Positions 1 to 64,000 of a stretch of DNA of 64,000 nt are shown here, piece by piece; within the stretch, counting starts at the first letter, position 1, and every line of letters begins with the position of its first letter. A model generated the notes under the pieces. The model saw only the letters and a program-made list of their open reading frames with translations, ran no database searches and was not told the origin of the DNA. Both the position numbers and the translations under genes were made by a program. Source of the stretch: Microbacterium binotii (GTDB lineage: Bacteria > Actinomycetota > Actinomycetes > Actinomycetales > Microbacteriaceae); NCBI RefSeq assembly GCF_021398715.1, contig NZ_CP090347.1, positions 2,604,001 through 2,668,000 of the forward strand. The letters run 5' to 3'.

Positions 1-281
1 CGCTCGACGAACGCATCGCGTACCTCACCTCGGACGAACCGATCACGAGCCCGTTCGTGCAGAGCTTCCGCGTACGCGAGCAGTTGCCCGTCGACGAGAA
101 GAAACTCGCCAGGGCTCTCCGCGAACGCGGTATCGGCACGCTCGAGATCAAGAAGCGCGGCGTCGACGTGGACCCGGCCGGCCTGCGCACCCGCCTCAAG
201 CTCAAGGGCGACCGATCGGCCACATTGCTGTTGACGCGGATCGGTGACAAGCGGACGGCGATCCTCGCGGACCGCGTCTGA
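1..281 (+). CDS. THUMP-like-domain SAM-dependent methyltransferase, C-terminal fragment
   Basis: Only the last 92 or so residues are present; the 5' part lies outside the window and the frame is open to the left edge. The fragment begins LDERIAYLTSDEP and contains the stretch EKKLARALRERGIGTLEIKKRGVDVD, followed by a lysine-rich strand and a short acidic tail. This resembles the C-terminal THUMP-like RNA-binding domain of actinobacterial class I SAM methyltransferases, which often sit beside tsaD. The catalytic Rossmann domain is not visible, so the assignment rests on the tail alone. It ends directly against the convergent gene at 282, with no spacer. Confidence 0.65.
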   Translation, partial: LDERIAYLTSDEPITSPFVQSFRVREQLPVDEKKLARALRERGIGTLEIKKRGVDVDPAGLRTRLKLKGDRSATLLLTRIGDKRTAILADRV

Positions 282-515
282 TCAGCCCTCGCCGACGGCC
301 GCGCGTCTGCGGAAGACGGCCGCCGCGCACACGAACGCGGCGACAGCCGCGATCACGATGCCGCCGGCCGCGACGACCGCCGCCGCCCCCAGCAGCGGAT
401 TGTCTGCGAGAAAGGCCGATACGGCGATGAACACCGCGCTCGGCACCAACATGCAGGCCAAAACCCCGGCCGTGATCACGACCACAGGGTTGATTCGTCC
501 CCACTCGATCCCCAT
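282..515 (-). CDS. small two-span membrane protein, unknown function
   Basis: This 77-residue protein has two hydrophobic segments (about residues 11-34 and 41-66), a short glycine/alanine-rich turn, and a basic RRR cluster near the C-terminus, so both ends are probably cytoplasmic. I recognise no family. The ATG at 515 is supported by a TAGGTT box exactly seven bases upstream and no Shine-Dalgarno sequence, as expected for a leaderless transcript. It is convergent with the methyltransferase fragment and lies downstream of the DUF4190 gene on the same strand, separated by its own promoter. Confidence 0.6.
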   Translation of the reverse strand: MGIEWGRINPVVVITAGVLACMLVPSAVFIAVSAFLADNPLLGAAAVVAAGGIVIAAVAAFVCAAAVFRRRAAVGEG

Positions 516-528
516 GTCTGCGAACCTA
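516..528 (-). promoter_or_regulatory. leaderless -10 box for the 77-residue membrane protein
   Basis: TAGGTT at 528-523 fits the actinobacterial -10 pattern TANNNT and is seven bases from the ATG, so transcription would start at the initiation codon. The same word, TTGATAGGTTCGC, recurs upstream of the symporter gene at 13.85 kb. Confidence 0.45.
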
Positions 529-569
529 TCAAGCCCGTCGGGACCGAGAGCGTGCTCGCGGGGTGAGAA

Positions 570-1148
570 TCAGCCGATCCACCCCGATTGGATGCCGGCG
601 TACATGAGCCATCCCGCGCTGTAGACCAACGAGAGGGCACCGAGCGCGACACCCCACGCCGCGATCGGGCGGCTTTCCACGCGCCCGCGCAGGGACATGA
701 CCCCGAGCGTGACGGCGCCGACGCCGATCGGGAAGCCCCAACCAACCACGATGGCGACGATGAGGGCGACCACCGCGAAGCCGAGGGAGAGCGTCGCGAA
801 GTTCGCGGGCGACGCGGCATCCGTCGTCCGCAGGGTCGCGGTCGTCGCCGGAAGCTCCTCGTGCTGGGCGAGCTGCTCCCGCACGTCCACGGGCGCCGTC
901 GGCGGGCGGGTGAAGCCGCCGCGGTGTGTGCCCGGGAGGTCGGCGGCCTGCGTCGGAACGATGACGTCGTCCGAGGCAGACTCGACCCGGGCGACGACCG
1001 GCCGCGGCTCGACGACCGGCTCCTGCGGCGAGGGGTCCAGCGCCGCGGCGGCGGCCAGCAGCGGCTGAGCGGCCGCGTCGTCCGGCCCGAACGCCGACGA
1101 CAGCGCCCCCGGCTCCTCCGGTGCGTCCTTCCCGTGTTCGCGGTTCAC
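570..1148 (-). CDS. DUF4190-type membrane protein with long cytoplasmic head
   Basis: The 192-residue protein has a hydrophilic, Pro/Ala/Asp-rich N-terminal region of about 115 residues, then two hydrophobic helices separated by a short loop ([20 protein letters not shown] and a second span ending near the C-terminus). The pattern fits DUF4190-like proteins. The GTG at 1148 is chosen because it overlaps the tsaD stop as GTGA; reading further upstream enters tsaD in a shadow frame. It is the last gene of the tsaE-B-rimI-tsaD run and probably co-translated with tsaD. Its function is unknown. Confidence 0.7.
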
Positions 1149-2194
1149 CGCTGCTCCGCCACCTGGATCTCGGTGACCGGCAGCGTGGAGTCCGCGCCGA
1201 AGCGGAGCGTCGACGGCGCGCGACCGGCGGAGATGAGCTCCGCAGCCAACGCCGCGATCATCGCTCCGTTGTCGGTGCACAGGCTCAGCGGCGGGATGCG
1301 GACGGCGACGCCGGCCGCCGTGCCGCGCTCCAGAGCCACGTCGCGCAACCGGCGGTTGGCGATCACGCCGCCGCCCAGCAGCAGTCGCGGCACGCCGTGG
1401 CGCTCGCACGCATCCAGCGCCTTCGTCACGAGCACGTCGACGACCGCCTCACGGAAGGATGCGGCGACGTCGGGCACGGCGGCGTCCGGCGTCTGCTCGA
1501 GGTAACGCGCGACAGCCGTCTTCAGCCCTGAGAAGGAGAAGTCGTAGCGGTGCTCGGCCATGTCGGAAGCCCGAGAGAGCCCACGCGGGAAACGGATGGC
1601 GGTCGGGTCTCCCTCGGCGGCGGCGCGGTCGATCTGCGGGCCCCCCGGGTAGGGCAGACCCAGAATGCGGGCGACCTTGTCGAACGCCTCCCCCGCCGCG
1701 TCGTCGACCGTCTCGCCGAGCAGCTCCACATCGCTCGTGAGGTCGCGCACGAGCAGGAGGGAGGTGTGCCCGCCGCTGACGAGCAGCGCCACCGTCGGGT
1801 ACTCCAGGGGCTCCGCATCCGCGTCGAGGATGTCGGCCGCGATGTGGCCGACGAGGTGGTTCACGGCGTAGAGCGGCTTGCCCAGCCCCACGGCGAGCGC
1901 CTTCGCGGCCCCCACGCCCACCATGAGCGCGCCGGCGAGTCCCGGCCCCGAGGTGACGGCGACCGCATCCAGGTCGTGGAGGCCGACTCCGGCCTCGGCG
2001 AGCGCCGCGTGGATCGCGGGCTGCAGGGCTTCGAGATGCGCGCGCGCCGCGACCTCGGGGACGACGCCGCCGTAGCGGGCGTGCTCGTCCATGCTGCTGG
2101 CGATCGTGTTCGTCAACAGCTCGCGGCCGCGGACGATGCCGATGCCGGTCTCGTCGCAACTTGTCTCGATGCCGAGCACGAGAGGTCCGCTCAC
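1145..2194 (-). CDS. tsaD: tRNA N6-adenosine threonylcarbamoyltransferase TsaD
   Basis: TsaD transfers the threonylcarbamoyl group from TC-AMP to A37 of ANN-decoding tRNAs, working with TsaB and TsaE. The 349-residue product has the family landmarks: [11 protein letters not shown] at the N-terminus, the metal-binding NHLVGH (His113 and His117), the SGPGL loop and [11 protein letters not shown] near the C-terminus. The GTG at 2194 is preferred because it overlaps the rimI stop as GTGA and has GGAGG nine bases upstream; in-frame ATG at 2203 and GTG at 2200 sit too close to that site. It belongs to the contiguous t6A gene run. Confidence 0.96.
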
Positions 2195-2697
2195 GAGCAC
2201 CATCCTCCGTTCACACCGGATGCGACCGCATCCTCGCCGCGGGCCGCCGCCCACGCCGGCACGTCCACGCGCATGACGATCGCATCGACGTCGTCGGGCT
2301 GGTAGTAGCGCGGACGCCGGCCGGCCTCCACGAATCCCTCCGAGGCGTACAGCCCACGGGCGACGGGGTTGTCGTCGCGCACCTCGAGGAACACCTCGCG
2401 GACGCGTCGTTCGTGGGCCTTCGACAAAAGCGTGCGCAGCAGCGCCCGTCCGAGGCCGCGTCCGCGGGCCGACTCGTCCAGGGCGATCGTCTGGACGTCG
2501 CCGTCACGCGCTCCCGCGGGCGCACGCAACCCCGCGTAGCCGGCCAGTCGACCGCCGTGCTCGAGCGCGACGTAGTACCCGTGCGGTGAGGCGAGCTCTT
2601 CGCGCATCATGGCGTCGCTCCACGCATCCGTGGGAAAGCTCGCCCGCTCCAGGCGCATGATCGCATCGAGATCGGCGGGCGTCGCCGGGCGGATCAC
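2191..2697 (-). CDS. rimI: ribosomal protein alanine N-acetyltransferase RimI-like (GNAT)
   Basis: This 168-residue GNAT acetyltransferase begins [14 protein letters not shown] and has the acetyl-CoA-binding signature [10 protein letters not shown], the RimI-like [14 protein letters not shown] segment and a following RRPRYYQ motif. RimI acetylates the N-terminus of ribosomal protein S18, although enzymes in this t6A gene neighbourhood can have other targets. Its stop overlaps the tsaD start and its GTG overlaps the tsaB stop, both as GTGA, so translation is probably coupled across the run. The last 20 or so residues extend past the usual GNAT fold and are not recognisable. Confidence 0.9.
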
Positions 2698-3374
2698 GAG
2701 CTCACCCGCTTGGGGGCGTGGGGACTCGTGACGTCGGGCGAACGCAGATACAGCGGCTCGTCCGCGGCGATCGTGCGGCCGGCGGCGACGGCACGTGCGC
2801 CGCACAGCGCCAGGACCGTCGCCGGGATCGCACCCGCATCGATGCGGGCGGCGCCGAGCGCCGCGAGCCGGTCATCCAGCTCGTCGCGCGGGCTGAGAGC
2901 GGGACCGGCGAGCCGTTCGGGCAGGCCGTCGTCGTCGAGGCCGCGGTACACCGTGTACGCGAACTCCCGACGCCGGGCGTCGGTGACGACGGCGAACGTG
3001 CCGGCGTCCGCATCCTCCATCGCCGCAGCGAGGAGCACGCCCAGCGCGACGGCGTCGTGACTGGCCACGGGTACCACCGGCACGCCGCGGGCGAGCGCGA
3101 AGGCGCGCGCGGCGGCGATGCCGATCCGCAGCCCCGTGAAGGGACCGGGCCCCATACCGGCGACGACATGCGTGATGCGCGCGTCGTCGGCCGCGCCCAG
3201 CCCCGAGCCGTGGGCGGCTGTGGTGCGCGCGGTCTCCGTCACCGTGAGCAGCAGGTCGCCGATGACCTCGGCGTGACCGAGCGGGTTGTCGCTGGAGACC
3301 TCGGCGCGCACGACGCCGTCGGGATCGATGACGGCGAGCGCCGTTCCGAGCGAGGTGTCGATGCCGAGGAACAC
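2694..3374 (-). CDS. tsaB: tRNA threonylcarbamoyladenosine biosynthesis protein TsaB
   Basis: TsaB is the ASKHA-fold partner that forms a heterodimer with TsaD for t6A synthesis. The 226-residue protein starts VFLGIDTSLGTALAVID and has the GMGPGPFTGLRIGIAAARAF segment typical of the family. The GTG at 3374 places LGIDTS at the N-terminus as in homologues, though the GGAGGG before it is almost adjacent, so the start is less certain than the identity. It lies 32 bases after tsaE and overlaps rimI by four bases. Confidence 0.93.
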   Translation of the reverse strand: MFLGIDTSLGTALAVIDPDGVVRAEVSSDNPLGHAEVIGDLLLTVTETARTTAAHGSGLGAADDARITHVVAGMGPGPFTGLRIGIAAARAFALARGVPVVPVASHDAVALGVLLAAAMEDADAGTFAVVTDARRREFAYTVYRGLDDDGLPERLAGPALSPRDELDDRLAALGAARIDAGAIPATVLALCGARAVAAGRTIAADEPLYLRSPDVTSPHAPKRVSS

Positions 3375-3406
3375 CCCTCCAGGGTAATGCGGCAGGCCCG
3401 CCGTGC

Positions 3407-3973
3407 TCAGACGGCGTGGTGCGTGATCGTCACCAGGCGCGGGGTCTCCGCATCCAGATCGTCGTTGTGGCGCTGGTACGTGCCGCAGGCGCTGTCGACT
3501 CCGCGACCGTCCCACTCGCGGTCGAGCTCGACCTCCCACCAGGAGTCGGCGATCGCCTCGATGAGTCCGTGGCCCCATTCCACCACCACGACCGAGCCCG
3601 GCAGATCGATGTCGAGGTCGTCGAGTTCCGCCGCCGACCCCAACCGGTAGGCGTCGACGTGCACCAGGGGCGCTCCGCCCGTGAGCGAGGGATGCGTGCG
3701 GGCGATCACGAACGTCGGGCTCTGGATCGGACCGCGCACACCGAGACCCGCCGCGATCCCGCGGGTCAGGGTGGTCTTGCCCGCCCCCAGCGCGCCCGTC
3801 AGCACGACGACGTCGCCCGCGTGCAGGCGCTCCCCCATCTGCCGACCCAGCTGCTCCATGTCCTGCGGCGAGACGATCTCCCGTTCACCGAGCAACTCGT
3901 CCATCGCCCGCTCACCGACCTTGTTCGTCATGCCCTCTGGAACACCGGCGGTGCCGGATTCATGCCCGCTCAC
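3407..3973 (-). CDS. tsaE: tRNA threonylcarbamoyladenosine biosynthesis ATPase TsaE
   Basis: TsaE is the P-loop ATPase that supports turnover of the TsaB-TsaD complex. The Walker A loop GALGAGKTT and the segments SPTFVI and HVDAYRL are clear, followed by VVVEWGHG. The GTG at 3973 gives 188 residues and a GTGA overlap with alr, matching the style of this gene run; the ATG at 3931 would give 174 residues, closer to the usual family length, but its AGAGGG site is only one base away. A C-terminal extension of about 40 residues, rich in Asp and Arg, goes beyond the core fold. Confidence 0.93.
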   Translation of the reverse strand: MSGHESGTAGVPEGMTNKVGERAMDELLGEREIVSPQDMEQLGRQMGERLHAGDVVVLTGALGAGKTTLTRGIAAGLGVRGPIQSPTFVIARTHPSLTGGAPLVHVDAYRLGSAAELDDLDIDLPGSVVVVEWGHGLIEAIADSWWEVELDREWDGRGVDSACGTYQRHNDDLDAETPRLVTITHHAV

Positions 3974-5094
3974 GAGGCGATGTGGTGCCGCGGCACGCGC
4001 GCGCCGATCCGCGTGACGATCTCGTAGTTGATCGTGCCGGCAGCGATCGCCCAGTCGGTCGCGGAGGGCACTCCGAGGGTGGGATCGCCGAAGAGCACGA
4101 CCTCGTCCCCGACGTTCACCTCGGCGTCGCCCACGTCGACGACGAACTGATCCATCGCGATGCGGCCGGCGACACGGTGACGTTCGCCCGCGATGCGCAC
4201 GGGCCCCGCTCCGGAGGCCTGGCGCGGCACTCCGTCGGCGTACCCCAGCGGCACGAGGGCGAGGGTCGTGTCTCCGCTCGCGCGGTAGTCGTAGCCGTAC
4301 GAGACGCCCTGCCCCGCACCGACGCGCCTGACAGCCGCGACGCAGGCCCGCAGCGTCATGGCCGGCCGCAGGCCCAGGTCGGCGGAGGAGCGGTCGTCGA
4401 AGGGCGACAGGCCGTAGATGCCGATCCCGATGCGCACGCAGTTCAAGCGCGTCTGCGGCAGGGCGAGTGCGGCGTGGGTGGCGGCGATGTGCCGCAGGCG
4501 GGGGGTCAATCCCGCGAGGGACGCGGCGGCGACCGCATCCTCGAAGCGTGCGAGCGCTGCCAGGTCGTCCTCGGCGGATGCGTTGGAGAGGTGGCTGAAG
4601 ATCCCGATCACGCGCACCCGGCCCAGCCGTTCCCACCGGGCGGCCTCCGCGAACAGCGCGGCGTAGTCGGCGGGCGATGCGCCGTTGCGCCCCAGCCCGG
4701 TCTCGAGCTTGAGGTGCAGCACGGCGGGTCGATCACCGCTTCCGGCGGCGGCGGCCGCGTTCAGCTGGTCGAGGCGGGAGATGCCCAGCTCGATGCCGCG
4801 CTCGACCGCTTCGCCGAAGGAGGCGCCGGGGGCGTGCAACCAGGCGAGGATGGGCGCGTCGATCCCGGCGCGCCGCAACGCCAGCGCCTCGCTGATGTCG
4901 GCGACACCGATGCGCGTCGCGCCGCCGGCGAGCGCCGCCGCGGCAGATCGCGCCGCTCCGTGCCCGTACCCGTCGGCCTTGACGACGGCGATGATCTCGA
5001 CACCCGTCAAGCGCCGCAGGTGACGCACGTTGTCGGCGATCGCCTCGACATCGATGACCGCTTCTCGCATGACCCCGGCCGGCAGCGTACTCAT
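3970..5094 (-). CDS. alr: alanine racemase
   Basis: Alr interconverts L- and D-alanine with PLP, supplying D-Ala for peptidoglycan. The 374-residue protein has the PLP lysine motif VVKADGYGHG (Lys39), the FSHLSNA and NCVRIGIGIYG segments, and the GVSYGYDY region that carries the catalytic tyrosine. The ATG at 5094 has GGGAGG four to five bases upstream. It is followed by tsaE with a GTGA overlap and preceded, after 46 bases, by the LOG-family gene, so cell-wall and t6A functions are transcribed together. Confidence 0.95.
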   Translation of the reverse strand: MSTLPAGVMREAVIDVEAIADNVRHLRRLTGVEIIAVVKADGYGHGAARSAAAALAGGATRIGVADISEALALRRAGIDAPILAWLHAPGASFGEAVERGIELGISRLDQLNAAAAAGSGDRPAVLHLKLETGLGRNGASPADYAALFAEAARWERLGRVRVIGIFSHLSNASAEDDLAALARFEDAVAAASLAGLTPRLRHIAATHAALALPQTRLNCVRIGIGIYGLSPFDDRSSADLGLRPAMTLRACVAAVRRVGAGQGVSYGYDYRASGDTTLALVPLGYADGVPRQASGAGPVRIAGERHRVAGRIAMDQFVVDVGDAEVNVGDEVVLFGDPTLGVPSATDWAIAAGTINYEIVTRIGARVPRHHIAS

Positions 5095-5140
5095 GGGACC
5101 TCCCGTCGCCGCATCCACGGTACCGGGTGGCGCAGGACGC

Positions 5141-5710
5141 TCAGCGCCGCCACTTGGGTGCCGGCGGCTCCCATGCCGCGAATCCCGCGAGCAACGCCGC
5201 CGGGTCTGCGGCGACTCCGAGGGTGTCCCGGAAGGCCGCGGTGAGAAAGCCGGACTCGACCATCCCGTCCAGCATCGCGCCCAGGGGCGCCCAGTAGCCG
5301 TCGACGTCGTAGAGCGACACCGGCTTGCGGTGCAGGCCGAGCTGCAGCCAGGTCCACGCTTCGAAGAGTTCCTCGAGAGTGCCCGCGCCGCCCGGCAGGG
5401 CGACGAACGCATCGGCGAGCTCCGCCATCCGCATCTTGCGCTCGTGCATGTCGGCTACGATCTCGAGCCGGGTGAGGCCGGGATGGGCGAGCTCCGCATC
5501 CACCAGAGCCTGCGGGATCACCCCGTGCACCTCGCCGCCGGCGGCGAGGGCCGCATCCGCGACGATCCCCATGAGTCCGGCGCGCCCGCCGCCGTACACG
5601 AGCCCGAGACCGGATGCGGCGAGCGCCTCCCCCACGGCGGCGGCGGCCGCGGCGTAGGCGGGCGAGGCGCCGAGGGCGGAGCCGGTGTAGACGGCGATGC
5701 GGGCGATCAT
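5141..5710 (-). CDS. LOG-family (TIGR00730) nucleotide 5'-monophosphate phosphoribohydrolase-like protein
   Basis: The 189-residue protein has both LOG-family motifs: GGGRAGLMG near residue 43 and PGGAGTLEE near residue 107, with the Arg and Glu expected in the active site. Family members release free cytokinin-like bases from nucleotide monophosphates, and many were wrongly named lysine decarboxylases. The substrate here is unknown. Its ATG overlaps the acpS stop (ATGA), so it is the second gene of an acpS-LOG-alr run. Confidence 0.88.
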
Positions 5711-6066
5711 GCCGGCGCCGCCTCGGCGACGACGTACGCCGTCGCGAGCCCTGCGTCGTGACTCATCGACAGGTGCAGCGCCACGATGCCGCGCGCCGAG
5801 ACGACCTCGGCCGTCGATCCCGTCAGCGCGAAGATCGGCCGGCCCGAGGGCTCCGATGCCACCTCGATCTCGACCCAGTGCACGCCGTCCGATCCGCCGA
5901 GCGCCTTGATCAACGCCTCCTTGGCGGCGTACCGCGCGGCCAGCGACCGCGGCTTCAGCACGCGCTCCGCCGGCGAGAACAGGCGGGTCAGCAGACCCGG
6001 CGTGCGCGCGAGCGTGCGCTCGAACCGCGGCACGTCGACCAGGTCGACGCCGACTCCGACGATCAT
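5707..6066 (-). CDS. acpS: holo-[acyl-carrier-protein] synthase
   Basis: AcpS transfers 4'-phosphopantetheine from CoA to apo-ACP. The 119-residue protein has the N-terminal [12 protein letters not shown] motif with metal-binding Asp8, the [13 protein letters not shown] helix with catalytic Glu50, and the LSMSHD motif near the C-terminus. Length is normal for the family. The ATG at 6066 has GGAGG four bases upstream. A strong terminator and a repeat separate it from glmS, so it probably starts a new transcription unit or depends on read-through. Confidence 0.95.
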
Positions 6067-6118
6067 GTGCCCTCCCGGATGCGGCTGCCCACCGCATCCG
6101 CCACCCTATCCGCGCCCC

Positions 6119-6157
6119 GGATACCCGAGTTGCGTCGCCTTTGCGCATCCGCCACAG
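6119..6157 (-). repeat. glmS-flanking repeat, copy A
   Basis: On the minus strand this 39-base element runs from CTGTGGCGGATGCG to GACGCAACTCGGGTA. The same ends occur on the plus strand at 8237-8294, where a 19-base insertion separates the halves. The two copies therefore flank glmS in inverted orientation. A half-copy lies at 63391-63409. Confidence 0.7.
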
Positions 6158-6161
6158 AAAT

Positions 6162-6198
6162 GCGCAAGCGCGCCTGTCGATCACAGGCGCGCTTGCGC
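6162..6198 (-). terminator. Rho-independent terminator after glmS
   Basis: There is a perfect 16-bp stem (6162-6177 with 6183-6198) and a 5-base loop, followed on the minus strand by TTTCTG. It starts 14 bases after the glmS stop, so it ends glmS transcription before acpS. Confidence 0.85.
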
Positions 6199-6211
6199 AG
6201 AAGTGTGGCTC

Positions 6212-8062
6212 TTACTCGACCGTGACGGACTTGGCGAGGTTGCGCGGCTGGTCCACATCCAGCCCCTTCGCCGTCGCGAGGCCCATCGCGAAGATGTGCA
6301 GGGGGACGACCGCGAGCAGCGCCTCGAACAGGGGGCCGGCGAGCGGGATGTGCAGCACCTCGTCGGAGAACGGCAGGACGCTCGCGTCACCCTCCTCCGC
6401 GATCACGATGACGCGCGCACCGCGCGCGCGGATCTCCTGGATGTTGGAGACCACCTTGTCGTGCAGCACCGACGATTCCCGCGGCGACGGCACGATCACG
6501 AACACCGGCTGACCGGGCTCGATCAGCGCGATGGGTCCGTGCTTGAGCTCGCCGGCGGCGAAGCCCTCCGCATGGATGTAGGAGATCTCCTTGAGCTTGA
6601 GGGCGCCCTCCAGCGCGATCGGGTAACCGACGTGACGACCGAGGAACAGCACCGAGCGCGTGTCGGCCATCCAGTGCGCGAGCTGCGTGATGCGCTCCTG
6701 CTGCGTCTCGAGGATGGTGCTGATCTTGCCGGGCACCGACTCGAGCTCGCGCACGTGGTCCGCGATCTCGGCGGCCGTCAGCGAGCCGCGCACGCGAGCG
6801 ATGTGCAGCGCGAGCAGGTAGATCGCAGTGATCTGCGCGACGAAGGCCTTGGTCGAGGCCACGGCGACCTCGGGGCCGGCGTGCGTGTAGACGATCGCGT
6901 CCGACTCGCGCGGGATGGTGGCGCCCTGCGTGTTGCAGATGGAGAGCGTGCGTGCGCCGCGCTCGCGGGCGTACTTGACCGCCATCAGGGTGTCCATGGT
7001 CTCGCCCGACTGGCTGATGGACACGACGAGCGTGCGGGGACCGATCACCGGGTCGCGGTAGCGGAACTCGTGCGCGAGCTCGACGTCGACCGGGATGCGG
7101 GTCCACAGCTCCAGCGCGTACTTGCCCGTCTGCCCGGCATAAGCGGCCGTTCCCGCGGCGATGATGACCACGCGGTCGATGTCGGCGAAGAGCTCGTCCA
7201 GACCGTCCAGCTCGGGGACGACGACGGCGCCGTCGCGGATGCGGCCGCGGATCGTGTTGGCGACGGCCTCGGGTTCCTCCGAGACCTCCTTCGCCATGAA
7301 CGAGGACCATCCGCCCTTCTCGGCGGCGGCGGCGTCCCAGGTCACTTCGAACGGCTCGGGCTCGACGACGTTGCCGTCGAAGTCCGTGACTTCGACGCCC
7401 TCGGGCGTGATGGCGACGATCTCGTCCTGGCCGATCGCGAGCGCGTTGCGGGTGTACTCGACGAAGGCGGCGACGTCGGATCCGAGGAAGTTCTCACCCT
7501 CGCCGAGGCCGATCACCAGCGGCGAGTTGCGACGGGCGGCGACCACGAGGCCCGGGTGGTCCTTGTGCATCGCCAGCAGCGTGTAGGCACCCTCGAAGCG
7601 GCCGACGGTCGAACGGAAGGCGGCGATCAGGTCGCCGGATGCCGCGTACTCCCGGCCGATCAGGACCGCGGCGACCTCGGTGTCGGTCTCGCTGCGGAAG
7701 GTGTAGCCCTCGCTGACGAGTTCGGCCTTGAGGGCCGCGAAGTTCTCGATGATGCCGTTGTGGATGACGGCGAGCTTGTCGTCATCGGCCAGATGCGGAT
7801 GCGCGTTGGCATCCGTCGGACCGCCGTGGGTCGCCCACCGCGTGTGGCCGATTCCGGTCGTGCCGTCCGTGAGGGGGACGCGTGCGAGGTCGTCGCGCAG
7901 CACGCTGAGCTTGCCCGCGCGCTTGCGCATCCCGAGGTCGCCGTCGGCGTCGATGACAGCGATGCCGGCCGAGTCGTACCCGCGGTACTCCAGACGGGCC
8001 AGGCCCGAGATCAGGATGTCCTGGCTCGGCCGAGGGCCGACGTATCCGACGATTCCACACAT
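6212..8062 (-). CDS. glmS: glutamine--fructose-6-phosphate aminotransferase (isomerizing)
   Basis: GlmS makes glucosamine-6-phosphate from fructose-6-phosphate and glutamine, the first step to UDP-GlcNAc; glmM, the next step, is at 17.8 kb. The 616-residue protein begins MCGIVGYVG with nucleophile Cys2, has the glutaminase motifs YRGYDSAGI and HTRWATHG, two SIS sugar-isomerase domains (SISQSGETMDT) and ends NLAKSVTVE. The ATG at 8062 puts Cys directly after Met, as required; an upstream in-frame ATG at 8071 would not. The start appears leaderless, and glmS forms a single-gene unit closed by a strong terminator. Confidence 0.97.
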   Translation of the reverse strand: MCGIVGYVGPRPSQDILISGLARLEYRGYDSAGIAVIDADGDLGMRKRAGKLSVLRDDLARVPLTDGTTGIGHTRWATHGGPTDANAHPHLADDDKLAVIHNGIIENFAALKAELVSEGYTFRSETDTEVAAVLIGREYAASGDLIAAFRSTVGRFEGAYTLLAMHKDHPGLVVAARRNSPLVIGLGEGENFLGSDVAAFVEYTRNALAIGQDEIVAITPEGVEVTDFDGNVVEPEPFEVTWDAAAAEKGGWSSFMAKEVSEEPEAVANTIRGRIRDGAVVVPELDGLDELFADIDRVVIIAAGTAAYAGQTGKYALELWTRIPVDVELAHEFRYRDPVIGPRTLVVSISQSGETMDTLMAVKYARERGARTLSICNTQGATIPRESDAIVYTHAGPEVAVASTKAFVAQITAIYLLALHIARVRGSLTAAEIADHVRELESVPGKISTILETQQERITQLAHWMADTRSVLFLGRHVGYPIALEGALKLKEISYIHAEGFAAGELKHGPIALIEPGQPVFVIVPSPRESSVLHDKVVSNIQEIRARGARVIVIAEEGDASVLPFSDEVLHIPLAGPLFEALLAVVPLHIFAMGLATAKGLDVDQPRNLAKSVTVE

Positions 8063-8075
8063 GGGTTCCATCGTA
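8063..8075 (-). promoter_or_regulatory. leaderless -10 box of glmS
   Basis: TACGAT (8075-8070) is exactly seven bases before the glmS ATG and there is no convincing ribosome-binding site. The coaA start has the same TACGAT box six bases upstream. No clear -35 box is visible. Confidence 0.5.
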
Positions 8076-8214
8076 GTTGCGCCCAGCAGTGAAGCCGCCC
8101 GACGCCCGGCCGTGCAATCGAGGCCCCTGCCGCGGTGCTCGGTGCGCGTCTTGTGCCCCGCTCGTGTGCCGTCCGCGTGCCGTCTCGTGTGCCGCCAGCA
8201 GGAGCGACAGTTCT

Positions 8215-8251
8215 CCGCATCCGCGCCAGTGAATGACTGTGGCGGATGCGG
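8215..8251. repeat. 10-bp inverted repeat in the glmS-coaA gap
   Basis: CCGCATCCGC at 8215-8224 pairs perfectly with GCGGATGCGG at 8242-8251 across a 17-base loop. It has no T-tract, so it is a weak terminator candidate for coaA (stop at 8320). It overlaps the start of repeat copy B. Confidence 0.5.
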
Positions 8252-8294
8252 AAAGGTGCGGCATCTGCGCAACTGCGACGCAACTCGGGTACCG
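8237..8294 (+). repeat. glmS-flanking repeat, copy B
   Basis: This is the plus-strand counterpart of the element at 6119-6157. It starts CTGTGGCGGATGCG and ends GCGACGCAACTCGGGTACC, with 19 extra bases in the middle. It lies between the glmS promoter and the coaA stop. The rest of the 257-base gap (8063-8319) shows no gene. Confidence 0.7.
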
Positions 8295-8319
8295 GGCACC
8301 CGCGAAGCGGGCCGTCGCG

Positions 8320-9273
8320 TCAGAGCTTGCGCAGGAGCACCGTCTCGACGGCGTGCGAGGCGCCCTTGCGCAGCACGAGCGAGGCGCGGTGACGCGTGGG
8401 CAGCACGTTCTCGATGAGGTTCGGCAGGTTGATGCTGTTCCAGTAGTACGCGGCGCGCTCGCGCGCATCCTCGTCCGAGATGTCCGCGAGCCCGCGGAAG
8501 AACGAGTTCGGGTTGCTGAAGGCTGCGTCGCGCAGCGCCAGGAACCGGTCGGTGTACCAGCGCTGGATGTGCGCGGGGTCGGCATCCACATAGATCGAGA
8601 AGTCGAACAGGTCGCTCACCGCGACGTCGTGCGGAACGGGCGGCGGCTGCAGCACGTTGAGGCCTTCGACGATGAGGACGTCCGGCCGGTGCACGCTCGT
8701 GTGCGCGTCGGGGACGATGTCGTACCGCATGTGCGAGTAGTACGGCGCGTGCACCTCGGCGGCCCCCGACTTCACCGCCGTGAGGAACGCGATCAGCGCG
8801 CGGCGGTCGTAGGACTCGGGAAAGCCCTTGCGGTCCATCAACCCGCGCCGTTCCAGCTCCGCGTTGGGATAGAGGAAGCCGTCGGTGGTGACGAGCTCCA
8901 CGTGCGGCGTGCCCGGCCAGCGACTCACGAGCTCGCGCAGCAGCCGCGCGATCGTCGACTTCCCGACGGCGACGGAGCCGGCCACGCCGATCACGAACGG
9001 CGTGGTCTCGTCGGGCTCGCCCAGGAAGGTGCTCTCCTCCGCGCCGAGACGCTTCGTGGCGGAGGCCCGCAGAGACAGCAGCCGACTCAATGGCACATAC
9101 ACCTCGCGCACCTCGGTGACGTCGAGCATGTCGCCCAGGCCCCGCAGCTGCACGACCTCGGCCTCGGTCAGCGGCTGGTCCATGCCGCGGGCCAATCGCG
9201 CCCAGTCGGCGCGCTCGATCTCGCGGTACAGGGACTCGGCTGACGCCGCCGACAGGGTGGTCTCCTCTGGCAC
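8320..9273 (-). CDS. coaA: type I pantothenate kinase
   Basis: CoaA phosphorylates pantothenate, the committed step of CoA synthesis, and is usually feedback-inhibited by CoA. The 317-residue protein has Walker A GVAGSVAVGKST, the TTDGFLYPN and RKGFPESYD motifs and YYWNSINLPNL near the C-terminus, all typical of bacterial type I enzymes. The GTG at 9273 fits a leaderless start (TACGAT six bases upstream); an in-frame start at 9297 lies upstream of that box. The gene stands alone, with a terminator upstream that isolates it from the surface-protein operon. Confidence 0.95.
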   Translation of the reverse strand: MPEETTLSAASAESLYREIERADWARLARGMDQPLTEAEVVQLRGLGDMLDVTEVREVYVPLSRLLSLRASATKRLGAEESTFLGEPDETTPFVIGVAGSVAVGKSTIARLLRELVSRWPGTPHVELVTTDGFLYPNAELERRGLMDRKGFPESYDRRALIAFLTAVKSGAAEVHAPYYSHMRYDIVPDAHTSVHRPDVLIVEGLNVLQPPPVPHDVAVSDLFDFSIYVDADPAHIQRWYTDRFLALRDAAFSNPNSFFRGLADISDEDARERAAYYWNSINLPNLIENVLPTRHRASLVLRKGASHAVETVLLRKL

Positions 9274-9285
9274 CCGCCCATCGTA
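9274..9285 (-). promoter_or_regulatory. leaderless -10 box of coaA
   Basis: TACGAT (9285-9280) is six bases before the GTG start, identical to the glmS box. No Shine-Dalgarno sequence is seen. Confidence 0.5.
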
Positions 9286-9303
9286 GTGGCGACGCACCGA
9301 CGC

Positions 9304-9338
9304 AACGATGCCCCGGCCGCTCTCGCCGGGGCATCGTT
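9304..9338 (-). terminator. terminator after the thioredoxin-like surface-protein gene
   Basis: A perfect 14-bp stem (9304-9317 with 9325-9338) has a 7-base loop and lies seven bases after the stop at 9346. It lacks a long T-tract but is the only strong hairpin between this operon and coaA. Confidence 0.7.
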
Positions 9339-9345
9339 GGGCGGG

Positions 9346-11379
9346 TCAGGCGGAGCGTCGACGCCGAATCGTGAGTGATGCGACACCCGCGAGCAGCAAC
9401 GCACCACCGAGGACACCGAGTGCGACCGGTGCCTCGCTGCCGGTGGCCGCAAGCGCCGCGGGCGCCGACGTGATCGTGACAGCGGCGCGCGCGATCTCGA
9501 CGCCGTCGACGAGCACGACGACCGCGTGCGCACCGGCGGGCGTCGCCGTCGGGACGACGGCCTGCAGACGGAAGCTGCCGTCGGCGGCGACGTCGTCGGT
9601 GCCCAGCGTCTGCGGCACGGAGTGCAGCTCGACGGTCACCCTGGTGTCGGCGGGGAGATGGGCCCCGGTGACCACGATGCTCCCGCCCGGACGAAGATCC
9701 CCCGTCACCGTCACGGTCGGCTCGAGCACCGGCTCCGGGCTCGGAGCCGCGTCCGCGACCGTGACGACCGAGGCGGCCGACGTGGTCGCCCCCACCGCAT
9801 TCACAGCGCTCACGGTCACGTTGTGCGCTCCGGGAGTCACGTCGCGCAGCGTCAGCGTGGTCACCTCGGGCGCCACCTCGATCGGCTCTGCGCGGTCGAG
9901 GCTCACGCCGTAGGCGGTGATCGGCGAGCCGCCGTCGAACGGTGCCACCCAGCTGACCGTGATGTCACGCCCGGAAACAGTCGCCGACGGCGCGGCGGGC
10001 GCGTACGGCGCGGTCGCCGCCGGCGGCTGCTCGTCGTCCGCGAAGAAGAGGTCGATCTTCGCGACCGCCTCGTCCGCGAAGGCCCAGTTTGCAGCCTGAC
10101 GAGCCGGCCACGCCTCCTCGGTGACGTTGTTCGGGCGCTTGCCGGGAAGGCCTGCCACCCACCAATACTCGGTCATGTACTCGGTGAACGAGCCGTCGCC
10201 GTTGTCCCGGATCCAGTCGTCCACGATTCCGCCCCGGTCCTTGTCGTAACGGACCAGATAGGGCACCTGAAGCTTCTGCGCCGTGGCGCGCGCGACGGTC
10301 GTATCGCCGCCCGGGTAGTAGTCGACCCGCTGACCGGCACCCGCCGCCGGCACGTACTGCGTACGCAGCACGGGGAAGTGCTCCGCCACGAGGTCGCCGT
10401 ACAGGTGCGCGAAGGCGGAGTTCGTGTCGCGGATGTGCGCCTGCCCACCGCTCCAGCCGTCCAATCGCAGATCGAACACGTAGACGGTCTTGTCATCGGA
10501 TGCGGCGGCCGCCCGGTCGATCTGGCTGATGACGGCACGGGTGTTGTGGCACCACGTGCCGCCGAACAGGATGACGTGTTCGCCATCGGATTCGAGGAGA
10601 TGCACGAGCTCCGGGTAGGTCATCGACTGCAAGGCGAACCCGTCGCTGTCCTCGCCCGTGAAGATGTCTCCGCCGTACAGGCTGGCATCGGCGTACGTCG
10701 CGGAGTGCCGCGCGTTCACGGCGTTCGAGAAGAACTCGAACGAACTCTGCGTGTCGGCCCCGCCGTCGCCGAGACCGTCGAACACCTGCGCCACCTGGGC
10801 GCGGTACCCCGCGACGTCGGCGTCATCGTCGAGCCCGGCGGCGCTCACCGTGCCGCCGAGCGAGGTGACGATGCGGTCCTCGGCACCGCCGATCGTGTGG
10901 TCCTTGTCGTAGACGAACAGGTAGGGGTCCGTCGTGGGCACTCCGAACTGGGGCGTCGTGTCCTTGTTGAGGAAATTCGTCGTCAGGCGCGGATAGAGCG
11001 CGGCGAGCTCCGCATTGCCGGTCGTGCGGATGTCGAGGCTGTCGCCGTCGAGCCGCGGGTCGAACACGTAGACCTCGTCGACACCGTATTCGGCGGCGAC
11101 CGCGTCGATGTGCGTCGCTGCGGCGGCGATGGTCGCATCCTCCGGCCCGCCGATGAGGAACGCGAAGCGCCCCGACGAATTGAGCAGACTCTCGAAACGC
11201 TCGAAGGTGACCGGGGTCAGCACGGAGCCCTCGCGGAGCCCCGGAATCGTGTCGGCGAAGTAGTCGAGGGCGCCACTCGGAGTCGGTGCCGCGTGAGCGG
11301 CGGGTGTGATGGCGACGGCGCCGCCGAGGCCGATGGATGCGGCCACGAGGGCGGCCGCGAACCTGCGAGGTCTGGTCAT
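9346..11379 (-). CDS. LAxTG-anchored surface protein with duplicated thioredoxin-like domain
   Basis: The 677-residue protein has a signal peptide ending AHA-A, two related thioredoxin-like units, an Fn3 domain (about 445-540), an Ig-like stalk (about 545-635), and a sorting signal LAATG plus a hydrophobic span and RRRR tail. The second unit has ILFGGTWCHNTR with a single active-site-like Cys277. The first has FLIGGPEDAT at the matching position and no Cys, while both continue with a YVFDxRLDG strand. So one unit looks like a single-cysteine thioredoxin fold and the other a degenerate copy. The ATG has AAGGAA eight bases upstream. It is the last gene of the symporter operon; function is inferred only as extracellular thiol or redox chemistry. 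Confidence 0.75.
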   Translation of the reverse strand: MTRPRRFAAALVAASIGLGGAVAITPAAHAAPTPSGALDYFADTIPGLREGSVLTPVTFERFESLLNSSGRFAFLIGGPEDATIAAAATHIDAVAAEYGVDEVYVFDPRLDGDSLDIRTTGNAELAALYPRLTTNFLNKDTTPQFGVPTTDPYLFVYDKDHTIGGAEDRIVTSLGGTVSAAGLDDDADVAGYRAQVAQVFDGLGDGGADTQSSFEFFSNAVNARHSATYADASLYGGDIFTGEDSDGFALQSMTYPELVHLLESDGEHVILFGGTWCHNTRAVISQIDRAAAASDDKTVYVFDLRLDGWSGGQAHIRDTNSAFAHLYGDLVAEHFPVLRTQYVPAAGAGQRVDYYPGGDTTVARATAQKLQVPYLVRYDKDRGGIVDDWIRDNGDGSFTEYMTEYWWVAGLPGKRPNNVTEEAWPARQAANWAFADEAVAKIDLFFADDEQPPAATAPYAPAAPSATVSGRDITVSWVAPFDGGSPITAYGVSLDRAEPIEVAPEVTTLTLRDVTPGAHNVTVSAVNAVGATTSAASVVTVADAAPSPEPVLEPTVTVTGDLRPGGSIVVTGAHLPADTRVTVELHSVPQTLGTDDVAADGSFRLQAVVPTATPAGAHAVVVLVDGVEIARAAVTITSAPAALAATGSEAPVALGVLGGALLLAGVASLTIRRRRSA

Positions 11380-11415
11380 CTGTGTTCCTTCTTCGGAGTC
11401 GTCGTACGGGAGATG

Positions 11416-12285
11416 TCAATCGGCGGTCGCGACGGCGTGGCGCCGGCGGAGCCACCACAGGAGCGAACCGCCGCCGGCGGCGAGGAGGAGCACGACCGCG
11501 GCGATGCCGCCGGCGACCGGCGCCGCATCCGTCTCGTTCGACGCCGACGAGGCGTGGAGCACCGATGCGCTCGCACTCGGCGTCGGGGTCGCCGAGGCGG
11601 AGATGACGATGCCGGCGACGGCCGCGGTGGGCTCGGAGTCGCCGAGCGCATTGGTCGCGTAGAGCTGGGCCTCGTATTCGCCGGGGCCGAGCGTGATCTC
11701 GTACGATGTCGCATCGGCGCCGACCGCCAACGGGGTGCCGTGATTGATGACGAGCTTGTAGCCCGTGAGCGCCGACCCGCCGTCGGCCGGGGCGCTCCAC
11801 GTGAGCGACAGCACACGGCCCGACACCGACGACGCCAGCCCGCCGGGAGCGGCGGGCACCGTCGCGGCGACGGCACCCGTCGCCGGCACCGTACCCGACG
11901 GCGCCCCGGAGTTGCTCGCCTTGCTGCCCGAATCGTTCTGCGTGGCGACCCCGGGCTGAGCCGGTTGGGGTTGAGCGGGCTGCGGTTGAGCGGGCTGCGG
12001 TTGAGCGGGCTGCGCGGGTTCGGGCTGCTGCGGGGGTGTCACGCCTCCGCCGGACACCGCTGGCGGCGCCGCTTCAAGAGTGGAGTCGTACGGCCAGCCC
12101 CCGATCGCGTCGCAGGCGTTCGGGTCGAAGTTGATCGAGCACAGATCGCAGACGTCTCCGGCCGCGTGCGCCGGCTGCGCAACGACGATGGGGGCGACGA
12201 GGACGACTCCGGTCAGAACGAGCGCTGTCGCCCAGCCCCGGGATCGCACCCGCAGGAGATCGATGAGTGGATGTTTCGCTGTCAT
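11416..12285 (-). CDS. membrane-anchored Fn3 protein with CxxC motif and PAQPQ repeats
   Basis: The 289-residue protein has a signal peptide ending AHA-A, then a short Cys-containing segment with CDLC (Cys46 and Cys49) and Cys58, a Pro/Gln/Ala spacer of repeated QPAQP units, an Fn3 domain (about 140-230), and a C-terminal span followed by RRRH without an LPxTG-type motif. The ATG at 12285 has GAGGA five bases upstream and overlaps the symporter stop as ATGA. Its Fn3 domain closely resembles that of the downstream protein (SGR, W-APxDGGS). I do not recognise the N-terminal Cys segment. Confidence 0.7.
   Translation of the reverse strand: MTAKHPLIDLLRVRSRGWATALVLTGVVLVAPIVVAQPAHAAGDVCDLCSINFDPNACDAIGGWPYDSTLEAAPPAVSGGGVTPPQQPEPAQPAQPQPAQPQPAQPQPAQPGVATQNDSGSKASNSGAPSGTVPATGAVAATVPAAPGGLASSVSGRVLSLTWSAPADGGSALTGYKLVINHGTPLAVGADATSYEITLGPGEYEAQLYATNALGDSEPTAAVAGIVISASATPTPSASASVLHASSASNETDAAPVAGGIAAVVLLLAAGGGSLLWWLRRRHAVATAD
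11971..12014. repeat. 15-base tandem repeat coding for QPAQP units
   Basis: TTGAGCGGGCTGCGG occurs at 11971 and 11986 and again, lacking its last base, at 12001; a degenerate unit precedes it at 11956. The period keeps the frame, so copy-number change would alter only spacer length. Confidence 0.85.
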
Positions 12286-13826
12286 GGAGTCCTCGATGCT
12301 CGGGAGACGGGTGGGATCTCGCACTGGCCGATGAGCGCGTCGTCGGGCAGTGGGATGGCTTCGGTTTCGGCGCCCGACTGGCGCGCGCTGGCGCGTGTGG
12401 GGGCGACCGGCACGGTCTCGGTGGGCGCGTCGAGCACCGCCGTATCGGCGGCCGGCACGGAGGAGCCGGCGGCCTCCGCGCGCGCTCCCGGACGCCGGTC
12501 TCCGGGCGATGCTCGGAAGACGGCGTCATCGAGCACGCCACGGCGACGAGCGACGATCGTCGCCACTGTCGCCGCGGCGCTGACGTTGGCCATCGTGCTC
12601 GCGGTTCCCGCTACGGCGCTGATGGGCACGAGGATGACGAGGATCTCGACGGGCAGACCCACGGCGGTGAGCACCGCCGTGGCCGTGATGATGGCGGTTC
12701 CCGGTACACCAGCCGTGCCGAGCGACACGAGCAGGCACAGGGCGGCGAGCACGAGATAGTCGGTCAGCGAGTAGTCGATGCCGAGAACGTTGATGGAGAA
12801 GACGGCGACGATGATCGGCCAGATGCCTGCGCATCCTGGCATGCCGATCGTGGTGCCGACGGGCGCGGCGAACGCCGCGACGTCCTCCGGTACTCCCACC
12901 TTGCGCACGAGGGTGGGGATCGTGATCGGCAACGTGCCGACGCTCGACTGCGTGGTGAATGCGGTGTACTGCGCGGGGGTGAGCAGGCGGAACCAGCGGA
13001 GGGGATTCACATCCGCCACGAGCCGCAGCAGGAGCCCGTTGACCACGTAGGCGTCGAAGAAGGTCACGGCGAACGCCACGATCAGCACCGCGAGCAGTGA
13101 CAGAACAGTGTCGATCCGTATCAGGGCGACGGCCGTCGTCGAGGCCACGAGTGCCAGCACCGCGTAGGGCGTCAGCTCCACGACGAAGCCCACCGCGGTC
13201 ATGACGACCTTCTTCGTTCCGTCGACCACGTCCTTGAATGCGCGAAGCTGCGGATCCTCGCGATGCGAGGCGACGATCCACGCCACGGCCAGGACGAGGG
13301 CGAAGAGGATGATCGGCACGATGTTGTTGCCGACGAAGTCTCCGGCCAGGTTCGCGGGGAACAGCCCCAGCAGGACGTCGTCGAGAGGCCGGAGCAGACC
13401 CGTCAGGGAGTCGGCGCCGCTCTGCGCGAGATCGAGCTGCACGCCTTTGCCCAGTCCGATCGTCAGCACGACAGCGAGTGTCAGGACGATCGCGATGGCG
13501 TTCGTCGCGAGCAGCCACAGCGTGCTCGAGAGCCCGATCGTGCGCAGCTTCGCGACAGAGCCGAGGGAGGTCACACTGGAGAGCACGGAGATGAAGATCA
13601 GCGGGGCCACGACTGCAGTGATCAGCTGCACGTAGATGTCGCCGAGGAACTCGACATACGAGAGGTGACCGCCGAAGGCGGCACCGACACCGACACCGAG
13701 TAGCAGCGCGATCAGCACCAGGCTCGTGAACCCCAAGCCGCGTCGACGGAGCACGACGAGCCCCCCGAAAGCGACGAGCACGAGGCCCAGGGAGACCGCG
13801 GCGAGCGGGTCGAAGTCAGCGAGCAT
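12282..13826 (-). CDS. dicarboxylate/amino acid:cation symporter, L-cystine (TcyP)-like
   Basis: The 514-residue DAACS-family carrier has multiple membrane spans, the hairpin motif QSSVGTLPITI and a second hairpin with GTTIGMPGCAG. The GCAG form is characteristic of TcyP/YdjN-type cystine carriers rather than glutamate carriers, which have GTTINMDGTA. A cytoplasmic tail of about 75 residues after the last span is unusually long. RBS GAGG lies seven bases before the ATG. It heads a three-gene operon whose other two products are surface proteins with Cys motifs, which fits a thiol or disulfide substrate; that link is inference. Confidence 0.85.
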   Translation of the reverse strand: MLADFDPLAAVSLGLVLVAFGGLVVLRRRGLGFTSLVLIALLLGVGVGAAFGGHLSYVEFLGDIYVQLITAVVAPLIFISVLSSVTSLGSVAKLRTIGLSSTLWLLATNAIAIVLTLAVVLTIGLGKGVQLDLAQSGADSLTGLLRPLDDVLLGLFPANLAGDFVGNNIVPIILFALVLAVAWIVASHREDPQLRAFKDVVDGTKKVVMTAVGFVVELTPYAVLALVASTTAVALIRIDTVLSLLAVLIVAFAVTFFDAYVVNGLLLRLVADVNPLRWFRLLTPAQYTAFTTQSSVGTLPITIPTLVRKVGVPEDVAAFAAPVGTTIGMPGCAGIWPIIVAVFSINVLGIDYSLTDYLVLAALCLLVSLGTAGVPGTAIITATAVLTAVGLPVEILVILVPISAVAGTASTMANVSAAATVATIVARRRGVLDDAVFRASPGDRRPGARAEAAGSSVPAADTAVLDAPTETVPVAPTRASARQSGAETEAIPLPDDALIGQCEIPPVSRASRTP

Positions 13827-13854
13827 CAGGAACCTCTGGGTCGGGGATGCCGCG

Positions 13855-13860
13855 AACCTA
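13855..13860 (-). promoter_or_regulatory. -10 box of the symporter operon
   Basis: TAGGTT within GTTGATAGGTTCGC lies 28 bases before the ATG, giving a short 5' leader with its own GAGG site. Thirteen bases (TTGATAGGTTCGC) are identical to the promoter at 520-532. Confidence 0.45.
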
Positions 13861-13984
13861 TCAACGCCCTAAGAGATCACTATGAGCGCGTCACGACGTG
13901 ACATCGGGTGACGGCGGATGACGACACGCATTGACGCACCGGCGCGGCGTTGCCCCTCGCAGCGCGCGCAAAGCCGGACGCCGC

Positions 13985-13996
13985 TACTCTCATCGG
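13985..13996 (+). promoter_or_regulatory. leaderless -10 box of the Ppx/GppA gene
   Basis: TACTCT (13985-13990) is followed by six bases and the GTG start. There is no ribosome-binding site. Confidence 0.5.
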
Positions 13997-14929
13997 GTGC
14001 GGCTCGGAGTTCTCGACATCGGTTCCAACACCGTGCATCTGCTCGTCGCGGATGCACACCCCGGCGGAAGGCCTCTCGCGACGACGAGTCACCGCACCGT
14101 CCTGCGCCTCATGCGCTACCTCACCCCCACGGGCGCGATCAGCGAAGAAGGCGTGCGCGCGCTCGAGGATGCGGTCGCCGAGGCGCGGGAGACGGCGCGG
14201 CGCGAGGGCGTCGCGGAGCTGCTCGCGACAGCGACCTCCGCGGTGCGCGACGCCACCAACGGCGAGCTCGTCATCGCGCGGATCGAGGAGGCGCTCGGCC
14301 AGCCTCTCCAGGTGCTCGGCGGGGAGGACGAGGCGCGCTTCACGTTCCTCGCAGTCCGGCGCTGGCTCGGCTGGTCGGCGGGCCAGATCCTGCTGTTCGA
14401 CATCGGCGGCGGCTCGTTGGAGATCGCCGCCGGTTCCGACGAGCTTCCCGAGCGCGCCGCATCCGTTCCTCTCGGCGCCGGTCGGATGACCGTCGGCTAC
14501 CTCCCCGAGGATCCTCCGGGAGAGGAGGCGGTCGAGCGCCTGCGGGCGCACGCCGCGGAGGTGCTCTCCCCCGTGGCGGCCGGGTTCCAGGCACTGCCGC
14601 GACCCGACCACGTGGCCGGGTCGTCGAAGGCCATCCGTTCGCTCGCCCGGCTCGCGGGCTATCCGGCGCCGGGGTGGTCCGGGAGCGAACGGCTGCTCCT
14701 GCCGCGGCAGGCGCTGGGTTCCTGGATCCCGCGCCTGGCGCGCCTGCCCGCCAGTGCACGCCAGGAGCTCCCGGGAATCACCCCCGATCGCACGTTCCAG
14801 ATCGTCGCGGGCGCGGTCGTGCTCCACACCGCGATGCGCACGCTGGACATCGACGAGCTCGAGGTGAGCCCGTGGGCGCTGCGCGAGGGCGTGCTGCTGC
14901 GCTACATCGAGGCCATGGCCTGGGGCTGA
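13997..14929 (+). CDS. Ppx/GppA phosphatase family protein
   Basis: The 310-residue protein is an exopolyphosphatase or pppGpp phosphohydrolase of the ASKHA fold. It has the N-terminal DIGSNTVHLLV motif, ATSAVRDATNG, and the second phosphate loop FDIGGGSLEIA. It lacks the C-terminal HD-like domain of long enzymes, as do most actinobacterial Ppx proteins. The GTG at 13997 places DIGSN at residue 6 and is supported by a leaderless promoter; upstream in-frame codons are Arg-rich and unlike the family. Whether polyphosphate or pppGpp is the substrate cannot be told from sequence alone. Confidence 0.9.
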   Translation: MRLGVLDIGSNTVHLLVADAHPGGRPLATTSHRTVLRLMRYLTPTGAISEEGVRALEDAVAEARETARREGVAELLATATSAVRDATNGELVIARIEEALGQPLQVLGGEDEARFTFLAVRRWLGWSAGQILLFDIGGGSLEIAAGSDELPERAASVPLGAGRMTVGYLPEDPPGEEAVERLRAHAAEVLSPVAAGFQALPRPDHVAGSSKAIRSLARLAGYPAPGWSGSERLLLPRQALGSWIPRLARLPASARQELPGITPDRTFQIVAGAVVLHTAMRTLDIDELEVSPWALREGVLLRYIEAMAWG

Positions 14930-14971
14930 TCGCCCATAGCCCGCATGGCCGGGGCGACCATAGACTGACCG

Positions 14972-15016
14972 CCGTGATCCGCGGGGGGTCATCTGCACCC
15001 GGCCCGCGGATCACGG
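14972..15016. promoter_or_regulatory. 14-bp inverted repeat between ppx-like and TetR genes
   Basis: CCGTGATCCGCGGG pairs perfectly with CCCGCGGATCACGG across 17 bases. It could be a terminator for the upstream gene or an operator for the TetR protein starting 70 bases later. There is no T-tract, so I cannot decide. Confidence 0.55.
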
Positions 15017-15086
15017 TACCGACGTCCCCCCATTGGCGGCCGCCGTCAACTCGAGAGCAGGACCTTCCGTCGGTAGGAACGAAAAT

Positions 15087-15929
15087 ATGCCAACTCAGGA
15101 CGAACAACAAGACTCTGGACGCAGAGTCCATAACGATTCGTCACAGACGGGCCGCGCGCGACGCATCCCTCGTGACGAGCTTCGCCGTCGCGTTCTGGAT
15201 GCGGCGGCCGACCTGCTCGCGGACGGTGCCGTGAGCGTGGGGCTGCATCAGCTCAACATGGAAGAGCTCATCCGGCGCGTCGGTGTGCCGCGAAGCTCGG
15301 CGTTCGCGGCGTTCGGCGGCAAGGACCAGCTGCTCTCCGCGTTGATGCTGCGCCTGCTGGAGCCGCGCGGGCCGCATCCGATCGGCTACTCCGCCGCCAC
15401 CATCCAGATCGCGACCGCGGTCTTCGAGCAGTATGCGGACCACCTGGTCGATGCGAAGGGTGAGCCCGACCCCGTCGGCATCGAGCGGGTTCTGAAAGAG
15501 TCCGTGCGCCGAGCCATCGGACAGAACGTGCTCGACACGATGGCCTCCACCGAGTGGAAGAACTACATGGCGCTCTCCGTTTCGGTGAGCTCGCTTCCCG
15601 CCGACCAACAGGCGGAGGTGCGCCGTGCGCTCGCGGCGAGCGAGACCCGATTCCTTGCGGAGATCGCCGACATCTATCAGCGGGTCCTCGCCCGCGTGGA
15701 GCGGGAGCCGGTTCCCGGAGTCACCTGGCTGCAGATCGCCGCGGCCGGAGCATCGCTCATCGAGGGCATGGCCAGCAAGCGTCTCGTCGGTATCGAAGGA
15801 ATCGACGACGTCGTGCTGCGCGAAGGCATCGACGGCGAAGAGGTCCCGTGGGAGCTGCCCGCACTGGCGTTCTGGTCGCTGCTCATGGGCCTGACCCGTG
15901 CCGTGGGAGAACCCCGTCATACGGCCTGA
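15087..15929 (+). CDS. TetR/AcrR-family transcriptional regulator
   Basis: The 280-residue protein has a long hydrophilic lead (first 35 residues), then a helix-turn-helix: RRVLDAAADLLADGAV, MEELIRRVGVPRSSAFAAFGGKDQLLSAL. The FGGKDQL segment matches the TetR FxxKxxL signature. The C-terminal ligand domain of about 190 residues is longer than usual and not assignable. ATG 15087 has AGGAA eight bases upstream and is preferred to one at 15033. Neighbours give no clear target; the inverted repeat at 14972-15016 is a candidate autoregulatory site. Confidence 0.8.
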   Translation: MPTQDEQQDSGRRVHNDSSQTGRARRIPRDELRRRVLDAAADLLADGAVSVGLHQLNMEELIRRVGVPRSSAFAAFGGKDQLLSALMLRLLEPRGPHPIGYSAATIQIATAVFEQYADHLVDAKGEPDPVGIERVLKESVRRAIGQNVLDTMASTEWKNYMALSVSVSSLPADQQAEVRRALAASETRFLAEIADIYQRVLARVEREPVPGVTWLQIAAAGASLIEGMASKRLVGIEGIDDVVLREGIDGEEVPWELPALAFWSLLMGLTRAVGEPRHTA

Positions 15930-15948
15930 GCGCATCCGGGTGAGCCGA

Positions 15949-15954
15949 TAAGAT
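15949..15954 (+). promoter_or_regulatory. -10 box of the response regulator/histidine kinase operon
   Basis: TAAGAT within GATAAGATACG gives a predicted start near 15961 and a leader of about 50 bases ending in an AAGGAA ribosome-binding site. Confidence 0.45.
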
Positions 15955-16013
15955 ACGGGGGCGCCCATCCCCACCATCCGTGCGCACACCCATCTGTCTG
16001 CGAAGGAACACCC

Positions 16014-16655
16014 GTGGCGAGACTGCGCATCGCACTCGTCGAGGACCAGCCCCTCTACCGCGACATGCTCGTGGGTCTCCTCCGCGCCGTCCCGGACTTC
16101 GACCTCGTCGTCGCCGCCGGCTCCGCTGCGGAGACCGCCGCCTTCCCCCGCGATCTCGACATCGCGCTGCTGGACATCACCCTCCCCGACGGCGACGGCA
16201 TCGAGGTGGGCCGTCGGCTGCAGGAGCGCCAGAGCTCCCTGTCGATCGTGCTGCTGTCGGCCGTGGACCGCCTCAACACCCTGCTCGACGTGCCGGAAGA
16301 GCAACGCCGCCGATGGAGCTATCTCTCCAAGACCTCCGCGCTGTCGGCGCCGTCGCTCGTCTCCGCCCTCCGCGCAAGTGCGGGAGGGCGCAGCGTGCTC
16401 GATCGTGAGCTCGTCGAGCGTCGCCGCGCGCGCCCGCGCGGTCGCCTCGCGGGCCTCAGCAACCGTCAATTCGAAGTGCTCACACTCCTGGCCGAGGGGT
16501 TGACGAACACCGCCATCGCCCGCCGCCTCAGTCTCGCCGACCGCTCCGTCGACAACCACGTCAACGCCGTCTACAGCGCCCTGGGCCTCGGCGGGGACGC
16601 CGAGCGCAACCCCCGCGTGAGCGCCGTGCGCATCTTCCTCGAGGAGAGCGCGTGA
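16014..16655 (+). CDS. NarL/FixJ-type response regulator
   Basis: The 213-residue protein has a receiver domain with Glu10-Asp11, phosphoacceptor Asp54 (LLDITLPDGDG), the switch Ser and Lys (SKTSA), and a LuxR-type helix-turn-helix (GLSNRQFEVLTLLAEGLTNTAIARRLSLADRSVDNHVNAVYSAL region). AAGGAA lies seven bases before the GTG start. The C-terminal end is a little longer than usual (GGDAERNPRVSAVRIF). Its stop overlaps the sensor kinase start as GTGA, so they form a cognate pair. The controlled genes are unknown. Confidence 0.93.
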   Translation: MARLRIALVEDQPLYRDMLVGLLRAVPDFDLVVAAGSAAETAAFPRDLDIALLDITLPDGDGIEVGRRLQERQSSLSIVLLSAVDRLNTLLDVPEEQRRRWSYLSKTSALSAPSLVSALRASAGGRSVLDRELVERRRARPRGRLAGLSNRQFEVLTLLAEGLTNTAIARRLSLADRSVDNHVNAVYSALGLGGDAERNPRVSAVRIFLEESA

Positions 16656-17764
16656 GCGGAGATCCGCCGAGCGACATCGCTCTTGTGGATCGGGCCGCCG
16701 ATCAGCGGCAGTTCTCCTTCGTCGCCCTGGCCCTCGGCGGCACCCTCTCCCTGGCCATCAGCGCCCAGGCCGTCCTCCTGCTCGGGATCAACGCCGTATC
16801 CCTGCGCGGCACGGACGCATCGCCGTTCGGCGATCTCGTCATCCGGGTGACCATCAACCTCTGCGGCGTCGCGATCGCCACGCTCCTCGCAAGCCGCGCA
16901 CGCCTGATCTTCCGCACCGGGATCGTTCGCATCGCGGTGCTCGTCGGCTGCGCGGGGTGCGCGGCGGCGTGCCGAGCCGCCGCGCAGATCCTCGTCGGGA
17001 TCTATCCCTCCGTGGCACTCGCGCTCGCTGATGCGGCCATTGCGACGCTCCTCATGTCGGTGACCTTCGTGTTCGCGCTGCAGAGCGTCGGGTCCCGGCG
17101 CCGCGCGCGCGAGTCCGAGCGGGCCCGCCTCGCGCAGGCGGCGCAGGCGACCGCGGCATTGGCCGCGCTGCACGACGAGGAGCTCCACGTCCGACGGGAG
17201 ATCGCGGACACCCTCCACGGCACGCTGCAGGGGCGCGTCGTGATGCTGCAGGCCGACCTGCGTGATGTGGCCGCCGCGCTCGACGGCGATCAGCGCAGCA
17301 GGATCGAGCGGATCCGCGAGGAGTTGGACGCCCTGCGCGAGAACGAACTGCGCGCCGTGAGCGCGACTCTCTATCCCGAAGGCATCGACCGCGGAGTGGT
17401 CGCCGCCCTCCGGGCGCTGGTCTCCCGCATCCCGGCCGCGATCGACGCGTCCTTCACGATTGTCCCCTCGGGGGCCGAGCCCGAACTCGACCTCGGCCGT
17501 CGGCTCGCGCTCGTGCGCGTCGCGGAGGAAGGGGTCTCGAACGCGCTGCGGCACGGGCTGGCCGCACAGATCGACGTCGTCCTGCACGTCGGGCCCGACG
17601 AGGTGAGACTCAGCGTGCGCGACGACGGCATCGGAGTGGACCCGACCGCCGCGCTGAGCGGGCTGGGCCGCCTGACCGACCGACTGGAGGGGTTGGGCGG
17701 ATGCCTGGTGCTGACTCCGACGGAGCCCGGAGCCGAACTCGTCGCCCGGGTGCCGCGAGGCTGA
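16652..17764 (+). CDS. membrane sensor histidine kinase with atypical HGTLQG box
   Basis: The 370-residue protein has about four N-terminal membrane spans (to residue 145), a coiled-coil linker rich in Ala, Arg and Glu, and an H-box REIADTLHGTLQGR with His189. The N-box is GVSNALRHG and the G-box DDGIGVD, which fits HATPase_c. The H-box differs from the usual HisKA_3 ERxxIARELHD pattern and closely matches the orphan kinase at 49119-50303 (DVAATIHGSVQG). No extracellular sensor domain is visible, so it probably senses the membrane or an internal signal. It is co-translated with the response regulator. Confidence 0.88.
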   Translation: MSGDPPSDIALVDRAADQRQFSFVALALGGTLSLAISAQAVLLLGINAVSLRGTDASPFGDLVIRVTINLCGVAIATLLASRARLIFRTGIVRIAVLVGCAGCAAACRAAAQILVGIYPSVALALADAAIATLLMSVTFVFALQSVGSRRRARESERARLAQAAQATAALAALHDEELHVRREIADTLHGTLQGRVVMLQADLRDVAAALDGDQRSRIERIREELDALRENELRAVSATLYPEGIDRGVVAALRALVSRIPAAIDASFTIVPSGAEPELDLGRRLALVRVAEEGVSNALRHGLAAQIDVVLHVGPDEVRLSVRDDGIGVDPTAALSGLGRLTDRLEGLGGCLVLTPTEPGAELVARVPRG

Positions 17765-17770
17765 GACGCC

Positions 17771-19126
17771 TCAGAGAGCGAGACGCTCGCGCACGACCTC
17801 CGCCAGCCTCTCCGCGATCCGCTGGGCCTGCTCGGCATCCTCCGCCTCGACCATGACGCGCACGAGCTGCTCGGTCCCTGACGCGCGAAGGAGCACGCGT
17901 CCGCTGGATCCGAGCTCTGCTTCCGCCGCAGCGACGGCCTCCGCGACACCCGGATCGGCGACCCGGGTGCGGTCGACGTCCTTGACGTTGATGAGCACCT
18001 GCGGGAAGACGGTCATCACCGAAGCGAGCTCGGCCAGCGAGCGCCCCTGGCGAGCCATCTCGGACATCAGGTGCAACCCGGTCAGCAGTCCATCGCCCGT
18101 CGTGGCGAAGTCGCTCATGATCACATGACCCGACTGCTCGCCGCCCAGCGCGTATCCGCCGGCGTTCATCTCCTCGAGCACGTAACGGTCTCCGACGGCC
18201 GTCTGCAGGACACGGATGCCGTTGGCCGCCATGGCCCGGTGGAGCCCCAGGTTGCTCATCACGGTGGCGACGAGGGTGTCGTCGCGCAGCACGCCGCGAT
18301 CACGCATCGACACGGCGAGGATCGCCATGATCTGATCACCGTCGATCACGCGGCCCGCCGCATCCACGGCGAGGCAACGGTCGGCGTCGCCGTCGTGCGC
18401 GATGCCGAGGTCGGCACCCGCCCGCAGGACCTCCGCCGCCAGGTGATCGAGATGCGTCGAGCCGACGCCGTCGTTGATGTTGAGCCCGTCGGGATCGGCA
18501 CCGATCACGGTGACGCGCGCGCCCGCATCCCGGAACGTCTCGGGAGAGACACCGGCGGCCGCGCCGTGCGCGCAGTCCAGCACCACGTGCAGGCCGTCCA
18601 GGCGGTGCGGCAGAGACTGCAGCAGGTGGACGACGTAACGGTCCTCCGCGTCGGCGAAGCGACGGATGCGGCCGACCGCGGCTCCCGTGGGCTGGAGCTT
18701 CGGACCCGCGAGCGCGAACTCGATGCGCTGCTCGACGGCGTCGGGGAGCTTCACACCGCCGCGCGCGAAGATCTTGATCCCGTTATCGGGAGCGGGATTG
18801 TGCGACGCCGAGACCATCACTCCGAAATCGGCGTCGATGTCGCCGATGAGGAAGGCGGCCGCCGGCGTGGGGAGCACACCGGCGTCCAGGACGTCGACTC
18901 CCGAGGAGGCGAGGCCCGCGGCGACCGCCGCGGCGAGGAACTCTCCCGAGATCCGCGGGTCGCGCGCGACGACAGCGGTGGGCCGCTTGCCCGCCGCACG
19001 CCGGGCTTCCGCGGAACGGCCCTGGCCCAGGACGACAGCGGTCGCCTGGGCCAGGGATAGCGCCAGATCGGCGGTGAGGGGGCCGTTCGCCAGCCCCCGC
19101 ACGCCGTCCGTACCGAACAACGCCAT
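17771..19126 (-). CDS. glmM: phosphoglucosamine mutase
   Basis: GlmM converts glucosamine-6-phosphate to glucosamine-1-phosphate for UDP-GlcNAc. The 451-residue protein starts [11 protein letters not shown] and has the phosphoserine loop SASHNP (Ser108), the metal loop DGDADRC, the sugar loop GGEQSGH and the phosphate loop [10 protein letters not shown]. It follows rpsI by eight bases, the common actinobacterial order rplM-rpsI-glmM, so peptidoglycan precursor supply may be linked to ribosome synthesis. It converges on the kinase gene with a six-base gap and no room for a hairpin. Confidence 0.97.
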
Positions 19127-19134
19127 TCGGCGTG

Positions 19135-19608
19135 TCAGCGCTTCGAGTACTGAGGAGCCTTGCGGGCCTTCTTGAGACCAGCCTTCTTGCGCTCCTTCAC
19201 ACGAGCGTCGCGCGAGAGGAAGCCGGCCTTCTTGAGGGTCGGGCGGTTGTTCTCCTCGTCGATGCCGTTGAGCGAGCGGGCGATGCCCAGACGCAGCGCA
19301 CCGGCCTGACCCGACGGGCCACCACCGTGGATGCGGGCGATCACGTCGTACGCGTCGGTGAGGTTGAGGATCGTGAAGGGGTCGGTCACGAGCTGCTGGT
19401 GCAGCTTGTTCGGGAAGTAGTCCTCGAACGTGCGGCCGTTGATCGTGATCTTGCCGGTGCCGGGAACGATACGCACGCGGGCGATGGCCTGCTTGCGACG
19501 ACCCACGGCGGCGCCGGGGACGGAGAGCACGGGACGCTCGACGGCCGCAGCCTCGAGGTCGGCCGGAGTCTCGGTCGAGTAGTTGGTGGTTTCTTCGATG
19601 TTCGCCAC
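19135..19608 (-). CDS. rpsI: 30S ribosomal protein S9
   Basis: The 157-residue protein has the S9 core from [13 protein letters not shown] to the conserved basic tail ending APQYSKR. The first 30 or so acidic residues are an N-terminal extension common in Actinobacteria. The GTG at 19608 has AAGGAC eight bases upstream. It is co-transcribed with rplM (26-base gap) and glmM. Confidence 0.98.
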
Positions 19609-19634
19609 GAGAGTGTCCTTAGTCTGAGCGGCGC

Positions 19635-20081
19635 TTACTGGGCGACCTGGTCGAAGGCGTAAGCCGTGGGCTGCTGCGCGGCGTGCGGGTGCTCCGCACC
19701 GCGGTAGACCTTCAGCTTCGAGAGCTGCTGGCGGCCCAGGCTGTTCTTGGGGAGCATGCCGCGAATGGCCTTCTCCACGGCGCGGACGGGGTTCTTCTCG
19801 AGCAGCTCCGAGTAGGTGACGGACTTGAGGCCGCCCGGGTAACCGGAGTGGCGGTACGCCTTCTTCTGCTCGAGCTTCTGCCCGGTGAGGGCCACCTTGT
19901 CGGCGTTGATGACGATGACGAAGTCACCGGTGTCGACATGGTTGGCGAAGGTGGGCTTGTGCTTGCCGCGGAGGAGGGTGGCCGCGTGCGAGGCGAGGCG
20001 TCCGAGGACGACGTCGGTCGCGTCGATGACCAGCCACTCACGCTGGATCTCGCCAGCCTTGGGGGTGAAAGTGCGCGTCAC
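19635..20081 (-). CDS. rplM: 50S ribosomal protein L13
   Basis: The 148-residue protein has the L13 landmarks [37 protein letters not shown] and [10 protein letters not shown]. The GTG at 20081 starts [11 protein letters not shown] as in actinobacterial homologues; upstream in-frame codons are not conserved-looking. It is the first gene of rplM-rpsI-glmM. Confidence 0.98.
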
Positions 20082-20136
20082 GTTAGTGCTGCTTTCTTGA
20101 TCGAACGGAGAGGTTCGTGAATCCCGCTCCGGGGTG

Positions 20137-20150
20137 CTTCTCATGAGAAG
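20137..20150 (-). promoter_or_regulatory. perfect palindrome in the rplM leader
   Basis: CTTCTCATGAGAAG is a 14-base perfect palindrome 55 bases upstream of the rplM start, inside the predicted leader. It could be a protein-binding site or part of an L13 autoregulatory structure; neither is shown. Confidence 0.4.
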
Positions 20151-20210
20151 ACGCCAGTGGAGGGCTCACGTTCGCGGCACCGACCAGCAGGGATGCGGCA
20201 CCAAACGAGA

Positions 20211-20216
20211 AGCCTA
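20211..20216 (-). promoter_or_regulatory. candidate -10 box of rplM-rpsI
   Basis: TAGGCT within GTGCTAGGCTTC lies about 130 bases before rplM, giving a leader of about 120 bases. No good -35 is visible. The rest of the 236-base gap to the ArsR gene holds only the palindrome and the divergent ArsR promoter. Confidence 0.4.
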
Positions 20217-20272
20217 GCACGCCGAAGCCCCCACCCCCGCATCCGACCCCGCTTCGCAGCTACCGGGTTGAT

Positions 20273-20317
20273 GCACAGAAGTTGTGCAAAGGAACTGTGT
20301 ATGGCTAGAGTCGCGGC
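20273..20317 (+). promoter_or_regulatory. leaderless promoter and operator of the ArsR gene
   Basis: TTGTGC (20282-20287), an 18-base spacer and TAGAGT (20306-20311) are followed by six bases and the ATG. The inverted repeat GCACA-N5-TGTGC (20273-20287) overlaps the -35 box, a good position for autorepression by the ArsR product. Confidence 0.5.
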
Positions 20318-20896
20318 ATGGACGAGCCCCGCACCGACAGCACCATCCGCCTCGACAGTCGCGCCGTGCGCGCGCTCGCCCATCCGTTGCGCTCGCGCAT
20401 CCTGAGCCGGCTGCGCACCCACGGCCCCGCCACGGCGACCGAGCTCGCGAGCGCTCTCGGCACCAACTCGGGCGCGACCAGCTACCACCTGCGCGCCCTC
20501 GGCGAGGTGGGACTCGTGACCGACACCGGAGAGGGCGAGGGACGCCGCCGCGAGTGGCGTGCGGCGAGCGAGCGTCACTCGTGGGTCGACTCCGACTTCG
20601 CCGGCGACGAAGACGCCCGGACCGCGCTGGCGTGGCTGAGCCGCGACTACGTGCGTCAGTTCGCGGCGGGGGCCGAGCGCTGGCTGGATGCGGCCGAGCA
20701 CTGGCCCGCGGAATGGGTCGACGTGCTGGGCCTGTCCGACGGCTTGCTGACCGTCACACCCGAGCAGGCCGCCGCTTTCTCCGCCGAGCTGGCGGAGCTC
20801 ATGGCGCGCTACCGCGATGCGGGCGCGGCAGACGCACGGGCACGCCGCATCCACGTCACCTCCTTCGCGCGGCCCCTCGACCTGGACGACGCGTGA
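20318..20896 (+). CDS. ArsR-family winged-helix regulator
   Basis: The 192-residue protein has an N-terminal winged helix: ALAHPLRSRILSRLRTHGPATATELASALGTNSGATSYHLRALGEVGLV (residues about 20-68), then a helical region with ERWLDAAEHW. I see no metal-binding Cys cluster, so it is a non-metal ArsR type. The promoter overlaps a palindrome. Its stop overlaps the MFS transporter start as GTGA, suggesting it controls that exporter in response to a small ligand. Confidence 0.88.
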   Translation: MDEPRTDSTIRLDSRAVRALAHPLRSRILSRLRTHGPATATELASALGTNSGATSYHLRALGEVGLVTDTGEGEGRRREWRAASERHSWVDSDFAGDEDARTALAWLSRDYVRQFAAGAERWLDAAEHWPAEWVDVLGLSDGLLTVTPEQAAAFSAELAELMARYRDAGAADARARRIHVTSFARPLDLDDA

Positions 20897-22125
20897 TCGA
20901 CGCCGCCGGCGCCCAGCGCCGGCTGCTGTGGCTGACCGCGCTGCGCTGGCTGCCGGTCGGAGTGACGTTCGGACTCACCGCGCTCCTTCCGCTGGAGCGC
21001 GGTCTCAGCCTCGTCGAGGTCGGCGCGATCCTGTCGCTGCAAGGGATCGTCGCGCTCGTCCTGGAGCTGCCGACCGGCGGACTCGCCGACACGCTGGGGC
21101 GCCGTCCGGTGCTGCTGATCGCCGCGCTGATCGGACTCGCGTCGACCGTGCTGTTCGTGCTCGCGCAGGATGTGGCGGCCTTCGCCATCGCGATGCTCCT
21201 GCAGGGCGTGTTCCGCACGCTCGACTCCGGCCCGCTCGAGGCCTGGTACGTCGACGCGGCGCACACCGCCGATCCCGACGCCCCCGTGGAGCAGGGGCTC
21301 GCCCGCGCCGCCACGGTGCTCGGCGTATCGATCGCGGCGGGAGCGCTCGGCGGCGGACTGCTCGTGGCGTGGGCGCCGCTTCCCGGCAGCTCCGCACTCG
21401 TGCTGCCGTTCCTCGTGAGTCTCGCGCTGTCCGCCGTGAGCGTCGTCGTCACGGCGGTCCTCGTCGTCGAGCCGGCACGCCCCCGCCGTCGTGTGCGCGG
21501 CGCGTCCTCCGGCACGTCGGGACTGCTCGGGGCGCTGCGCCTGGTCCGCCGATCCCCCGTCCTGCGGGCGCTGCTGGCGGTGGAGGTCTTCTGGGCCGTC
21601 GCGATGGTCGCGTTCGAGACCCTCACACCGGTGCGGCTGGCGGAACTCGCCGGCGGCGAGGATGCTGCGGGCGCGCTGTTCGGGCCCGCATCCGCCGCCG
21701 CCTGGGGACTCTTCGCTCTCGGCTCGCTCCTGGCGGGGCGTGCGGCCAGGCGATGGGGCGTGGCGGTCACCGCGGCGCTCGCCCGCATCCTGAACGGCGC
21801 GTTCGTGGTGGTCATGGGCGTCGTCGCGGGGCCCGTGGGCCTGCTCGCCGCGTACGGCGCCGCGTACCTGTCGCACGGAGCCGCCAGCCCCATGCACAAC
21901 ACGCTGCTGCACCGCCAGGCCGACGCGGGCACGCGGGCGAGCGTGCTCTCCGCCAACGCGATGGTCTCCGGCGGCGTCTACAGCGCGGGCCTGCTCGCCC
22001 TGACCGTGCTGGCCGAGCACACCGGTACGGGCATCGCCTTCGCGGTCGCAGGCGCCTTCAGCGTGTTCGGTGCGCTCTGCTATCTGCCGGCCTGGCGGGC
22101 CGAGCGCGCGGCCGGCCGAACGTGA
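20893..22125 (+). CDS. MFS transporter, drug-efflux type
   Basis: The 410-residue protein has about 12 hydrophobic spans and the MFS loop motif GGLADTLGRRPVLL between spans 2 and 3. It starts with a GTG overlapping the ArsR stop; the same frame is open further upstream but lies inside the ArsR gene. A polar Arg-rich stretch (RPRRRVRG) marks the central loop. With the ArsR regulator it forms a two-gene unit typical of ligand-induced efflux. The substrate is unknown. Confidence 0.88.
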   Translation: MIDAAGAQRRLLWLTALRWLPVGVTFGLTALLPLERGLSLVEVGAILSLQGIVALVLELPTGGLADTLGRRPVLLIAALIGLASTVLFVLAQDVAAFAIAMLLQGVFRTLDSGPLEAWYVDAAHTADPDAPVEQGLARAATVLGVSIAAGALGGGLLVAWAPLPGSSALVLPFLVSLALSAVSVVVTAVLVVEPARPRRRVRGASSGTSGLLGALRLVRRSPVLRALLAVEVFWAVAMVAFETLTPVRLAELAGGEDAAGALFGPASAAAWGLFALGSLLAGRAARRWGVAVTAALARILNGAFVVVMGVVAGPVGLLAAYGAAYLSHGAASPMHNTLLHRQADAGTRASVLSANAMVSGGVYSAGLLALTVLAEHTGTGIAFAVAGAFSVFGALCYLPAWRAERAAGRT

Positions 22126-22186
22126 GAGCCATGGACTCTGCGTCCACAGATCGACCCCGGCGCGGCCCGGGCACGCGGCCATTCCG

Positions 22187-22198
22187 TAACGTAAGGCT
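22187..22198 (+). promoter_or_regulatory. leaderless -10 box of the second MFS gene
   Basis: TAACGT (22187-22192) is six bases before the GTG at 22199. An ATG follows immediately at 22202, so either codon might be used. Confidence 0.5.
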
Positions 22199-23509
22199 GT
22201 GATGCCCGACGCCGTCGCCCCCGTCCGCGCGTTGCGCACCGTCCCCTTCCTCGCCGCCGTCAACCTCGCCGCTCTCGGAGCGTTGACCGCTCCGGCGGTC
22301 GTGGGACTCCCGGTGCGGGTGGCGGCGCTGGTGCCGGCCGCCGATCGCGCGGGCACGCTCGCCGTGGTCATCGCCGCCGGCGCCCTCGCCGCGATCGTGG
22401 CCAACCCGCTCGTCGGGTTCCTCTCGGACCGCACACGAGTCGGGTGGGGCAGACGACGCCCCTGGATGCTGGCCGGAGCGGTCACCGGGCCGCTGGCGAC
22501 CTGGTGGCTGCTGGGCGCGGGCGACCTGTTCACCCTCGTGCTCGCGTGGATCGGGATGCAGGTCTGCTACAACGCGGTGCTGGCCACGGCGGCCGCCCAG
22601 CTCGCCGACACGGTCGAGGAGAGATGGCGAGCGGGGGCCTCCGGGATCTTCGCGGCGGCCGCCTTCCTCGGCACGGTCCCCCCTCTCGTGATCGCAGCGA
22701 CCCTCCCCAGCCAGCTGGCGCTCGCCTCGGCGATCATGCCCGCCGCTGCGGTGATCGCGGTCGTCCTGTGCGTCCTGTTCGTCCCGGATACCGCCGTCGC
22801 GACCGTCGGTCCCCCCTCCCGCCCCTCGTGTCGTCCTCGCTTCACCCTCGCCCCCGGCTTCGCCGTCGTATGGGTGCAGCGGCTCCTCCTGCAATCGGCG
22901 TTCTCACTGACCACCGCCTTCACCCTGTACTTCGTCATGGACCGCATGCTGCGCGATCAGGCGTCGGCCACGAGCATCACCTCTCTGTCCACCGTGCTCG
23001 GCGGCGGCGCCATCGTCGTCGCCGCCGTCACGATGGGACTGCTCGCCGGTCGCCGCGGCGACTACCGGCCGTTCCTCGCGGCCTCCATCGTCGGTCTCAT
23101 GGCGGCCTCTCTGCTGCGCGCCTTCGCCGCGGAGCCGATCCAGCTGTGGACGAGTGCGCTCGTGGGCGGCCTCGCCATGGGCACCTTCTTCGCCGTCGAC
23201 TTCGCCCTCGCGCTGCGCACGATCCCCGCCGAACGCACGGGCGCCTACCTCGGGATCCTCAACGCGACCGAGACCATCCCCCAGGTCGTCGGCCCGCTGG
23301 CGGCTGCGGCGCTTCTCGCCACGGGCGGCGATGCACTCGGCGGGCGCGGCGGCAACTACGTCGCCCTGTACGTGACCGCGGCGGCGGTGGCGCTCCTCGC
23401 GCTGGTGCTGCTGCGCCTCGTCGCTTCGTACGCGCGCCGCCCCGTCAGTGCTCCGACCCCGGCAGATCCAGCGCCGCGAGCGCACGAAGGGCGTCGACAC
23501 GCGAGCTGA
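22199..23509 (+). CDS. MFS transporter, GPH/SLC45-like
   Basis: The 436-residue carrier has about 12 spans and the motif GFLSDRTRVGWGRRRPWMLAG, which resembles sugar carriers of the GPH and SLC45 groups more than drug pumps. It starts with GTG-ATG at a leaderless promoter. Its last 65 bases overlap the convergent LuxR gene, so the C-terminal tail of about 20 hydrophilic residues is coded antisense to that gene's helix-turn-helix end. The substrate is unknown; the MalT-like neighbour hints at sugars. Confidence 0.85.
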   Translation: MMPDAVAPVRALRTVPFLAAVNLAALGALTAPAVVGLPVRVAALVPAADRAGTLAVVIAAGALAAIVANPLVGFLSDRTRVGWGRRRPWMLAGAVTGPLATWWLLGAGDLFTLVLAWIGMQVCYNAVLATAAAQLADTVEERWRAGASGIFAAAAFLGTVPPLVIAATLPSQLALASAIMPAAAVIAVVLCVLFVPDTAVATVGPPSRPSCRPRFTLAPGFAVVWVQRLLLQSAFSLTTAFTLYFVMDRMLRDQASATSITSLSTVLGGGAIVVAAVTMGLLAGRRGDYRPFLAASIVGLMAASLLRAFAAEPIQLWTSALVGGLAMGTFFAVDFALALRTIPAERTGAYLGILNATETIPQVVGPLAAAALLATGGDALGGRGGNYVALYVTAAAVALLALVLLRLVASYARRPVSAPTPADPAPRAHEGRRHAS

Positions 23510-25988
23510 CACCGAGTTTGCGGTAGAGACTGCGCAGCTGGGATTTCACGGTGTTCGGCGAGACGACCAACGCCGCCGCGATCTCGGCGACCGTTTCGCT
23601 GCGGGTCAGCTCGTCGGCCACCGCGATCTCGCGAGGCGTCAGCTGCACACGACGACGAGTAGCCGGGATCATGCCGATCCGCCCGGCACGCGCGATCAGC
23701 TCCTGCACATCGGGATCGACCGCGATCTCTGCGATGGCCTCGAGCGCGTTGGCCGGCACCATCGCCAGCGGCACCAGCAGGGCGCGCTGTTCGAGCACCA
23801 CCGCGAGACGATCCAGCATCCGCCGGGCTCCGTCCGGGTCGGTGCCCCCCAGAGCGAGCGCGCCGACGGTGAGCGCGAGGTGCTCCGACTCGATGCGAGC
23901 GGATGCGGCCATGCCCGCCGAGGCCTGCAGCACGCGCACGGCACCCTCCACGTCGCCGGCGGCCAGCGCGATGCGTCCCAGGCTCACGCCGCGCCGCACG
24001 GGATCCTTGTCCTTCGCCACGACCCGCTCCGCCCCGGCGGCATCTCCCGCCGCGAGCAGCACGAGAGCGCGCGTGTGGCGCAGCCTGCTGAGCGTCAGCT
24101 CGGACGTCGCGTGACGCGCCTGCTGGGTGCGCAGCGCGTTCGCGAGCACGGCGTGCGCTGAACCCACCCGGCCCTGCGCCAGGGCGATGAGCACGTCCAG
24201 GTGCGTCAGCAGCGGCCAGTGCTCGATCGTCGCACGGTGCGCGTCCAGAATGCGGAGGGCGGCGTCCGCCGCATCCGGATCACCGCCTTCGAGGGCGGAG
24301 AAGCCGCGCGCGAGTTGGAGGAAGCTCCCCGGATACCCGTCGATCCAGCGCTCGGGCCATGCGCGCGAGAGCGCTTCGTCGATCACCTCTCGTGACTCGC
24401 CGACCTCGCCGGTCACGGCGAGCGCCCCGGCGGTCAGCGCCAGTCCCTGCAGCCCCGCGAACAGACCCTTCGCGTCGCTGACGGCCGTCGAACGGCGGAA
24501 GCAGTCGAGCGCCTCGGCGGTGAGGCCCCCGTAGAACAGCGACGTGCCGATCTGGTTGTACACGGTGGGCTCATTGCGTCCCAACCGGTCCCGTTCGGCC
24601 GCGTCCATCTCCTGCAGTGCGCGGTAGCCGTCGCGGGCGGCGGCGAGCGCACCGGAGCGCCCGGAGACGCGGTAGGACGTCGTCTCGATCGCCCGGAGCA
24701 GCACGCGGTCGGCGGGCGGTGCGCTGGCCCGCTGCATCCTGGCTCCGTAGATGGCCAGGCCGAAGTACTCGAGCGCGCGCAGACGCTGGGTGCCGCTCGC
24801 GTTCGCGACGATCGCCAGCACCATCGCCACGAGCGGCCGGGTACGCAACGACAGCAGCGGCACGTGAGCGAACAGCTCCGTCAGACGACCGCGGTACGTG
24901 AGCAGCTCGTTCCAGTGCCGCCGCAGGACCTCGTCCACGAGCGATGCATCGTCGATCTCCGCCGCGCGTCGCAACGCCGAGAACGCCAAGCCCCGCTCGA
25001 GCTCCCAGCGCGCGACCCGTCGGATGATCTCGCGCACCTCGGGTCGCGAACGCTCGCGACGCAGACTCTCCTCCGCGGCCAGACGGAGGAACGGTGAGAA
25101 GACGAACACGGCGGTGGAGTCTCTCGGACCGGGTGTCTCCCAGGAGCCGAGCCCCTCCGCCTCCGCCGTCTCGAGGAGTCGCAGCGCGTCGGCTCGGCCG
25201 GAGATCGCCTCGGCCAGGCGCACGTCGAGCGCGTCGGCGACGGCGACCGTCTCGAGGAACGCCACGAACGCATCGTCCCAGTTCCCGCCCCGCAATCGCA
25301 GCAGGGACCGGGCGGCCTGTTCGACGTTCACCCCTGGGGCACCGACGTCGCCGAGCGTGAGCATGCGGGCGAGAGCGGGCACGCCGCCGCCCGCGACGAT
25401 CTGGTCCGCGGCCTGGGCGTCGCCGGTGAGCTCGAGCGCCTCGGATGCGGTCAAGGACAGCTCTCCCCTGCCCACGATGACGGCGTCGACGAGGACCGCG
25501 AGGCTCGGCTCGGTGAAGAGGGAGGCGCGACGGACCGTGACGCGCACGAGCAGCTGGGGGACGTCCGCGAGGAGGTCGATGAGCCCTCGGACGGTGACGT
25601 CGGAGAGCCGGTCACCATCGTCGAGGGCGACCACGAGCAGGCCGGGCCGGCGCCGGAGCCCGCGAGCGAGCAGACCCCACGGATCGTCGTCGACGGCGAG
25701 GGTCTCCGCGGCCGTGCGGAGCGGGTTCCCGTCGTCGAGGAGCCCGGCATCCACGAGCTGCGCGGCGAGCTGCTGGACGAAGGGTCGCGGTTCGCCGCCG
25801 CCGTCGCGCACCCGCATCCAGACGCCGCGGTGCGCGGTGCCGCGCGCCCACTGCGCCATCGCAACCGTCTTGCCGTACCCCATGGGGGCGTGCAGGACGA
25901 CCAGCGGAGCGGCGTCGTCGAGCGCGGCCACCAGTCGGGGTCGCGCGAGGACGCCGACGCCGGCGCGCGGCACAGCGGACAGGCTCAT
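23445..25988 (-). CDS. MalT-like LuxR-family ATP-dependent regulator
   Basis: The 847-residue protein has an N-terminal P-loop (APMGYGKTVAMAQWA, about residues 36-50), a STAND-type NTPase region, a long helical TPR-like centre (about 330-740), and a C-terminal LuxR helix-turn-helix (LTPREIAVADELTRSETVAEIAAALVVSPNTVKSQLRSLYRKLGV). This is the MalT layout, in which ligand and ATP drive multimerisation and activation. ATG 25988 has GGAG nine bases upstream; an ATG at 26042 has none. Possible targets are the convergent MFS carrier or the giant surface gene upstream. Confidence 0.9.
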   Translation of the reverse strand: MSLSAVPRAGVGVLARPRLVAALDDAAPLVVLHAPMGYGKTVAMAQWARGTAHRGVWMRVRDGGGEPRPFVQQLAAQLVDAGLLDDGNPLRTAAETLAVDDDPWGLLARGLRRRPGLLVVALDDGDRLSDVTVRGLIDLLADVPQLLVRVTVRRASLFTEPSLAVLVDAVIVGRGELSLTASEALELTGDAQAADQIVAGGGVPALARMLTLGDVGAPGVNVEQAARSLLRLRGGNWDDAFVAFLETVAVADALDVRLAEAISGRADALRLLETAEAEGLGSWETPGPRDSTAVFVFSPFLRLAAEESLRRERSRPEVREIIRRVARWELERGLAFSALRRAAEIDDASLVDEVLRRHWNELLTYRGRLTELFAHVPLLSLRTRPLVAMVLAIVANASGTQRLRALEYFGLAIYGARMQRASAPPADRVLLRAIETTSYRVSGRSGALAAARDGYRALQEMDAAERDRLGRNEPTVYNQIGTSLFYGGLTAEALDCFRRSTAVSDAKGLFAGLQGLALTAGALAVTGEVGESREVIDEALSRAWPERWIDGYPGSFLQLARGFSALEGGDPDAADAALRILDAHRATIEHWPLLTHLDVLIALAQGRVGSAHAVLANALRTQQARHATSELTLSRLRHTRALVLLAAGDAAGAERVVAKDKDPVRRGVSLGRIALAAGDVEGAVRVLQASAGMAASARIESEHLALTVGALALGGTDPDGARRMLDRLAVVLEQRALLVPLAMVPANALEAIAEIAVDPDVQELIARAGRIGMIPATRRRVQLTPREIAVADELTRSETVAEIAAALVVSPNTVKSQLRSLYRKLGVSSRVDALRALAALDLPGSEH

Positions 25989-26095
25989 CGGGTCGTCTCC
26001 GGCGACGTGCCCGGGTGTCGAGCACCCCGCCGCCGACTCCACCCTACGACGCCACCCGGACGTCGGCCCGATACGGCGGGCGGCGGCACGCCGAT

Positions 26096-26123
26096 GCCCC
26101 CGTCCGCATCAGCGGACAGGGGC
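26096..26123 (-). terminator. candidate terminator after the giant surface-protein gene
   Basis: A 12-bp stem with one mismatch (26096-26107 with 26112-26123) and a 4-base loop lies about 75 bases after the stop. No T-tract follows. Confidence 0.5.
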
Positions 26124-26198
26124 GGGCGTGCGCTCACCGAGTGCGGCATGTCGGCTCCGCGTCGCCACCCCGCACGTGACGGAGTGACGACGCGGGGA

Positions 26199-29100
26199 TC
26201 AGGCGCCGGCCCGGCGTCGTCCTCGTCCGACCAGCACGACCATCAGGCCGATCGTCATGAGCAGCAGTGCCGCGAGCACCGCACCCGTGATCGACAGGGT
26301 CAGTCCCGTCATCGCCAGCGCTTCGGGTGCGTAGGCGTGGAACGGATCGCTGTCGGTCAGTCGCACGGGAGCTCCCGACGCATCGGTCACCGGGACGGGC
26401 TTGCCCGACCCGTCGACCTGCGGCTGCCCGGTGGGCACGCCATCGCTGTCGGCGGCAGGCACGAGGGGAGTTCCGCCGACGCTGACCGTGTCCGCGTGGG
26501 TGACGCCTTCGCCGAGGCGCAGCGTCCCCTCTGCGAAGAAGGACGCACCGGGCGGGATCATCCCGTGCCAGGTCCCGCTCGCGACGAAGTCGTACGCCGC
26601 CGGCCCGCCGAACGCCGACAGGTCGGCGGTCCAGCGCTCCACGTCGGGACCGGTCGCGGTGACGTCGGTCAGGTCGATCGCGGTCAGCCACGTCGAACCC
26701 GTGTTCGTGACCACCCAACGCACCTTGTGCTCGCTGCCCGCCTTGTACTTCACGGCGTGAGCGCGGTCGTTCGCGTCCTGGGCGTCGTCGACGAGGGGCT
26801 TCGTGGGCACCACCCAGTCGCCCGAGGCGTCCTTCACCGCAGGATCGGCCTTGTCACCGTCGTACTTGATGACCTGGATGCCGGACGTGAACGCGTTGTA
26901 GTCGTCACGATCCGTGACCGGGATGCCGCTGGCGACACCCTCGGCCTCGACCACCGCGCGGTCGACATGAGGTTCTCCCCCGTCGAGCGTGAGGGTCGCG
27001 GATCCCGTGATGACCTCACCCGGGCGCCAGACCGCATCGCCCGAGAACGTCTGCTCCCAGCGCGCGCTCCAGCCGGAGTCCTGCTGGGTGGCAGGCAGCG
27101 TCGAGCCGTCGGGCAGCGTCCACACGAGGGACTGGATCCCGGCGCCCGAGAGGTTCTCGTCGCTCAGCACCACGCGGTGCAGATCCTCATCGCCCGTGTT
27201 GGTGACGGTCAGCACGATCGTGCGGGTCTCGCCGTTCTCGTAGTTCTGGCCGTCCGCCATCGTGTCCGCGTCGTTCGCGATCGTCGTACCCTCGCCGTCA
27301 CCCTTCTCGATGTCGACATAGGGGCCGACACCCGTACGGGCGTGGAAGGGGTCGTCATCGGTCAGCACGAACGGGATGCGCTGGGTCGGATCCGACGGGT
27401 CGGGCACGGTGGCGCGCACGGCGTCTCCGTCCACGATCAGCGGCTGGCCGTTCGGGGTCACCCCGTCGGCGGCGACCGCGGGGATGACGACGGTACCGGC
27501 GACGTCGACCGTGTCCGCGTGGGACTGCTCGGCGGGCAGGGTCAGGGTTCCCTGCGCGAAGAACGAGGCGCCGGGCGGCAGCAGGCCCCGCCACGGACCG
27601 CTCTCGGCGAACGAGTAGTCCGCCGGTCCGCCGAACGCCGACAGGTCGGCTGTCCAGTCGGAACCGATGGCAGGACCCGCATCCGTCGTGTCCGTCAGCG
27701 TGATGTCGGTCATCCAGGTCGTTCCGGCGTTGGTGACCACCCAGCGCACCGGCTCGGCCACACCGACCGGGTATTCGACGGCGTGGTCGGCGTCGTTCGC
27801 GTCCTGCGCGGGATCCGCCAGGGGCTTGGCGGGCGTGACCCACGCTCCCGCGTCGTCGGTGATGGCCGGGTCGGGCTTGTTGCCGTCGTACTTGATCACC
27901 TGGATCGCACCCGTGAACGCGTTGTAGTCGTTCGAGTCCGTGACCGGGATGCCGGAGAGCTGACCGACGGCGTTGACACTCGCGCGGTCCACGTGGACCT
28001 CGGAGGCGGTGCCCAGGGTGAGCGATGCCGTGCCGGTGATCACGTCACCGGGCTGCCATGGCCCTGCCCACGACGCGGACCAGGTACCGGTGGCGGGGTC
28101 CTGCGTCGCCGGCAGCGGTGTGCCGTCGGGCAGGGTCCAGCTCATCGAGACCACGGCACCGCCTGCGATCGTGACGTCGCCGAGCTCGACCGAGACGAGG
28201 GGCTCGTCACCGGTGTTGGTGGAACGGAACACGATCGTGCGCGTCTCTCCGGGCGTGTACGCCTCGCCGTCGGTCATCGTGTCGGCTTCGTGGGCGATGG
28301 CCGTCCCCGATCCGTCACCCTTCTGGATGTCGACGATGGGGCCGACCCCGGTCTTGGCGTGGAACGGGTCCTCGTCGGTCACGGTGAAGGGGGTGCCGTC
28401 GTCGCGCTTCGCCGTGACCGGCGTGCCGCCGGAGGTGGCGGGTTGATCGGTCGGCTTGCCGTCCGCATCCGCTTCGGGCACCACGACCGTTCCCACCACG
28501 GTGACCTGGTCGGCGTGCGTGGTCGATGCCGGCAGCGTCAGCGTGCCCTCGGCGAAGAACGAGGCGCCGGGGGCGAGAAGCCCCTGCCAGTTGCCGTCCT
28601 TCGTGAACGAGTAGTCCGCGGGGCCGCCGATGCCGGAGAGGTCCGCCGTCCAGTCGTCGCCCACGGCGGGACCGTCCTGGGTGAGGTCGACCAGCGAGAG
28701 GTCGGTCAGCCAGGTGTCACCCGTGTTGGTGACGACCCACCGCACCTTCTGCGGCGTGAGCACCGGGTAGGTGACCGCGGTGTCCTCGGTGTTCGCGTCC
28801 TGCGCGGCCGAGAGCAGCGGCTTCGCCGGCACGATCCAGTTGCCGGTCGTGTCCTTCACCGCAGGGTCGGGCAGGTTGCCGTCGTACTTGATCACCTGGA
28901 TCGCCCCCGTGAAGGCGTTGTAGCCGTTCTCGTCGTCGACCGGCTGGCCGGAGAGCGCGCCCTCGGCCGTCACCGTGGCGACGTTCTGGTGCGCGCCGTC
29001 ACCGACGCCAGGGGTCAGCACGGCCGTACCGACGATCACGTCGCCGACGGCCCACTCGGTCGTGCCCGGCGCGAAGGTGTTGGCCCACTCGGCCGTCCAG

Positions 29101-32100
29101 ACGCCCGTGGCGGCGTCGTAGTCCGCCGCCGTCGTCGATCCGTCGGGGAAGGCGAAGTTCAGCTGGGTCACGGCGCCTCCGGCGACCGTGGCGTCGGTGA
29201 GTGCCACCTTGCGCAGCGGCTCGGGACCGGTGTTGACGAGCCGGAAGACGACCGCGCGAGACTCATCCGGGCTGTACGCCTGGCCGTCCGTGACGCTGTC
29301 GGCTTCGTGGACGATGGCGCCCGTCGCCCGGTCTCCGTCTCCCTTGCGGATCTCGACGGAGGGCGTGACGGTGGTGGGATTGGTGACCACGACGGCGACG
29401 GTCGTGGCGTCACCGATCGTGAGGGTGGCCCCGTTCGCAGCGGGCGTGCCGCCGATCGTGAGCGTGGGCGTGCCCCAGGCGGCGCCCGAAGGCAGTCCCG
29501 TCGTCGGCGCGACCTCGGTCACGGTCACGACGGTCCCGGTCGGCAGGGCCGGCGAGGTCGCCGTCTCGCCGTCGCGCACGGTGAGGGTGCCGTCACCACC
29601 CGACCAGGTGTAGTCGATGTCGAACGTGGTGCCGGGGTCGAGGAGCGTCGCACCCGGTCCCGTCACGTCCTTCGTCACAGAGAACTGGCCGTTGAGCGGC
29701 GTGGTCGGGTTCTGCATGGTCACCTGCACGGTCGTGCCGTTGCCGATGGTCACCGTCGCGGTGCCGTCGCCGTTGTCCACGACACCCGTTCCGGAGAAGG
29801 CGACCGCGCCCCAGGCCACGTCGGGCAGGGTCGGCGGTGTCTTCTCGCGCACCAGAACCGTCGATCCGGTGGGCAGCGCCGCGGGTCCCGTGACGGTCTC
29901 GCCGTCGGTGACCTCGGCGAGGTCGATCCAGGTCGTGCCGCCGTCGGTGGAGTACTGCGCGACGAACGCCGTCGCCGCGGGCACCCGCGGTTCTCCGGGC
30001 CCCGTGACGTCCTTCGTGACCGAGAACGTACCGGTCAGCAGTGTCGAGGGGTTGGTGAGCGTGAGTGCGGTGTCGGTGCCGTCACCGACGGTCACGGTGG
30101 CCGTGCCGTCGCCGTTGTCGCCGGAACTCCACGCGGGCGTCGCGAAGGAGACGCTCGGGTCGGCGCCCGTGATGGTGGGCTCGCTCAGCGTCACCACCGT
30201 GCCGTAGGGCAGCGGAAGGCTCGTCGCCTTCCAGGCTGCACTCTTCAGTTCGAGCGTTCCGCTGCCGGCGGCCGAGGAGTAGGCGACCGTGAAGACGGCG
30301 TCCTCGAGCTGGTCCGAGGCCAGCGTGAAGTCGCCCGTGACCTGCTTGGTCACCGTGATCGTGCCCGGCGCGAACAGGGTGTTCGTCACGACGAGCGCGA
30401 GGGTCGTGCCGGTGCCCGTGAGCGCACGGTAGCCGTCGGCATCCGCCGCGCCGGCCCCGGTCACCACGTACGACTTCACCTTGGCGTCGCTCTCGGAGAG
30501 CTTGATGCGGGTTCCGACGGGCACGGTGAACGTGCCCGAGACCTCACCCGCTTCAAGGGTCACGCTGTTCTGAGTGAGCGGGGGCGAGAGGGATCCGCCG
30601 CGGAAGTCGCGTGCGGCGAGATCGATCGTGAACTCCTGTCCGTCAGTGGCAGCACCGCCCGAGGCGTCGATGTCCTTCTCGACCGTGAACGGCACGTTCG
30701 CGACGAATCCGGCGTCGATCGTGTGGTCGTTGAAGCCGGCTCCTGCGATCGTCACCGAAGCTTGGCCGGATGCGTCGGCGTTGGAGTCGATCGCCCGGTC
30801 GCCGCCCTGGGCGGTCTTCGTGAACGACGCGTCCTGCCAGCGCACGGCACCGAAGCTCGTCGCGTTGGGCCCGCGCAGGTCCATGGTGCCCGAGGTGGGC
30901 TTCACGAACGTCACCGTGTAGGAGCCGGAGGTCGCGAAGCCGTCGGCGTCGGAGCGGAAGTAGTACTCGCCGTTCTCGTCCGTGACCTTCGTGGCGACGA
31001 CGGTTCCCGTGCTGTCGCGCAGCTCGACCGTCACCCCCTCGATCGAAGGCTCATCGGCATCCTGGATGCCGTCCTGGTCGGCATCGAACCACACGCGGTT
31101 GCCGATCTCGACCGGCGCCTCCCGGGCGGCGAGAGAGACGGCGCCGAGGCCGCCGCCCTTCTGGAATGTCCCGTCGGCCGACGCGCTGCCTCCGCCGTCG
31201 GCGGTCTGCTCGTAGCCGGAGAGGGAGCGGCCGTTGCTCTGGTTGAACCACTGGAGGCCTGCCAGTCGGATCCCGCCGAGCGGGTCGTAGGTCGTCGCGA
31301 CGACCTCACCCGTGCCACGCATGCCGATGACGGAGCCGAGCGAGGTCTCGTGGTGGAAGCTGCCGGAGCCGAGGTTCTGGCGGTCGTCGTAGAACTCGCG
31401 TCCGCCCGGGCCCTCGGGCGTCGCACCCACGGCCGCGGTACGGGTGCCCACGACACCGTTGTTCTCCATGACGAAGCCCGCGCCGTTGGGAGCGGCGATC
31501 AGCAGGTCGCCGCCCGAAGCGGTTTCGTAGAAGCCCGTGCTGACGGTGCCCCAGTTGCGGTTGCCGCCCTGGACGGCCGTGCGGTCGAGCAGTCCGAGGC
31601 TGAGGTAGCCCTGGTCATCGAAGTACATGCTCGAAAGGATCGGCTGGGGGTAGATGTGCCAGCCGCCGTTCGCCTCGCTGACCGAGCCGCCCGACCACGT
31701 CCACGTGTCGGTCCAGCTGTTCCAGCGCTTGGCCTGGGTGCTCAGCGCGCCGAGCGCGACGTCGCCCTTGGCGTAACCGAGCGATGAGGAGAGCACCTCG
31801 GTCCACGTTCCCGGCGCACCTGCGGGCGTGGAGAGCACGTGAAGCGACATGCCTGCCGCGGCGGCGGAGAGCCCGGGCCGCGGACCGGACGCGGTCTCGC
31901 CGGAGTCGACGTAGCCGACATAGATCGAGCCGCCATGCACCGTCACGGCCCAGGGACGCTGGCCGTCGCCGAGCCCCAGATCCCAGGACGTGTAGCCGGT
32001 CGGCGTGACGGAGGGGTCGGAGACGTCGATCGCGTAGAGCTTCTTGTCGTGGAGGTTGATGAAGAACAAGGTCGAGCCGTCGGCGGAGAGGGCGACGCCG

Positions 32101-33062
32101 CCCACGCCGATCTTGCCCGCCTTCTCGAAACCGTCGACGTCGTGGGTCGCCGTCGTCCCGGAGGTGAGCCCGCGGGAGGCGTTCGTCGCGGCCGTGCCGA
32201 GATCGATCCCCAGGTCGGTCAGATCGAGCCACGGCGTGACAGACCCGGCGGCCGAGGGCTTGCCGTCGGCGCCGAGCACATCGCTGACCCGGTAGACGCC
32301 GCCGATACCGAGAGACCCGAGCCCGCTCTGGCGCTTGTAGGTCGCGAAGGCGAACACGCTGTTGGACTGCGGCTGATAGACGACGCTCGAGACCGCACCG
32401 ACCTCGCCGAAGGTCGCGAGGGTCGTGAGGTTCGCGAACCCGGCCGGCTGCGCGCCCCGGTAGCTCGCCTCGTACGGGAGTGCCGTGATCGCCGCTCCGT
32501 TGATGGCTGCCGGCGAGCCGCCCTGCGCCGCTGTCGGGGCGCCCGCCCGCTGGATGGAGGTGACGATCGGCGCCTTGGCCTGCGAGTAGTCGCCGGGCTG
32601 GTTGAGGGCGAAGTCGACGCCGGACTGGCCGACCTTGGCGAACTGCACGCTCGTGCCGTTCGTGCCCGCGGCGCTCGTGCCACTCGGCTCGTACGCGGTG
32701 GGCCAGTCGGAGAACTCGACGCGCACGTCGGAGCTCAGCGCGTCCGATGCGTCGATCGCGTAGGTGCCATCCGCAGCGGAGGTCGTCGTGCCCAGCAGCG
32801 TGCCGGCGCCGTCGACGACGGTGACCGTCACGCCGGCGAGCCCGCGGTCGTTCGCCTGCCCCGTTCCCGCGGCGTTACCGGTGTCGAAGAAGCCGTTGCC
32901 GTTGAAGTCGCGGAAGACGGTTCCCCGCACCTCGTCCTGCGGCGCAGCGGATGCGGGTGCCGCGGCGGCGAGGCCTGCGCCGGTGAGGGCGAGCGTCCAT
33001 GCCATCGCCGCGCCGAGCAGGCGCCGGCGAGCGTGTCTAGGGCGGGCAAGGGCAGTGGGCAT
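26199..33062 (-). CDS. giant repeat-rich surface protein with SdrD-B, beta-propeller and DUF5979-type domains
   Basis: The 2,287-residue protein has a signal peptide (ASA-A near residue 38), an SdrD-B-like domain (about 44-105, [16 protein letters not shown]), a beta-propeller-like region (about 200-630), a second SdrD-B domain (about 650, [18 protein letters not shown]), and four DUF5979-type repeats (about 790-1220, [11 protein letters not shown]). Three large repeats of 330-340 residues follow (about 1235-2245), each with [15 protein letters not shown] and [12 protein letters not shown]. It ends with LAMTG, a hydrophobic span and [13 protein letters not shown] lies seven bases before the ATG at 33062. 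Such proteins usually act as adhesins or wall stalks; the ligand is unknown. Confidence 0.85.
26320..29360 (-). repeat. three roughly 1-kb tandem repeats within the giant gene
   Basis: The sequence coding for IQVIKYDG recurs near 28890, 27893 and 26867, spacings of about 996 and 1,026 bases. The units are diverged rather than identical at the DNA level, so the duplication is old. Boundaries are approximate. Confidence 0.8.
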
Positions 33063-33116
33063 GACGATCCTCCGGCGGACTCTTGGGCGGTCTCGGGCGG
33101 GCGTGCGAGAACAGGG

Positions 33117-33145
33117 GATGTCCTCCCTCGGGCAGGGAGGACATC
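33117..33145. promoter_or_regulatory. 12-bp inverted repeat in the giant-gene 5' region
   Basis: GATGTCCTCCCT pairs perfectly with AGGGAGGACATC across five bases, 55-83 bases upstream of the ATG at 33062. It may be a leader hairpin or an operator. It lies about 105 bases before the divergent lipoprotein gene. Confidence 0.6.
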
Positions 33146-33191
33146 TCAGGCTCTCGTTCGGACCGAGCGTCCAGCCGGGTGAGCCGGGTAT

Positions 33192-33210
33192 TTCACCCGC
33201 CCTTTCACCC
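33192..33210. promoter_or_regulatory. TTCACCC-N5-TTCACCC direct repeat
   Basis: Two TTCACCC words are spaced 12 bases apart, 130 bases upstream of the giant-gene ATG (seen as GGGTGAA on its strand). The same pair with the same period lies 131 bases upstream of the 38-residue gene at 36527. Confidence 0.5.
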
Positions 33211-33249
33211 GCATCCGATGCCGACGCAGGCACCTGCGCCGTGCACGGT

Positions 33250-33261
33250 TAGTATCCGGTC
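33250..33261 (+). promoter_or_regulatory. leaderless -10 box of the beta-helix lipoprotein operon
   Basis: TAGTAT (33250-33255) is six bases before the ATG at 33262, with no ribosome-binding site. Confidence 0.55.
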
Positions 33262-34569
33262 ATGCCTGCTTCCTCGAGGGGCCGTCTCGCGGCCGCTCTC
33301 GCTGCCCTCGCCCTGGCCGCATCCGCCCTCGCCGCCTGCGCCGCCGAGCCCGCGGCGCTTCAGACGGTCGCCGTGCCGGCGGATGCGCCCACGATCTCCG
33401 AGGCCGTGGCGCGGGTCGCCGAAGGCGGGCTCATCCTCGTCTCCCCGGGCGTCTACCCGGAGCAGGTCCTCATCGACAAGCCGGGGGTGACCGTGCGCGG
33501 CCTCGATCGCAACGACACCGTCGTCGACGGCGAGGGGCAGCGTCCCTACGGAATCGTCGCGATCGCCGACGGCGTGAGCGTCGAGAACCTGACGGTGACG
33601 GGAGCCACCTTCTACGGCGTGCTCGTCACGGGACTCCACGACGAGAACGGGCCCACGGCGCACGGCGGCGGCGGATACACGCACCTGGACCCGGAGAAGT
33701 TCCCCCCGGTCCAGCGCTTCTCGATCGATCACGTCACGGCCTACAACAACGGTCTGTACGGGCTCTACGCCTTCGACGCCCAGCACGGCGTCATCTCCAA
33801 TTCCTACGCGTCCGGCTCCGCCGACAGCGGGATCTACGTCGGGCAGTGCCGGGACTGCGACATCACCGTCAGAGACAACATCGCCGAGAACAACGCCGTC
33901 GGCTTCGAGAACGCGAACGCCTCCGACAGCGTGTACATCGTGGGCAACCGCTTCAGCCGCAACCGCGTCGGTCTGACGCTGATCTCCAACTACCAGGAGG
34001 CCTTCGTCCCGCAGGCGGGCAACACCGTCGTCGGCAACCTCGTCTCGGACAACGTCGAACCCACCTCCCCCGTGCAGGCAGACGGCGGGTTCGGGATCGG
34101 GATCGGGATCAGCGGCGGCACGGACAACGACATCCGCGACAACCGCATCACCGGCAACGCGCGCGCGGGCATCCTGCTGGCGGGCACAGAGGATCTGCGC
34201 GCGCAGGGCAACGTCTTCACAGGCAACGCCTTCGAGGCCAACGGCGTCGACACCGCGAACATCTCGGGTCCGCGCGCGCCCGCGCAGGGGAACTGCGTGG
34301 ATGCCGCCGCTGTCACAGTGCTGCCCGCGACCCTCGCCGCGGATTGCGCGAGCGGCGTGGATCAGCCGGCCGCGGCGTCGGCGGAGCTTCCCTCGTCCGT
34401 CGCTCCGCCCGGCGTCAGCTTCCGCGCCGTGCCGCCGCCCCCGCCGCAGCCTCAGCTTCCCGACCCCGACGCCCCCGCGCGCTCGCTCCCCGCCTCCCTC
34501 GGCGCCCCCGACCTCAGCCGCTATACACTTCCGGCGGCCGATCTGCTCGCCGCCGGGGCTCGCGGATGA
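33262..34569 (+). CDS. NosD-like right-handed beta-helix lipoprotein
   Basis: The 435-residue protein has a signal peptide with lipobox LAAC (Cys at about 29), then a parallel beta-helix region (about 40-350) with repeated Asn-rich turns such as NNGLYGLYAF, NNAVGFEN and GNRFSRNRVGL. The opening TVAVPADAPTISEAVARVAEGGLILVSPGVY segment matches DUF1565/NosD-type proteins. A Pro-rich tail follows. NosD proteins help load copper into nitrous oxide reductase, but beta-helix proteins often bind polysaccharide, so function is open. Its stop overlaps the next lipoprotein gene (ATGA) in a three-gene operon with a DyP peroxidase. Confidence 0.85.
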   Translation: MPASSRGRLAAALAALALAASALAACAAEPAALQTVAVPADAPTISEAVARVAEGGLILVSPGVYPEQVLIDKPGVTVRGLDRNDTVVDGEGQRPYGIVAIADGVSVENLTVTGATFYGVLVTGLHDENGPTAHGGGGYTHLDPEKFPPVQRFSIDHVTAYNNGLYGLYAFDAQHGVISNSYASGSADSGIYVGQCRDCDITVRDNIAENNAVGFENANASDSVYIVGNRFSRNRVGLTLISNYQEAFVPQAGNTVVGNLVSDNVEPTSPVQADGGFGIGIGISGGTDNDIRDNRITGNARAGILLAGTEDLRAQGNVFTGNAFEANGVDTANISGPRAPAQGNCVDAAAVTVLPATLAADCASGVDQPAAASAELPSSVAPPGVSFRAVPPPPPQPQLPDPDAPARSLPASLGAPDLSRYTLPAADLLAAGARG

Positions 34570-35342
34570 GGGGCCGTCTCACCGCCGCACTGGTGGTCGC
34601 CGCCGTCGCGATCGCGACCCTCTCCGGATGCACCGCGGCGGCCTCCGACGACTTCGCCGCCGGCGACGCGCGCCCGCTCACGAGCGAGGAGGCCCAGGAC
34701 CTCGCGACGATGCGGCTGCGCAACCAGGACACCGGCGCCCGCGCGATCTCGTTCTCGCTCACCGAGAAGGGCAGCGAATCGCGCTTCGACGGCTGGTACG
34801 ACTACGCCTCGGTCATCGGCTACGGGCGGTGGCAGAGCATCGATCCGCAGCTGCTGCTGTGGAACACGCAGGTCGCGGGCACGCATCCGGCTTCGACCGC
34901 GACCCCGGAGGCCGGCGACGGCCCCGCGCCGCTACCCATCCCCGACGCCGATCAACTCGACACGGCGTGGGCCGGCGGGGCACTGGATCCCAGCGGTTCC
35001 CGCCGCGACGCCCTCCTGGCGGTCATCGCGCAGCTCGGCGCCGATCGCCCGGACAACCCGCTGCTGCTGCAGCAGGGCGGAGCGCTCTGGCTCGGCACGC
35101 GAGAGGTCGACGGTGAGACCCTGACGGTCTACGCGGGGCCCGAGAGCGATCAGGTCGCCGCGACACCCGCCGCCGACCCCGCCGCAGCCACCGTCCGCTA
35201 CTGGCTCGACAGCACGTCACTCCTGCGCCGGCTCGATGTGCGCCTGGGTGGAGCCACGGAGTGGACGACCGTCACGTTCGCGGATGCCGACGGCGTCTCG
35301 CTCCCCGACGTGTTCACCGCGGCGGCGGGAACGACGCCGTGA
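34566..35342 (+). CDS. lipoprotein of unknown function in the DyP operon
   Basis: The 258-residue protein has a signal peptide with lipobox LSGC (Cys at about 22), then an acidic globular domain rich in Trp and Leu (for example GWYDYASVIGYGRW). I recognise no family. The N-terminal part of the mature protein has TSEEAQDLATMRLRNQDTGAR, and the C-terminal half has YWLDSTSLLRRLDVRLGG, which recalls LolA/LprG-like lipid-binding folds, but this is weak. The ATG and GTG overlaps with both neighbours indicate tight co-translation with the beta-helix protein and the peroxidase. Confidence 0.75.
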   Translation: MRGRLTAALVVAAVAIATLSGCTAAASDDFAAGDARPLTSEEAQDLATMRLRNQDTGARAISFSLTEKGSESRFDGWYDYASVIGYGRWQSIDPQLLLWNTQVAGTHPASTATPEAGDGPAPLPIPDADQLDTAWAGGALDPSGSRRDALLAVIAQLGADRPDNPLLLQQGGALWLGTREVDGETLTVYAGPESDQVAATPAADPAAATVRYWLDSTSLLRRLDVRLGGATEWTTVTFADADGVSLPDVFTAAAGTTP

Positions 35343-36523
35343 GCGGGACACCCGCATCCGGGCTCAGCCGGCGCGCACTGCTGCTGGGCGGCGGTATCGG
35401 ACTCGGTGGCGCGGCACTCGGCGCCGCGGGCGGGTGGGCGCTCGCGCAGAGCGCGGCGCCCGTTCCCGATGCTGCTCCGACGGCCGGAAGCGCAACCGTT
35501 CCCTCGCGGGGGCGCACGCAGGCGGGCATCGCTCGTCCGGCCACGCCGCAGCGCAACGGGCTGGTGGTCGTCGCAGACACCCCCGAGATCACCACGGCGG
35601 ACGGGGTGCTCGCGATGCTGGCATCGCTCGGCGATCGCATCGACGCTCTCACCGATCCCGCAGCCACCGAGCGCATCGTGCTGCCGGACGGCCCCGGCGA
35701 CCTGACGATCACGATCGGCCTCGGTCCTCGACTGGTCGCCGCGATCGACACGTCGCTTCCGGGAGCGGCGACGCTCCCGCGCTTCGCGAGCGACGCGTCA
35801 CTGTCCGACGACATGCGCGGCGGGGACCTGCTGATCTCGGCCTATGCGTCGGATGCGGGTGCTCTGCACGCGAGCATCGCCGATGTCCTCGCCGCCGCAG
35901 GCGGAGCCGTCCGCCGGTGGACGCAGCCCTGCGTCCGAGGCGCCGGCGAGGGCACCATCGTGCGCAATCCGTTCGGGTACCACGACGGGATCATCGTGCC
36001 GCACACAGGCGACGAACTCGACGAGAACGTCTGGATCGCCGACGGCCCGGCAGCCGGAGGGACGATCGCGGTCATCCGGCGCCTCCGACTCGACACCGCC
36101 GGGTTCGGCGCACTGCCGGGCGAGCGGCAGGATGCGGTCGTCGGCCGCGTGCGCACCACGGGCGATCCCCTGTCCGGCGGTGGCCCCACGGCCGAGGCGG
36201 ACCTGACGGCGAAGAGCCCGGACGGCAGCTATCTCGTGCCGTCGCGCTCACACGTGCGCGCGGCCCACCCCTCGTTCACGGGCAGCCGGCTCATGCTCCG
36301 GCGCGGGTACGCGTACAGCAATGCCGCAGGCCCCGGGCAGGAGCCCGACGACGGCCTGCTGTTCATGTGCTTCCAGCGGGAGCTCGACGATTTCGTGCGC
36401 ACGCAGCATCGCCTCGACGAGACGGACGATCTGATGACGTTCGCCACGCCGACCGCATCCGCGTCGTTCCTCATCGTTCCGGGGCGGACGGACGGCGCCC
36501 TCGGCGCGAGCCTCGGTCGCTGA
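35339..36523 (+). CDS. Tat-exported DyP-type peroxidase, EfeB-like
   Basis: The 394-residue protein has a twin-arginine signal (LSRRALLLGGGIG), QAGI near residue 62, the DyP motif GYHDG (about 213-217, for the usual GxxDG with catalytic Asp), a proximal heme His in SHVRAAHP (His305), and RRGYAYS with DGLLFMCFQREL, as in EfeB. These are heme peroxidases that fold in the cytoplasm and cross by Tat. EfeB partners EfeU and EfeO in iron uptake, but neither is here; the partners are a beta-helix and an unknown lipoprotein. The GTG overlaps the upstream stop. Confidence 0.9.
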   Translation: MSGTPASGLSRRALLLGGGIGLGGAALGAAGGWALAQSAAPVPDAAPTAGSATVPSRGRTQAGIARPATPQRNGLVVVADTPEITTADGVLAMLASLGDRIDALTDPAATERIVLPDGPGDLTITIGLGPRLVAAIDTSLPGAATLPRFASDASLSDDMRGGDLLISAYASDAGALHASIADVLAAAGGAVRRWTQPCVRGAGEGTIVRNPFGYHDGIIVPHTGDELDENVWIADGPAAGGTIAVIRRLRLDTAGFGALPGERQDAVVGRVRTTGDPLSGGGPTAEADLTAKSPDGSYLVPSRSHVRAAHPSFTGSRLMLRRGYAYSNAAGPGQEPDDGLLFMCFQRELDDFVRTQHRLDETDDLMTFATPTASASFLIVPGRTDGALGASLGR

Positions 36524-36526
36524 GAG

Positions 36527-36643
36527 TCAGAGCGGAAGGGTGCCGCGCATGACGGCGATCGCGCAGAGCAGGACGCTCGCCGCGAGGACGAGCGTCAGAC
36601 CGAGCATGGCCAGGCGCACAGCGGCGCGGGAGGAGCGGGGCAT
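36527..36643 (-). CDS. 38-residue single-span membrane protein
   Basis: The protein starts MPRSSRAAVRLAMLG and is nearly all one hydrophobic helix with a basic N-terminus and the tail RGTLPL. GGAGG lies five to six bases before the ATG, which makes translation credible despite the size; longer upstream in-frame starts have no such site. It converges on the DyP gene with three bases between. Its upstream region shares the spaced TTCACCC pair with the giant surface gene. Function is unknown. Confidence 0.55.
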   Translation of the reverse strand: MPRSSRAAVRLAMLGLTLVLAASVLLCAIAVMRGTLPL

Positions 36644-36672
36644 GGGGGCCTCCGGGCGGTGAGGGTGCGGCG

Positions 36673-36710
36673 CTGTCGGAGACCGACGGCCGAGCGTCGA
36701 TCTCCGACAG
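36673..36710. promoter_or_regulatory. 10-bp inverted repeat upstream of the 38-residue gene
   Basis: CTGTCGGAGA pairs perfectly with TCTCCGACAG across 18 bases, 30-67 bases before the start. A TAGCGT box (36734-36729) just upstream would place it in the leader. Confidence 0.5.
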
Positions 36711-36773
36711 ACGGGATCGGGTGAACAGACGCTAACCTCGGCGCACGGTGCCGCGAACACCCCGGCGCCGGGT

Positions 36774-36792
36774 TTCACCCGCGGCTTCACCC
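36774..36792. promoter_or_regulatory. second TTCACCC-N5-TTCACCC direct repeat
   Basis: The two TTCACCC words have the same 12-base period and orientation as those at 33192-33210 and are 131 bases from the start of the 38-residue gene. The site overlaps no gene and lies just beyond the CPBP stop. Confidence 0.5.
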
Positions 36793-36800
36793 CGGCCCGT

Positions 36801-37748
36801 TCAGGCCGCGACGATCCCCCCGTTCAGACCCGCGAGGGTGCCGACGACGGCGAGCGCGACGAACGAGCCGTTGAAGACGATGTGGGCGACGAGCGCCGCC
36901 CAGAATCTGCCGGTCACCAGCACCAGCACGGACGTCGCGAGTCCGAACAGCGCGATGGATGCGGCGCCGGCCGCGCCGTCGGACAGCGATCCCGTGAACT
37001 GGTGGAGCAGCAGGAAGATACCGGTGCTGATCAGGGCCGCCCCCGCGCCGGCGACGGACGGCGAGCGCGTGAGGCGACGGAACACGGTGTACAGCGCGAC
37101 CAGCAGGAACCCGCGGAAGAAGAACTCCTCCACGACGGGCGAGATGACGACGGGCACGACGGCGTCGACGAGCCAGTCCACACCCGAGAGGCCGCCGTTG
37201 GTCGTGGACAGCGCAGGCCAGAGCGCGGTGCCGCGCTCCGCCTGCTCGAACCAGCCGCTGATGACGCGCAGGCCGAGTCCGAGGATCAGCCCGAAGAGCA
37301 GGTCCGTCGCCCGGAAGCGCAGGAGGCCCCGCGGCACCGAGCGGGAGTAGGCGATCACGACGGGCACGATCATCGAGGCCCAGAGCACGAGGCTGCCGAC
37401 CCACCCGCCCAACGTTCCGCCGATCAGCGTCGACGCCGCCGTCGCGATCAGCAGACCGGCGCCGAGCCCCATGAGTGCGCCGCCCACCAGCAGCCAGCTC
37501 CACCGCTGCGTCGTGCTGCCGCCCTGCAGCCAGACACGCGGTGCGCGTGGACGGCGCCGGCGGGGACGACGCTCGGGTTCCGGCTGCTCGTCGATCTCCG
37601 CCTCGACGAGACCGAGGTTCTCGAATCGTCCTGCGCTCGCCGCTGCGTCCTCACGGCGAGCGGTCCAGGCTCCGTCCGAGGCGCGCTCGAAGCGCGAGGA
37701 ACGATAGGCGCCGGACTCGCCGCGGTCGGGCTCGGTAGGATCGCTCAC
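36801..37748 (-). CDS. CPBP-family intramembrane metalloprotease
   Basis: The 315-residue protein has a hydrophilic, Arg-rich N-terminal region (about 85 residues) and then about eight membrane spans. The CPBP (Abi/CAAX-like) motifs are visible: VVEEFFFRG with the paired Glu and Arg, LHQF, and HIVFN near the C-terminus. Bacterial members can be CAAX-like proteases or immunity proteins; the substrate is unknown. The GTG at 37748 is supported by a leaderless TAACCT box seven bases upstream. It is divergent from the phosphatase gene. Confidence 0.88.
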   Translation of the reverse strand: MSDPTEPDRGESGAYRSSRFERASDGAWTARREDAAASAGRFENLGLVEAEIDEQPEPERRPRRRRPRAPRVWLQGGSTTQRWSWLLVGGALMGLGAGLLIATAASTLIGGTLGGWVGSLVLWASMIVPVVIAYSRSVPRGLLRFRATDLLFGLILGLGLRVISGWFEQAERGTALWPALSTTNGGLSGVDWLVDAVVPVVISPVVEEFFFRGFLLVALYTVFRRLTRSPSVAGAGAALISTGIFLLLHQFTGSLSDGAAGAASIALFGLATSVLVLVTGRFWAALVAHIVFNGSFVALAVVGTLAGLNGGIVAA

Positions 37749-37761
37749 AGGGGCCAGGTTA
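37749..37761 (-). promoter_or_regulatory. leaderless -10 box of the CPBP gene
   Basis: TAACCT (37761-37756) is seven bases before the GTG. It lies in the 47-base gap shared with the divergent phosphatase gene. Confidence 0.5.
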
Positions 37762-37795
37762 CCGGGCAGGGCCCGGCGGACAGGAGACACCCGCG

Positions 37796-38392
37796 ATGCT
37801 CGAGGTTCTGACGGTGTGCACCGGCAACATCTGCCGCTCGCCGTTCGCCGAGGTGATCCTCCGCGACGAACTGGGCCGGGTGGGCGTCACGGCCGCGAGC
37901 GCCGGAGTGAAGGCACTCGTCGACCAGCCCATGACGCCCGAGGCGGCGGCGCTCGCCCAGGCGTACGGCGTCCCGCAGGATCTGATCGGTGCGCATCGCG
38001 CGCGCTGGCTGAACGAGAGCCATCTGCGCACCCCCGCACTCGTGCTGGCGATGACGCGGGAGCACCGCAGAGCGGCCGTGGAGCTCGCTCCCGCGGCGAC
38101 CCGGCGCACCTTCACCGTGCGCGAGCTCGCTCGCCTGGCCGCGCACGTGTCCGACGAAGACGCCCGCTCGGTGGCCGACGCAGCGGGTTCCGACCCGCGC
38201 GCGCGGCTGGATGCGCTGCTCGCACACCTCGTGTCGGTGCGCGGCGAGATCGAGGCACCAGCCGATCCCTCGCTCGACGACGTCGTCGACCCGTACCGGC
38301 GGGAGTGGGAGGTGTACGAGCAGATGGCGTCCGAGCTGATGCCTGCACTGGGGGAGACGGTACGACTGCTCGCCCTCGCGACGCGTACGTGA
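37796..38392 (+). CDS. low-molecular-weight protein-tyrosine phosphatase-like protein
   Basis: The 198-residue protein begins MLEVLTVCTGNICRSPFAE; Cys8-x5-Arg14-Ser15 is the phosphate loop. A later DDVVDPYRRE supplies the expected Asp-Pro. It has about 40 residues more than typical enzymes, inserted in the middle (TFTVRELARLAAHVSDEDARS). GGAG lies about nine bases before the ATG. Such phosphatases often act on tyrosine kinases of polysaccharide export; a Wzc-like kinase is at 50.6 kb but not adjacent. Confidence 0.9.
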   Translation: MLEVLTVCTGNICRSPFAEVILRDELGRVGVTAASAGVKALVDQPMTPEAAALAQAYGVPQDLIGAHRARWLNESHLRTPALVLAMTREHRRAAVELAPAATRRTFTVRELARLAAHVSDEDARSVADAAGSDPRARLDALLAHLVSVRGEIEAPADPSLDDVVDPYRREWEVYEQMASELMPALGETVRLLALATRT

Positions 38393-38496
38393 GACTTCAT
38401 GAGAGTTTTCACCCGTTTGTGTCAAGTGCTCTGTGCTGACTCCCAGACTTCTGCCAGAGTGGTGCGGTCAATCCGTCTCGAGCAAAAGGACTCTTC

Positions 38497-38757
38497 ATGA
38501 CTCAGCAGCCCGCTCCCGGCGTCGACTACCCGGGCAAGACTCTCGGCGTCGTCGGCCTTGTCGTCGCGATCTTCTTCAACGTCATCGGACTCATCATCTC
38601 TGCCATCGCCTTCAACCAGTCGAAGAAGGCCGGCTACAAGAACACCCCCGCCCTCGTCGGCATCATCATCGGCGCCGTGCTCTTCGGCCTGGGTGTCATC
38701 CTCTGGATCATCGCCATCGTCGCCGGCGTCGCCGCGGTGAACATGAACAGCTACTGA
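38497..38757 (+). CDS. DUF4190-type two-span membrane protein
   Basis: The 86-residue protein has a short polar N-terminus, two hydrophobic helices (GVVGLVVAIFFNVIGLIISA and a second from about residue 50) and the middle loop FNQSKKAGYKNTPA, typical of DUF4190-like proteins. AAAAGGA lies seven bases before the ATG. The gene stands alone and is closed by a strong terminator. The TTTTCACCCG word 90 bases upstream resembles half of the spaced repeat at 33.2 and 36.8 kb. Confidence 0.75.
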   Translation: MTQQPAPGVDYPGKTLGVVGLVVAIFFNVIGLIISAIAFNQSKKAGYKNTPALVGIIIGAVLFGLGVILWIIAIVAGVAAVNMNSY

Positions 38758-38764
38758 GACCCCT

Positions 38765-38810
38765 GAAAGACGAGGGGCCGCGGCCGTTCGGCCGCGGCCC
38801 CTCGTCTTTC
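38765..38810 (+). terminator. strong terminator after the DUF4190 gene
   Basis: A perfect 21-bp stem (38765-38785 with 38790-38810) has a 4-base loop. The GAAAGACGAG start and matching CTCGTCTTTC end give a short T-run in both directions. Confidence 0.9.
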
Positions 38811-38858
38811 CTCGGTGCGGTTGACGGCGCTCGCATCCCGCCTTCGTTATTCACGGTC

Positions 38859-39101
38859 CGCGGCGCGGATCCGCGCCGCGAAAGGGAGTTGAGTAGGGCA
38901 CGTGGACGCAGAGAGTGCGACACGGGTGCCGGTGGAGACAGACCCCTGCGGTGGGTTGGCGGTCTCTCTCCCCGACACGCCTTCCGTGTCGTGACGTGTT
39001 CGTCGGTTCCCGCACAAGCGCAGACGTCGGGACCGGCCACGATCTGCACCCGCACTCGGACCGCTGCGCCGCGTTTCGACGCTGACGCAGCGGTCCGAGT
39101 G
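38859..39101. other. densely structured gene-free region, candidate non-coding RNA
   Basis: The 440-base gap 38758-39196 has no credible gene. It contains a 22-base perfect palindrome (38859-38880), an 8-bp outer stem (38918-38925 with 38984-38991) enclosing an 11-bp stem with one mismatch (38934-38944 with 38961-38971), a competing 7-bp hairpin (38973-38991), and a perfect 16-bp stem with a 17-base loop (39053-39068 with 39086-39101). It lies between convergent genes, so it is not a leader. The strand is undetermined. Confidence 0.45.
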
Positions 39102-39196
39102 GTTCGATGTCGAGCCGGTCGTGTCGCGGTGGGGCGGGCGGGGCTCGGGATGCCGATCGCCCCCCTCACCGCGAGACGACCGGCCCGCGGGCGGCG

Positions 39197-39751
39197 TCAG
39201 GATGCGGCCAGACTCCCCACACCGCCGTCGTGATAGACGAGCGGCGCCGTGCCGCGGTGGCTCGATCCGCCGAGCACCTCCAGCACGACCAGCCGATGAT
39301 CGCCGAGGGGCTCATCGCTGTGCACCCGGCACTCGAGCCACATGCGCGCGCCGTCGATGAGGATCGCGCCGCCGTCGGTCTGCGCCGTGACGAGGCCGGC
39401 GAACCGATCGCCCGCGCGCGACGCGAGCGTGCGCACCGCCGCCGCGTTCTCCTCACCGAGCACCGAGACCCCGATGCGGGAGGCGCCGGAGATCAGCGGC
39501 CACGTGCGCGAGGACTGCTGAGCGGAGAAGAGCACGAGCGGCGGGTCGAACGAGATGCCGAGCGCGAACGAGGTCGCCACCATCGCCTGCGGCCCCTCCG
39601 GCGTGAGCGCACAGATCGCCGCGATGCCGGTGGGATGCTGCGCGAACATGTCGCGCACCGCATCCGCATCCGTGGGAGCTGCGGGAAGGACGGTACGGGC
39701 GATTCCGTCGGGTCCGGGGACGATCTGCGCCCACGGGTGGTTCCAGGTCAT
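39197..39751 (-). CDS. flavin reductase-like FMN-binding protein
   Basis: The 184-residue protein has the flavin reductase domain: FAQHPTGIAAICAL, MVATSFALGISFDPPLVLF, and GVSVLGEENAAAVRTLAS with LECRVHSDEPLGDHRLVVLEV. These proteins reduce FMN for two-component monooxygenases or act alone. No monooxygenase partner is in the window. AAGGAG lies seven bases before the ATG. It is followed by the structured gene-free region. Confidence 0.9.
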   Translation of the reverse strand: MTWNHPWAQIVPGPDGIARTVLPAAPTDADAVRDMFAQHPTGIAAICALTPEGPQAMVATSFALGISFDPPLVLFSAQQSSRTWPLISGASRIGVSVLGEENAAAVRTLASRAGDRFAGLVTAQTDGGAILIDGARMWLECRVHSDEPLGDHRLVVLEVLGGSSHRGTAPLVYHDGGVGSLAAS

Positions 39752-39881
39752 TGCGGCTCTCCTTCACACCCGTCCAGCGCAGTCCGCGGGCGCACCGCCA
39801 CGCTACGAAGCCGGTGTTACGCGGGTTTTACGCGGGAGTGAAGATACCTGACGACGATCATTCGATTACCGACAGCTATCG

Positions 39882-41201
39882 TCACGCCGCGGGACGCGCC
39901 GCGTAGTCGCGTACCGAGCCGTCGCCGGCGGCGTGCCGGTCACCGGCGGCTCGGATGTCGCGCACGGCCGAGCGGGGCGCGTCGCCCGGTGCGCGTCCGC
40001 CGTCGCCGTCGACGGGGAGCGTGATCGTGGCCGTCGTGCCCTCACCCACCGTGCTGCACAGCAGCACCTCGCCGCCCTGGCGTTCGATGAGCGCCTTCGT
40101 GCTCGCCAGTCCGATCCCGGTTCCGCCGTCGTCCGGGTTCGACAGCCGACCGCGTTCGAGGGGGTCGAAGATGCGCTCGAGGTCCTCCGGGGCGATACCG
40201 CGTCCACGATCCGAGATCGCGATGCGCGCCTGGGAACCGTCCACCTCCACCGATATCTCGATGGGTCCCTCGCTGTACTTCGCCGCGTTGTCGACGAGAT
40301 TCGCGATCGCGCGCCGCAGCGCCACCGGGTCCGCCTGCACCGCGACCGAGCGCGGCGATCGATAGCGGATGCGTCCGTACGCGTCACCGGGGAGCACCAG
40401 CTCGGCCGCCTCCCGCACCGTGACGGAGGCATCCGCTCGGCTCCGCGCCTGGCGCGGGCGGGAGGGCACGAGCCGCGCGGACAGGTCCTGGATCATCGTG
40501 GCGAGGTGGTCGGTGACGGCGGAGATGCGTTCGACCGCGGCGACCGTGGCGCCACCGGGCTCGGCCATGAGGTCCACGTAGCCGCGCAGGGCGGTGATGG
40601 GCGAGAGGAAGTCGTGCGCGAAGGCTCGCAGGAAGTCGAGCTCCGCATCCTCCCGCTGTTTGGCGGCCGTGAGATCGGAGACGATCTTCACGAAACCGGC
40701 GACCTCACCCGCGTCGTCGCGCAGCGCCGTGATGATGACGTGGGCCCAGAACAGCGAGCCGTCGGCACGCACCCGCCAGCCGTTGTCCTCGACCGATCCC
40801 CGCGTCGCGGCGATCGCGAGCAGGCGCAGCGGCACGCCGCGCAGCTGGTCCTCCTCGCGATAGAAGCGCGTGAAGGAGGAACCGAGGATCTCCTCGGGCG
40901 TGTACCCCTTCAACTTCTCGGCACCCGGATTCCACCCCACGACCCGGCCCTCGACGTCGAGGTGCACGATGGCCACGGAGGTGACCTGCGCGGTCCAGTC
41001 CTGCACGAGCGCGCCCGTCGCGGCGTCCGCGGGGACGGCGGTGACGGGAACGGGCAGGCCGACACCGGATGCGGGCGCGGCCGCGACCGGCGCCTCGTCG
41101 ATCGACGGTGCGGCGGAGGATTCGGACTCGGAGATATCGGCTCCCATCGGGACGTCGATCAGTTCATCGCTCGTCGGCTCGGCGCGTCGGGTACGCGTCA
41201 T
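39882..41201 (-). CDS. PAS-domain sensor histidine kinase, probably soluble
   Basis: The 439-residue protein has a low-complexity acidic N-terminus, one PAS domain (about 70-185, HLDVEGRVVGWNPGAEKLKGY), a HisKA domain with AHDFLSPI (His196), and an ATPase domain with NLVDNAAKYS, DRGRGI and GGTGIGLAS. No membrane span is seen. The YREED and DNGWRVRADGSLFWA segments are typical of PAS/PAC. The last 40 residues are polar and disordered-looking. No response regulator is adjacent. Confidence 0.9.
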   Translation of the reverse strand: MTRTRRAEPTSDELIDVPMGADISESESSAAPSIDEAPVAAAPASGVGLPVPVTAVPADAATGALVQDWTAQVTSVAIVHLDVEGRVVGWNPGAEKLKGYTPEEILGSSFTRFYREEDQLRGVPLRLLAIAATRGSVEDNGWRVRADGSLFWAHVIITALRDDAGEVAGFVKIVSDLTAAKQREDAELDFLRAFAHDFLSPITALRGYVDLMAEPGGATVAAVERISAVTDHLATMIQDLSARLVPSRPRQARSRADASVTVREAAELVLPGDAYGRIRYRSPRSVAVQADPVALRRAIANLVDNAAKYSEGPIEISVEVDGSQARIAISDRGRGIAPEDLERIFDPLERGRLSNPDDGGTGIGLASTKALIERQGGEVLLCSTVGEGTTATITLPVDGDGGRAPGDAPRSAVRDIRAAGDRHAAGDGSVRDYAARPAA

Positions 41202-41246
41202 CTGGATTCTGCACTAAACATGCCCGCGCCGCATCCGCTCGACGGC

Positions 41247-41471
41247 TCACGACGTCAGTCTGCGTAGGGCCGCTCCCTTGTGAGCCGCCTCGGCACCGGT
41301 CTTCTCCGAGGCGACGATGTACGCGGGTTCTTCGGCGGAGGCGGTGAAGTGCTGTCCGTCGAAGGTGAAGTCACGGGTACGCGTGTCGACGATCCGCCCA
41401 CGCGTGCGCCCCTGGGACGTGTTCCAGCTCACTCGATCGCCCACACTCAGCCGCTCGCCCATGTCGTCCAT
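41247..41471 (-). CDS. DUF2945 (hypervirulence-associated TUDOR-like) protein
   Basis: The 74-residue protein has the DUF2945 core GDRVSWNTSQGRTRGRIVD and ASAEEPAYIVASEKTGAEAAHKGAALRRL. The family forms a small barrel of unknown function. ATG 41471 or ATG 41462 could be the start; neither has a strong ribosome-binding site. The frame is open far upstream but that part is Arg-rich and unlike the family. It is divergent from the pyridoxamine-oxidase-like gene. Confidence 0.75.
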   Translation of the reverse strand: MDDMGERLSVGDRVSWNTSQGRTRGRIVDTRTRDFTFDGQHFTASAEEPAYIVASEKTGAEAAHKGAALRRLTS

Positions 41472-41620
41472 GTTGCGTCGGCGTCTCGTCGCCCGCAGCC
41501 GGGTTGACAGCACTCCACTCCGTACGCGTATCACATCCGCTCTCGCCGAGGAGGGCCCTCGACCGATCGGATCGACGCGCGTGACGATGGCGACACGCAT
41601 CCGCAGAGGAGGAGACGGAC

Positions 41621-42085
41621 ATGTCCGAGAACGCACACGAAGAGCTCGCCGGTCTGATCAAGAAGTTCCGGTTCGCCATGGTCACCACCACCGAGGCCGA
41701 CGGCAAGCTCGTGGCCCACCCGCTCACCGTGCAGGAGGCGGAGTTCGACGGCGACCTGTGGTTCATCGTCGGCACGGTGACCTCCGCCGCCGTCAACGTC
41801 GCGCGCGAGTCCCGCGTGAATGTGTCGCTCAGCAGCGACGACACGTGGGTGTCGTTGTCGGGGACGGCCGCGATGGTCGATGACCGGGCGAAGCTCGAGC
41901 AGCTGTGGAGCCCCGCCGTCGACGCCTGGTTCGAGGGCGGCCCGGCAGACCCCGCTGCGGGTCTCCTGCGCTTCCACGCCGACAGCGCGGAGTACTGGAC
42001 GGCGCCGGGCGGCAAGATCGTCCGCGCCGTCGCCGCCCTCACCGGCCACCGCGTCGAAGGCGAGAACGAGACCGTCGAGCTCTGA
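41621..42085 (+). CDS. pyridoxamine 5'-phosphate oxidase-like (general stress FMN-binding) protein
   Basis: The 154-residue protein has the split-barrel fold of general stress protein 26: FAMVTTTEADGKLVAHPLTV, DLWFIVGTVTSAAVNVARESRVNVSLSS, and WVSLSGTAAMVDDRAK. These bind FMN or F420 and may reduce or sense redox compounds. A GAGGAGGAGA site precedes the ATG. It is a single-gene unit ended by a hairpin that also serves the convergent amidohydrolase gene. Confidence 0.88.
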   Translation: MSENAHEELAGLIKKFRFAMVTTTEADGKLVAHPLTVQEAEFDGDLWFIVGTVTSAAVNVARESRVNVSLSSDDTWVSLSGTAAMVDDRAKLEQLWSPAVDAWFEGGPADPAAGLLRFHADSAEYWTAPGGKIVRAVAALTGHRVEGENETVEL

Positions 42086-42089
42086 GGCA

Positions 42090-42121
42090 TCGCGCCCGGG
42101 CCTTCGAGGGTCCGGGCGCGA
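42090..42121. terminator. bidirectional terminator between convergent genes
   Basis: A 13-bp stem (42090-42102 with 42109-42121) with one G-T pair has a 6-base loop. It lies four bases from each of the two stops at 42085 and 42126. Confidence 0.75.
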
Positions 42122-42125
42122 CGGG

Positions 42126-43424
42126 TCACCTCGCGAACACCGCCTCGCCGTCCACGAGCACCAGCCGCACGTCGTCTGCGCGGGAGGCCAGGACGATCCG
42201 CGCCTCCGGCGACATCGCCGGGCCGCCGGAGGCGGCGCGAACGACCAGGTCGGCGCGCTTGCCCGGCTCGAGAGAGCCGATGACGTCAGACATGCCCAGC
42301 ACCCGGGCCGCGTCGATCGTGGCGTGAGCCAGCAGCTCGGCTGCGGTGACCCGCCCGGCGCCCGTTCCGGCCGCCCGGTCGAAGGCGAGTGCGTGTCGCA
42401 TCTCGGCGACCATGTCCGCGGGCGTGTTGAGGCTGCGATTGTCGAGACCGAGGCCCACCACGATGCCGGACTCCCGCAGCTCCCCCAGTGCGCTGCGGTG
42501 GGCGCCGGAATACATGGAGGAGGCCGCGCAGTGCACGCCGCCGCATCCGTGAGCCGCCAGCAGCTCCCTGTCGTCCGGATCCGTCGCGCTGAGGTGGGCT
42601 CCGACCAGGCTCGGACCCAGCAAGCCCAGCCGCTGCAGGCGGGCGACCGCCCGCTCGGGCCTTCCCGCGTGAACGGGGATGCCGGCCGCGCCCGCCTCGG
42701 ACGCGCACAGGTGCGTGGTCATGCCGGGCGCGTCGAGAGCACCCAACCCCACCAGCAGCGCGTCGGAGGCCATCTCGGGCAGTTCCGTGCAGGCGAACAC
42801 CGACACCCGCCCCGATCCGGCGTCCAGCGCCGACGCGGCGAAGCGCAGCGCCGTCTCCGTGGGGGCGACAAGAGCCTCACGTCGGAAACCACCCGCACGT
42901 TCGGCGGCGTCGAGCCACGGGTCCCACTGCACGGGGAGGCGGTCGGAGACCATCGGCGCCAGGACCCACCGGATCCCGGACCCCCGCGCGGCCCTCGCGC
43001 TCGCCGCGAAGGCGTCGTCCGCGCGCCGCGTGCCGACGTCGCCGACGCCCCAGCAGTCGAGCACCGTCGTGATGCCGGCGCGCGCCGCATCAGTCGCGAG
43101 GCTGCGCACCGCATGCGCCGCATCCGCCGGGGTGAGGGCGAGGACGGTGCGGTAGTACGTTCCGAACAACCAGTCGAAGAACGGCACGGACGCATCCAGC
43201 GAGCCGGCCGCGGCCGCATCCATGGAGTGCGTGTGTGCGCTGACGAACCCGGGGTGCACGATGCCGCCGCGGGCATCGATCCGCTCGCGCGCCGCCGGCG
43301 CGGGCCCCTCGCCCACGGCATCGACGATGCCGTCGCGGATCGCGATCCACCCCCGGGCGACGCGCCGCGCCGCATCCATCGTGACGACGAGGGCGTCGTC
43401 GATGACGGTGTCGACCACGCTCAC
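42126..43424 (-). CDS. amidohydrolase, ATZ/TRZ-like deaminase family
   Basis: The 432-residue protein has metal-binding HTH in GFVSAHTHSMD, later His residues in MTTHLCASE and LVGAHLSATD, and Asp in GLGLDNRSLNTPADM, with the C-terminal EPGKRADLVV strand. This fits TRZ/ATZ-type hydrolases such as guanine deaminase or S-adenosylhomocysteine deaminase. Its GTG overlaps the phosphoribosyltransferase stop (GTGA), so a purine or pyrimidine base substrate is the best guess. The exact substrate is not shown by sequence. Confidence 0.88.
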   Translation of the reverse strand: MSVVDTVIDDALVVTMDAARRVARGWIAIRDGIVDAVGEGPAPAARERIDARGGIVHPGFVSAHTHSMDAAAAGSLDASVPFFDWLFGTYYRTVLALTPADAAHAVRSLATDAARAGITTVLDCWGVGDVGTRRADDAFAASARAARGSGIRWVLAPMVSDRLPVQWDPWLDAAERAGGFRREALVAPTETALRFAASALDAGSGRVSVFACTELPEMASDALLVGLGALDAPGMTTHLCASEAGAAGIPVHAGRPERAVARLQRLGLLGPSLVGAHLSATDPDDRELLAAHGCGGVHCAASSMYSGAHRSALGELRESGIVVGLGLDNRSLNTPADMVAEMRHALAFDRAAGTGAGRVTAAELLAHATIDAARVLGMSDVIGSLEPGKRADLVVRAASGGPAMSPEARIVLASRADDVRLVLVDGEAVFAR

Positions 43425-43996
43425 GTGCGCGGGAACACCGGAATGCGGCCGAGCACCGCGACGCGGTCCTCGTATGGCGCGAGCGCCGCAGGCCACCCCT
43501 CCCCCTCGGCCAGGAGCGCACCGATCCCGACGATCTCGGCACCCGCCCGCTCGAGCAGGCGCAGCGCGGCGCCCGACGAGGAGCCGCTGGAGATCACGTC
43601 ATCGACGAACAGCACCCGCTTGCCCGCGACCGCCGAAAGGCGCGCGCGGTCCAGGAGCAGGGCAGCGCCCGTCGTGCTGGTGATGGCGTGCACGGGTTCC
43701 TCCAGCGCGTCGCCGAGGTGCACCTTGCGGGTCTTCTGCAGGATCACGTAGTCGTCGAGGCCGAGCGCGCGAGTGACCTCGATCGCGACCGGGATCCCGA
43801 GCGTCGCGGGTGCCACGACGACATCGACGCCCGCATCCGCGAAGTGCTCGGCCAGCTCGCGCCCGGCGGTCTCGGCGAATCGCACCCCGTGATCGATCAC
43901 CATCATCAGCGCGATGGACAGGTCGTCGGAGACGGGGATGATCGGCAGCGTGATCTGCTGGCTGCCGACCTGAGCGAGGTAGGTGTCTGCGGGCAT
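43421..43996 (-). CDS. purine-type phosphoribosyltransferase
   Basis: The 191-residue protein has the PRPP loop VLFVDDVISSGSSSGAAL and the preceding VVVAPATLGIPVAIEVTRALGLDDYVILQKTRKVH, as in adenine/xanthine-type enzymes. It would convert a free base and PRPP to a nucleotide. It is co-translated with the amidohydrolase, so together they could deaminate and salvage a base, for example guanine to xanthine to XMP; that is inference. The ATG at 43996 gives a normal family length. Confidence 0.88.
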   Translation of the reverse strand: MPADTYLAQVGSQQITLPIIPVSDDLSIALMMVIDHGVRFAETAGRELAEHFADAGVDVVVAPATLGIPVAIEVTRALGLDDYVILQKTRKVHLGDALEEPVHAITSTTGAALLLDRARLSAVAGKRVLFVDDVISSGSSSGAALRLLERAGAEIVGIGALLAEGEGWPAALAPYEDRVAVLGRIPVFPRT

Positions 43997-44064
43997 GCCC
44001 GGAGGCTACGCCGCGCGTGTGTCGCCCCGGTTTCGTGCCCTGGTCTCGCGCCCGCCCCTTCCCG

Positions 44065-44141
44065 GTGCCCGAACTCCTGCAGAACCGCCACCCGCAGCCG
44101 AATACAGCCCCGAAGCGCCCCATCTGCAGGAGTTCGGGCAC
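44065..44141. repeat. CCGAACTCCTGCA inverted repeat, copy 1
   Basis: Perfect 19-bp arms (44065-44083 and 44123-44141), GTGCCCGAACTCCTGCAGA and its complement, flank a 39-base centre. It lies in the 388-base gap 43997-44384, which otherwise holds only copy 2. Confidence 0.85.
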
Positions 44142-44230
44142 GCCCGACGCCGCACCCGGGGGACGGATGCCGAACGCGACCCCGGCCGCACCCCGGGCTG
44201 CGTGCCGCCGTCTGCCACCCACCCCCGGCA

Positions 44231-44303
44231 GCCCGAACTCCTGCAGAACCGGCACCCGCAGCCGCATCCAGCCCCGGACCGCCCCATCTGCAGGAGTTCG
44301 GGC
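44231..44303. repeat. CCGAACTCCTGCA inverted repeat, copy 2
   Basis: Perfect 17-bp arms (44231-44247 and 44287-44303) flank a 39-base centre that closely resembles that of copy 1. The same CGCCCGACGCCGCACCC follows both, so the pair looks like a tandem duplication with a unit of 166 bases. Confidence 0.85.
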
Positions 44304-44384
44304 ACGCCCGACGCCGCACCCACCCGAGTCAGGGAACGGCGCAGGCGCTCTCGACCGGCACGCGGATCGGGCTCGCGGCCCGAG

Positions 44385-45668
44385 TCATCCGCGGAGGGCT
44401 GCGATGGGCTCGATGCGCGCGGCGCGCCGCGCAGGCAACCAGCCGGCGGCGAGCCCCACGACGGCGCCGAGGAAGGCCCCACCGACGGCGACCAGCGGGT
44501 TGATCACCGGACTCCACCCCGCGATCACCGAGACCAGGACCACCGAGAGCACCGCCACCGCCGAGCCCATGATCCCGCCGAGCATTCCGATGATCGCGGA
44601 CTCCGCGATGAACTGCCCCGCGATCTGCCGCGGGGTCGCGCCCAGCGCCCGCCGCAGTCCGATCTCGGGCGTGCGCTCCATCACCGAGAGCAGGGTGACG
44701 TTGGCGATGCCGAGCCCTCCCGCGAGGAGCACGATGACACCGAGCGCGATGAAGACGACGTTCACGTCGGCCTGCACGTTCTGGCTCAGGTCACTGCGTC
44801 CGCTGGGAGCGGCCACCTTGATCTGGTCCGGGGCGTCGGGGGCCAGGGCGAGCGGGGCCTGCTCGCCGATCTGCGGCCCCGCCCCCACGACGACGCGTGC
44901 CTGGATGCTGCCGGGAGCCGCCAGCGAGAAGTCGGCGCGCGCGGTGCCGACCGGGATGATGACCGCGTCCTGCAGGTCCGCGCGCCGCTCGAAGGAGTCG
45001 ACGATGCCGATGACGGCATACGCCAGCCCGTCGATGAAGATCGAGGGCTGGCTGTCGACGCGATTGATGGCGAGCCGGTCCGCCTCCCGCGCCCCGAGCA
45101 CCGCGACGCGGTCGCCGCGCACATCGTGCCCGCCGTCGAACATGCGCCCCTCGACGACCCGGCCACCCAGCGCATCGAGCAGACCCGAGGATGCGGCGAC
45201 GACCGGAGCGGGTGCCGAGGATGCGGCAGAGGGGTCGTACACGGGCACCGCGGTGATCGCGGAGCCCGCCGGAAGCGTCACCTCGGCGAGGGTCGCTGCG
45301 GCGACCACGCCCGCGAGTCGCTCGACGCGCTCGGCGCCGTCCCAGGGCAGGCGCGCGGTGGCGACGGAGGCGCCGGACTGCGTGCGTGCCTCGGCCGGCG
45401 TGATCTCCACACGTGTGGCCGCCGCCTGATCGAACTGGCGAGCGATCTGACCCGCGGCCGTCTGCGCGAACCCGAGGGTCGCGACGAGGGCGCCGATGCC
45501 GAGCACGGTGCCTGCGATGGTCATGATGAGCCGCGCGGGGCGCGAACCGATGTCGGCGGTCGCCTCGGCGACGAGGTCCTGCGACGTGAAGCGGTCGGCA
45601 CGGGGCGTGGGCGGCACCAGCGCGCTGAGGTCGACGCGCTCCCGGGCGGCGGCACGGTGGCGTCTCAT
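44385..45668 (-). CDS. MacB/FtsX-type ABC transporter permease
   Basis: The 427-residue protein has one N-terminal span (about 45-70), a periplasmic-type MacB core domain, and three C-terminal spans with the FtsX motif ERTPEIGLRRALGATPRQI. The last span ends GWLPARRAARIEPIAALRG, typical of these permeases. Its ATG overlaps the ATPase stop. With the ATPase and the fusion-like protein it forms a MacAB-type unit that probably moves a peptide or lipoprotein outward. Confidence 0.92.
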   Translation of the reverse strand: MRRHRAAARERVDLSALVPPTPRADRFTSQDLVAEATADIGSRPARLIMTIAGTVLGIGALVATLGFAQTAAGQIARQFDQAAATRVEITPAEARTQSGASVATARLPWDGAERVERLAGVVAAATLAEVTLPAGSAITAVPVYDPSAASSAPAPVVAASSGLLDALGGRVVEGRMFDGGHDVRGDRVAVLGAREADRLAINRVDSQPSIFIDGLAYAVIGIVDSFERRADLQDAVIIPVGTARADFSLAAPGSIQARVVVGAGPQIGEQAPLALAPDAPDQIKVAAPSGRSDLSQNVQADVNVVFIALGVIVLLAGGLGIANVTLLSVMERTPEIGLRRALGATPRQIAGQFIAESAIIGMLGGIMGSAVAVLSVVLVSVIAGWSPVINPLVAVGGAFLGAVVGLAAGWLPARRAARIEPIAALRG

Positions 45669-46390
45669 GCCACCTCGCTCAGGCGGCCGTCGGCGATCCG
45701 CACACGGCGGCTCGCCCGCGCGGCGACGGCGTCGTCGTGCGTGATGACGATGAGGGTGAGCCCGTCGGCGCGGAGCTCGTCGAAGAGGTCCATGACCTCG
45801 TCGGAGGTGCGGCGGTCGAGGTTGCCCGTGGGCTCGTCGGCGAGCAGCAGGCTCGGCCGACTGACGACCGCGCGCGCCACGGCCACGCGCTGGCGCTCAC
45901 CGCCGGAGAGCAGCCCCGGCAGGAAGCCGGTGCGTCCGCCCAGCCCCACCCGGTCGAGCGCGGCACGCGCACGATCCTCGCGCTCACCGCGCGGCACGCC
46001 GCTGTAGAGCATCGGCATCAGCACGTTGTCGAGCACGGTACGCCGCGACATGAGGTGGAAGGCCTGGAACACGAACCCGATCCGGCGCGCCCGGACGGCG
46101 GCTCTGCTGTCCTCGTCGAGGGATGCGGTGAGCACGCCGTCGAGGTGGTACTCCCCGACGCTCGGTCGGTCGAGCAGGCCCAGGATGCTCAGCATCGTGG
46201 ACTTTCCGGAGCCGCTGGGACCGACGATGGAGACGTAGTCGCCCCGCTCGACCGTGAGGTTGATCCCCTTCAGCGCCTGCACCTCCGGAGGGCCGGGGAA
46301 GGACCGGGTGACATCGCGCAGCTGCACGAGCGGCGCCGCCGAGCCCGAGTCGATCCCGGCCGCATCCGTCACGACCGTGGTCTGAGTCAT
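45665..46390 (-). CDS. MacB/LolD-type ABC transporter ATPase
   Basis: The 241-residue protein has Walker A GPSGSGKST, the signature LSGGERQR, Walker B LLLADEP followed by TGNLD, and H-loop THDD. The ADEPTGNLD form is typical of LolD/MacB ATPases. It overlaps both neighbours by four bases (ATGA), so the three genes are translated as a unit. Confidence 0.95.
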   Translation of the reverse strand: MTQTTVVTDAAGIDSGSAAPLVQLRDVTRSFPGPPEVQALKGINLTVERGDYVSIVGPSGSGKSTMLSILGLLDRPSVGEYHLDGVLTASLDEDSRAAVRARRIGFVFQAFHLMSRRTVLDNVLMPMLYSGVPRGEREDRARAALDRVGLGGRTGFLPGLLSGGERQRVAVARAVVSRPSLLLADEPTGNLDRRTSDEVMDLFDELRADGLTLIVITHDDAVAARASRRVRIADGRLSEVA

Positions 46391-48012
46391 CGTCCGACCA
46401 CGACCAGGTCGCCCTCGCCGACGGCGCCCTCGAGCGGCGAGATCTCCACCGCGCCGCTGGCGGCGAGGCCCGTCTTCACGGTGACCAGGCGGGTCTTCGC
46501 GTCGGGGTCGCGGGGGTCGCCTTCGACGACCTCGACCCGCGCCTCGCCGCCGGGCCCCGCCGTCAGGGCGGCGACCGGCACCGAGAGGACCTCGCCCTCG
46601 GTCGCGCCCACGGGGATCGCGACGCGCACGTTGGATCCCTGCATCTGCTGGATCTGCTCGGGCGTCAGCGGGTCGGGCTCCAGCTCGATCGACCAGCGCC
46701 CCGACGAGTCCTTGCTGGTGCTGGGGGCGAGAGCGGTGATGACAGCGCGGTGGGGCGTTCCGTCGGGCAGCTCGAAGCTCGCCTCGCCGCCCACCTGCAA
46801 CAGGGCCGCATCCGCTTCGCCCGCCGACCCGGTGAGGCGCACGGTGGCGCCGGAGACGGTCATCGCGGCGCCCTGCAGCACCGCGCCGCGGGTGACGTTG
46901 ACCGTATCGACACGACGCGGCAGGCCCGTCAGGTACAGCACCTCGGACGAGGGCAGGAAGGCCATGGAATCCTCGCGCGCACGCTGCAGATCCTGCTGCG
47001 CCTGCTGCACCTGAACGTTCGCGGCGTCGATGGCCGCGCGCTGCGCGGAGGTGTCCGCGGGCGCATCCAACTGCTGACGCTGCAGCTGAGTCAGCGCGAG
47101 CTGATCCTGTGCCGCGGCGATCTCGGATGCGTTCCCCTTGGCGATCGCATCGTTCACCGCGCGCTGCGCCGCCGCCACCTCGTTGTCCGCCTGCTTGATC
47201 GCGACAGGATCGGCTCCCGACTGCGCCTTGCGCAGATCTGCCTGCGCCGCGGCGACCGCCTGCTGGGCCGAGCGCACGCCGGCTTCGGCGGCGCTCACGG
47301 CCTGGGCGGCCCCCTCATCCCCGGAGGGCGCCGGGTAGCCGACGGCGGCGTACAGCGCCGTGATGCCGGCGGATGTCTGGGCGTCGAACACGTTCGAGGC
47401 GGGGTCTCCGCCGTCGATGCCGACGCTGCGCAGCGCGTTCTTGAGCTGCACGACATCGGGCCCCGAGACGCCGAAGCGCAGGCTCCGATACGCGGGCAGG
47501 TCGCCGGGCAGCACGATCACGGGACGCCCCGCGACCTCCAGCGCGATCGACAGCGCGTTCAGCTCGGTGCCCACCTCGGGCACCTGACCGGTGACGACGG
47601 CGGGCCCCGACAGGGTGGCCGTGTCGATGGTCACCTCGACCGCGTCCGCATAGCCGACATCGGCTCGGATCGTCACGTCGTTGCTCAGCTCGCCGAACTC
47701 CACCGGAACCGTGATGAGTCCGGGCTCCGGCGCGTCGGCGCGGGATGCGGCCTCCACCGGTGAGACGACGAACGTCCCCACGAGCAGTCCGATCACGAGG
47801 CTCGCCACCGCGACGGCGGAGGTGATCCACAGCGGACGGTTGCCGCGGAACACGCGCCCCCACCCGCGCAGGGCGGCGAAGCGCCCACGGGCACCTCCCG
47901 CATCCTCCGCGTCGGTCGCGGCCGCGGCCGCGTCCTCGCCGAGCAGCTCGCGCGTGAGCGCGGAGTCGTCCGAGGCGTCGTCGGAGGCGGGATCGAGGTC
48001 CTTTCGCGCCAC
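46387..48012 (-). CDS. membrane-fusion-like protein with peptidoglycan-binding domain
   Basis: The 541-residue protein has a cytoplasmic acidic head, one span (about 62-82), a PG_binding_1-like domain (RSLRFGVSGPDVVQLKNALRSVGID, about 175-225), a long coiled coil (about 235-350, rich in Ala and Gln), and HlyD-like beta domains. This layout is the Gram-positive counterpart of MacA: the span and coiled coil contact the permease, and the PG-binding domain the wall. The GTG start lies five bases from the upstream lipoprotein stop. Confidence 0.88.
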   Translation of the reverse strand: MARKDLDPASDDASDDSALTRELLGEDAAAAATDAEDAGGARGRFAALRGWGRVFRGNRPLWITSAVAVASLVIGLLVGTFVVSPVEAASRADAPEPGLITVPVEFGELSNDVTIRADVGYADAVEVTIDTATLSGPAVVTGQVPEVGTELNALSIALEVAGRPVIVLPGDLPAYRSLRFGVSGPDVVQLKNALRSVGIDGGDPASNVFDAQTSAGITALYAAVGYPAPSGDEGAAQAVSAAEAGVRSAQQAVAAAQADLRKAQSGADPVAIKQADNEVAAAQRAVNDAIAKGNASEIAAAQDQLALTQLQRQQLDAPADTSAQRAAIDAANVQVQQAQQDLQRAREDSMAFLPSSEVLYLTGLPRRVDTVNVTRGAVLQGAAMTVSGATVRLTGSAGEADAALLQVGGEASFELPDGTPHRAVITALAPSTSKDSSGRWSIELEPDPLTPEQIQQMQGSNVRVAIPVGATEGEVLSVPVAALTAGPGGEARVEVVEGDPRDPDAKTRLVTVKTGLAASGAVEISPLEGAVGEGDLVVVGR

Positions 48013-48017
48013 CTCGG

Positions 48018-48989
48018 TCAGCTCGCCTGCTCGGCGGCCGCCTTGAGGGCGTCGAGGTCGGCCTTGTTGTCGGCGATGAACTGCTCCTCGAGCGCGAACT
48101 GCACCTTCTCGTACGCGTCTCGGTAGTCCGTCTTCTCACGGCAATCGAGGTCGGCGAGGGCGAGGGTGATCTCCTCTTCACCGAGCTCCTTGAGCTTCGG
48201 GTCGTCCTCGACGTACGCGGTCTGTCCGCTGTAGTACTCGTTCAGCTTGTCGGACATGCTCGTCTGCGCATCGCCCTGCTTGGCGAAGCCGGACTGGCCG
48301 GCGTCGGCCATGCAGGAGGCCCACTCGGCGTCGATCTTCGCGAAGCCCGGGTCGTCGGCCATCTTCGTGTAGAAGTCGTTGATGGCGTCGTTGATGCCCT
48401 GGAATTCCTCGTCCATCATCGGGTTGGCGCCGGACTCGTGCTGCGCCCAGCCCTGACATCCGGCCTTCGTCCAGTCGTACTCGTAGGAGCCGTCCTCGTT
48501 CAGCTCCTCCTCCGTGGGGGACGGACCGTACAGTGCCTCGTAGAACGCGGTCTGCTCCGACTCCGACAGGCTCGAGACGTAGTCCTGGTTCGGGTCGACG
48601 TACTGCTCCTGGTCCGTGGGCGTCTCGTCGCGGCCGGGGTAGTTGATCATTCCGTAGCCGTACTGGGTCACCCAGTCGCGGTCGTCCGGCTTCCACTCGA
48701 CGTCGCTGCTGCTGCTGAAGGACACCGATTGGATGTTGGGCGTGTAGTCGAAGCCTTCCTCCGACATGCACTGCGCCACGAGCTCCTCGGACTTCTTCTG
48801 CTGCTCGGTGAAGCGCGCTTCCTGCTCCTCGGTGGACAGATCGCCGCCCCAGATCGAGGAGAGGTAGGCCGACAGCGGCGACTCGGGGCGGTCATCGCCC
48901 TTGTCTCCGTCCGCGGCCGAGCAGGCCGTGAGAGCGAGCGCCGCGACAACGGCGAGCGGCGCGATGGCGAGCAGGCGTGAACGAACCAT
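48018..48989 (-). CDS. acidic lipoprotein heading the MacAB-like operon
   Basis: The 323-residue protein has lipobox LTAC (Cys at about 23) and a very acidic, Tyr- and Glu-rich mature region with at least four further Cys residues (AQCMSEEGF, AGCQGW, ASCMADAG, DLDCREK), which could pair as disulfides. I recognise no family. A GGGGGAA site precedes the ATG. It is the first gene of the unit with the fusion protein, ATPase and permease, so it may be their substrate receptor or substrate. Confidence 0.78.
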   Translation of the reverse strand: MVRSRLLAIAPLAVVAALALTACSAADGDKGDDRPESPLSAYLSSIWGGDLSTEEQEARFTEQQKKSEELVAQCMSEEGFDYTPNIQSVSFSSSSDVEWKPDDRDWVTQYGYGMINYPGRDETPTDQEQYVDPNQDYVSSLSESEQTAFYEALYGPSPTEEELNEDGSYEYDWTKAGCQGWAQHESGANPMMDEEFQGINDAINDFYTKMADDPGFAKIDAEWASCMADAGQSGFAKQGDAQTSMSDKLNEYYSGQTAYVEDDPKLKELGEEEITLALADLDCREKTDYRDAYEKVQFALEEQFIADNKADLDALKAAAEQAS

Positions 48990-49118
48990 GATTCCCCCAT
49001 AGGATCACCGGCGCCGATGCGACGACGCACATGCTCAGCTTAGGGATCGCATAGCGTCTTCCCATCTGGGAAGACGCCGCGCATCCTTCCCACACCATCG
49101 GATAGGGTGTCGCACCGC

Positions 49119-50303
49119 TCAGATCAGGGGCAGTCGCGCGCGCAGAACCGCGCCGCCGGTCGCCCCGGCGGCGAGCTCGAGCGCGCCCCCGACGACGTCG
49201 AGCTGCTGGTGCAAGCGGGCGAGTCCCGACAGCCGGACGTCCGCGGCGGGCGAGGCGCCGTCGCTGACGACCTCGAGCAGCAGCACTCCGCGCATCACGC
49301 GCGCGGCGAGACGGATGCGGCGCGCACCGCCGTGGCGCAGCGCGTTGGTCTGCCCCTCCTCCAGCACCCGCACCACGACGACCCGCATCCGCTTGTCGAT
49401 GCGCGCACCCAGCACGGCGAGCAGCGGCGACGCGTCGTCGATGATCTCAACGTGCGCGGGAGTACGCGCCGCGAGCGCACGCACGGCGGGCGCCAGCCCC
49501 CGGTCGAGATCGACGGGGTACAGCCGTTCGCTCAGGGCACGCAGCTCGTGCTCGCGCAGGCGGGCGAGCGTGTCGGCCACCGCGACGATGCGCTGCGGCA
49601 TCGGAGCGGCGGCAGCGATGTCGCGCAGCTCCGCCTCCAGCACGACGAAGGTGCCCTGCACGGAGCCGTGGATCGTGGCGGCCACGTCCTTGCGCACGCG
49701 CAGTTCCTCGGCGCGGACATCGTCCATGAGGGTCAGCGCCCGCTCCTGCGCCTCGATGCGGGTCAGATCCGCCTCGCGCGCGCGACGCCAGACGTCCGCG
49801 AACTGGAGTCCGCTGCCGAGCGCGAGCAGCGCCAGGAGGAAGGTCATCGCCGTCTCCAGGCCGACCACGCGCACGGCGCCTTCGGACGCTGTATCCACCA
49901 CGCCGCTGAGCACCTGCAGGAGGGATCGGCTGAGGGCTGCGACGACTCCGAGCGAGAGCACGATGGCGGACCGCGCGCGCGTGCCGCGCCGTTCCGGATG
50001 CAGCAGGAACGCCCCGCCGACCACGATCGCGACGGCGGTGAAGTTGTACGCCCACCGCAGCACGATCTCGGAGAACGGATCGGGGGCGAGCTGGCGCATG
50101 TCGTCGGAGACCACTCCGAGCACGAGCACGGCCTGCACGCTGGCGAGCACCGCACCCAGACCCGCCACCAGGGCGGTCGCGCCGACCATGATGCGCGAGA
50201 GCGCGCGCTCTTCGGATGCGGCCGCCCGCGCCACCGGGGAGATGCTCACCGATCCGACGCGGCGGGCACGGCGGATCCATCGGTCGGAGGTGGGCGCGAT
50301 CAC
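49119..50303 (-). CDS. orphan membrane sensor histidine kinase with HGSVQG box
   Basis: The 394-residue protein has about four to five membrane spans (about 35-185), a linker, H-box DVAATIHGSVQGT (His212), N-box EGQTNALRHG and a degenerate G-box VVSDGASP. It closely resembles the kinase at 16652-17764 (HGTLQG, GVSNALRHG). The GTG at 50303 overlaps the stop of the small membrane gene (GTGA). No response regulator adjoins it, so it may signal to a distant one such as that at 16.0 kb. Confidence 0.82.
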   Translation of the reverse strand: MIAPTSDRWIRRARRVGSVSISPVARAAASEERALSRIMVGATALVAGLGAVLASVQAVLVLGVVSDDMRQLAPDPFSEIVLRWAYNFTAVAIVVGGAFLLHPERRGTRARSAIVLSLGVVAALSRSLLQVLSGVVDTASEGAVRVVGLETAMTFLLALLALGSGLQFADVWRRAREADLTRIEAQERALTLMDDVRAEELRVRKDVAATIHGSVQGTFVVLEAELRDIAAAAPMPQRIVAVADTLARLREHELRALSERLYPVDLDRGLAPAVRALAARTPAHVEIIDDASPLLAVLGARIDKRMRVVVVRVLEEGQTNALRHGGARRIRLAARVMRGVLLLEVVSDGASPAADVRLSGLARLHQQLDVVGGALELAAGATGGAVLRARLPLI

Positions 50304-50434
50304 TCTCGTTCGCGACGCCCGCGCACGACGATGATCACCAGCGTGGCGAATCCGAGCACGCCCAGCGCGCCCCACACCCACGGCAGACCTTGTGTCGCCG
50401 TGGCCGCCCATGCGGCAGCATTCGCGAGAGACAT
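50300..50434 (-). CDS. 44-residue membrane protein upstream of the orphan kinase
   Basis: The protein starts MSLANAAAWAATATQG, has one hydrophobic span (about 17-37) and ends VVRGRRERE. GGAAGG lies seven bases before the ATG, and the stop overlaps the kinase start, so it is very likely translated. It may be a small partner of the kinase; no family is recognised. Confidence 0.6.
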   Translation of the reverse strand: MSLANAAAWAATATQGLPWVWGALGVLGFATLVIIVVRGRRERE

Positions 50435-50637
50435 CGCACGCCCTTCCCCAGACAGGCGACTCCCCCAGGAGACCGCCGTGACGAATCTAGCCTCGACGCG
50501 GCCGGCAGGAGTGTGCGGCTGAGTAGTTTCCCCCGGCACCGCCGACATCCGAGAAGTCCGATGAGCGTTATCGTTCACCGGCCCGAAATAAGGCCTGTGG
50601 CAGGATGGTGCGCGATACTCCCGATCTGAGAGGCACC

Positions 50638-52095
50638 ATGGAACTCAGCGACTACATCCGGGTTCTGCGGAAGAACTGGCTGATCATCGTCGTCGCAACT
50701 CTCGTCGGGCTGGGGGCGGCCGCCGGATACTCGCTGACCCGCACGCCCCTCTATGAGTCGCAGGCCTCGGTGGTCGTCTCGACACAGTCCAGCGGCAGCG
50801 TGCAGGAGATCTCGCAGGGATCGAACTTCACCCAGCAGCGCGTGGCGACCTATGTCAACGTGGCGACCAAGCAGCTCGTGCTCGATCCCGTGATCCGCGA
50901 CCTGGGACTCGACATGAGCGCCGGAGCCCTCGCCAAGAACGTGAGTGTCAGCAGCGTGCTGAACACCACCTTCATCACGATCGCGGTGACCGATGCCGAC
51001 CCGGTCAAGGCCGCCGACATCGCCAATGCCGTCGCCGCCCAGCTGCCGCTCGCGGTCGAGGAGATCGAGCCGTCCACGGGAGGCGAGAGCCCGGTGCGCC
51101 TCACGACGGCGAGCACGGCGGTCCCCACGAACGTTCCGGTCAGCCCGAACGTCCCTCTGAACCTCGCGCTCGGTGCACTCATCGGTCTCGCCGTCGGCAT
51201 CGGTATCGCCGTGCTGCGGACGGTGCTCGACACCCGCATCCGCACCATCCGCGATGTCAACCAGATCACCGACCGCCCGATCCTCGGCGCGATCCCGTTC
51301 GACGCGAAGGCGGCGGAGCGGCCGATCATCATCCAGGCCGACCCGTACAACACGCGCTCGGAGTCCTTCCGGGCCCTGCGCACCAACCTGCAGTTCATCG
51401 AGATGGACGGCGGTCACTCCTTCGTGATCACCTCCTCCATCCCGAGCGAGGGCAAGTCCACGACGACGGTGAACCTGGCGATCGCCCTCGCGGATGCCGG
51501 GAAGCGCGTCGCTCTCATCGACACCGATCTGCGCAAGCCCAAGGTCGCCGAGTACCTCGGTATCGAGGGCGGCGCGGGCCTCACGGATGTGCTGATCGGT
51601 CGCGCGAAGGTCGGCGACGTGATGCTCCCCTGGGGCAAGCGCCCGCTGTTCGTCCTGCCCGCGGGCAAGGTGCCGCCGAACCCCAGCGAGCTGCTCGGTT
51701 CGCGCCAGATGGCACAGCTGCTCGAGGCGATCAGCCGCGACTTCGACGTGGTGCTTCTCGATGCTCCCCCGCTGCTGCCGGTGACGGATGCGGCGATCCT
51801 GTCGCGCGAGACGACGGCGGCGATCCTCGTCGTCGCCGCCGGTCGCACGACGACGGGTCAGCTCACCGCGGCACTCACGGCTCTCGAGACGGTCGATGCG
51901 AAGGTCGGCGGCATCGTCATGAGCATGGTCCCCACCCGCGGACCGGATGCGTACGGGTACGGCTACGGATACGGATACGGCGGCTACGGGACGTACGGCA
52001 CGGCTCCGGAGCCGGCTCCCGCGAAGGCGAAGAACTCACGCAAGCGGGCGCCGGAGGACGACGCCGGCCTCGACGAGCTCGTGAAGGGCTCCTGA
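50638..52095 (+). CDS. Wzc-like polysaccharide copolymerase and tyrosine kinase
   Basis: The 485-residue protein has an N-terminal Wzz domain (MELSDYIRVLRKNWLIIVVATLVG) with two spans near residues 15-35 and 175-195, then a CpsD-type kinase with Walker A IPSEGKSTTTVN, Walker A' LIDTDLRKPK and VVLLDAPP. The C-terminal Tyr cluster (YGYGYGYGYGGYGTYG) is the expected autophosphorylation site. ATG 50638 has AGAGG five bases upstream and fits homologues. No polysaccharide glycosyltransferases are in the window, so it acts on a locus elsewhere. Confidence 0.93.
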   Translation: MELSDYIRVLRKNWLIIVVATLVGLGAAAGYSLTRTPLYESQASVVVSTQSSGSVQEISQGSNFTQQRVATYVNVATKQLVLDPVIRDLGLDMSAGALAKNVSVSSVLNTTFITIAVTDADPVKAADIANAVAAQLPLAVEEIEPSTGGESPVRLTTASTAVPTNVPVSPNVPLNLALGALIGLAVGIGIAVLRTVLDTRIRTIRDVNQITDRPILGAIPFDAKAAERPIIIQADPYNTRSESFRALRTNLQFIEMDGGHSFVITSSIPSEGKSTTTVNLAIALADAGKRVALIDTDLRKPKVAEYLGIEGGAGLTDVLIGRAKVGDVMLPWGKRPLFVLPAGKVPPNPSELLGSRQMAQLLEAISRDFDVVLLDAPPLLPVTDAAILSRETTAAILVVAAGRTTTGQLTAALTALETVDAKVGGIVMSMVPTRGPDAYGYGYGYGYGGYGTYGTAPEPAPAKAKNSRKRAPEDDAGLDELVKGS

Positions 52096-52114
52096 ACAGA
52101 GAGGCGTTCGTGCG

Positions 52115-53005
52115 ATGTCCTCACGTCGTCGCCCGATTCATCGCTCCACCCCCGTCAGCCGCGCGCTGACGGGGGTTCTCGTTTCCGCGCTGGCGGTCGC
52201 CGCCATCGCGCTCGCGGTGTTCGCGCTGACACCGCCCACCCCGCCCGAGACGCGCCCGCTTCGCACGACCACACCGTCCCCCGCGCCGTCCGCTTCGCCG
52301 TCGATCTCGCCGTCCCCCGCCGCGTCGGCCTCGTCTGCACCGCTCGCGCCGGTTGCGGCGCCCGGCGCCGCGGAGCGGTTCCTCGCCGTGGGCGAACAGG
52401 CCCTGTGGCGCGCATCCGCCGGCGACTGCGGGACGACCGCACCCCTGCTGGAGCGATCCACCGACGGCGGCCAGACCTGGAGCGACGTCACGCCGCGCTA
52501 TCTCGGCATCGGCGAGATCCTGCACGTCGAGGCGTTCGTCGGAACGGAAGCGCGCATCGTCGCGCGCATGGGTGCCGCCTGCGAGACGCAGGGGCTGCGC
52601 ACCTTCACACAGGGACGCTTCTGGGAACAGGATGCGGCGACTCTGGCCGCGGCGACCTACATCGACCCCGCGGCCCCCGCCGCGATCGTGACGCCGTCGG
52701 GTCGAGTCGAGGCGCCGTGCCCCGAGCCCTGGGGCGCGCAGGGCGACGCGGGCGCACTGACCCTCGTGTGCGAGGGCATCGCGCAGCAGTGGGACGGCGG
52801 CGGGTGGCAGCCCGTCGCGGAACGCGCGGTCGCCGTCATCGCGACAGCCGACGGCGCGCGCACCGCGCGCACGGACCCGTCCTGCGCGGGCCTCCTCGTG
52901 GGCGATACCTGCCTCGCGGACGCTCCAGCCGGCCCCGCCGCCTTCGCCGCGGCGTCCGACGCCCTGTGGCTCTGGGCCGGCGACACCGTTCGCGCCGTCG
53001 GCTGA
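52115..53005 (+). CDS. secreted/anchored protein of unknown function with BNR-like motif
   Basis: The 296-residue protein has one N-terminal span (about 20-40), a Ser/Pro/Ala-rich linker (about 45-80), and a globular domain with ERSTDGGQTWSDVT, a BNR/Asp-box-like motif, and six Cys residues. It starts 19 bases after the Wzc-like gene and may share its transcript. A GAGAGG site lies about nine bases before the ATG. A WxxW-like end (WLWAGDTVRAVG) suggests one beta-propeller blade. The function is unknown. Confidence 0.72.
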   Translation: MSSRRRPIHRSTPVSRALTGVLVSALAVAAIALAVFALTPPTPPETRPLRTTTPSPAPSASPSISPSPAASASSAPLAPVAAPGAAERFLAVGEQALWRASAGDCGTTAPLLERSTDGGQTWSDVTPRYLGIGEILHVEAFVGTEARIVARMGAACETQGLRTFTQGRFWEQDAATLAAATYIDPAAPAAIVTPSGRVEAPCPEPWGAQGDAGALTLVCEGIAQQWDGGGWQPVAERAVAVIATADGARTARTDPSCAGLLVGDTCLADAPAGPAAFAAASDALWLWAGDTVRAVG

Positions 53006-53036
53006 CCCAGCCGCATCCGGTCCCGGCGAGGTACGA

Positions 53037-53105
53037 CCGAACTCCTGCAACACCCGCCACTCAGCGCCCTCCGCCTACCCCAGACGCACATCTGCAGGAG
53101 TTCGG
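53037..53105. repeat. CCGAACTCCTGCA inverted repeat, copy 3
   Basis: Perfect 13-bp arms (53037-53049 and 53093-53105) flank a 43-base centre unlike that of copies 1 and 2. It lies between convergent genes ending at 53005 and 53159. Confidence 0.8.
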
Positions 53106-53158
53106 CACGCCACGGAAGTGGAGGGCGCACCGATCTCGCCCTCCACCTCCGCCCTCGC

Positions 53159-56100
53159 TCAGTGCTCGGTAGCACTCCGGCGACGTCGAGCGATCAGGAT
53201 GCCGCCCGCGACCAGCAGGAGTGCCGCCAGCGCTCCCACACCCCACGCGATCTGACCGCCGGTGTTGGCGAGCGGATCGCTGCTCGGAGCACCCGGAGCC
53301 GCCGCACCGCCGGCGGCGGTGACCGCGAGGTCGGCACGCAGCTCCACTCCCGCGACCCGCACGACGATCTCGTGCGATCCCACGGGCGTTCCCGCCGGGA
53401 TGGTGACCGTGGCCGTCAGCGCACCGTCGGCATCGGTCGCCGCGTCAGCGAGGAGCACGGGATCGGAGTGCAGCCACACCTCGGCCGCGGCGGATGCGGG
53501 CAGCCCGCTGCCGGTGACGGTGATCCTCCCACCCTGCGCCACCGTCGACGAGGACAGCGACATCGCGGGGTCGACCCCCGGCTCCGGTACCACCACCTCG
53601 ACGGTGAAGGTCGTGGTGAACGAGCGACCGGCGATCTCGGCGGCGACGGTGATCGTCTTCTGCCCCGCGGTCGTCGACTCGAAGCCCTGCAGAGAATATG
53701 CGTCCTCCGCCAGCGGGATGATCCGCTCGCCGTCTCGCACCGCCACCGCGAGCCCCTCCGCGGCGAAGACCTCGCCGATGACGTACCGCGTCTTGACCGG
53801 CGGGGAGACCACTTCCAAGGTGGCGGACTCCGACGGCGGTGCCGGCACGTTCGTCACCGCGAGCGAGAGCGGCGCGAGCGCGACCCAGTCGAGGTTCGGA
53901 GCGTACGACGTGGCATTGCCGAGCACGATGTCTCCGCTCTCGGTCGAGAGCGTGACGGGCATGCTGTGCGTCCAGAACCCCTTCCAGGAGTAGTTGTGAC
54001 GGAAGGATCCCCGCGCCGTCTCCCCGCCCACCTCGCTGACGTCGAGGAACCGCGTGATGATGTCGGCGTTGTAGGCGTGACCGGTGTTCTTCTCGGCGTT
54101 GGAGTAGCGCACCTGCAGGTCGTAGTCGCCCGCCGGCAGCGCGTCGCCGCGCGCGATGGTCGCCGTGTTGGCGGCACCCCCGCCGAGCCAGCCGATCTGC
54201 TGACCGCTGACGTTCGTGGGTGCGGAGACGTTCTCGCGTCGGACACCGCCCGCGAGCGTCACAAGCTCCGCGTCCTCGACCTCGATGCGCGTCACGGCCT
54301 CATCCGCTTCAGCGACACGGGTCGTGCGGATACCCGCGAGCTGCGCCGCATCCGCCGTGACCGAGACCTGGTTGATCCCCTCCCGCAGGTGCACCCGCAG
54401 GGTCGAGGTCCAGCGCCCTGCGTACTCGGCCGCAGCGCCCTCGATGGCACGGCCGTTGAGCGAGACCTGCACGGATGCGGGCCCGTCGGTCTCGTAGCGC
54501 ACGTCGACGTCGTGGTAGCCGCTCTCTCGTGCGGACACGAAGAACGTGGCCCCGGCGTCGGACGCGAGCGGAACGGTTCCGGATGCGGCGGGCGCCGCAT
54601 CCGTGCGCGCGAGGAAGGCGGGGTAGTCGTGCGTCTCCGCGCCGTCGACCCGCTCGAGCTCCAGTCGGTCGAGCGACACATCGGCGCCCGGCAGCACCGA
54701 GGAGCCGTCACTGCTCGCACGCACCGAGATGGTGTGCGCCCCGGCATCCAGCGTCAGCATCGCCTCCGCGCGACCGCGGTAGGTCGTGTTGAAGCCGGGC
54801 TCGTATGCGAGGGTCGCGGCCGGTTCGCCGTCGACGAAGAACGCGTGGCTCCCCGGACCGCCGACGCCGACGATCACGGCGAAGCGGTAGGCGCCGTCTT
54901 CGGGCACCTCCACGTCCCAGCTCACCGACGCGTCGGCGCGGGTGAACCCGGTGACGTCCTTCTGACCTGATGCAGCGAACACCCACGCGTCGTTGGCGGG
55001 GCGGTCGTTCACCTGCAGCGAGCGCAGCTCCGCGTCCTCCGCCTCGATCTCGGTTCGCCAGGTGTCGTCGACGACCGGCTCCTCGCCGAGCGCGGGGGTG
55101 ATCACCACCTGATACGCGGACTGCCTGTCGTCGTTCGGCACGGTGACCGCCAGCGCGTCGTCGAGCGTGACCCGCTCCGCCGCGACGACTCGCGGCGCCT
55201 GGGCCTCGCCCTCCTGCCCCGTCCAGCTGCTCTCTCTCACCTGCACATCGACGGTCGGACCGAACACATCGGGGTCCAGTCCCGCGAGGTCGAGCTGGAT
55301 GTCGGAGGAGCCGCCGCCGACCAGCACGGTCGCCTGCCGGCGCTCGTCGTCGATCGTCGCGATCCCCTGCACCGTGTCCACCGCGTTGAGCTGCGGCGGT
55401 GTCAGCTGGACGGTGTCGCCCGAGAGATCCCCGTACCACTTGAGAAGCCACCAGGCGCCGTTCGCGGCGCCACCCTTGGCCATGTTGTCGTTGAGGTTGC
55501 CCGCGAACGTCCAGTACGCGGTCTGGGCGTCAACCTTCGCGTCTTCGAACATCGCGAGCCACTGCACGATCTGGCCGGGAACGGACATGTCCCGACGCAT
55601 CGCGTACTCGGTGATGTTGACCGGAAGCGGCCCGACCCCGACCTCCTGCTCGATCTGACGGAACTCGGCCAGATGTCCGCGGAAGGTGCGGAGGTTCTCG
55701 ACGCCGAGCTCGTGCCAGGTCCAGATGTCCGGCAGGGTGCCCGAGGCCTTCGCCGACTGCAGGATCTCCCGCGTGCTCCCGCCGTGCCACCAGGCGTCGC
55801 CCGGACCGGCGATACGCGCCTCCGGCATGATCTCCTTGATCGTGCGATAGGCGGCGTCCCAGTCGGAGAAGAAGTGATCCTTCATCTGGTCCCACTGACC
55901 GTACCAGTTGATGCCGTCGGGCTCGTTGAACGGGGTGAAGACGTAGCGCTCCGGATAGGCGGAGTTGTCGCGGATGTCGGTGACGACGGTGCGCACGATG
56001 TCGAGGTACGACTCGAAGTCCTCGGGGCGCTTCCCGCCGTTGTAGGGCCAGTCCGGGTAGTAGTCCTGGATGTTGACCATCAGGTAGTCGCCGCCGTTGC

Positions 56101-56434
56101 GGAAGAAGGAGCCCTCCACCTCCAGCGGGTCTCCGTTCGGGTGCTGCGCACCGCGCGGGGCCTTCTGTGTGACGTTCGAGGGACGCGCACCCGCGATGAT
56201 CGCGTCGGTGGGCACGCCCTCGTCGCCGAGGCCGTAGAGCATGCCGGAGGCTCCACCGCGGAACTGGCCCGTGCGTTCGCTGAAGTCGATCTGAACCGTG
56301 TCCGCGGATGCGGCGGCGGCCGGTGTGGCCACGACCGCGCCCGTGAGGGCCAGGGCGGCGCACGCGGCGGTCGCGACCGCCCGGCGGAGGGAGCGCCCGG
56401 CGCGGCTGCGCAGGCGTGGTGAGGCGAGTGTCAT
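53159..56434 (-). CDS. wall-anchored glycosidase with carbohydrate-binding modules
   Basis: The 1,091-residue protein has a signal peptide, a catalytic TIM-barrel domain of clan GH-A type (about 40-430) with acid/base Glu171 in PFNEPDG and nucleophile Glu276 in NITEYA, two CBM35/6-like modules (about 470-600 and 715-860), a bacterial Ig-like domain, a stalk, and sorting signal LANTG with RRRRS tail. The family may be GH39-like; I am not sure. AAGGA lies eight bases before ATG 56434. It is last in the sugar operon, so it probably cuts a polymer outside for uptake by the ABC system. Confidence 0.82.
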   Translation of the reverse strand: MTLASPRLRSRAGRSLRRAVATAACAALALTGAVVATPAAAASADTVQIDFSERTGQFRGGASGMLYGLGDEGVPTDAIIAGARPSNVTQKAPRGAQHPNGDPLEVEGSFFRNGGDYLMVNIQDYYPDWPYNGGKRPEDFESYLDIVRTVVTDIRDNSAYPERYVFTPFNEPDGINWYGQWDQMKDHFFSDWDAAYRTIKEIMPEARIAGPGDAWWHGGSTREILQSAKASGTLPDIWTWHELGVENLRTFRGHLAEFRQIEQEVGVGPLPVNITEYAMRRDMSVPGQIVQWLAMFEDAKVDAQTAYWTFAGNLNDNMAKGGAANGAWWLLKWYGDLSGDTVQLTPPQLNAVDTVQGIATIDDERRQATVLVGGGSSDIQLDLAGLDPDVFGPTVDVQVRESSWTGQEGEAQAPRVVAAERVTLDDALAVTVPNDDRQSAYQVVITPALGEEPVVDDTWRTEIEAEDAELRSLQVNDRPANDAWVFAASGQKDVTGFTRADASVSWDVEVPEDGAYRFAVIVGVGGPGSHAFFVDGEPAATLAYEPGFNTTYRGRAEAMLTLDAGAHTISVRASSDGSSVLPGADVSLDRLELERVDGAETHDYPAFLARTDAAPAASGTVPLASDAGATFFVSARESGYHDVDVRYETDGPASVQVSLNGRAIEGAAAEYAGRWTSTLRVHLREGINQVSVTADAAQLAGIRTTRVAEADEAVTRIEVEDAELVTLAGGVRRENVSAPTNVSGQQIGWLGGGAANTATIARGDALPAGDYDLQVRYSNAEKNTGHAYNADIITRFLDVSEVGGETARGSFRHNYSWKGFWTHSMPVTLSTESGDIVLGNATSYAPNLDWVALAPLSLAVTNVPAPPSESATLEVVSPPVKTRYVIGEVFAAEGLAVAVRDGERIIPLAEDAYSLQGFESTTAGQKTITVAAEIAGRSFTTTFTVEVVVPEPGVDPAMSLSSSTVAQGGRITVTGSGLPASAAAEVWLHSDPVLLADAATDADGALTATVTIPAGTPVGSHEIVVRVAGVELRADLAVTAAGGAAAPGAPSSDPLANTGGQIAWGVGALAALLLVAGGILIARRRRSATEH

Positions 56435-56504
56435 CGTGACGTCCTTGTCGTGAGGGGATGCGGAAGAGGGGTGGGCGCCGCGTGCCGCGGCGCCCACCGG
56501 GTTG

Positions 56505-57863
56505 TCATCGGAACAGTGCGTTGATCTGGTCGTTGGCGCTGGTGAAGGCGCCCGCGTCCGAGCCGCCCTTCAGGAACGACTCGATCGTCGCGGTCATGGT
56601 GTCGTTGACGTCCGACCAGTGGTCGGCGATCGGAAGGAGCTTGGTGGTGCCGTCGGTCACCTGGACGGTGAAGCCGCTGACGTCCCAGCCCTTGTCGGCG
56701 AACGCGGTCTCCGCCTTCTCGGTGGAGCTCTGGATCGCCGGGAACACGACGGCGGCGGCGGCCACGACGTCCTGGCATGCGCTGGAGCCGAGGTAGCTGA
56801 CCCACTGCCATGCCGCATCCGGCTTGCTGGTTCCCGCCCAGATGCCATCCGAGAGCCCGTTGAAGACGCTGGCGCGTTCCCCGTCGGGGCCGATGGGCGT
56901 CGGCACGACCAGCGTGGGCGTGTCCGTCTGCCCGAGGTACGAGGCCGTCATCCAGCTGCCGTCCGTGACCATGGCGTAGCGACCCGCGAGGTAGCCGTTG
57001 AGCGGGTCCTGCTCGGACAGCGCGATGTCGACGCTGGGCATGTAGCCCTTGTCAGCGAGGCTCTTGTACCAGGTCATCGTCTCGACGAACGACGGGTCGT
57101 CGAAGTTCCAGGTAGTGGTCCAGGGCGTCTTGTCACCGAAGTACCAGTCGTTGCCGAGAGCGTAGGGGGCCCAGGTCTGCTGACCGCTCGCGTTCAGCCC
57201 GTTGCCGCTCAGCGCGAGTCCGTAGACCGCCACCTTCGACTTGTCGAAGCCGGGCTCGTCGCCGTGGACGCCGTTCGCGTCGACCGTCAGTCGCGCGAGC
57301 GCGGCCTCGAAGCTGCCGCCGTCGGCGGGGTTCCACTCCAGCGATCCCAGTTGCTCGGCGGTCAGGCCCGCATCCGTCGCCATCTGCTGGTTGTAGAAGG
57401 TGGCGACGGTGTCGAAGTCCTTCGGCAGGCCATAGCGACCGCCCTCCTGGTCGGTCCAGAGCTCGGCGAGTCCGTCCTGATAGATGTCGAGGTCGATCGA
57501 GTCGGCTTCGACCCTGTCGCTGATGTCGAGCAGCTGACCCTGGGAGACGAACTGTGGGAAGTAGGAGAGGTGATCGGCGAACACGTCCGGCGCGGTGCCC
57601 GAGGCGAAGCCCGTGGTCAAGCCCTGCCAGTAGTCCGCCCAGCCGAACTGCTCGATCTTGACGCTGATGCCGCTGGTCTGCTCGAAGTCGGTCGCGCACT
57701 GCTGGTAGGCGGCCTGCTGGTTGCTGTCCCACAGCCAGTACGTGATGGAGTCGTCGGAGCCTGCCGCGTCACCGCCCCCGGCGCATCCGGCGAGGGCGAG
57801 AGGGACGGCGACGGCGACCGCGGTGACCGCAACGGTGCGGCGCACACGAGGAGAATGACGCAT
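56505..57863 (-). CDS. ABC sugar transporter solute-binding lipoprotein
   Basis: The 452-residue protein has lipobox LAGC (Cys at about 27) and a family 1 solute-binding fold: SITYWLWDSNQQAAYQQCATDFEQTSGISVKIEQFGWADYW, then GTAPDVFADHLSYFPQFVSQGQLLDIS. It binds an oligosaccharide and delivers it to the two permeases. AAAGG lies seven bases before the ATG at 57863. It follows the permease genes, whereas in most such operons the binding protein comes first. Confidence 0.94.
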   Translation of the reverse strand: MRHSPRVRRTVAVTAVAVAVPLALAGCAGGGDAAGSDDSITYWLWDSNQQAAYQQCATDFEQTSGISVKIEQFGWADYWQGLTTGFASGTAPDVFADHLSYFPQFVSQGQLLDISDRVEADSIDLDIYQDGLAELWTDQEGGRYGLPKDFDTVATFYNQQMATDAGLTAEQLGSLEWNPADGGSFEAALARLTVDANGVHGDEPGFDKSKVAVYGLALSGNGLNASGQQTWAPYALGNDWYFGDKTPWTTTWNFDDPSFVETMTWYKSLADKGYMPSVDIALSEQDPLNGYLAGRYAMVTDGSWMTASYLGQTDTPTLVVPTPIGPDGERASVFNGLSDGIWAGTSKPDAAWQWVSYLGSSACQDVVAAAAVVFPAIQSSTEKAETAFADKGWDVSGFTVQVTDGTTKLLPIADHWSDVNDTMTATIESFLKGGSDAGAFTSANDQINALFR

Positions 57864-57933
57864 GACATGCCTTTCGTGAGGGTGTTTCTTCGGGTCGACC
57901 GAGCGACGGCGCCGTCGGTCAGGCGTACAGCGG

Positions 57934-58878
57934 CTACTTGATGCCCGAGTAGCCGAGGTTGTCGACGAGCTTTCGTCCGAAGAGGACGAACAGCACGAAG
58001 ATGGGCAGCGCCGCGACGAGGGTTCCCGCCATGAGTCCCGCCCAGTCGGGCCCCGTCTGCGGTGTCTGCGAGCGGAAGATGCCGAGGGCGACGGTGAGCA
58101 CACGGGATTCGTCGGCGCGGCCGACCAGCAGCGGCCAGAAGTACTCGCCCCAGGCAGTGATGTAGGTCAGCAGCGCGAGCGTGAAGATCGGCGTCGACGA
58201 CATCGGCAGCACGATGCGGAAGAAGATCCGGAAGTGGCCCGCGCCGTCGATCTTCGCCGACTCCTCGACCTCGCGGCTGATGCCGAGGAAGAACTGCCGC
58301 ATGAAGAAGATCGCGAACGGCGTCATGAAGAAGAACGGCAGGATGATGCCGGCGAGCGTGTTGAGCAGCCCCAGGTCGCGGATCAGGATGAAGTTGGGGA
58401 GCTGCACGAAGATCGGCGGGATCATCAGCGCCGTGAGGAAGAGGAAGAAGACCGCTTCCCTCCCCCGCCAGTGCAGTCGCGCGAAGGCGTAGGCAGCCAT
58501 GGACGAGAACAGCACCTGCCCGAGGGTGATCACGGTGGCGACGATGACGGTGTTGCGCAGGTACAGCCAGAAGTCGATCGAACCGGTGGTTCCCCCCTCT
58601 GCCGCCGCCTGCTCGGGTGTCGCAAGCCCCAGCACACGTGCGAAGCCGCCCCAGCTGAAGTCCACCGGGAGCAGACTGCCCGCGTTCGTGTACAGCGCGG
58701 TGTTCGTAGACAATGCCGTGCGCAGCATCCAGTAGAACGGGAAGAGCGTCACGACGAGAAGGACTCCCAGGGCCCCCCACGCGAGGATGCGCCCCACGGG
58801 CAGCGGCTTCCGCGGTCGGCGTCGGACGGGGGATGCGGGTTCGGTCGCCGCCGGGCGCGGCGTCATCACAGCGGTCAT
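57934..58878 (-). CDS. ABC sugar transporter permease, MalG-type
   Basis: The 314-residue protein has six spans and the EAA loop EESAKIDGAGHFRIFFRIVLP, which contacts the ATPase. AAGGAG lies six bases before the ATG. An insertion with AAAEGGTTGSIDFWLYLRNT precedes the conserved core, as in many MalG-type proteins. The ATPase partner is not in the window; a shared MsiK-like ATPase elsewhere is likely in Actinobacteria. Confidence 0.94.
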   Translation of the reverse strand: MTAVMTPRPAATEPASPVRRRPRKPLPVGRILAWGALGVLLVVTLFPFYWMLRTALSTNTALYTNAGSLLPVDFSWGGFARVLGLATPEQAAAEGGTTGSIDFWLYLRNTVIVATVITLGQVLFSSMAAYAFARLHWRGREAVFFLFLTALMIPPIFVQLPNFILIRDLGLLNTLAGIILPFFFMTPFAIFFMRQFFLGISREVEESAKIDGAGHFRIFFRIVLPMSSTPIFTLALLTYITAWGEYFWPLLVGRADESRVLTVALGIFRSQTPQTGPDWAGLMAGTLVAALPIFVLFVLFGRKLVDNLGYSGIK

Positions 58879-58887
58879 GGCGGCTCC

Positions 58888-59823
58888 TTAGGCGAGGTCC
58901 GACTGGTTGGAACGCATGATCTTCAGCTGCGCCCACGCCACGGCGGCGAGGACGACGAGCAGGAAGACCGACATCGCCGACGCGTATCCCAGGTCGAAGC
59001 GTTCGAAGGCCTGTTGGTAGATGTAGTAGTAGATGACGCGCGTCGCGTTGACCGGGCCGCCCTGCGTGGTGACGGCGACGGTGTCGAAGATCTGGAACGA
59101 GCCGACCACCGTGATCACCAGCACGAGAGCGAGCACGGGACGCAGCAACGGCAGCGTGATCGAACGGAACATCCGCGTCTCCGATGCGCCGTCGAGTGCC
59201 GCGGCCTCGTACAGCTGGGTGGGGATGGTCTGCAGCCCCGCGAAGATGAGCAGCGCCGTGTAGCCGACGTAGCGCCACACGTTGATCAGGGCGATCGTGG
59301 GGATGGCCAGCTGCTCGCTGCCGAAGAACGCGACGCGATCGGTCCCGAGCCAGTCGAAGACGACGTTGATGATGCCGGTGGAGTAGTCCATCATCCAGAA
59401 CCAGACGAGGGCGACGACGACGTTCGCGACCAGGTACGGCAGCAGGATGATGCCGCGGATGACGGCGGAGCGGGTCAGGCGGTGCATGAGCACGGCGATG
59501 CCCACCGCCAGCACCGTCTGCACTCCGATGTTGATGACGACGTACTCCGCCGTCACTCCGAGGGCGTTCCAGAACAGCGGGTCCTGGAACATCCGCTCGT
59601 AGTTCTCCGTGCCGATGAACTCGCCCGCGCCGATGAGGTTCTGATCGGTGAAGCTGAACCACACGCCGCGCAGCGAGGGGATCAGGTAGAAGGCCAGGAA
59701 GCCGATGGCTGCGGGCGCGATGAACAGCATGGCGACGCGGAAGTCGCCACGATGCCGGCGGCGCGACCCGGGCGCGATGATCGCACGGGTGTCGAGTGCG
59801 CGGGTCGTGATGCTCCGACTCAT
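58888..59823 (-). CDS. ABC sugar transporter permease, MalF-type
   Basis: The 311-residue protein has six spans and the EAA loop YEAAALDGASETRMFRSITLP. Its ATG overlaps the alpha-galactosidase stop as ATGA, so the two are co-translated, and the MalG-type gene follows nine bases later. A cytoplasmic N-terminus of about 30 residues is basic. Confidence 0.94.
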   Translation of the reverse strand: MSRSITTRALDTRAIIAPGSRRRHRGDFRVAMLFIAPAAIGFLAFYLIPSLRGVWFSFTDQNLIGAGEFIGTENYERMFQDPLFWNALGVTAEYVVINIGVQTVLAVGIAVLMHRLTRSAVIRGIILLPYLVANVVVALVWFWMMDYSTGIINVVFDWLGTDRVAFFGSEQLAIPTIALINVWRYVGYTALLIFAGLQTIPTQLYEAAALDGASETRMFRSITLPLLRPVLALVLVITVVGSFQIFDTVAVTTQGGPVNATRVIYYYIYQQAFERFDLGYASAMSVFLLVVLAAVAWAQLKIMRSNQSDLA

Positions 59824-61994
59824 GACAGTGCCTCCACGTGCAGCAGGGCGACCTGGTCGGGATCCAGAGCGGGGACATGCACCCCGACCTCGGCCAGCGC
59901 CGCGCCCGTCAGAACCGTGCCGTCGATCCACCAGGAGGGATGGATGCGCTCGTCGTACGGTTCGAGCGCGGGCCCGGAGGCCCGCAGCCGGTAGCGCCGT
60001 CTGGGGTCCAGGCCGGGCAGACGGACCCGCCCCACGGGCCAGGTGATGTGACGCTCCCGCAGCGTCACGAGGTAGAGCGCCTCGTTGAGGTCGGCGGCGA
60101 CCGCACCGTGCAGCCAGAGGTCACCGTCTTCGAGCGCGCGGCGCACGGTGGTTCCGCCGTGGATGAGCGGACGCATCCGCTTGTAGTACGCGACCCACTC
60201 CGCCAGCTCGTCCCGTTCTTCGGGCGTCGCGGTGCTGAGGTCCCATTCGATACCGAAGTGCCCGAAGAGCGACGTCGCCGCGCGGAAGGAGAGGTCCAGA
60301 CGTCGACGCGTCGTGTGCGCGCGGTCGGCGCCGATGTGGCTGCCGACGAGCTCCGGCGGCAGCAGCTGCGCCGTCCACCGCTGGATCTGCTGACGCTCGC
60401 GCGCATCGATGCAGTCCGAGGCCCACACCCGGTCGGTGTGCTCGAGGATCTCGAGGTCCACGCGCGCGCCGCCCGACGAGCACGACTCGATCTCGAGATC
60501 CGGTACAGCCCGACGGATCTCATCCAGCAGCCGATACGCGGCGTGGGTCTGCGCGTGCACCCCGGCACGACCCGTGCGCGTGGAGCCGGCGTCGATGAGG
60601 TCGCGGTTGTGGTCCCACTTGATGTAGGAGATCCCGTACTCCTGCACGAGCGCCACGACCTGATCGCGCACGTGGACGAACGCGCCCGGATGCGTCAGAT
60701 CCAGCACCTGCTGATGGCGGAAGGGGATGGGCAGCCTTCCGGGCACCTGCAGCATCCACTCCGGATGTGCGCGCGCGAGATCCGAGTCCGGGTTCACCAT
60801 CTCGGGCTCGAACCAGAGTCCGAACTCCATCCCGCGAGCGCGGACGCCGTCGACGAGGTGCCGGAACCGGCCGTCTCCCCAGACCTGCTCCCCCAGCACC
60901 CAGTCGCCGAGGCCGGAGGTGTCGTCTCGACGGCTGCCGAACCAGCCGTCGTCGAGCACGAACCGCTCCACTCCGACGCTCTGCGCGAGATCCGCGAGCT
61001 CGAGCAGCCGGTCGAGATCGTGGTCGAAGTACACCGCCTCCCAGACGTTCATGACGACCGGGCGCGCTGAGCGCGGGTGATGCGGTCGGGAGCGGAGATG
61101 GGTGTGGAAGCGTGCGGCGACCGCATCCAGGCCCGCGCCGTATGCGGCGTAGATCGCCGGAGCGGCGTAGGACTCGCCCGGCGCGAGTTCGATCTCCCCG
61201 GGCAGCAGCAGCTCGCCGCCGAGTAGCAGCCGCTCGCCGGAGAACGCGCGTTCGGCGAGCGTGCGGTGGTTGCCGCTGAACGCGACATGCAGCCCCCAGG
61301 CCTCCCCGCGGTCGAAGTCGAGGTCGGGTGTCCCCGCCATCAGCACGAGTGCCGCATCCGCTCCCGTGCGACCGTGCCGACCCTCGCGCAGGTGGGTGCC
61401 GACCGTGAACGCACGCGTCTGGGGAACCCGCTCCTTCGCCCATCGCCCGGCGAGATCGAACAGCAGATCGGCACGGGTGGGCACCGGCATCGCGGAGGTC
61501 AGGGCGTCGAGGGTGTACGCGTCGGCGCCGACGTTCTTCAGCTCGGACGCGAGGCGCACCAGTCCGCTCGGGAGCAGCTCGATCGCGAGCCGCAGTTCGA
61601 GACCGACGAACTCGTCGCGGGCGACGACCAGGATGCGTCCGCCCTCGGGGCGATGCTCGATCTCCGTCGAGACCGGGACGAAGGACGGCGACCACGCGCG
61701 GCCGGCGCGGTGACCGGACACGCCCGGCGTTCCGGTCCACCCCGCCGAGTTCTCCGGGACGAGCGATACCCGCACCGGCACATCGGCGCCGTTCGTCGCC
61801 CGCGGCGGCGCGGCATGGCGGGCGAGCTCGTCCGCATCCGCGTCGTCGAACGCGTCCGAACCCCAGTGCACGATGCGCGGCAAGGAGCGGGAGGGAAGGG
61901 ACACGACGAGCCCGACACCCCCCGCGACGAACCTGACGTCTTCGCCCATCGAGATCGGAGCGGCGTCGCCCTCGTCGGTTGCCTGCATCGTCAC
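59820..61994 (-). CDS. GH36 alpha-galactosidase
   Basis: The 724-residue protein releases alpha-linked galactose. It has the N-terminal beta-sandwich, the TIM barrel with DDGWFGSRRDD, nucleophile Asp461 in YIKWDHNRD, ESCSSGGARVD, and acid/base Asp527 in WASDCIDARE, then a C-terminal sandwich. No signal peptide is seen, so it acts inside on imported sugar. GTG 61994 is chosen for the GAGG site ten bases upstream; ATG 61988 is possible. It is first in the operon with the ABC permeases and glycosidase. Confidence 0.95.
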   Translation of the reverse strand: MTMQATDEGDAAPISMGEDVRFVAGGVGLVVSLPSRSLPRIVHWGSDAFDDADADELARHAAPPRATNGADVPVRVSLVPENSAGWTGTPGVSGHRAGRAWSPSFVPVSTEIEHRPEGGRILVVARDEFVGLELRLAIELLPSGLVRLASELKNVGADAYTLDALTSAMPVPTRADLLFDLAGRWAKERVPQTRAFTVGTHLREGRHGRTGADAALVLMAGTPDLDFDRGEAWGLHVAFSGNHRTLAERAFSGERLLLGGELLLPGEIELAPGESYAAPAIYAAYGAGLDAVAARFHTHLRSRPHHPRSARPVVMNVWEAVYFDHDLDRLLELADLAQSVGVERFVLDDGWFGSRRDDTSGLGDWVLGEQVWGDGRFRHLVDGVRARGMEFGLWFEPEMVNPDSDLARAHPEWMLQVPGRLPIPFRHQQVLDLTHPGAFVHVRDQVVALVQEYGISYIKWDHNRDLIDAGSTRTGRAGVHAQTHAAYRLLDEIRRAVPDLEIESCSSGGARVDLEILEHTDRVWASDCIDARERQQIQRWTAQLLPPELVGSHIGADRAHTTRRRLDLSFRAATSLFGHFGIEWDLSTATPEERDELAEWVAYYKRMRPLIHGGTTVRRALEDGDLWLHGAVAADLNEALYLVTLRERHITWPVGRVRLPGLDPRRRYRLRASGPALEPYDERIHPSWWIDGTVLTGAALAEVGVHVPALDPDQVALLHVEALS

Positions 61995-62021
61995 AGCGTC
62001 TTCGCCTCTTCCCACCATTGG

Positions 62022-62041
62022 TCTGCAAACGTTGGTCAGAA
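62022..62041. promoter_or_regulatory. LacI-type operator O1 of the sugar operon
   Basis: TCTGCAAACGTTGGTCAGAA contains AACGTT with the central CG typical of LacI-family sites. It lies just downstream of the -10 box on the minus strand, where a bound repressor would block transcription. Confidence 0.75.
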
Positions 62042-62069
62042 CGTAGCACGCAGCGGCGAGCCTCTGCAA
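62040..62069 (-). promoter_or_regulatory. promoter of the sugar operon
   Basis: TTGCAG (62069-62064), an 18-base spacer and TACGTT (62045-62040) form a plausible promoter. The -35 box lies inside operator O2 and the -10 adjoins O1. Confidence 0.55.
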
Positions 62070-62082
62070 ACGTTGGTCAGAA
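62063..62082. promoter_or_regulatory. LacI-type operator O2 of the sugar operon
   Basis: This is an identical copy of the 20-base O1, exactly 41 bases away (about four helical turns), so both would face the same side of the DNA. It overlaps the predicted -35 box. The LacI product of the adjacent gene is the expected ligand. Confidence 0.75.
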
Positions 62083-62139
62083 TCGTGTCAGCGGGCGCGC
62101 TACAGCACCCCACGACGTCGAGACGCGCGAGGTCGGCGC

Positions 62140-63150
62140 TCAGCGGGCGCTTGCGGCACTCTCGCGCACGACGAGGCGCGGGAGCACCGCAGAGTCCTCC
62201 GGCGCGCGCCCGCTGAGCATCCACTCCTCCAGCAGGGCGAAGGTGCGCCGTCCGAGATCGGTGAAATCCTGCGCCACGGTCGTCAAGGCGGGCACCCACA
62301 TCTGTGCGAAGGGCTGATCGTCGAAGCCGACGACGCTCACGTCGTCGGGCACCCGGCGTCCCCGCTCCTGCAGCGCCCGTGCTGCACCGATGGCCAGCTC
62401 GTCGTTGCCGCACAGGAGGGCCGTGACGGCGGGGTCGTCCGCGATGGTCAGCGTGGCCTCGTAGCCCGACATCGGCGAGTACGCCGCGCGCACGACGGCG
62501 GGGACCGGCGCGCCTGCCTCCTCGAGCGCGCGTCGCCATCCCCACTCGCGTCCGGTGCCGGCACGGGTCGCGGGGATGGCCAGATGGTGCACCGTGCGGT
62601 GCCCGAGCGAGAGAAGGTAGCGCGTCGCCTCGTACCCGCCGGCCTCGTCGTCGAGGAACGCGTGCGGCCGGTCGCCCCGAGCCCGCCGCGCACCCGCGGC
62701 AGCCACGACCGGGAGATTCTCGGGCATGGCGTCGAGGGTCGCGACACCGACCTCGTCGAACTCGATGACGATCGCTCCCGCGAGTGGTTGCGACAGCGTC
62801 GATGCGATCGCCCGCTGGATCGCAGACTCGTCGTCGCTCTCCACGACCGCGATGAGGATGACGTAGTCCGCCGCCCGCGCGGCCTCCTCGATGCCCTGCA
62901 GTGTCGCCGCGTATCCGAACCGGATCGTGTTGCGCGCCAGCACGGCCACAGTGGACCGCTTGCCGCTGACCAGCGCCTGCGCCGCGGCGTTCGGCCGATA
63001 GTCCAGTTCCCGGACGGCGGCCATCACCTTCTCGCGCAGCCGCGCGCTGACGGGCGTGCGCCCCGAGATCACCCGCGACACCGTCGAGACGCTCACGCCG
63101 GCGCGTGCAGCCACGTCGATGAGGCCGGCCGGGCGATGCTCGAAGGTCAT
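62140..63150 (-). CDS. LacI-family transcriptional regulator of the sugar operon
   Basis: The 336-residue protein has an N-terminal LacI helix-turn-helix (LIDVAARAGVSVSTVSRVISG) and hinge (RPNAAAQALVSGKR), then a periplasmic-binding-like domain with GFDDQPFAQ. The ATG at 63150 is six bases after a TAGCCT box; GTG 63156 is possible but would lie inside that spacer. It sits directly upstream of the sugar operon with the same orientation and two operator copies between. It probably represses the operon until a galactoside binds. Confidence 0.95.
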   Translation of the reverse strand: MTFEHRPAGLIDVAARAGVSVSTVSRVISGRTPVSARLREKVMAAVRELDYRPNAAAQALVSGKRSTVAVLARNTIRFGYAATLQGIEEAARAADYVILIAVVESDDESAIQRAIASTLSQPLAGAIVIEFDEVGVATLDAMPENLPVVAAAGARRARGDRPHAFLDDEAGGYEATRYLLSLGHRTVHHLAIPATRAGTGREWGWRRALEEAGAPVPAVVRAAYSPMSGYEATLTIADDPAVTALLCGNDELAIGAARALQERGRRVPDDVSVVGFDDQPFAQMWVPALTTVAQDFTDLGRRTFALLEEWMLSGRAPEDSAVLPRLVVRESAASAR

Positions 63151-63162
63151 CCCCACAGGCTA
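63151..63162 (-). promoter_or_regulatory. leaderless -10 box of the LacI gene
   Basis: TAGCCT (63162-63157) is six bases before the ATG at 63150. Confidence 0.5.
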
Positions 63163-63251
63163 GCCACGTGGATCGGCGCCGACCGCATCCGCGCCGGTGC
63201 GGATTCGGCGGCGCCGGCGGGCACGGTGCGCTGCCGACTGCGGTCGGGCCG

Positions 63252-63327
63252 CGCCCGAACTCCTGCATATCGAGCCCCCGCGCCGCCCGCTAGCCCGACC
63301 CGCGCCGCATGCACAGGAGTTCGGGCG
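63252..63327. repeat. CCGAACTCCTGCA inverted repeat, copy 4
   Basis: Perfect 14-bp arms, CGCCCGAACTCCTG (63252-63265) and its complement (63314-63327), flank a 48-base centre. It lies in the 322-base gap 63151-63472, which otherwise holds the LacI promoter, a partial repeat of the glmS-flanking family and a terminator. Confidence 0.75.
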
Positions 63328-63390
63328 CCGCGACAACGCCGCCCGCCCGGCAACGCCGCCCGCGCGGCACCCTCCCCGGCAAACGGCACC

Positions 63391-63409
63391 TGCGACGCAG
63401 CTCGGGTAC
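63391..63409 (+). repeat. glmS-flanking repeat family, partial copy C
   Basis: TGCGACGCAGCTCGGGTAC differs by one base from the end of copy B (8274-8292). The other half of the element is absent. Confidence 0.55.
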
Positions 63410-63430
63410 TCCGCCCGGGCACGACGAAAC

Positions 63431-63456
63431 GGGGCGGGCCCCGAAGGACCCGCCCC
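63431..63456 (-). terminator. terminator after the right-edge surface-protein gene
   Basis: An 11-bp GC-rich stem with one G-T pair has a TTCG loop on the minus strand and is followed by TTTCG. It lies 16 bases after the stop at 63473. Confidence 0.85.
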
Positions 63457-63472
63457 GCCCGTTCCGCACGAC

Positions 63473-64000
63473 TCAGGCGCGGCGGCGTGTCCGGGAGACC
63501 AGCAGCACCAGCGCCCCCACAGCGAGCAGGCCCGAGGCCAGCAGAGCCCAGGGCAGCGGGTTCACACCCGTCGCGGGCAGCGACGCGGTCACCGGCGCAC
63601 CGGGCGCGGCCACGACGAGCGCCGAGGTCGCGACGGCGGTGGACCCGTCCAAGCCGAAGCCGATGGCCACCAGGGTGTGCTCACCGGGAGCGAGGTCCGT
63701 GGGAACCGTGACCGGGAACGAAGCGGTGCCGTCGGCATCCGTCACCGCCGCACCCAGCAGGGTGGGCGTGGAGTACGCGAAGGCCTGCACGTTCGATCCC
63801 CCGAGGAAGCCGGAAGCCTCAACGGTGACCTTCTGCCCCGGCGTGACCGAGCTCACGAGGTTGCCCGACGCGTCCACGAAGCGCACGCTCGTGCCTGCGG
63901 TCGCCGCGGGCACCGTCTCGGGCGCCGCACTGGAGAGCACGGATGCGGATGCGGACACCGCCGGCTCGGCCGATCCGACCGACGTGGACGCCACGACCGA
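63473..64000 (-). CDS. LPxTG-anchored surface protein, C-terminal fragment
   Basis: At least 175 C-terminal residues are present and the frame is open to the right edge. The fragment has a Ser/Ala-rich stretch, an Ig-like stalk domain (VRFVDASGNLVSSVTPGQKVTVEASGF to about 130), and LPATG followed by a hydrophobic span and RTRRRA. The stalk resembles those of the proteins at 9346 and 53159 (DADG, PxGxHxxV). The N-terminal part and any signal peptide lie outside the window. Confidence 0.85.
   Translation of the reverse strand, partial: SVVASTSVGSAEPAVSASASVLSSAAPETVPAATAGTSVRFVDASGNLVSSVTPGQKVTVEASGFLGGSNVQAFAYSTPTLLGAAVTDADGTASFPVTVPTDLAPGEHTLVAIGFGLDGSTAVATSALVVAAPGAPVTASLPATGVNPLPWALLASGLLAVGALVLLVSRTRRRA

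What the first reader, a model, noticed from the sequence alone, without database searches (positions are those of the whole stretch)
44065..63327. Family of intergenic inverted repeats with CCGAACTCCTGCA arms, four copies in 19 kb
Copies at 44065-44141, 44231-44303, 53037-53105 and 63252-63327 share arms based on CCGAACTCCTGCA and its complement (perfect pairing over 13-19 bp) around variable centres of 39-48 bases. All lie in gaps between genes, always beyond a gene end. This looks like a REP- or MITE-type element, but no known actinobacterial family comes to mind. Arms are kept while centres drift, which suggests selection on the arms or mobility by them.
Basis: seen in the sequence. Interest (0 to 1): 0.7.

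Follow-up and report, generated by a model that had tools for sequence, protein, structure and literature searches.

The report
Paired DNA repeats with matching nuclease
Dozens of short paired repeats scattered between genes in these bacteria go together with a DNA-binding, nuclease-like protein gene that is itself bracketed by the same repeats, and the two repeat halves sit almost only whole turns of the DNA helix apart, which points to an undescribed protein-plus-repeat system that bends DNA into tiny loops.

Summary
The four inverted repeats are 4 of 26 copies in the genome. Arms are N4-AACTCCTGCA/TGCAGGAGTT-N4. At orthologous loci in three relatives the arms differ by 3.1%, centres by 26.5%, flanks by 22.9%; centres drift in sequence but hardly in length.

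Core length is quantised: of 358 distinct elements 175 are 62-64, 163 are 72-76, 16 are 83-87, none 65-71; in a wider count 881 in-phase against 47 off-phase hits. A/T content repeats about every 10-10.75 bp. That suggests DNA bent between two bound proteins.

The likely partner is a 279-aa protein encoded outside the window: AbiEi-antitoxin-like winged helix plus Vsr-like nuclease domain. Of 90 relatives' genes 70 have such repeats beside them by a strict rule, 44 on both sides, against 0 of 3,600 shuffled flanks. Arm sequence, spacing class and two protein residues change together.

No Y1 (RAYT) transposase was found, and no recent dispersal. It works like REPIN-RAYT with another enzyme and double-stranded geometry. 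Binding, cutting and benefit are inferred.

The parts
44069..44137 (.). element 1: arms 44069-44081 and 44125-44137, 43-base centre; first of a tandem pair
   Evidence: orthologues in L250 (G368), L264 (G378), L272 (G035)
44233..44301 (.). element 2: arms 44233-44245 and 44289-44301, 43-base centre; second of the tandem pair (108-nt repeat unit, 164 bp apart, 88% identical)
   Evidence: orthologues as for element 1
53037..53105 (.). element 3: arms 53037-53049 and 53093-53105, 43-base centre; between convergent genes
   Evidence: orthologue in L250 (G368) with a 44-base centre; not found at the corresponding place in G035, where the flank differs
63255..63324 (.). element 4: arms 63255-63267 and 63312-63324 (right arm 2 mismatches), 44-base centre
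   Evidence: two elements at the matching place in L251 (G368) and L283 (G378)

Best explanation
The elements are paired binding sites of a cognate protein: an AbiEi-type winged helix and middle domain followed by a Vsr/homing-endonuclease-like domain. In this genome its gene is at 2,490,660-2,491,496, outside the window, next to trpS. One protomer binds each arm; two protomers on one face of the helix meet across a bent DNA loop, so spacings of about 5, 6, 7 (rarely 8) turns work and the loop's sequence is free apart from phased A/T. Gene and element family are inherited vertically as a pair and change specificity together. The enzyme most likely nicks or cuts at the paired arms, giving slow local (tandem) duplication and upkeep of the repeat population, as is proposed for RAYTs and REPINs. 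SHOWN by computation: the link of gene and repeats, their co-divergence, the quantised spacing, the A/T phasing, and the constraint on arms and length. INFERRED: binding, dimer and loop, cutting, and any benefit to the cell. My odds: cognate paired binding about 0.85; cutting as the upkeep step about 0.45.
For: 26 own copies, arms 55-57 bases apart. Core lengths of 358 distinct elements: 62-64 175, 65-71 0, 72-76 163, 78-79 2, 83-87 16, 98-100 2; A/T period 10.0-10.75 in classes 63, 64, 73, 74, 0 of 300 shuffles each. In-phase 881 hits (3 lengths) against off-phase 47 (7 lengths) in 70 genomes picked for carrying the gene (summed in 86). Orthologous pairs: arms 20/650, centre 246/929, flank 581/2534 differences; spacing equal in 20 of 25 and off by one in 5. 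Gene flanked by elements in 70 of 90 loci, 44 on both sides, 0 of 3600 shuffled flanks; regular layout, median 104 bp before the start (n=53) and 11.5 bp after the stop (n=42). Arm class follows the protein tree: 24 changes, shuffles mean 49.7, minimum 43; length class 2 changes, shuffles 14.6, minimum 11. Residues 85 and 86 go with arm bases 9 and 8. Structure model pLDDT 91.5 matches AbiEi and, more weakly, Vsr and a homing endonuclease; acidic and His residues of the nuclease site are invariant in 43 proteins. Genomes with 10 or more model hits carry a close relative (E<=1e-70) in 38 of 45, genomes with none in 34 of 214.
Against: No binding, bending, cutting or movement was observed. G009, G024 and G278 have 10 or more model hits but no relative at 1e-30. 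At that looser cut-off 128 of 214 genomes without model hits also carry a relative; many relatives pair with other arms that the model misses, but this was not checked genome by genome. The length gap is strongly depleted, not empty: by eye about 8 of the 47 off-phase hits have matching inner arms (five at 65, one each at 66, 68, 71). The steps of the ladder are nearer 11 than 10.5, and class 86 (n=9) peaks at 9.25. On well-supported branches only 2-3 independent pairs remain for the residue test.
Confidence: 0.7

Rival explanations
1. Host-owned site: the same protein binds the elements, but as an architectural or road-block factor at gene ends (insulation, termination or chromosome folding); the nuclease domain is used rarely or only for dimerisation. 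Copies persist because each one helps the cell.
For: Individual copies are under constraint at orthologous places. 44 of 97 copies lie in convergent and only 2 in divergent gaps, against 17.2 and 13.1 kb of such gap among 59.8 kb (orthologous copies are not independent). No recent dispersal.
Against: Whole families switch arms with the protein, which is odd for sites with local functions. Copy number differs widely between species (0 to 65). The nuclease site is invariant.
Confidence: 0.3
2. MITE or REP-type mobile DNA moved by a transposase.
For: Dispersed, intergenic, inverted ends, tandem clusters.
Against: No Y1 transposase in the genome. 0 of 1098 dispersed pairs share 70% of the centre. 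Elements are at orthologous places in three relatives. Other transposase families were not searched for.
Confidence: 0.08
3. RNA-level elements: transcribed hairpins acting as terminators or processing sites.
For: Gene 3' ends and paired changes in the arms.
Against: Spacing ladder and ~10-bp A/T phasing, and spacing that follows a protein clade, are not expected of an RNA loop. No Rfam family in the window at gathering scores.
Confidence: 0.06
4. Plain operators: the protein is a transcription factor of AbiEi type and the dispersed elements are its regulon.
For: AbiEi proteins bind paired inverted repeats in their own promoter and bend DNA (PMC7319586, passages read). One element lies about 104 bp upstream of the gene.
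Against: Dispersed copies avoid divergent gaps and are over-represented in convergent ones. A second element sits at the stop codon. The nuclease site is conserved.
Confidence: 0.12

Closest known systems
REPIN-RAYT systems (PMC3116915 and PMC8049555, passages read)
   Same: Paired inverted arms with a diverse spacer of set length, tandem clusters that include flanks, a gene with its own repeat type beside it, gene inherited vertically, tens of copies per genome.
   Different: No RAYT. The protein here is AbiEi-like plus Vsr-like. REP arms form their own hairpins (recall), these arms do not. REPIN spacers are described as able to form hairpins; here the spacer shows helical length classes and A/T phasing.
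AbiEi / Rv2827c antitoxins on their operators (PMC7319586, passages read)
   Same: Winged-helix fold, binding of two monomers to inverted repeats, DNA bending; the paper notes 3-bp and 13-bp gaps between repeats in two such operators.
   Different: No toxin gene was noticed beside P0001 in the flanks read (not searched for systematically). There is an added nuclease-like domain and a dispersed family of sites, not one promoter.
Vsr and EDxHD-type homing endonucleases (1cw0, 1vsr, 3r3p)
   Same: Fold of the C-terminal domain, conserved acidic and His residues.
   Different: No dispersed cognate repeat family is known to me for these (recall).

Membership tests
REPIN-RAYT | cognate Y1 (HUH) RAYT transposase, PF01797 | tested here: not met
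   0 matches in the own genome, 5 of 14 controls ring; other genomes not tested
REPIN-RAYT | two conserved inverted arms with diverse spacer of set length | tested here: met
REPIN-RAYT | partner gene flanked by its own repeat type | tested here: met
   70 of 90 loci by a strict rule, but with another protein family
REPIN-RAYT | evidence of excision or transposition | not testable with these tools
   no population reads; 0 of 1098 dispersed pairs with similar centres
MITE | terminal inverted repeats of a known transposon, similar interiors, target-site duplication | tested here: not met
   interiors of dispersed copies unrelated; target-site duplications only looked for by eye in the flanks; transposases other than Y1 not searched
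AbiEi type IV toxin-antitoxin | AbiEi winged-helix antitoxin fold | tested here: met
   AbiEi_4 in 33 of 43 relatives at E<=0.01; 6y8q is the best Foldseek hit
AbiEi type IV toxin-antitoxin | adjacent AbiEii (DUF1814) toxin gene | not tested
   no family search of the neighbours was run
Vsr/MTES_1575 endonuclease | REase-like fold with conserved acidic/His site | tested here: met
   MTES_1575 in 43 of 43 (P0001 itself scores 36.5 against a cut-off of 38.2); invariant E172, E176, D203, E213, D215, H220; Vsr hits
Vsr/MTES_1575 endonuclease | DNA nicking or cleavage activity | not testable with these tools
   needs a bench assay

The most novel reading that the evidence does not exclude
A new class of vertically inherited, enzyme-maintained repeat populations on double-stranded DNA: an AbiEi-plus-Vsr-type nuclease reads two arms across a micro-loop whose size in helical turns is set by the protein lineage, maintains dozens of copies per genome, and switches specificity together with them through a small loop (residues 83-87; Arg85 with C at arm base 9, Gly86 with C at base 8). 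It may reach well beyond the family within the order and account for part of the many uncharacterised DUF559/AbiEi-type genes there.
Probability: 0.45. Interest if true: 0.95.

Novelty: categorically new. Interest (0 to 1): 0.87.

Why it matters
If true it is an independent counterpart of REPIN-RAYT (a gene and a repeat population kept together for long times) built on a different enzyme. The spacing ladder reads protein geometry out of raw genomes, the residue-arm correlation is a testable recognition code, and a domain pair that databases list as of unknown function gets a concrete, testable role.

Tried and rejected
Rfam: no match in the window at gathering scores. Y1 transposase: none. NCBIfam: only a sub-threshold partial match. 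PADLOC: weak AbiEi and partial nuclease matches. IMG/VR scan: 8 contigs of mixed lengths 61-82, taken as chance, not studied further. Three of the 15 had lengths within 65-71 (L106, L146, L164: Selenomonadaceae, Geoglobus, Calditrichaeota). A specificity code in the wHTH helix: that helix is variable but its columns do not lead the ranking; residues 83, 85 and 86 do. GC skew of the centres by replichore: visible in many own copies, mixed elsewhere, not pursued. Clean empty sites: none seen where an element is missing, not systematic. The constraint count used 25 hand-chosen ortholog pairs; loci with ambiguous copy number or alignment (107932/109659, 1225783, 2490-2491, 2667255, 2721862, 2867 and 3043 kb, and one G035 pair at 198716) were left out. 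The first look at the gene locus used loci fetched because they hold elements, so it was biased; one search is the fairer test, though 5 of its 90 loci are the own genome and four relatives already known to carry elements.

Literature: searches in an open-access library; none of the listed titles or abstract starts reports this link, and the arm 13-mer is in no held paper. Subscription journals are not covered. Papers seen: passages only of PMC7319586, PMC3710099, PMC3116915, PMC8049555; everything else only as listings.
Full report
WHAT IS THERE. The four inverted repeats are real and lie at the stated places. In the whole genome (3,290,652 bp, one contig) the paired arms occur 26 times; a pair at 317692 inside a called gene was dropped as chance. 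Consensus: N4-AACTCCTGCA-(g/a)aa ... ttc-TGCAGGAGTT-N4, arms 55-57 bases apart start to start in these copies.

SPREAD. With exact inner arms and gaps of 35-50 allowed, 11 of 148 genomes matched: the own genome, 10 of 88 others of the genus, 0 of 59 outside it; all printed matches (a partial list) have gaps of 42-44. A covariance model found matches in 152 of 366 genus genomes, with at most 13 candidates scored per genome and both strands counted. The own genus is therefore probably Microbacterium (inference; genome codes and names cannot be matched). The outer bases differ between species but match in both arms of a copy.

A LADDER OF LENGTHS. Longer gaps showed further classes. Over the loci held, 358 distinct elements (exact AACTCC..GGAGTT plus an arm-pairing rule) have core lengths 62-64 (175), 72-76 (163), 78-79 (2), 83-87 (16), 98-100 (2) and none at 65-71; orthologous copies that differ are counted separately. 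In 70 genomes picked for carrying the gene, the in-phase pattern (3 lengths) occurs 881 times and the off-phase pattern (7 lengths) 47 times (sums). By eye about 8 of those 47 have matching inner arms (five at 65, one each at 66, 68, 71), so the gap is depleted rather than empty. A/T content inside the centres has a best period of 10.0-10.75 bases in classes 63, 64, 73 and 74, above 300 of 300 shuffles each; class 86 (n=9) peaks at 9.25, also above its shuffles. This is expected if the DNA must bend smoothly between two proteins on one face of the helix.

SELECTION. Elements sit at orthologous places in G368, G378 and G035. In 25 hand-matched pairs, arms differ at 20 of 650 positions, centres at 246 of 929 and flanks at 581 of 2534; spacing is equal in 20 and off by one in 5, while 16 pairs have flank indels. 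So centres drift like the flanks, yet arms and length are held. Within four genomes, 0 of 1098 dispersed pairs but 31 of 74 pairs less than 1.5 kb apart share at least 70% of the centre: local duplication is seen, recent dispersal is not. Of 97 copies none is in a called gene; 51 are in tandem, 44 in convergent and 2 in divergent gaps, against 29.6, 17.2 and 13.1 kb of such gap in the same loci (home-made gene caller, orthologous copies not independent).

THE PARTNER GENE. A 279-aa gene at 2,490,660-2,491,496 has two elements on each side. Relatives with 39-100% identity lie beside elements in the loci, but those loci had been fetched for their elements. Domains: MTES_1575 (36.5 bits, cut-off 38.2), AbiEi_4 and DUF559, weak singly; over 43 relatives MTES_1575 matches 43, AbiEi_4 33 and DUF559 32. 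The structure model has mean pLDDT 91.5. Its best Foldseek hit is AbiEi (6y8q, E 3.4e-4); Vsr (1cw0, 1vsr) and the catalytic domain of I-Bth0305I (3r3p) follow at E 0.007-0.03. E172, E176, D203, E213, D215 and H220 are invariant in the 43 proteins. The family name comes from a large protein of Microbacterium testaceum (PMC3710099, passages).

THE LINK TESTED. Relatives (E<=1e-30) are in 253 of 366 genus genomes. I took the 30 best loci and 60 of the following ones, skipping some on short contigs. Under a strict rule 70 of 90 have an element within 800 bp, 44 on both sides; 0 of 3600 shuffled flanks do. Of the other 20, 19 show an inverted repeat in looser searches, many with a core shared by a protein clade (CACAACGTCG, CCGCGCTCCGGA) or present on both flanks; L328 shows none. 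The looser search also finds weak repeats by chance, so the firm figure is 70. The layout is regular: nearest element a median 104 bp before the start (n=53) and 11.5 bp after the stop (n=42). Downstream neighbours fall into two large groups (62 and 24 loci; trpS in 23 of the latter), so the gene is inherited in place. Arm class follows the protein tree (24 changes; 200 shuffles mean 49.7, minimum 43; 73 loci), and so does length class (2 changes; 300 shuffles mean 14.6, minimum 11; 70 loci; 50 of 51 multi-element loci hold one class). The tree is a quick one with 36 of 87 forks weak.

A POSSIBLE CODE. Ranking protein columns by information about the inner arm bases puts residues 85, 86 and 83 first (72 loci). 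Arg85 goes with C at arm base 9 (27 both, 2 Arg only, 5 C only, 43 neither) and Gly86 with C at base 8 (29, 5, 4, 39) in 77 of the 90 loci; loci with other or no cores were left out. Over independent pairs on all branches Arg85 follows in 7.8 and opposes in 0 of 13 (p about 0.008); Gly86 in 4.8 against 0.2 of 8 (p about 0.06). On well-supported branches only 2-3 pairs remain. This is a lead, not a proof.

RESULTS AGAINST. G009, G024 and G278 have 10 or more model hits without the gene at 1e-30, and 128 of 214 genomes without hits have a relative at that cut-off; at 1e-70 the contrast is 38 of 45 against 34 of 214. The steps of the ladder are nearer 11 than 10.5. Nothing shows binding, cutting or mobility.

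BEYOND. A profile of the protein finds homologues in 104 of 297 genomes of the order, in 33 of 94 genera. Of 30 loci scanned, the two from genus g39 have AACTCCTGCAA arms at core 83-84 on both flanks; L391 (own genus), L398 and L413 (other families) carry their own shared arms on both flanks; several others show nothing clear. In the own genome a second relative (2,190,083-2,190,844) has CATCTGCAC arms on both flanks, and all 12 exact copies found in five genomes are 77 bp although gaps of 45-70 were allowed. A third relative (2,241,950-2,242,723) has one 63-bp repeat on one side.

READING. By anatomy this works like a REPIN-RAYT pair, but the defining RAYT is absent from the own genome and the geometry is double-stranded. 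AbiEi proteins are known to pair on inverted repeats and bend DNA (PMC7319586, passages), which fits the first half of the protein; the second half looks like a working nuclease. I therefore propose paired binding across a micro-loop, with nicking or cutting as the upkeep step; only the binding logic is well supported, and a host function as a nucleoprotein site at gene ends remains a serious rival.

Noticed in passing
L031:3048-3101 (genome about 108047-108100): A second, unrelated 54-bp near-perfect palindrome (arms CCGCTCGCCTGTCACAGATCG); many partial matches on both strands are dispersed in G368, G378 and G035.
   Followed up: partly
L283:6440-6640 against window 53037 and 63255: In G378 the left flank of element 3 runs straight into elements that match element 4 of the window: about 10 kb between two elements is missing or elsewhere there.
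   Followed up: no
L414:986-1064 and L414:2030-2116 (genome about 2189985-2191115): A second relative of the protein in the own genome is flanked by its own element type, CATCTGCAC arms, 77 bp.
   Followed up: partly
window 26199-33233, minus strand: A 2344-aa open reading frame with about 1-kb internal repeats (direct repeats D1-D5); looks like a large repeat protein.
   Followed up: no
own copies, e.g. window 44085-44121, 53053-53089, 63271-63308: Centres of many own copies are C-rich on the plus strand right of 2.6 Mb and less so or G-rich left of 1.3 Mb; no copy was found between 1.23 and 2.49 Mb.
   Followed up: no
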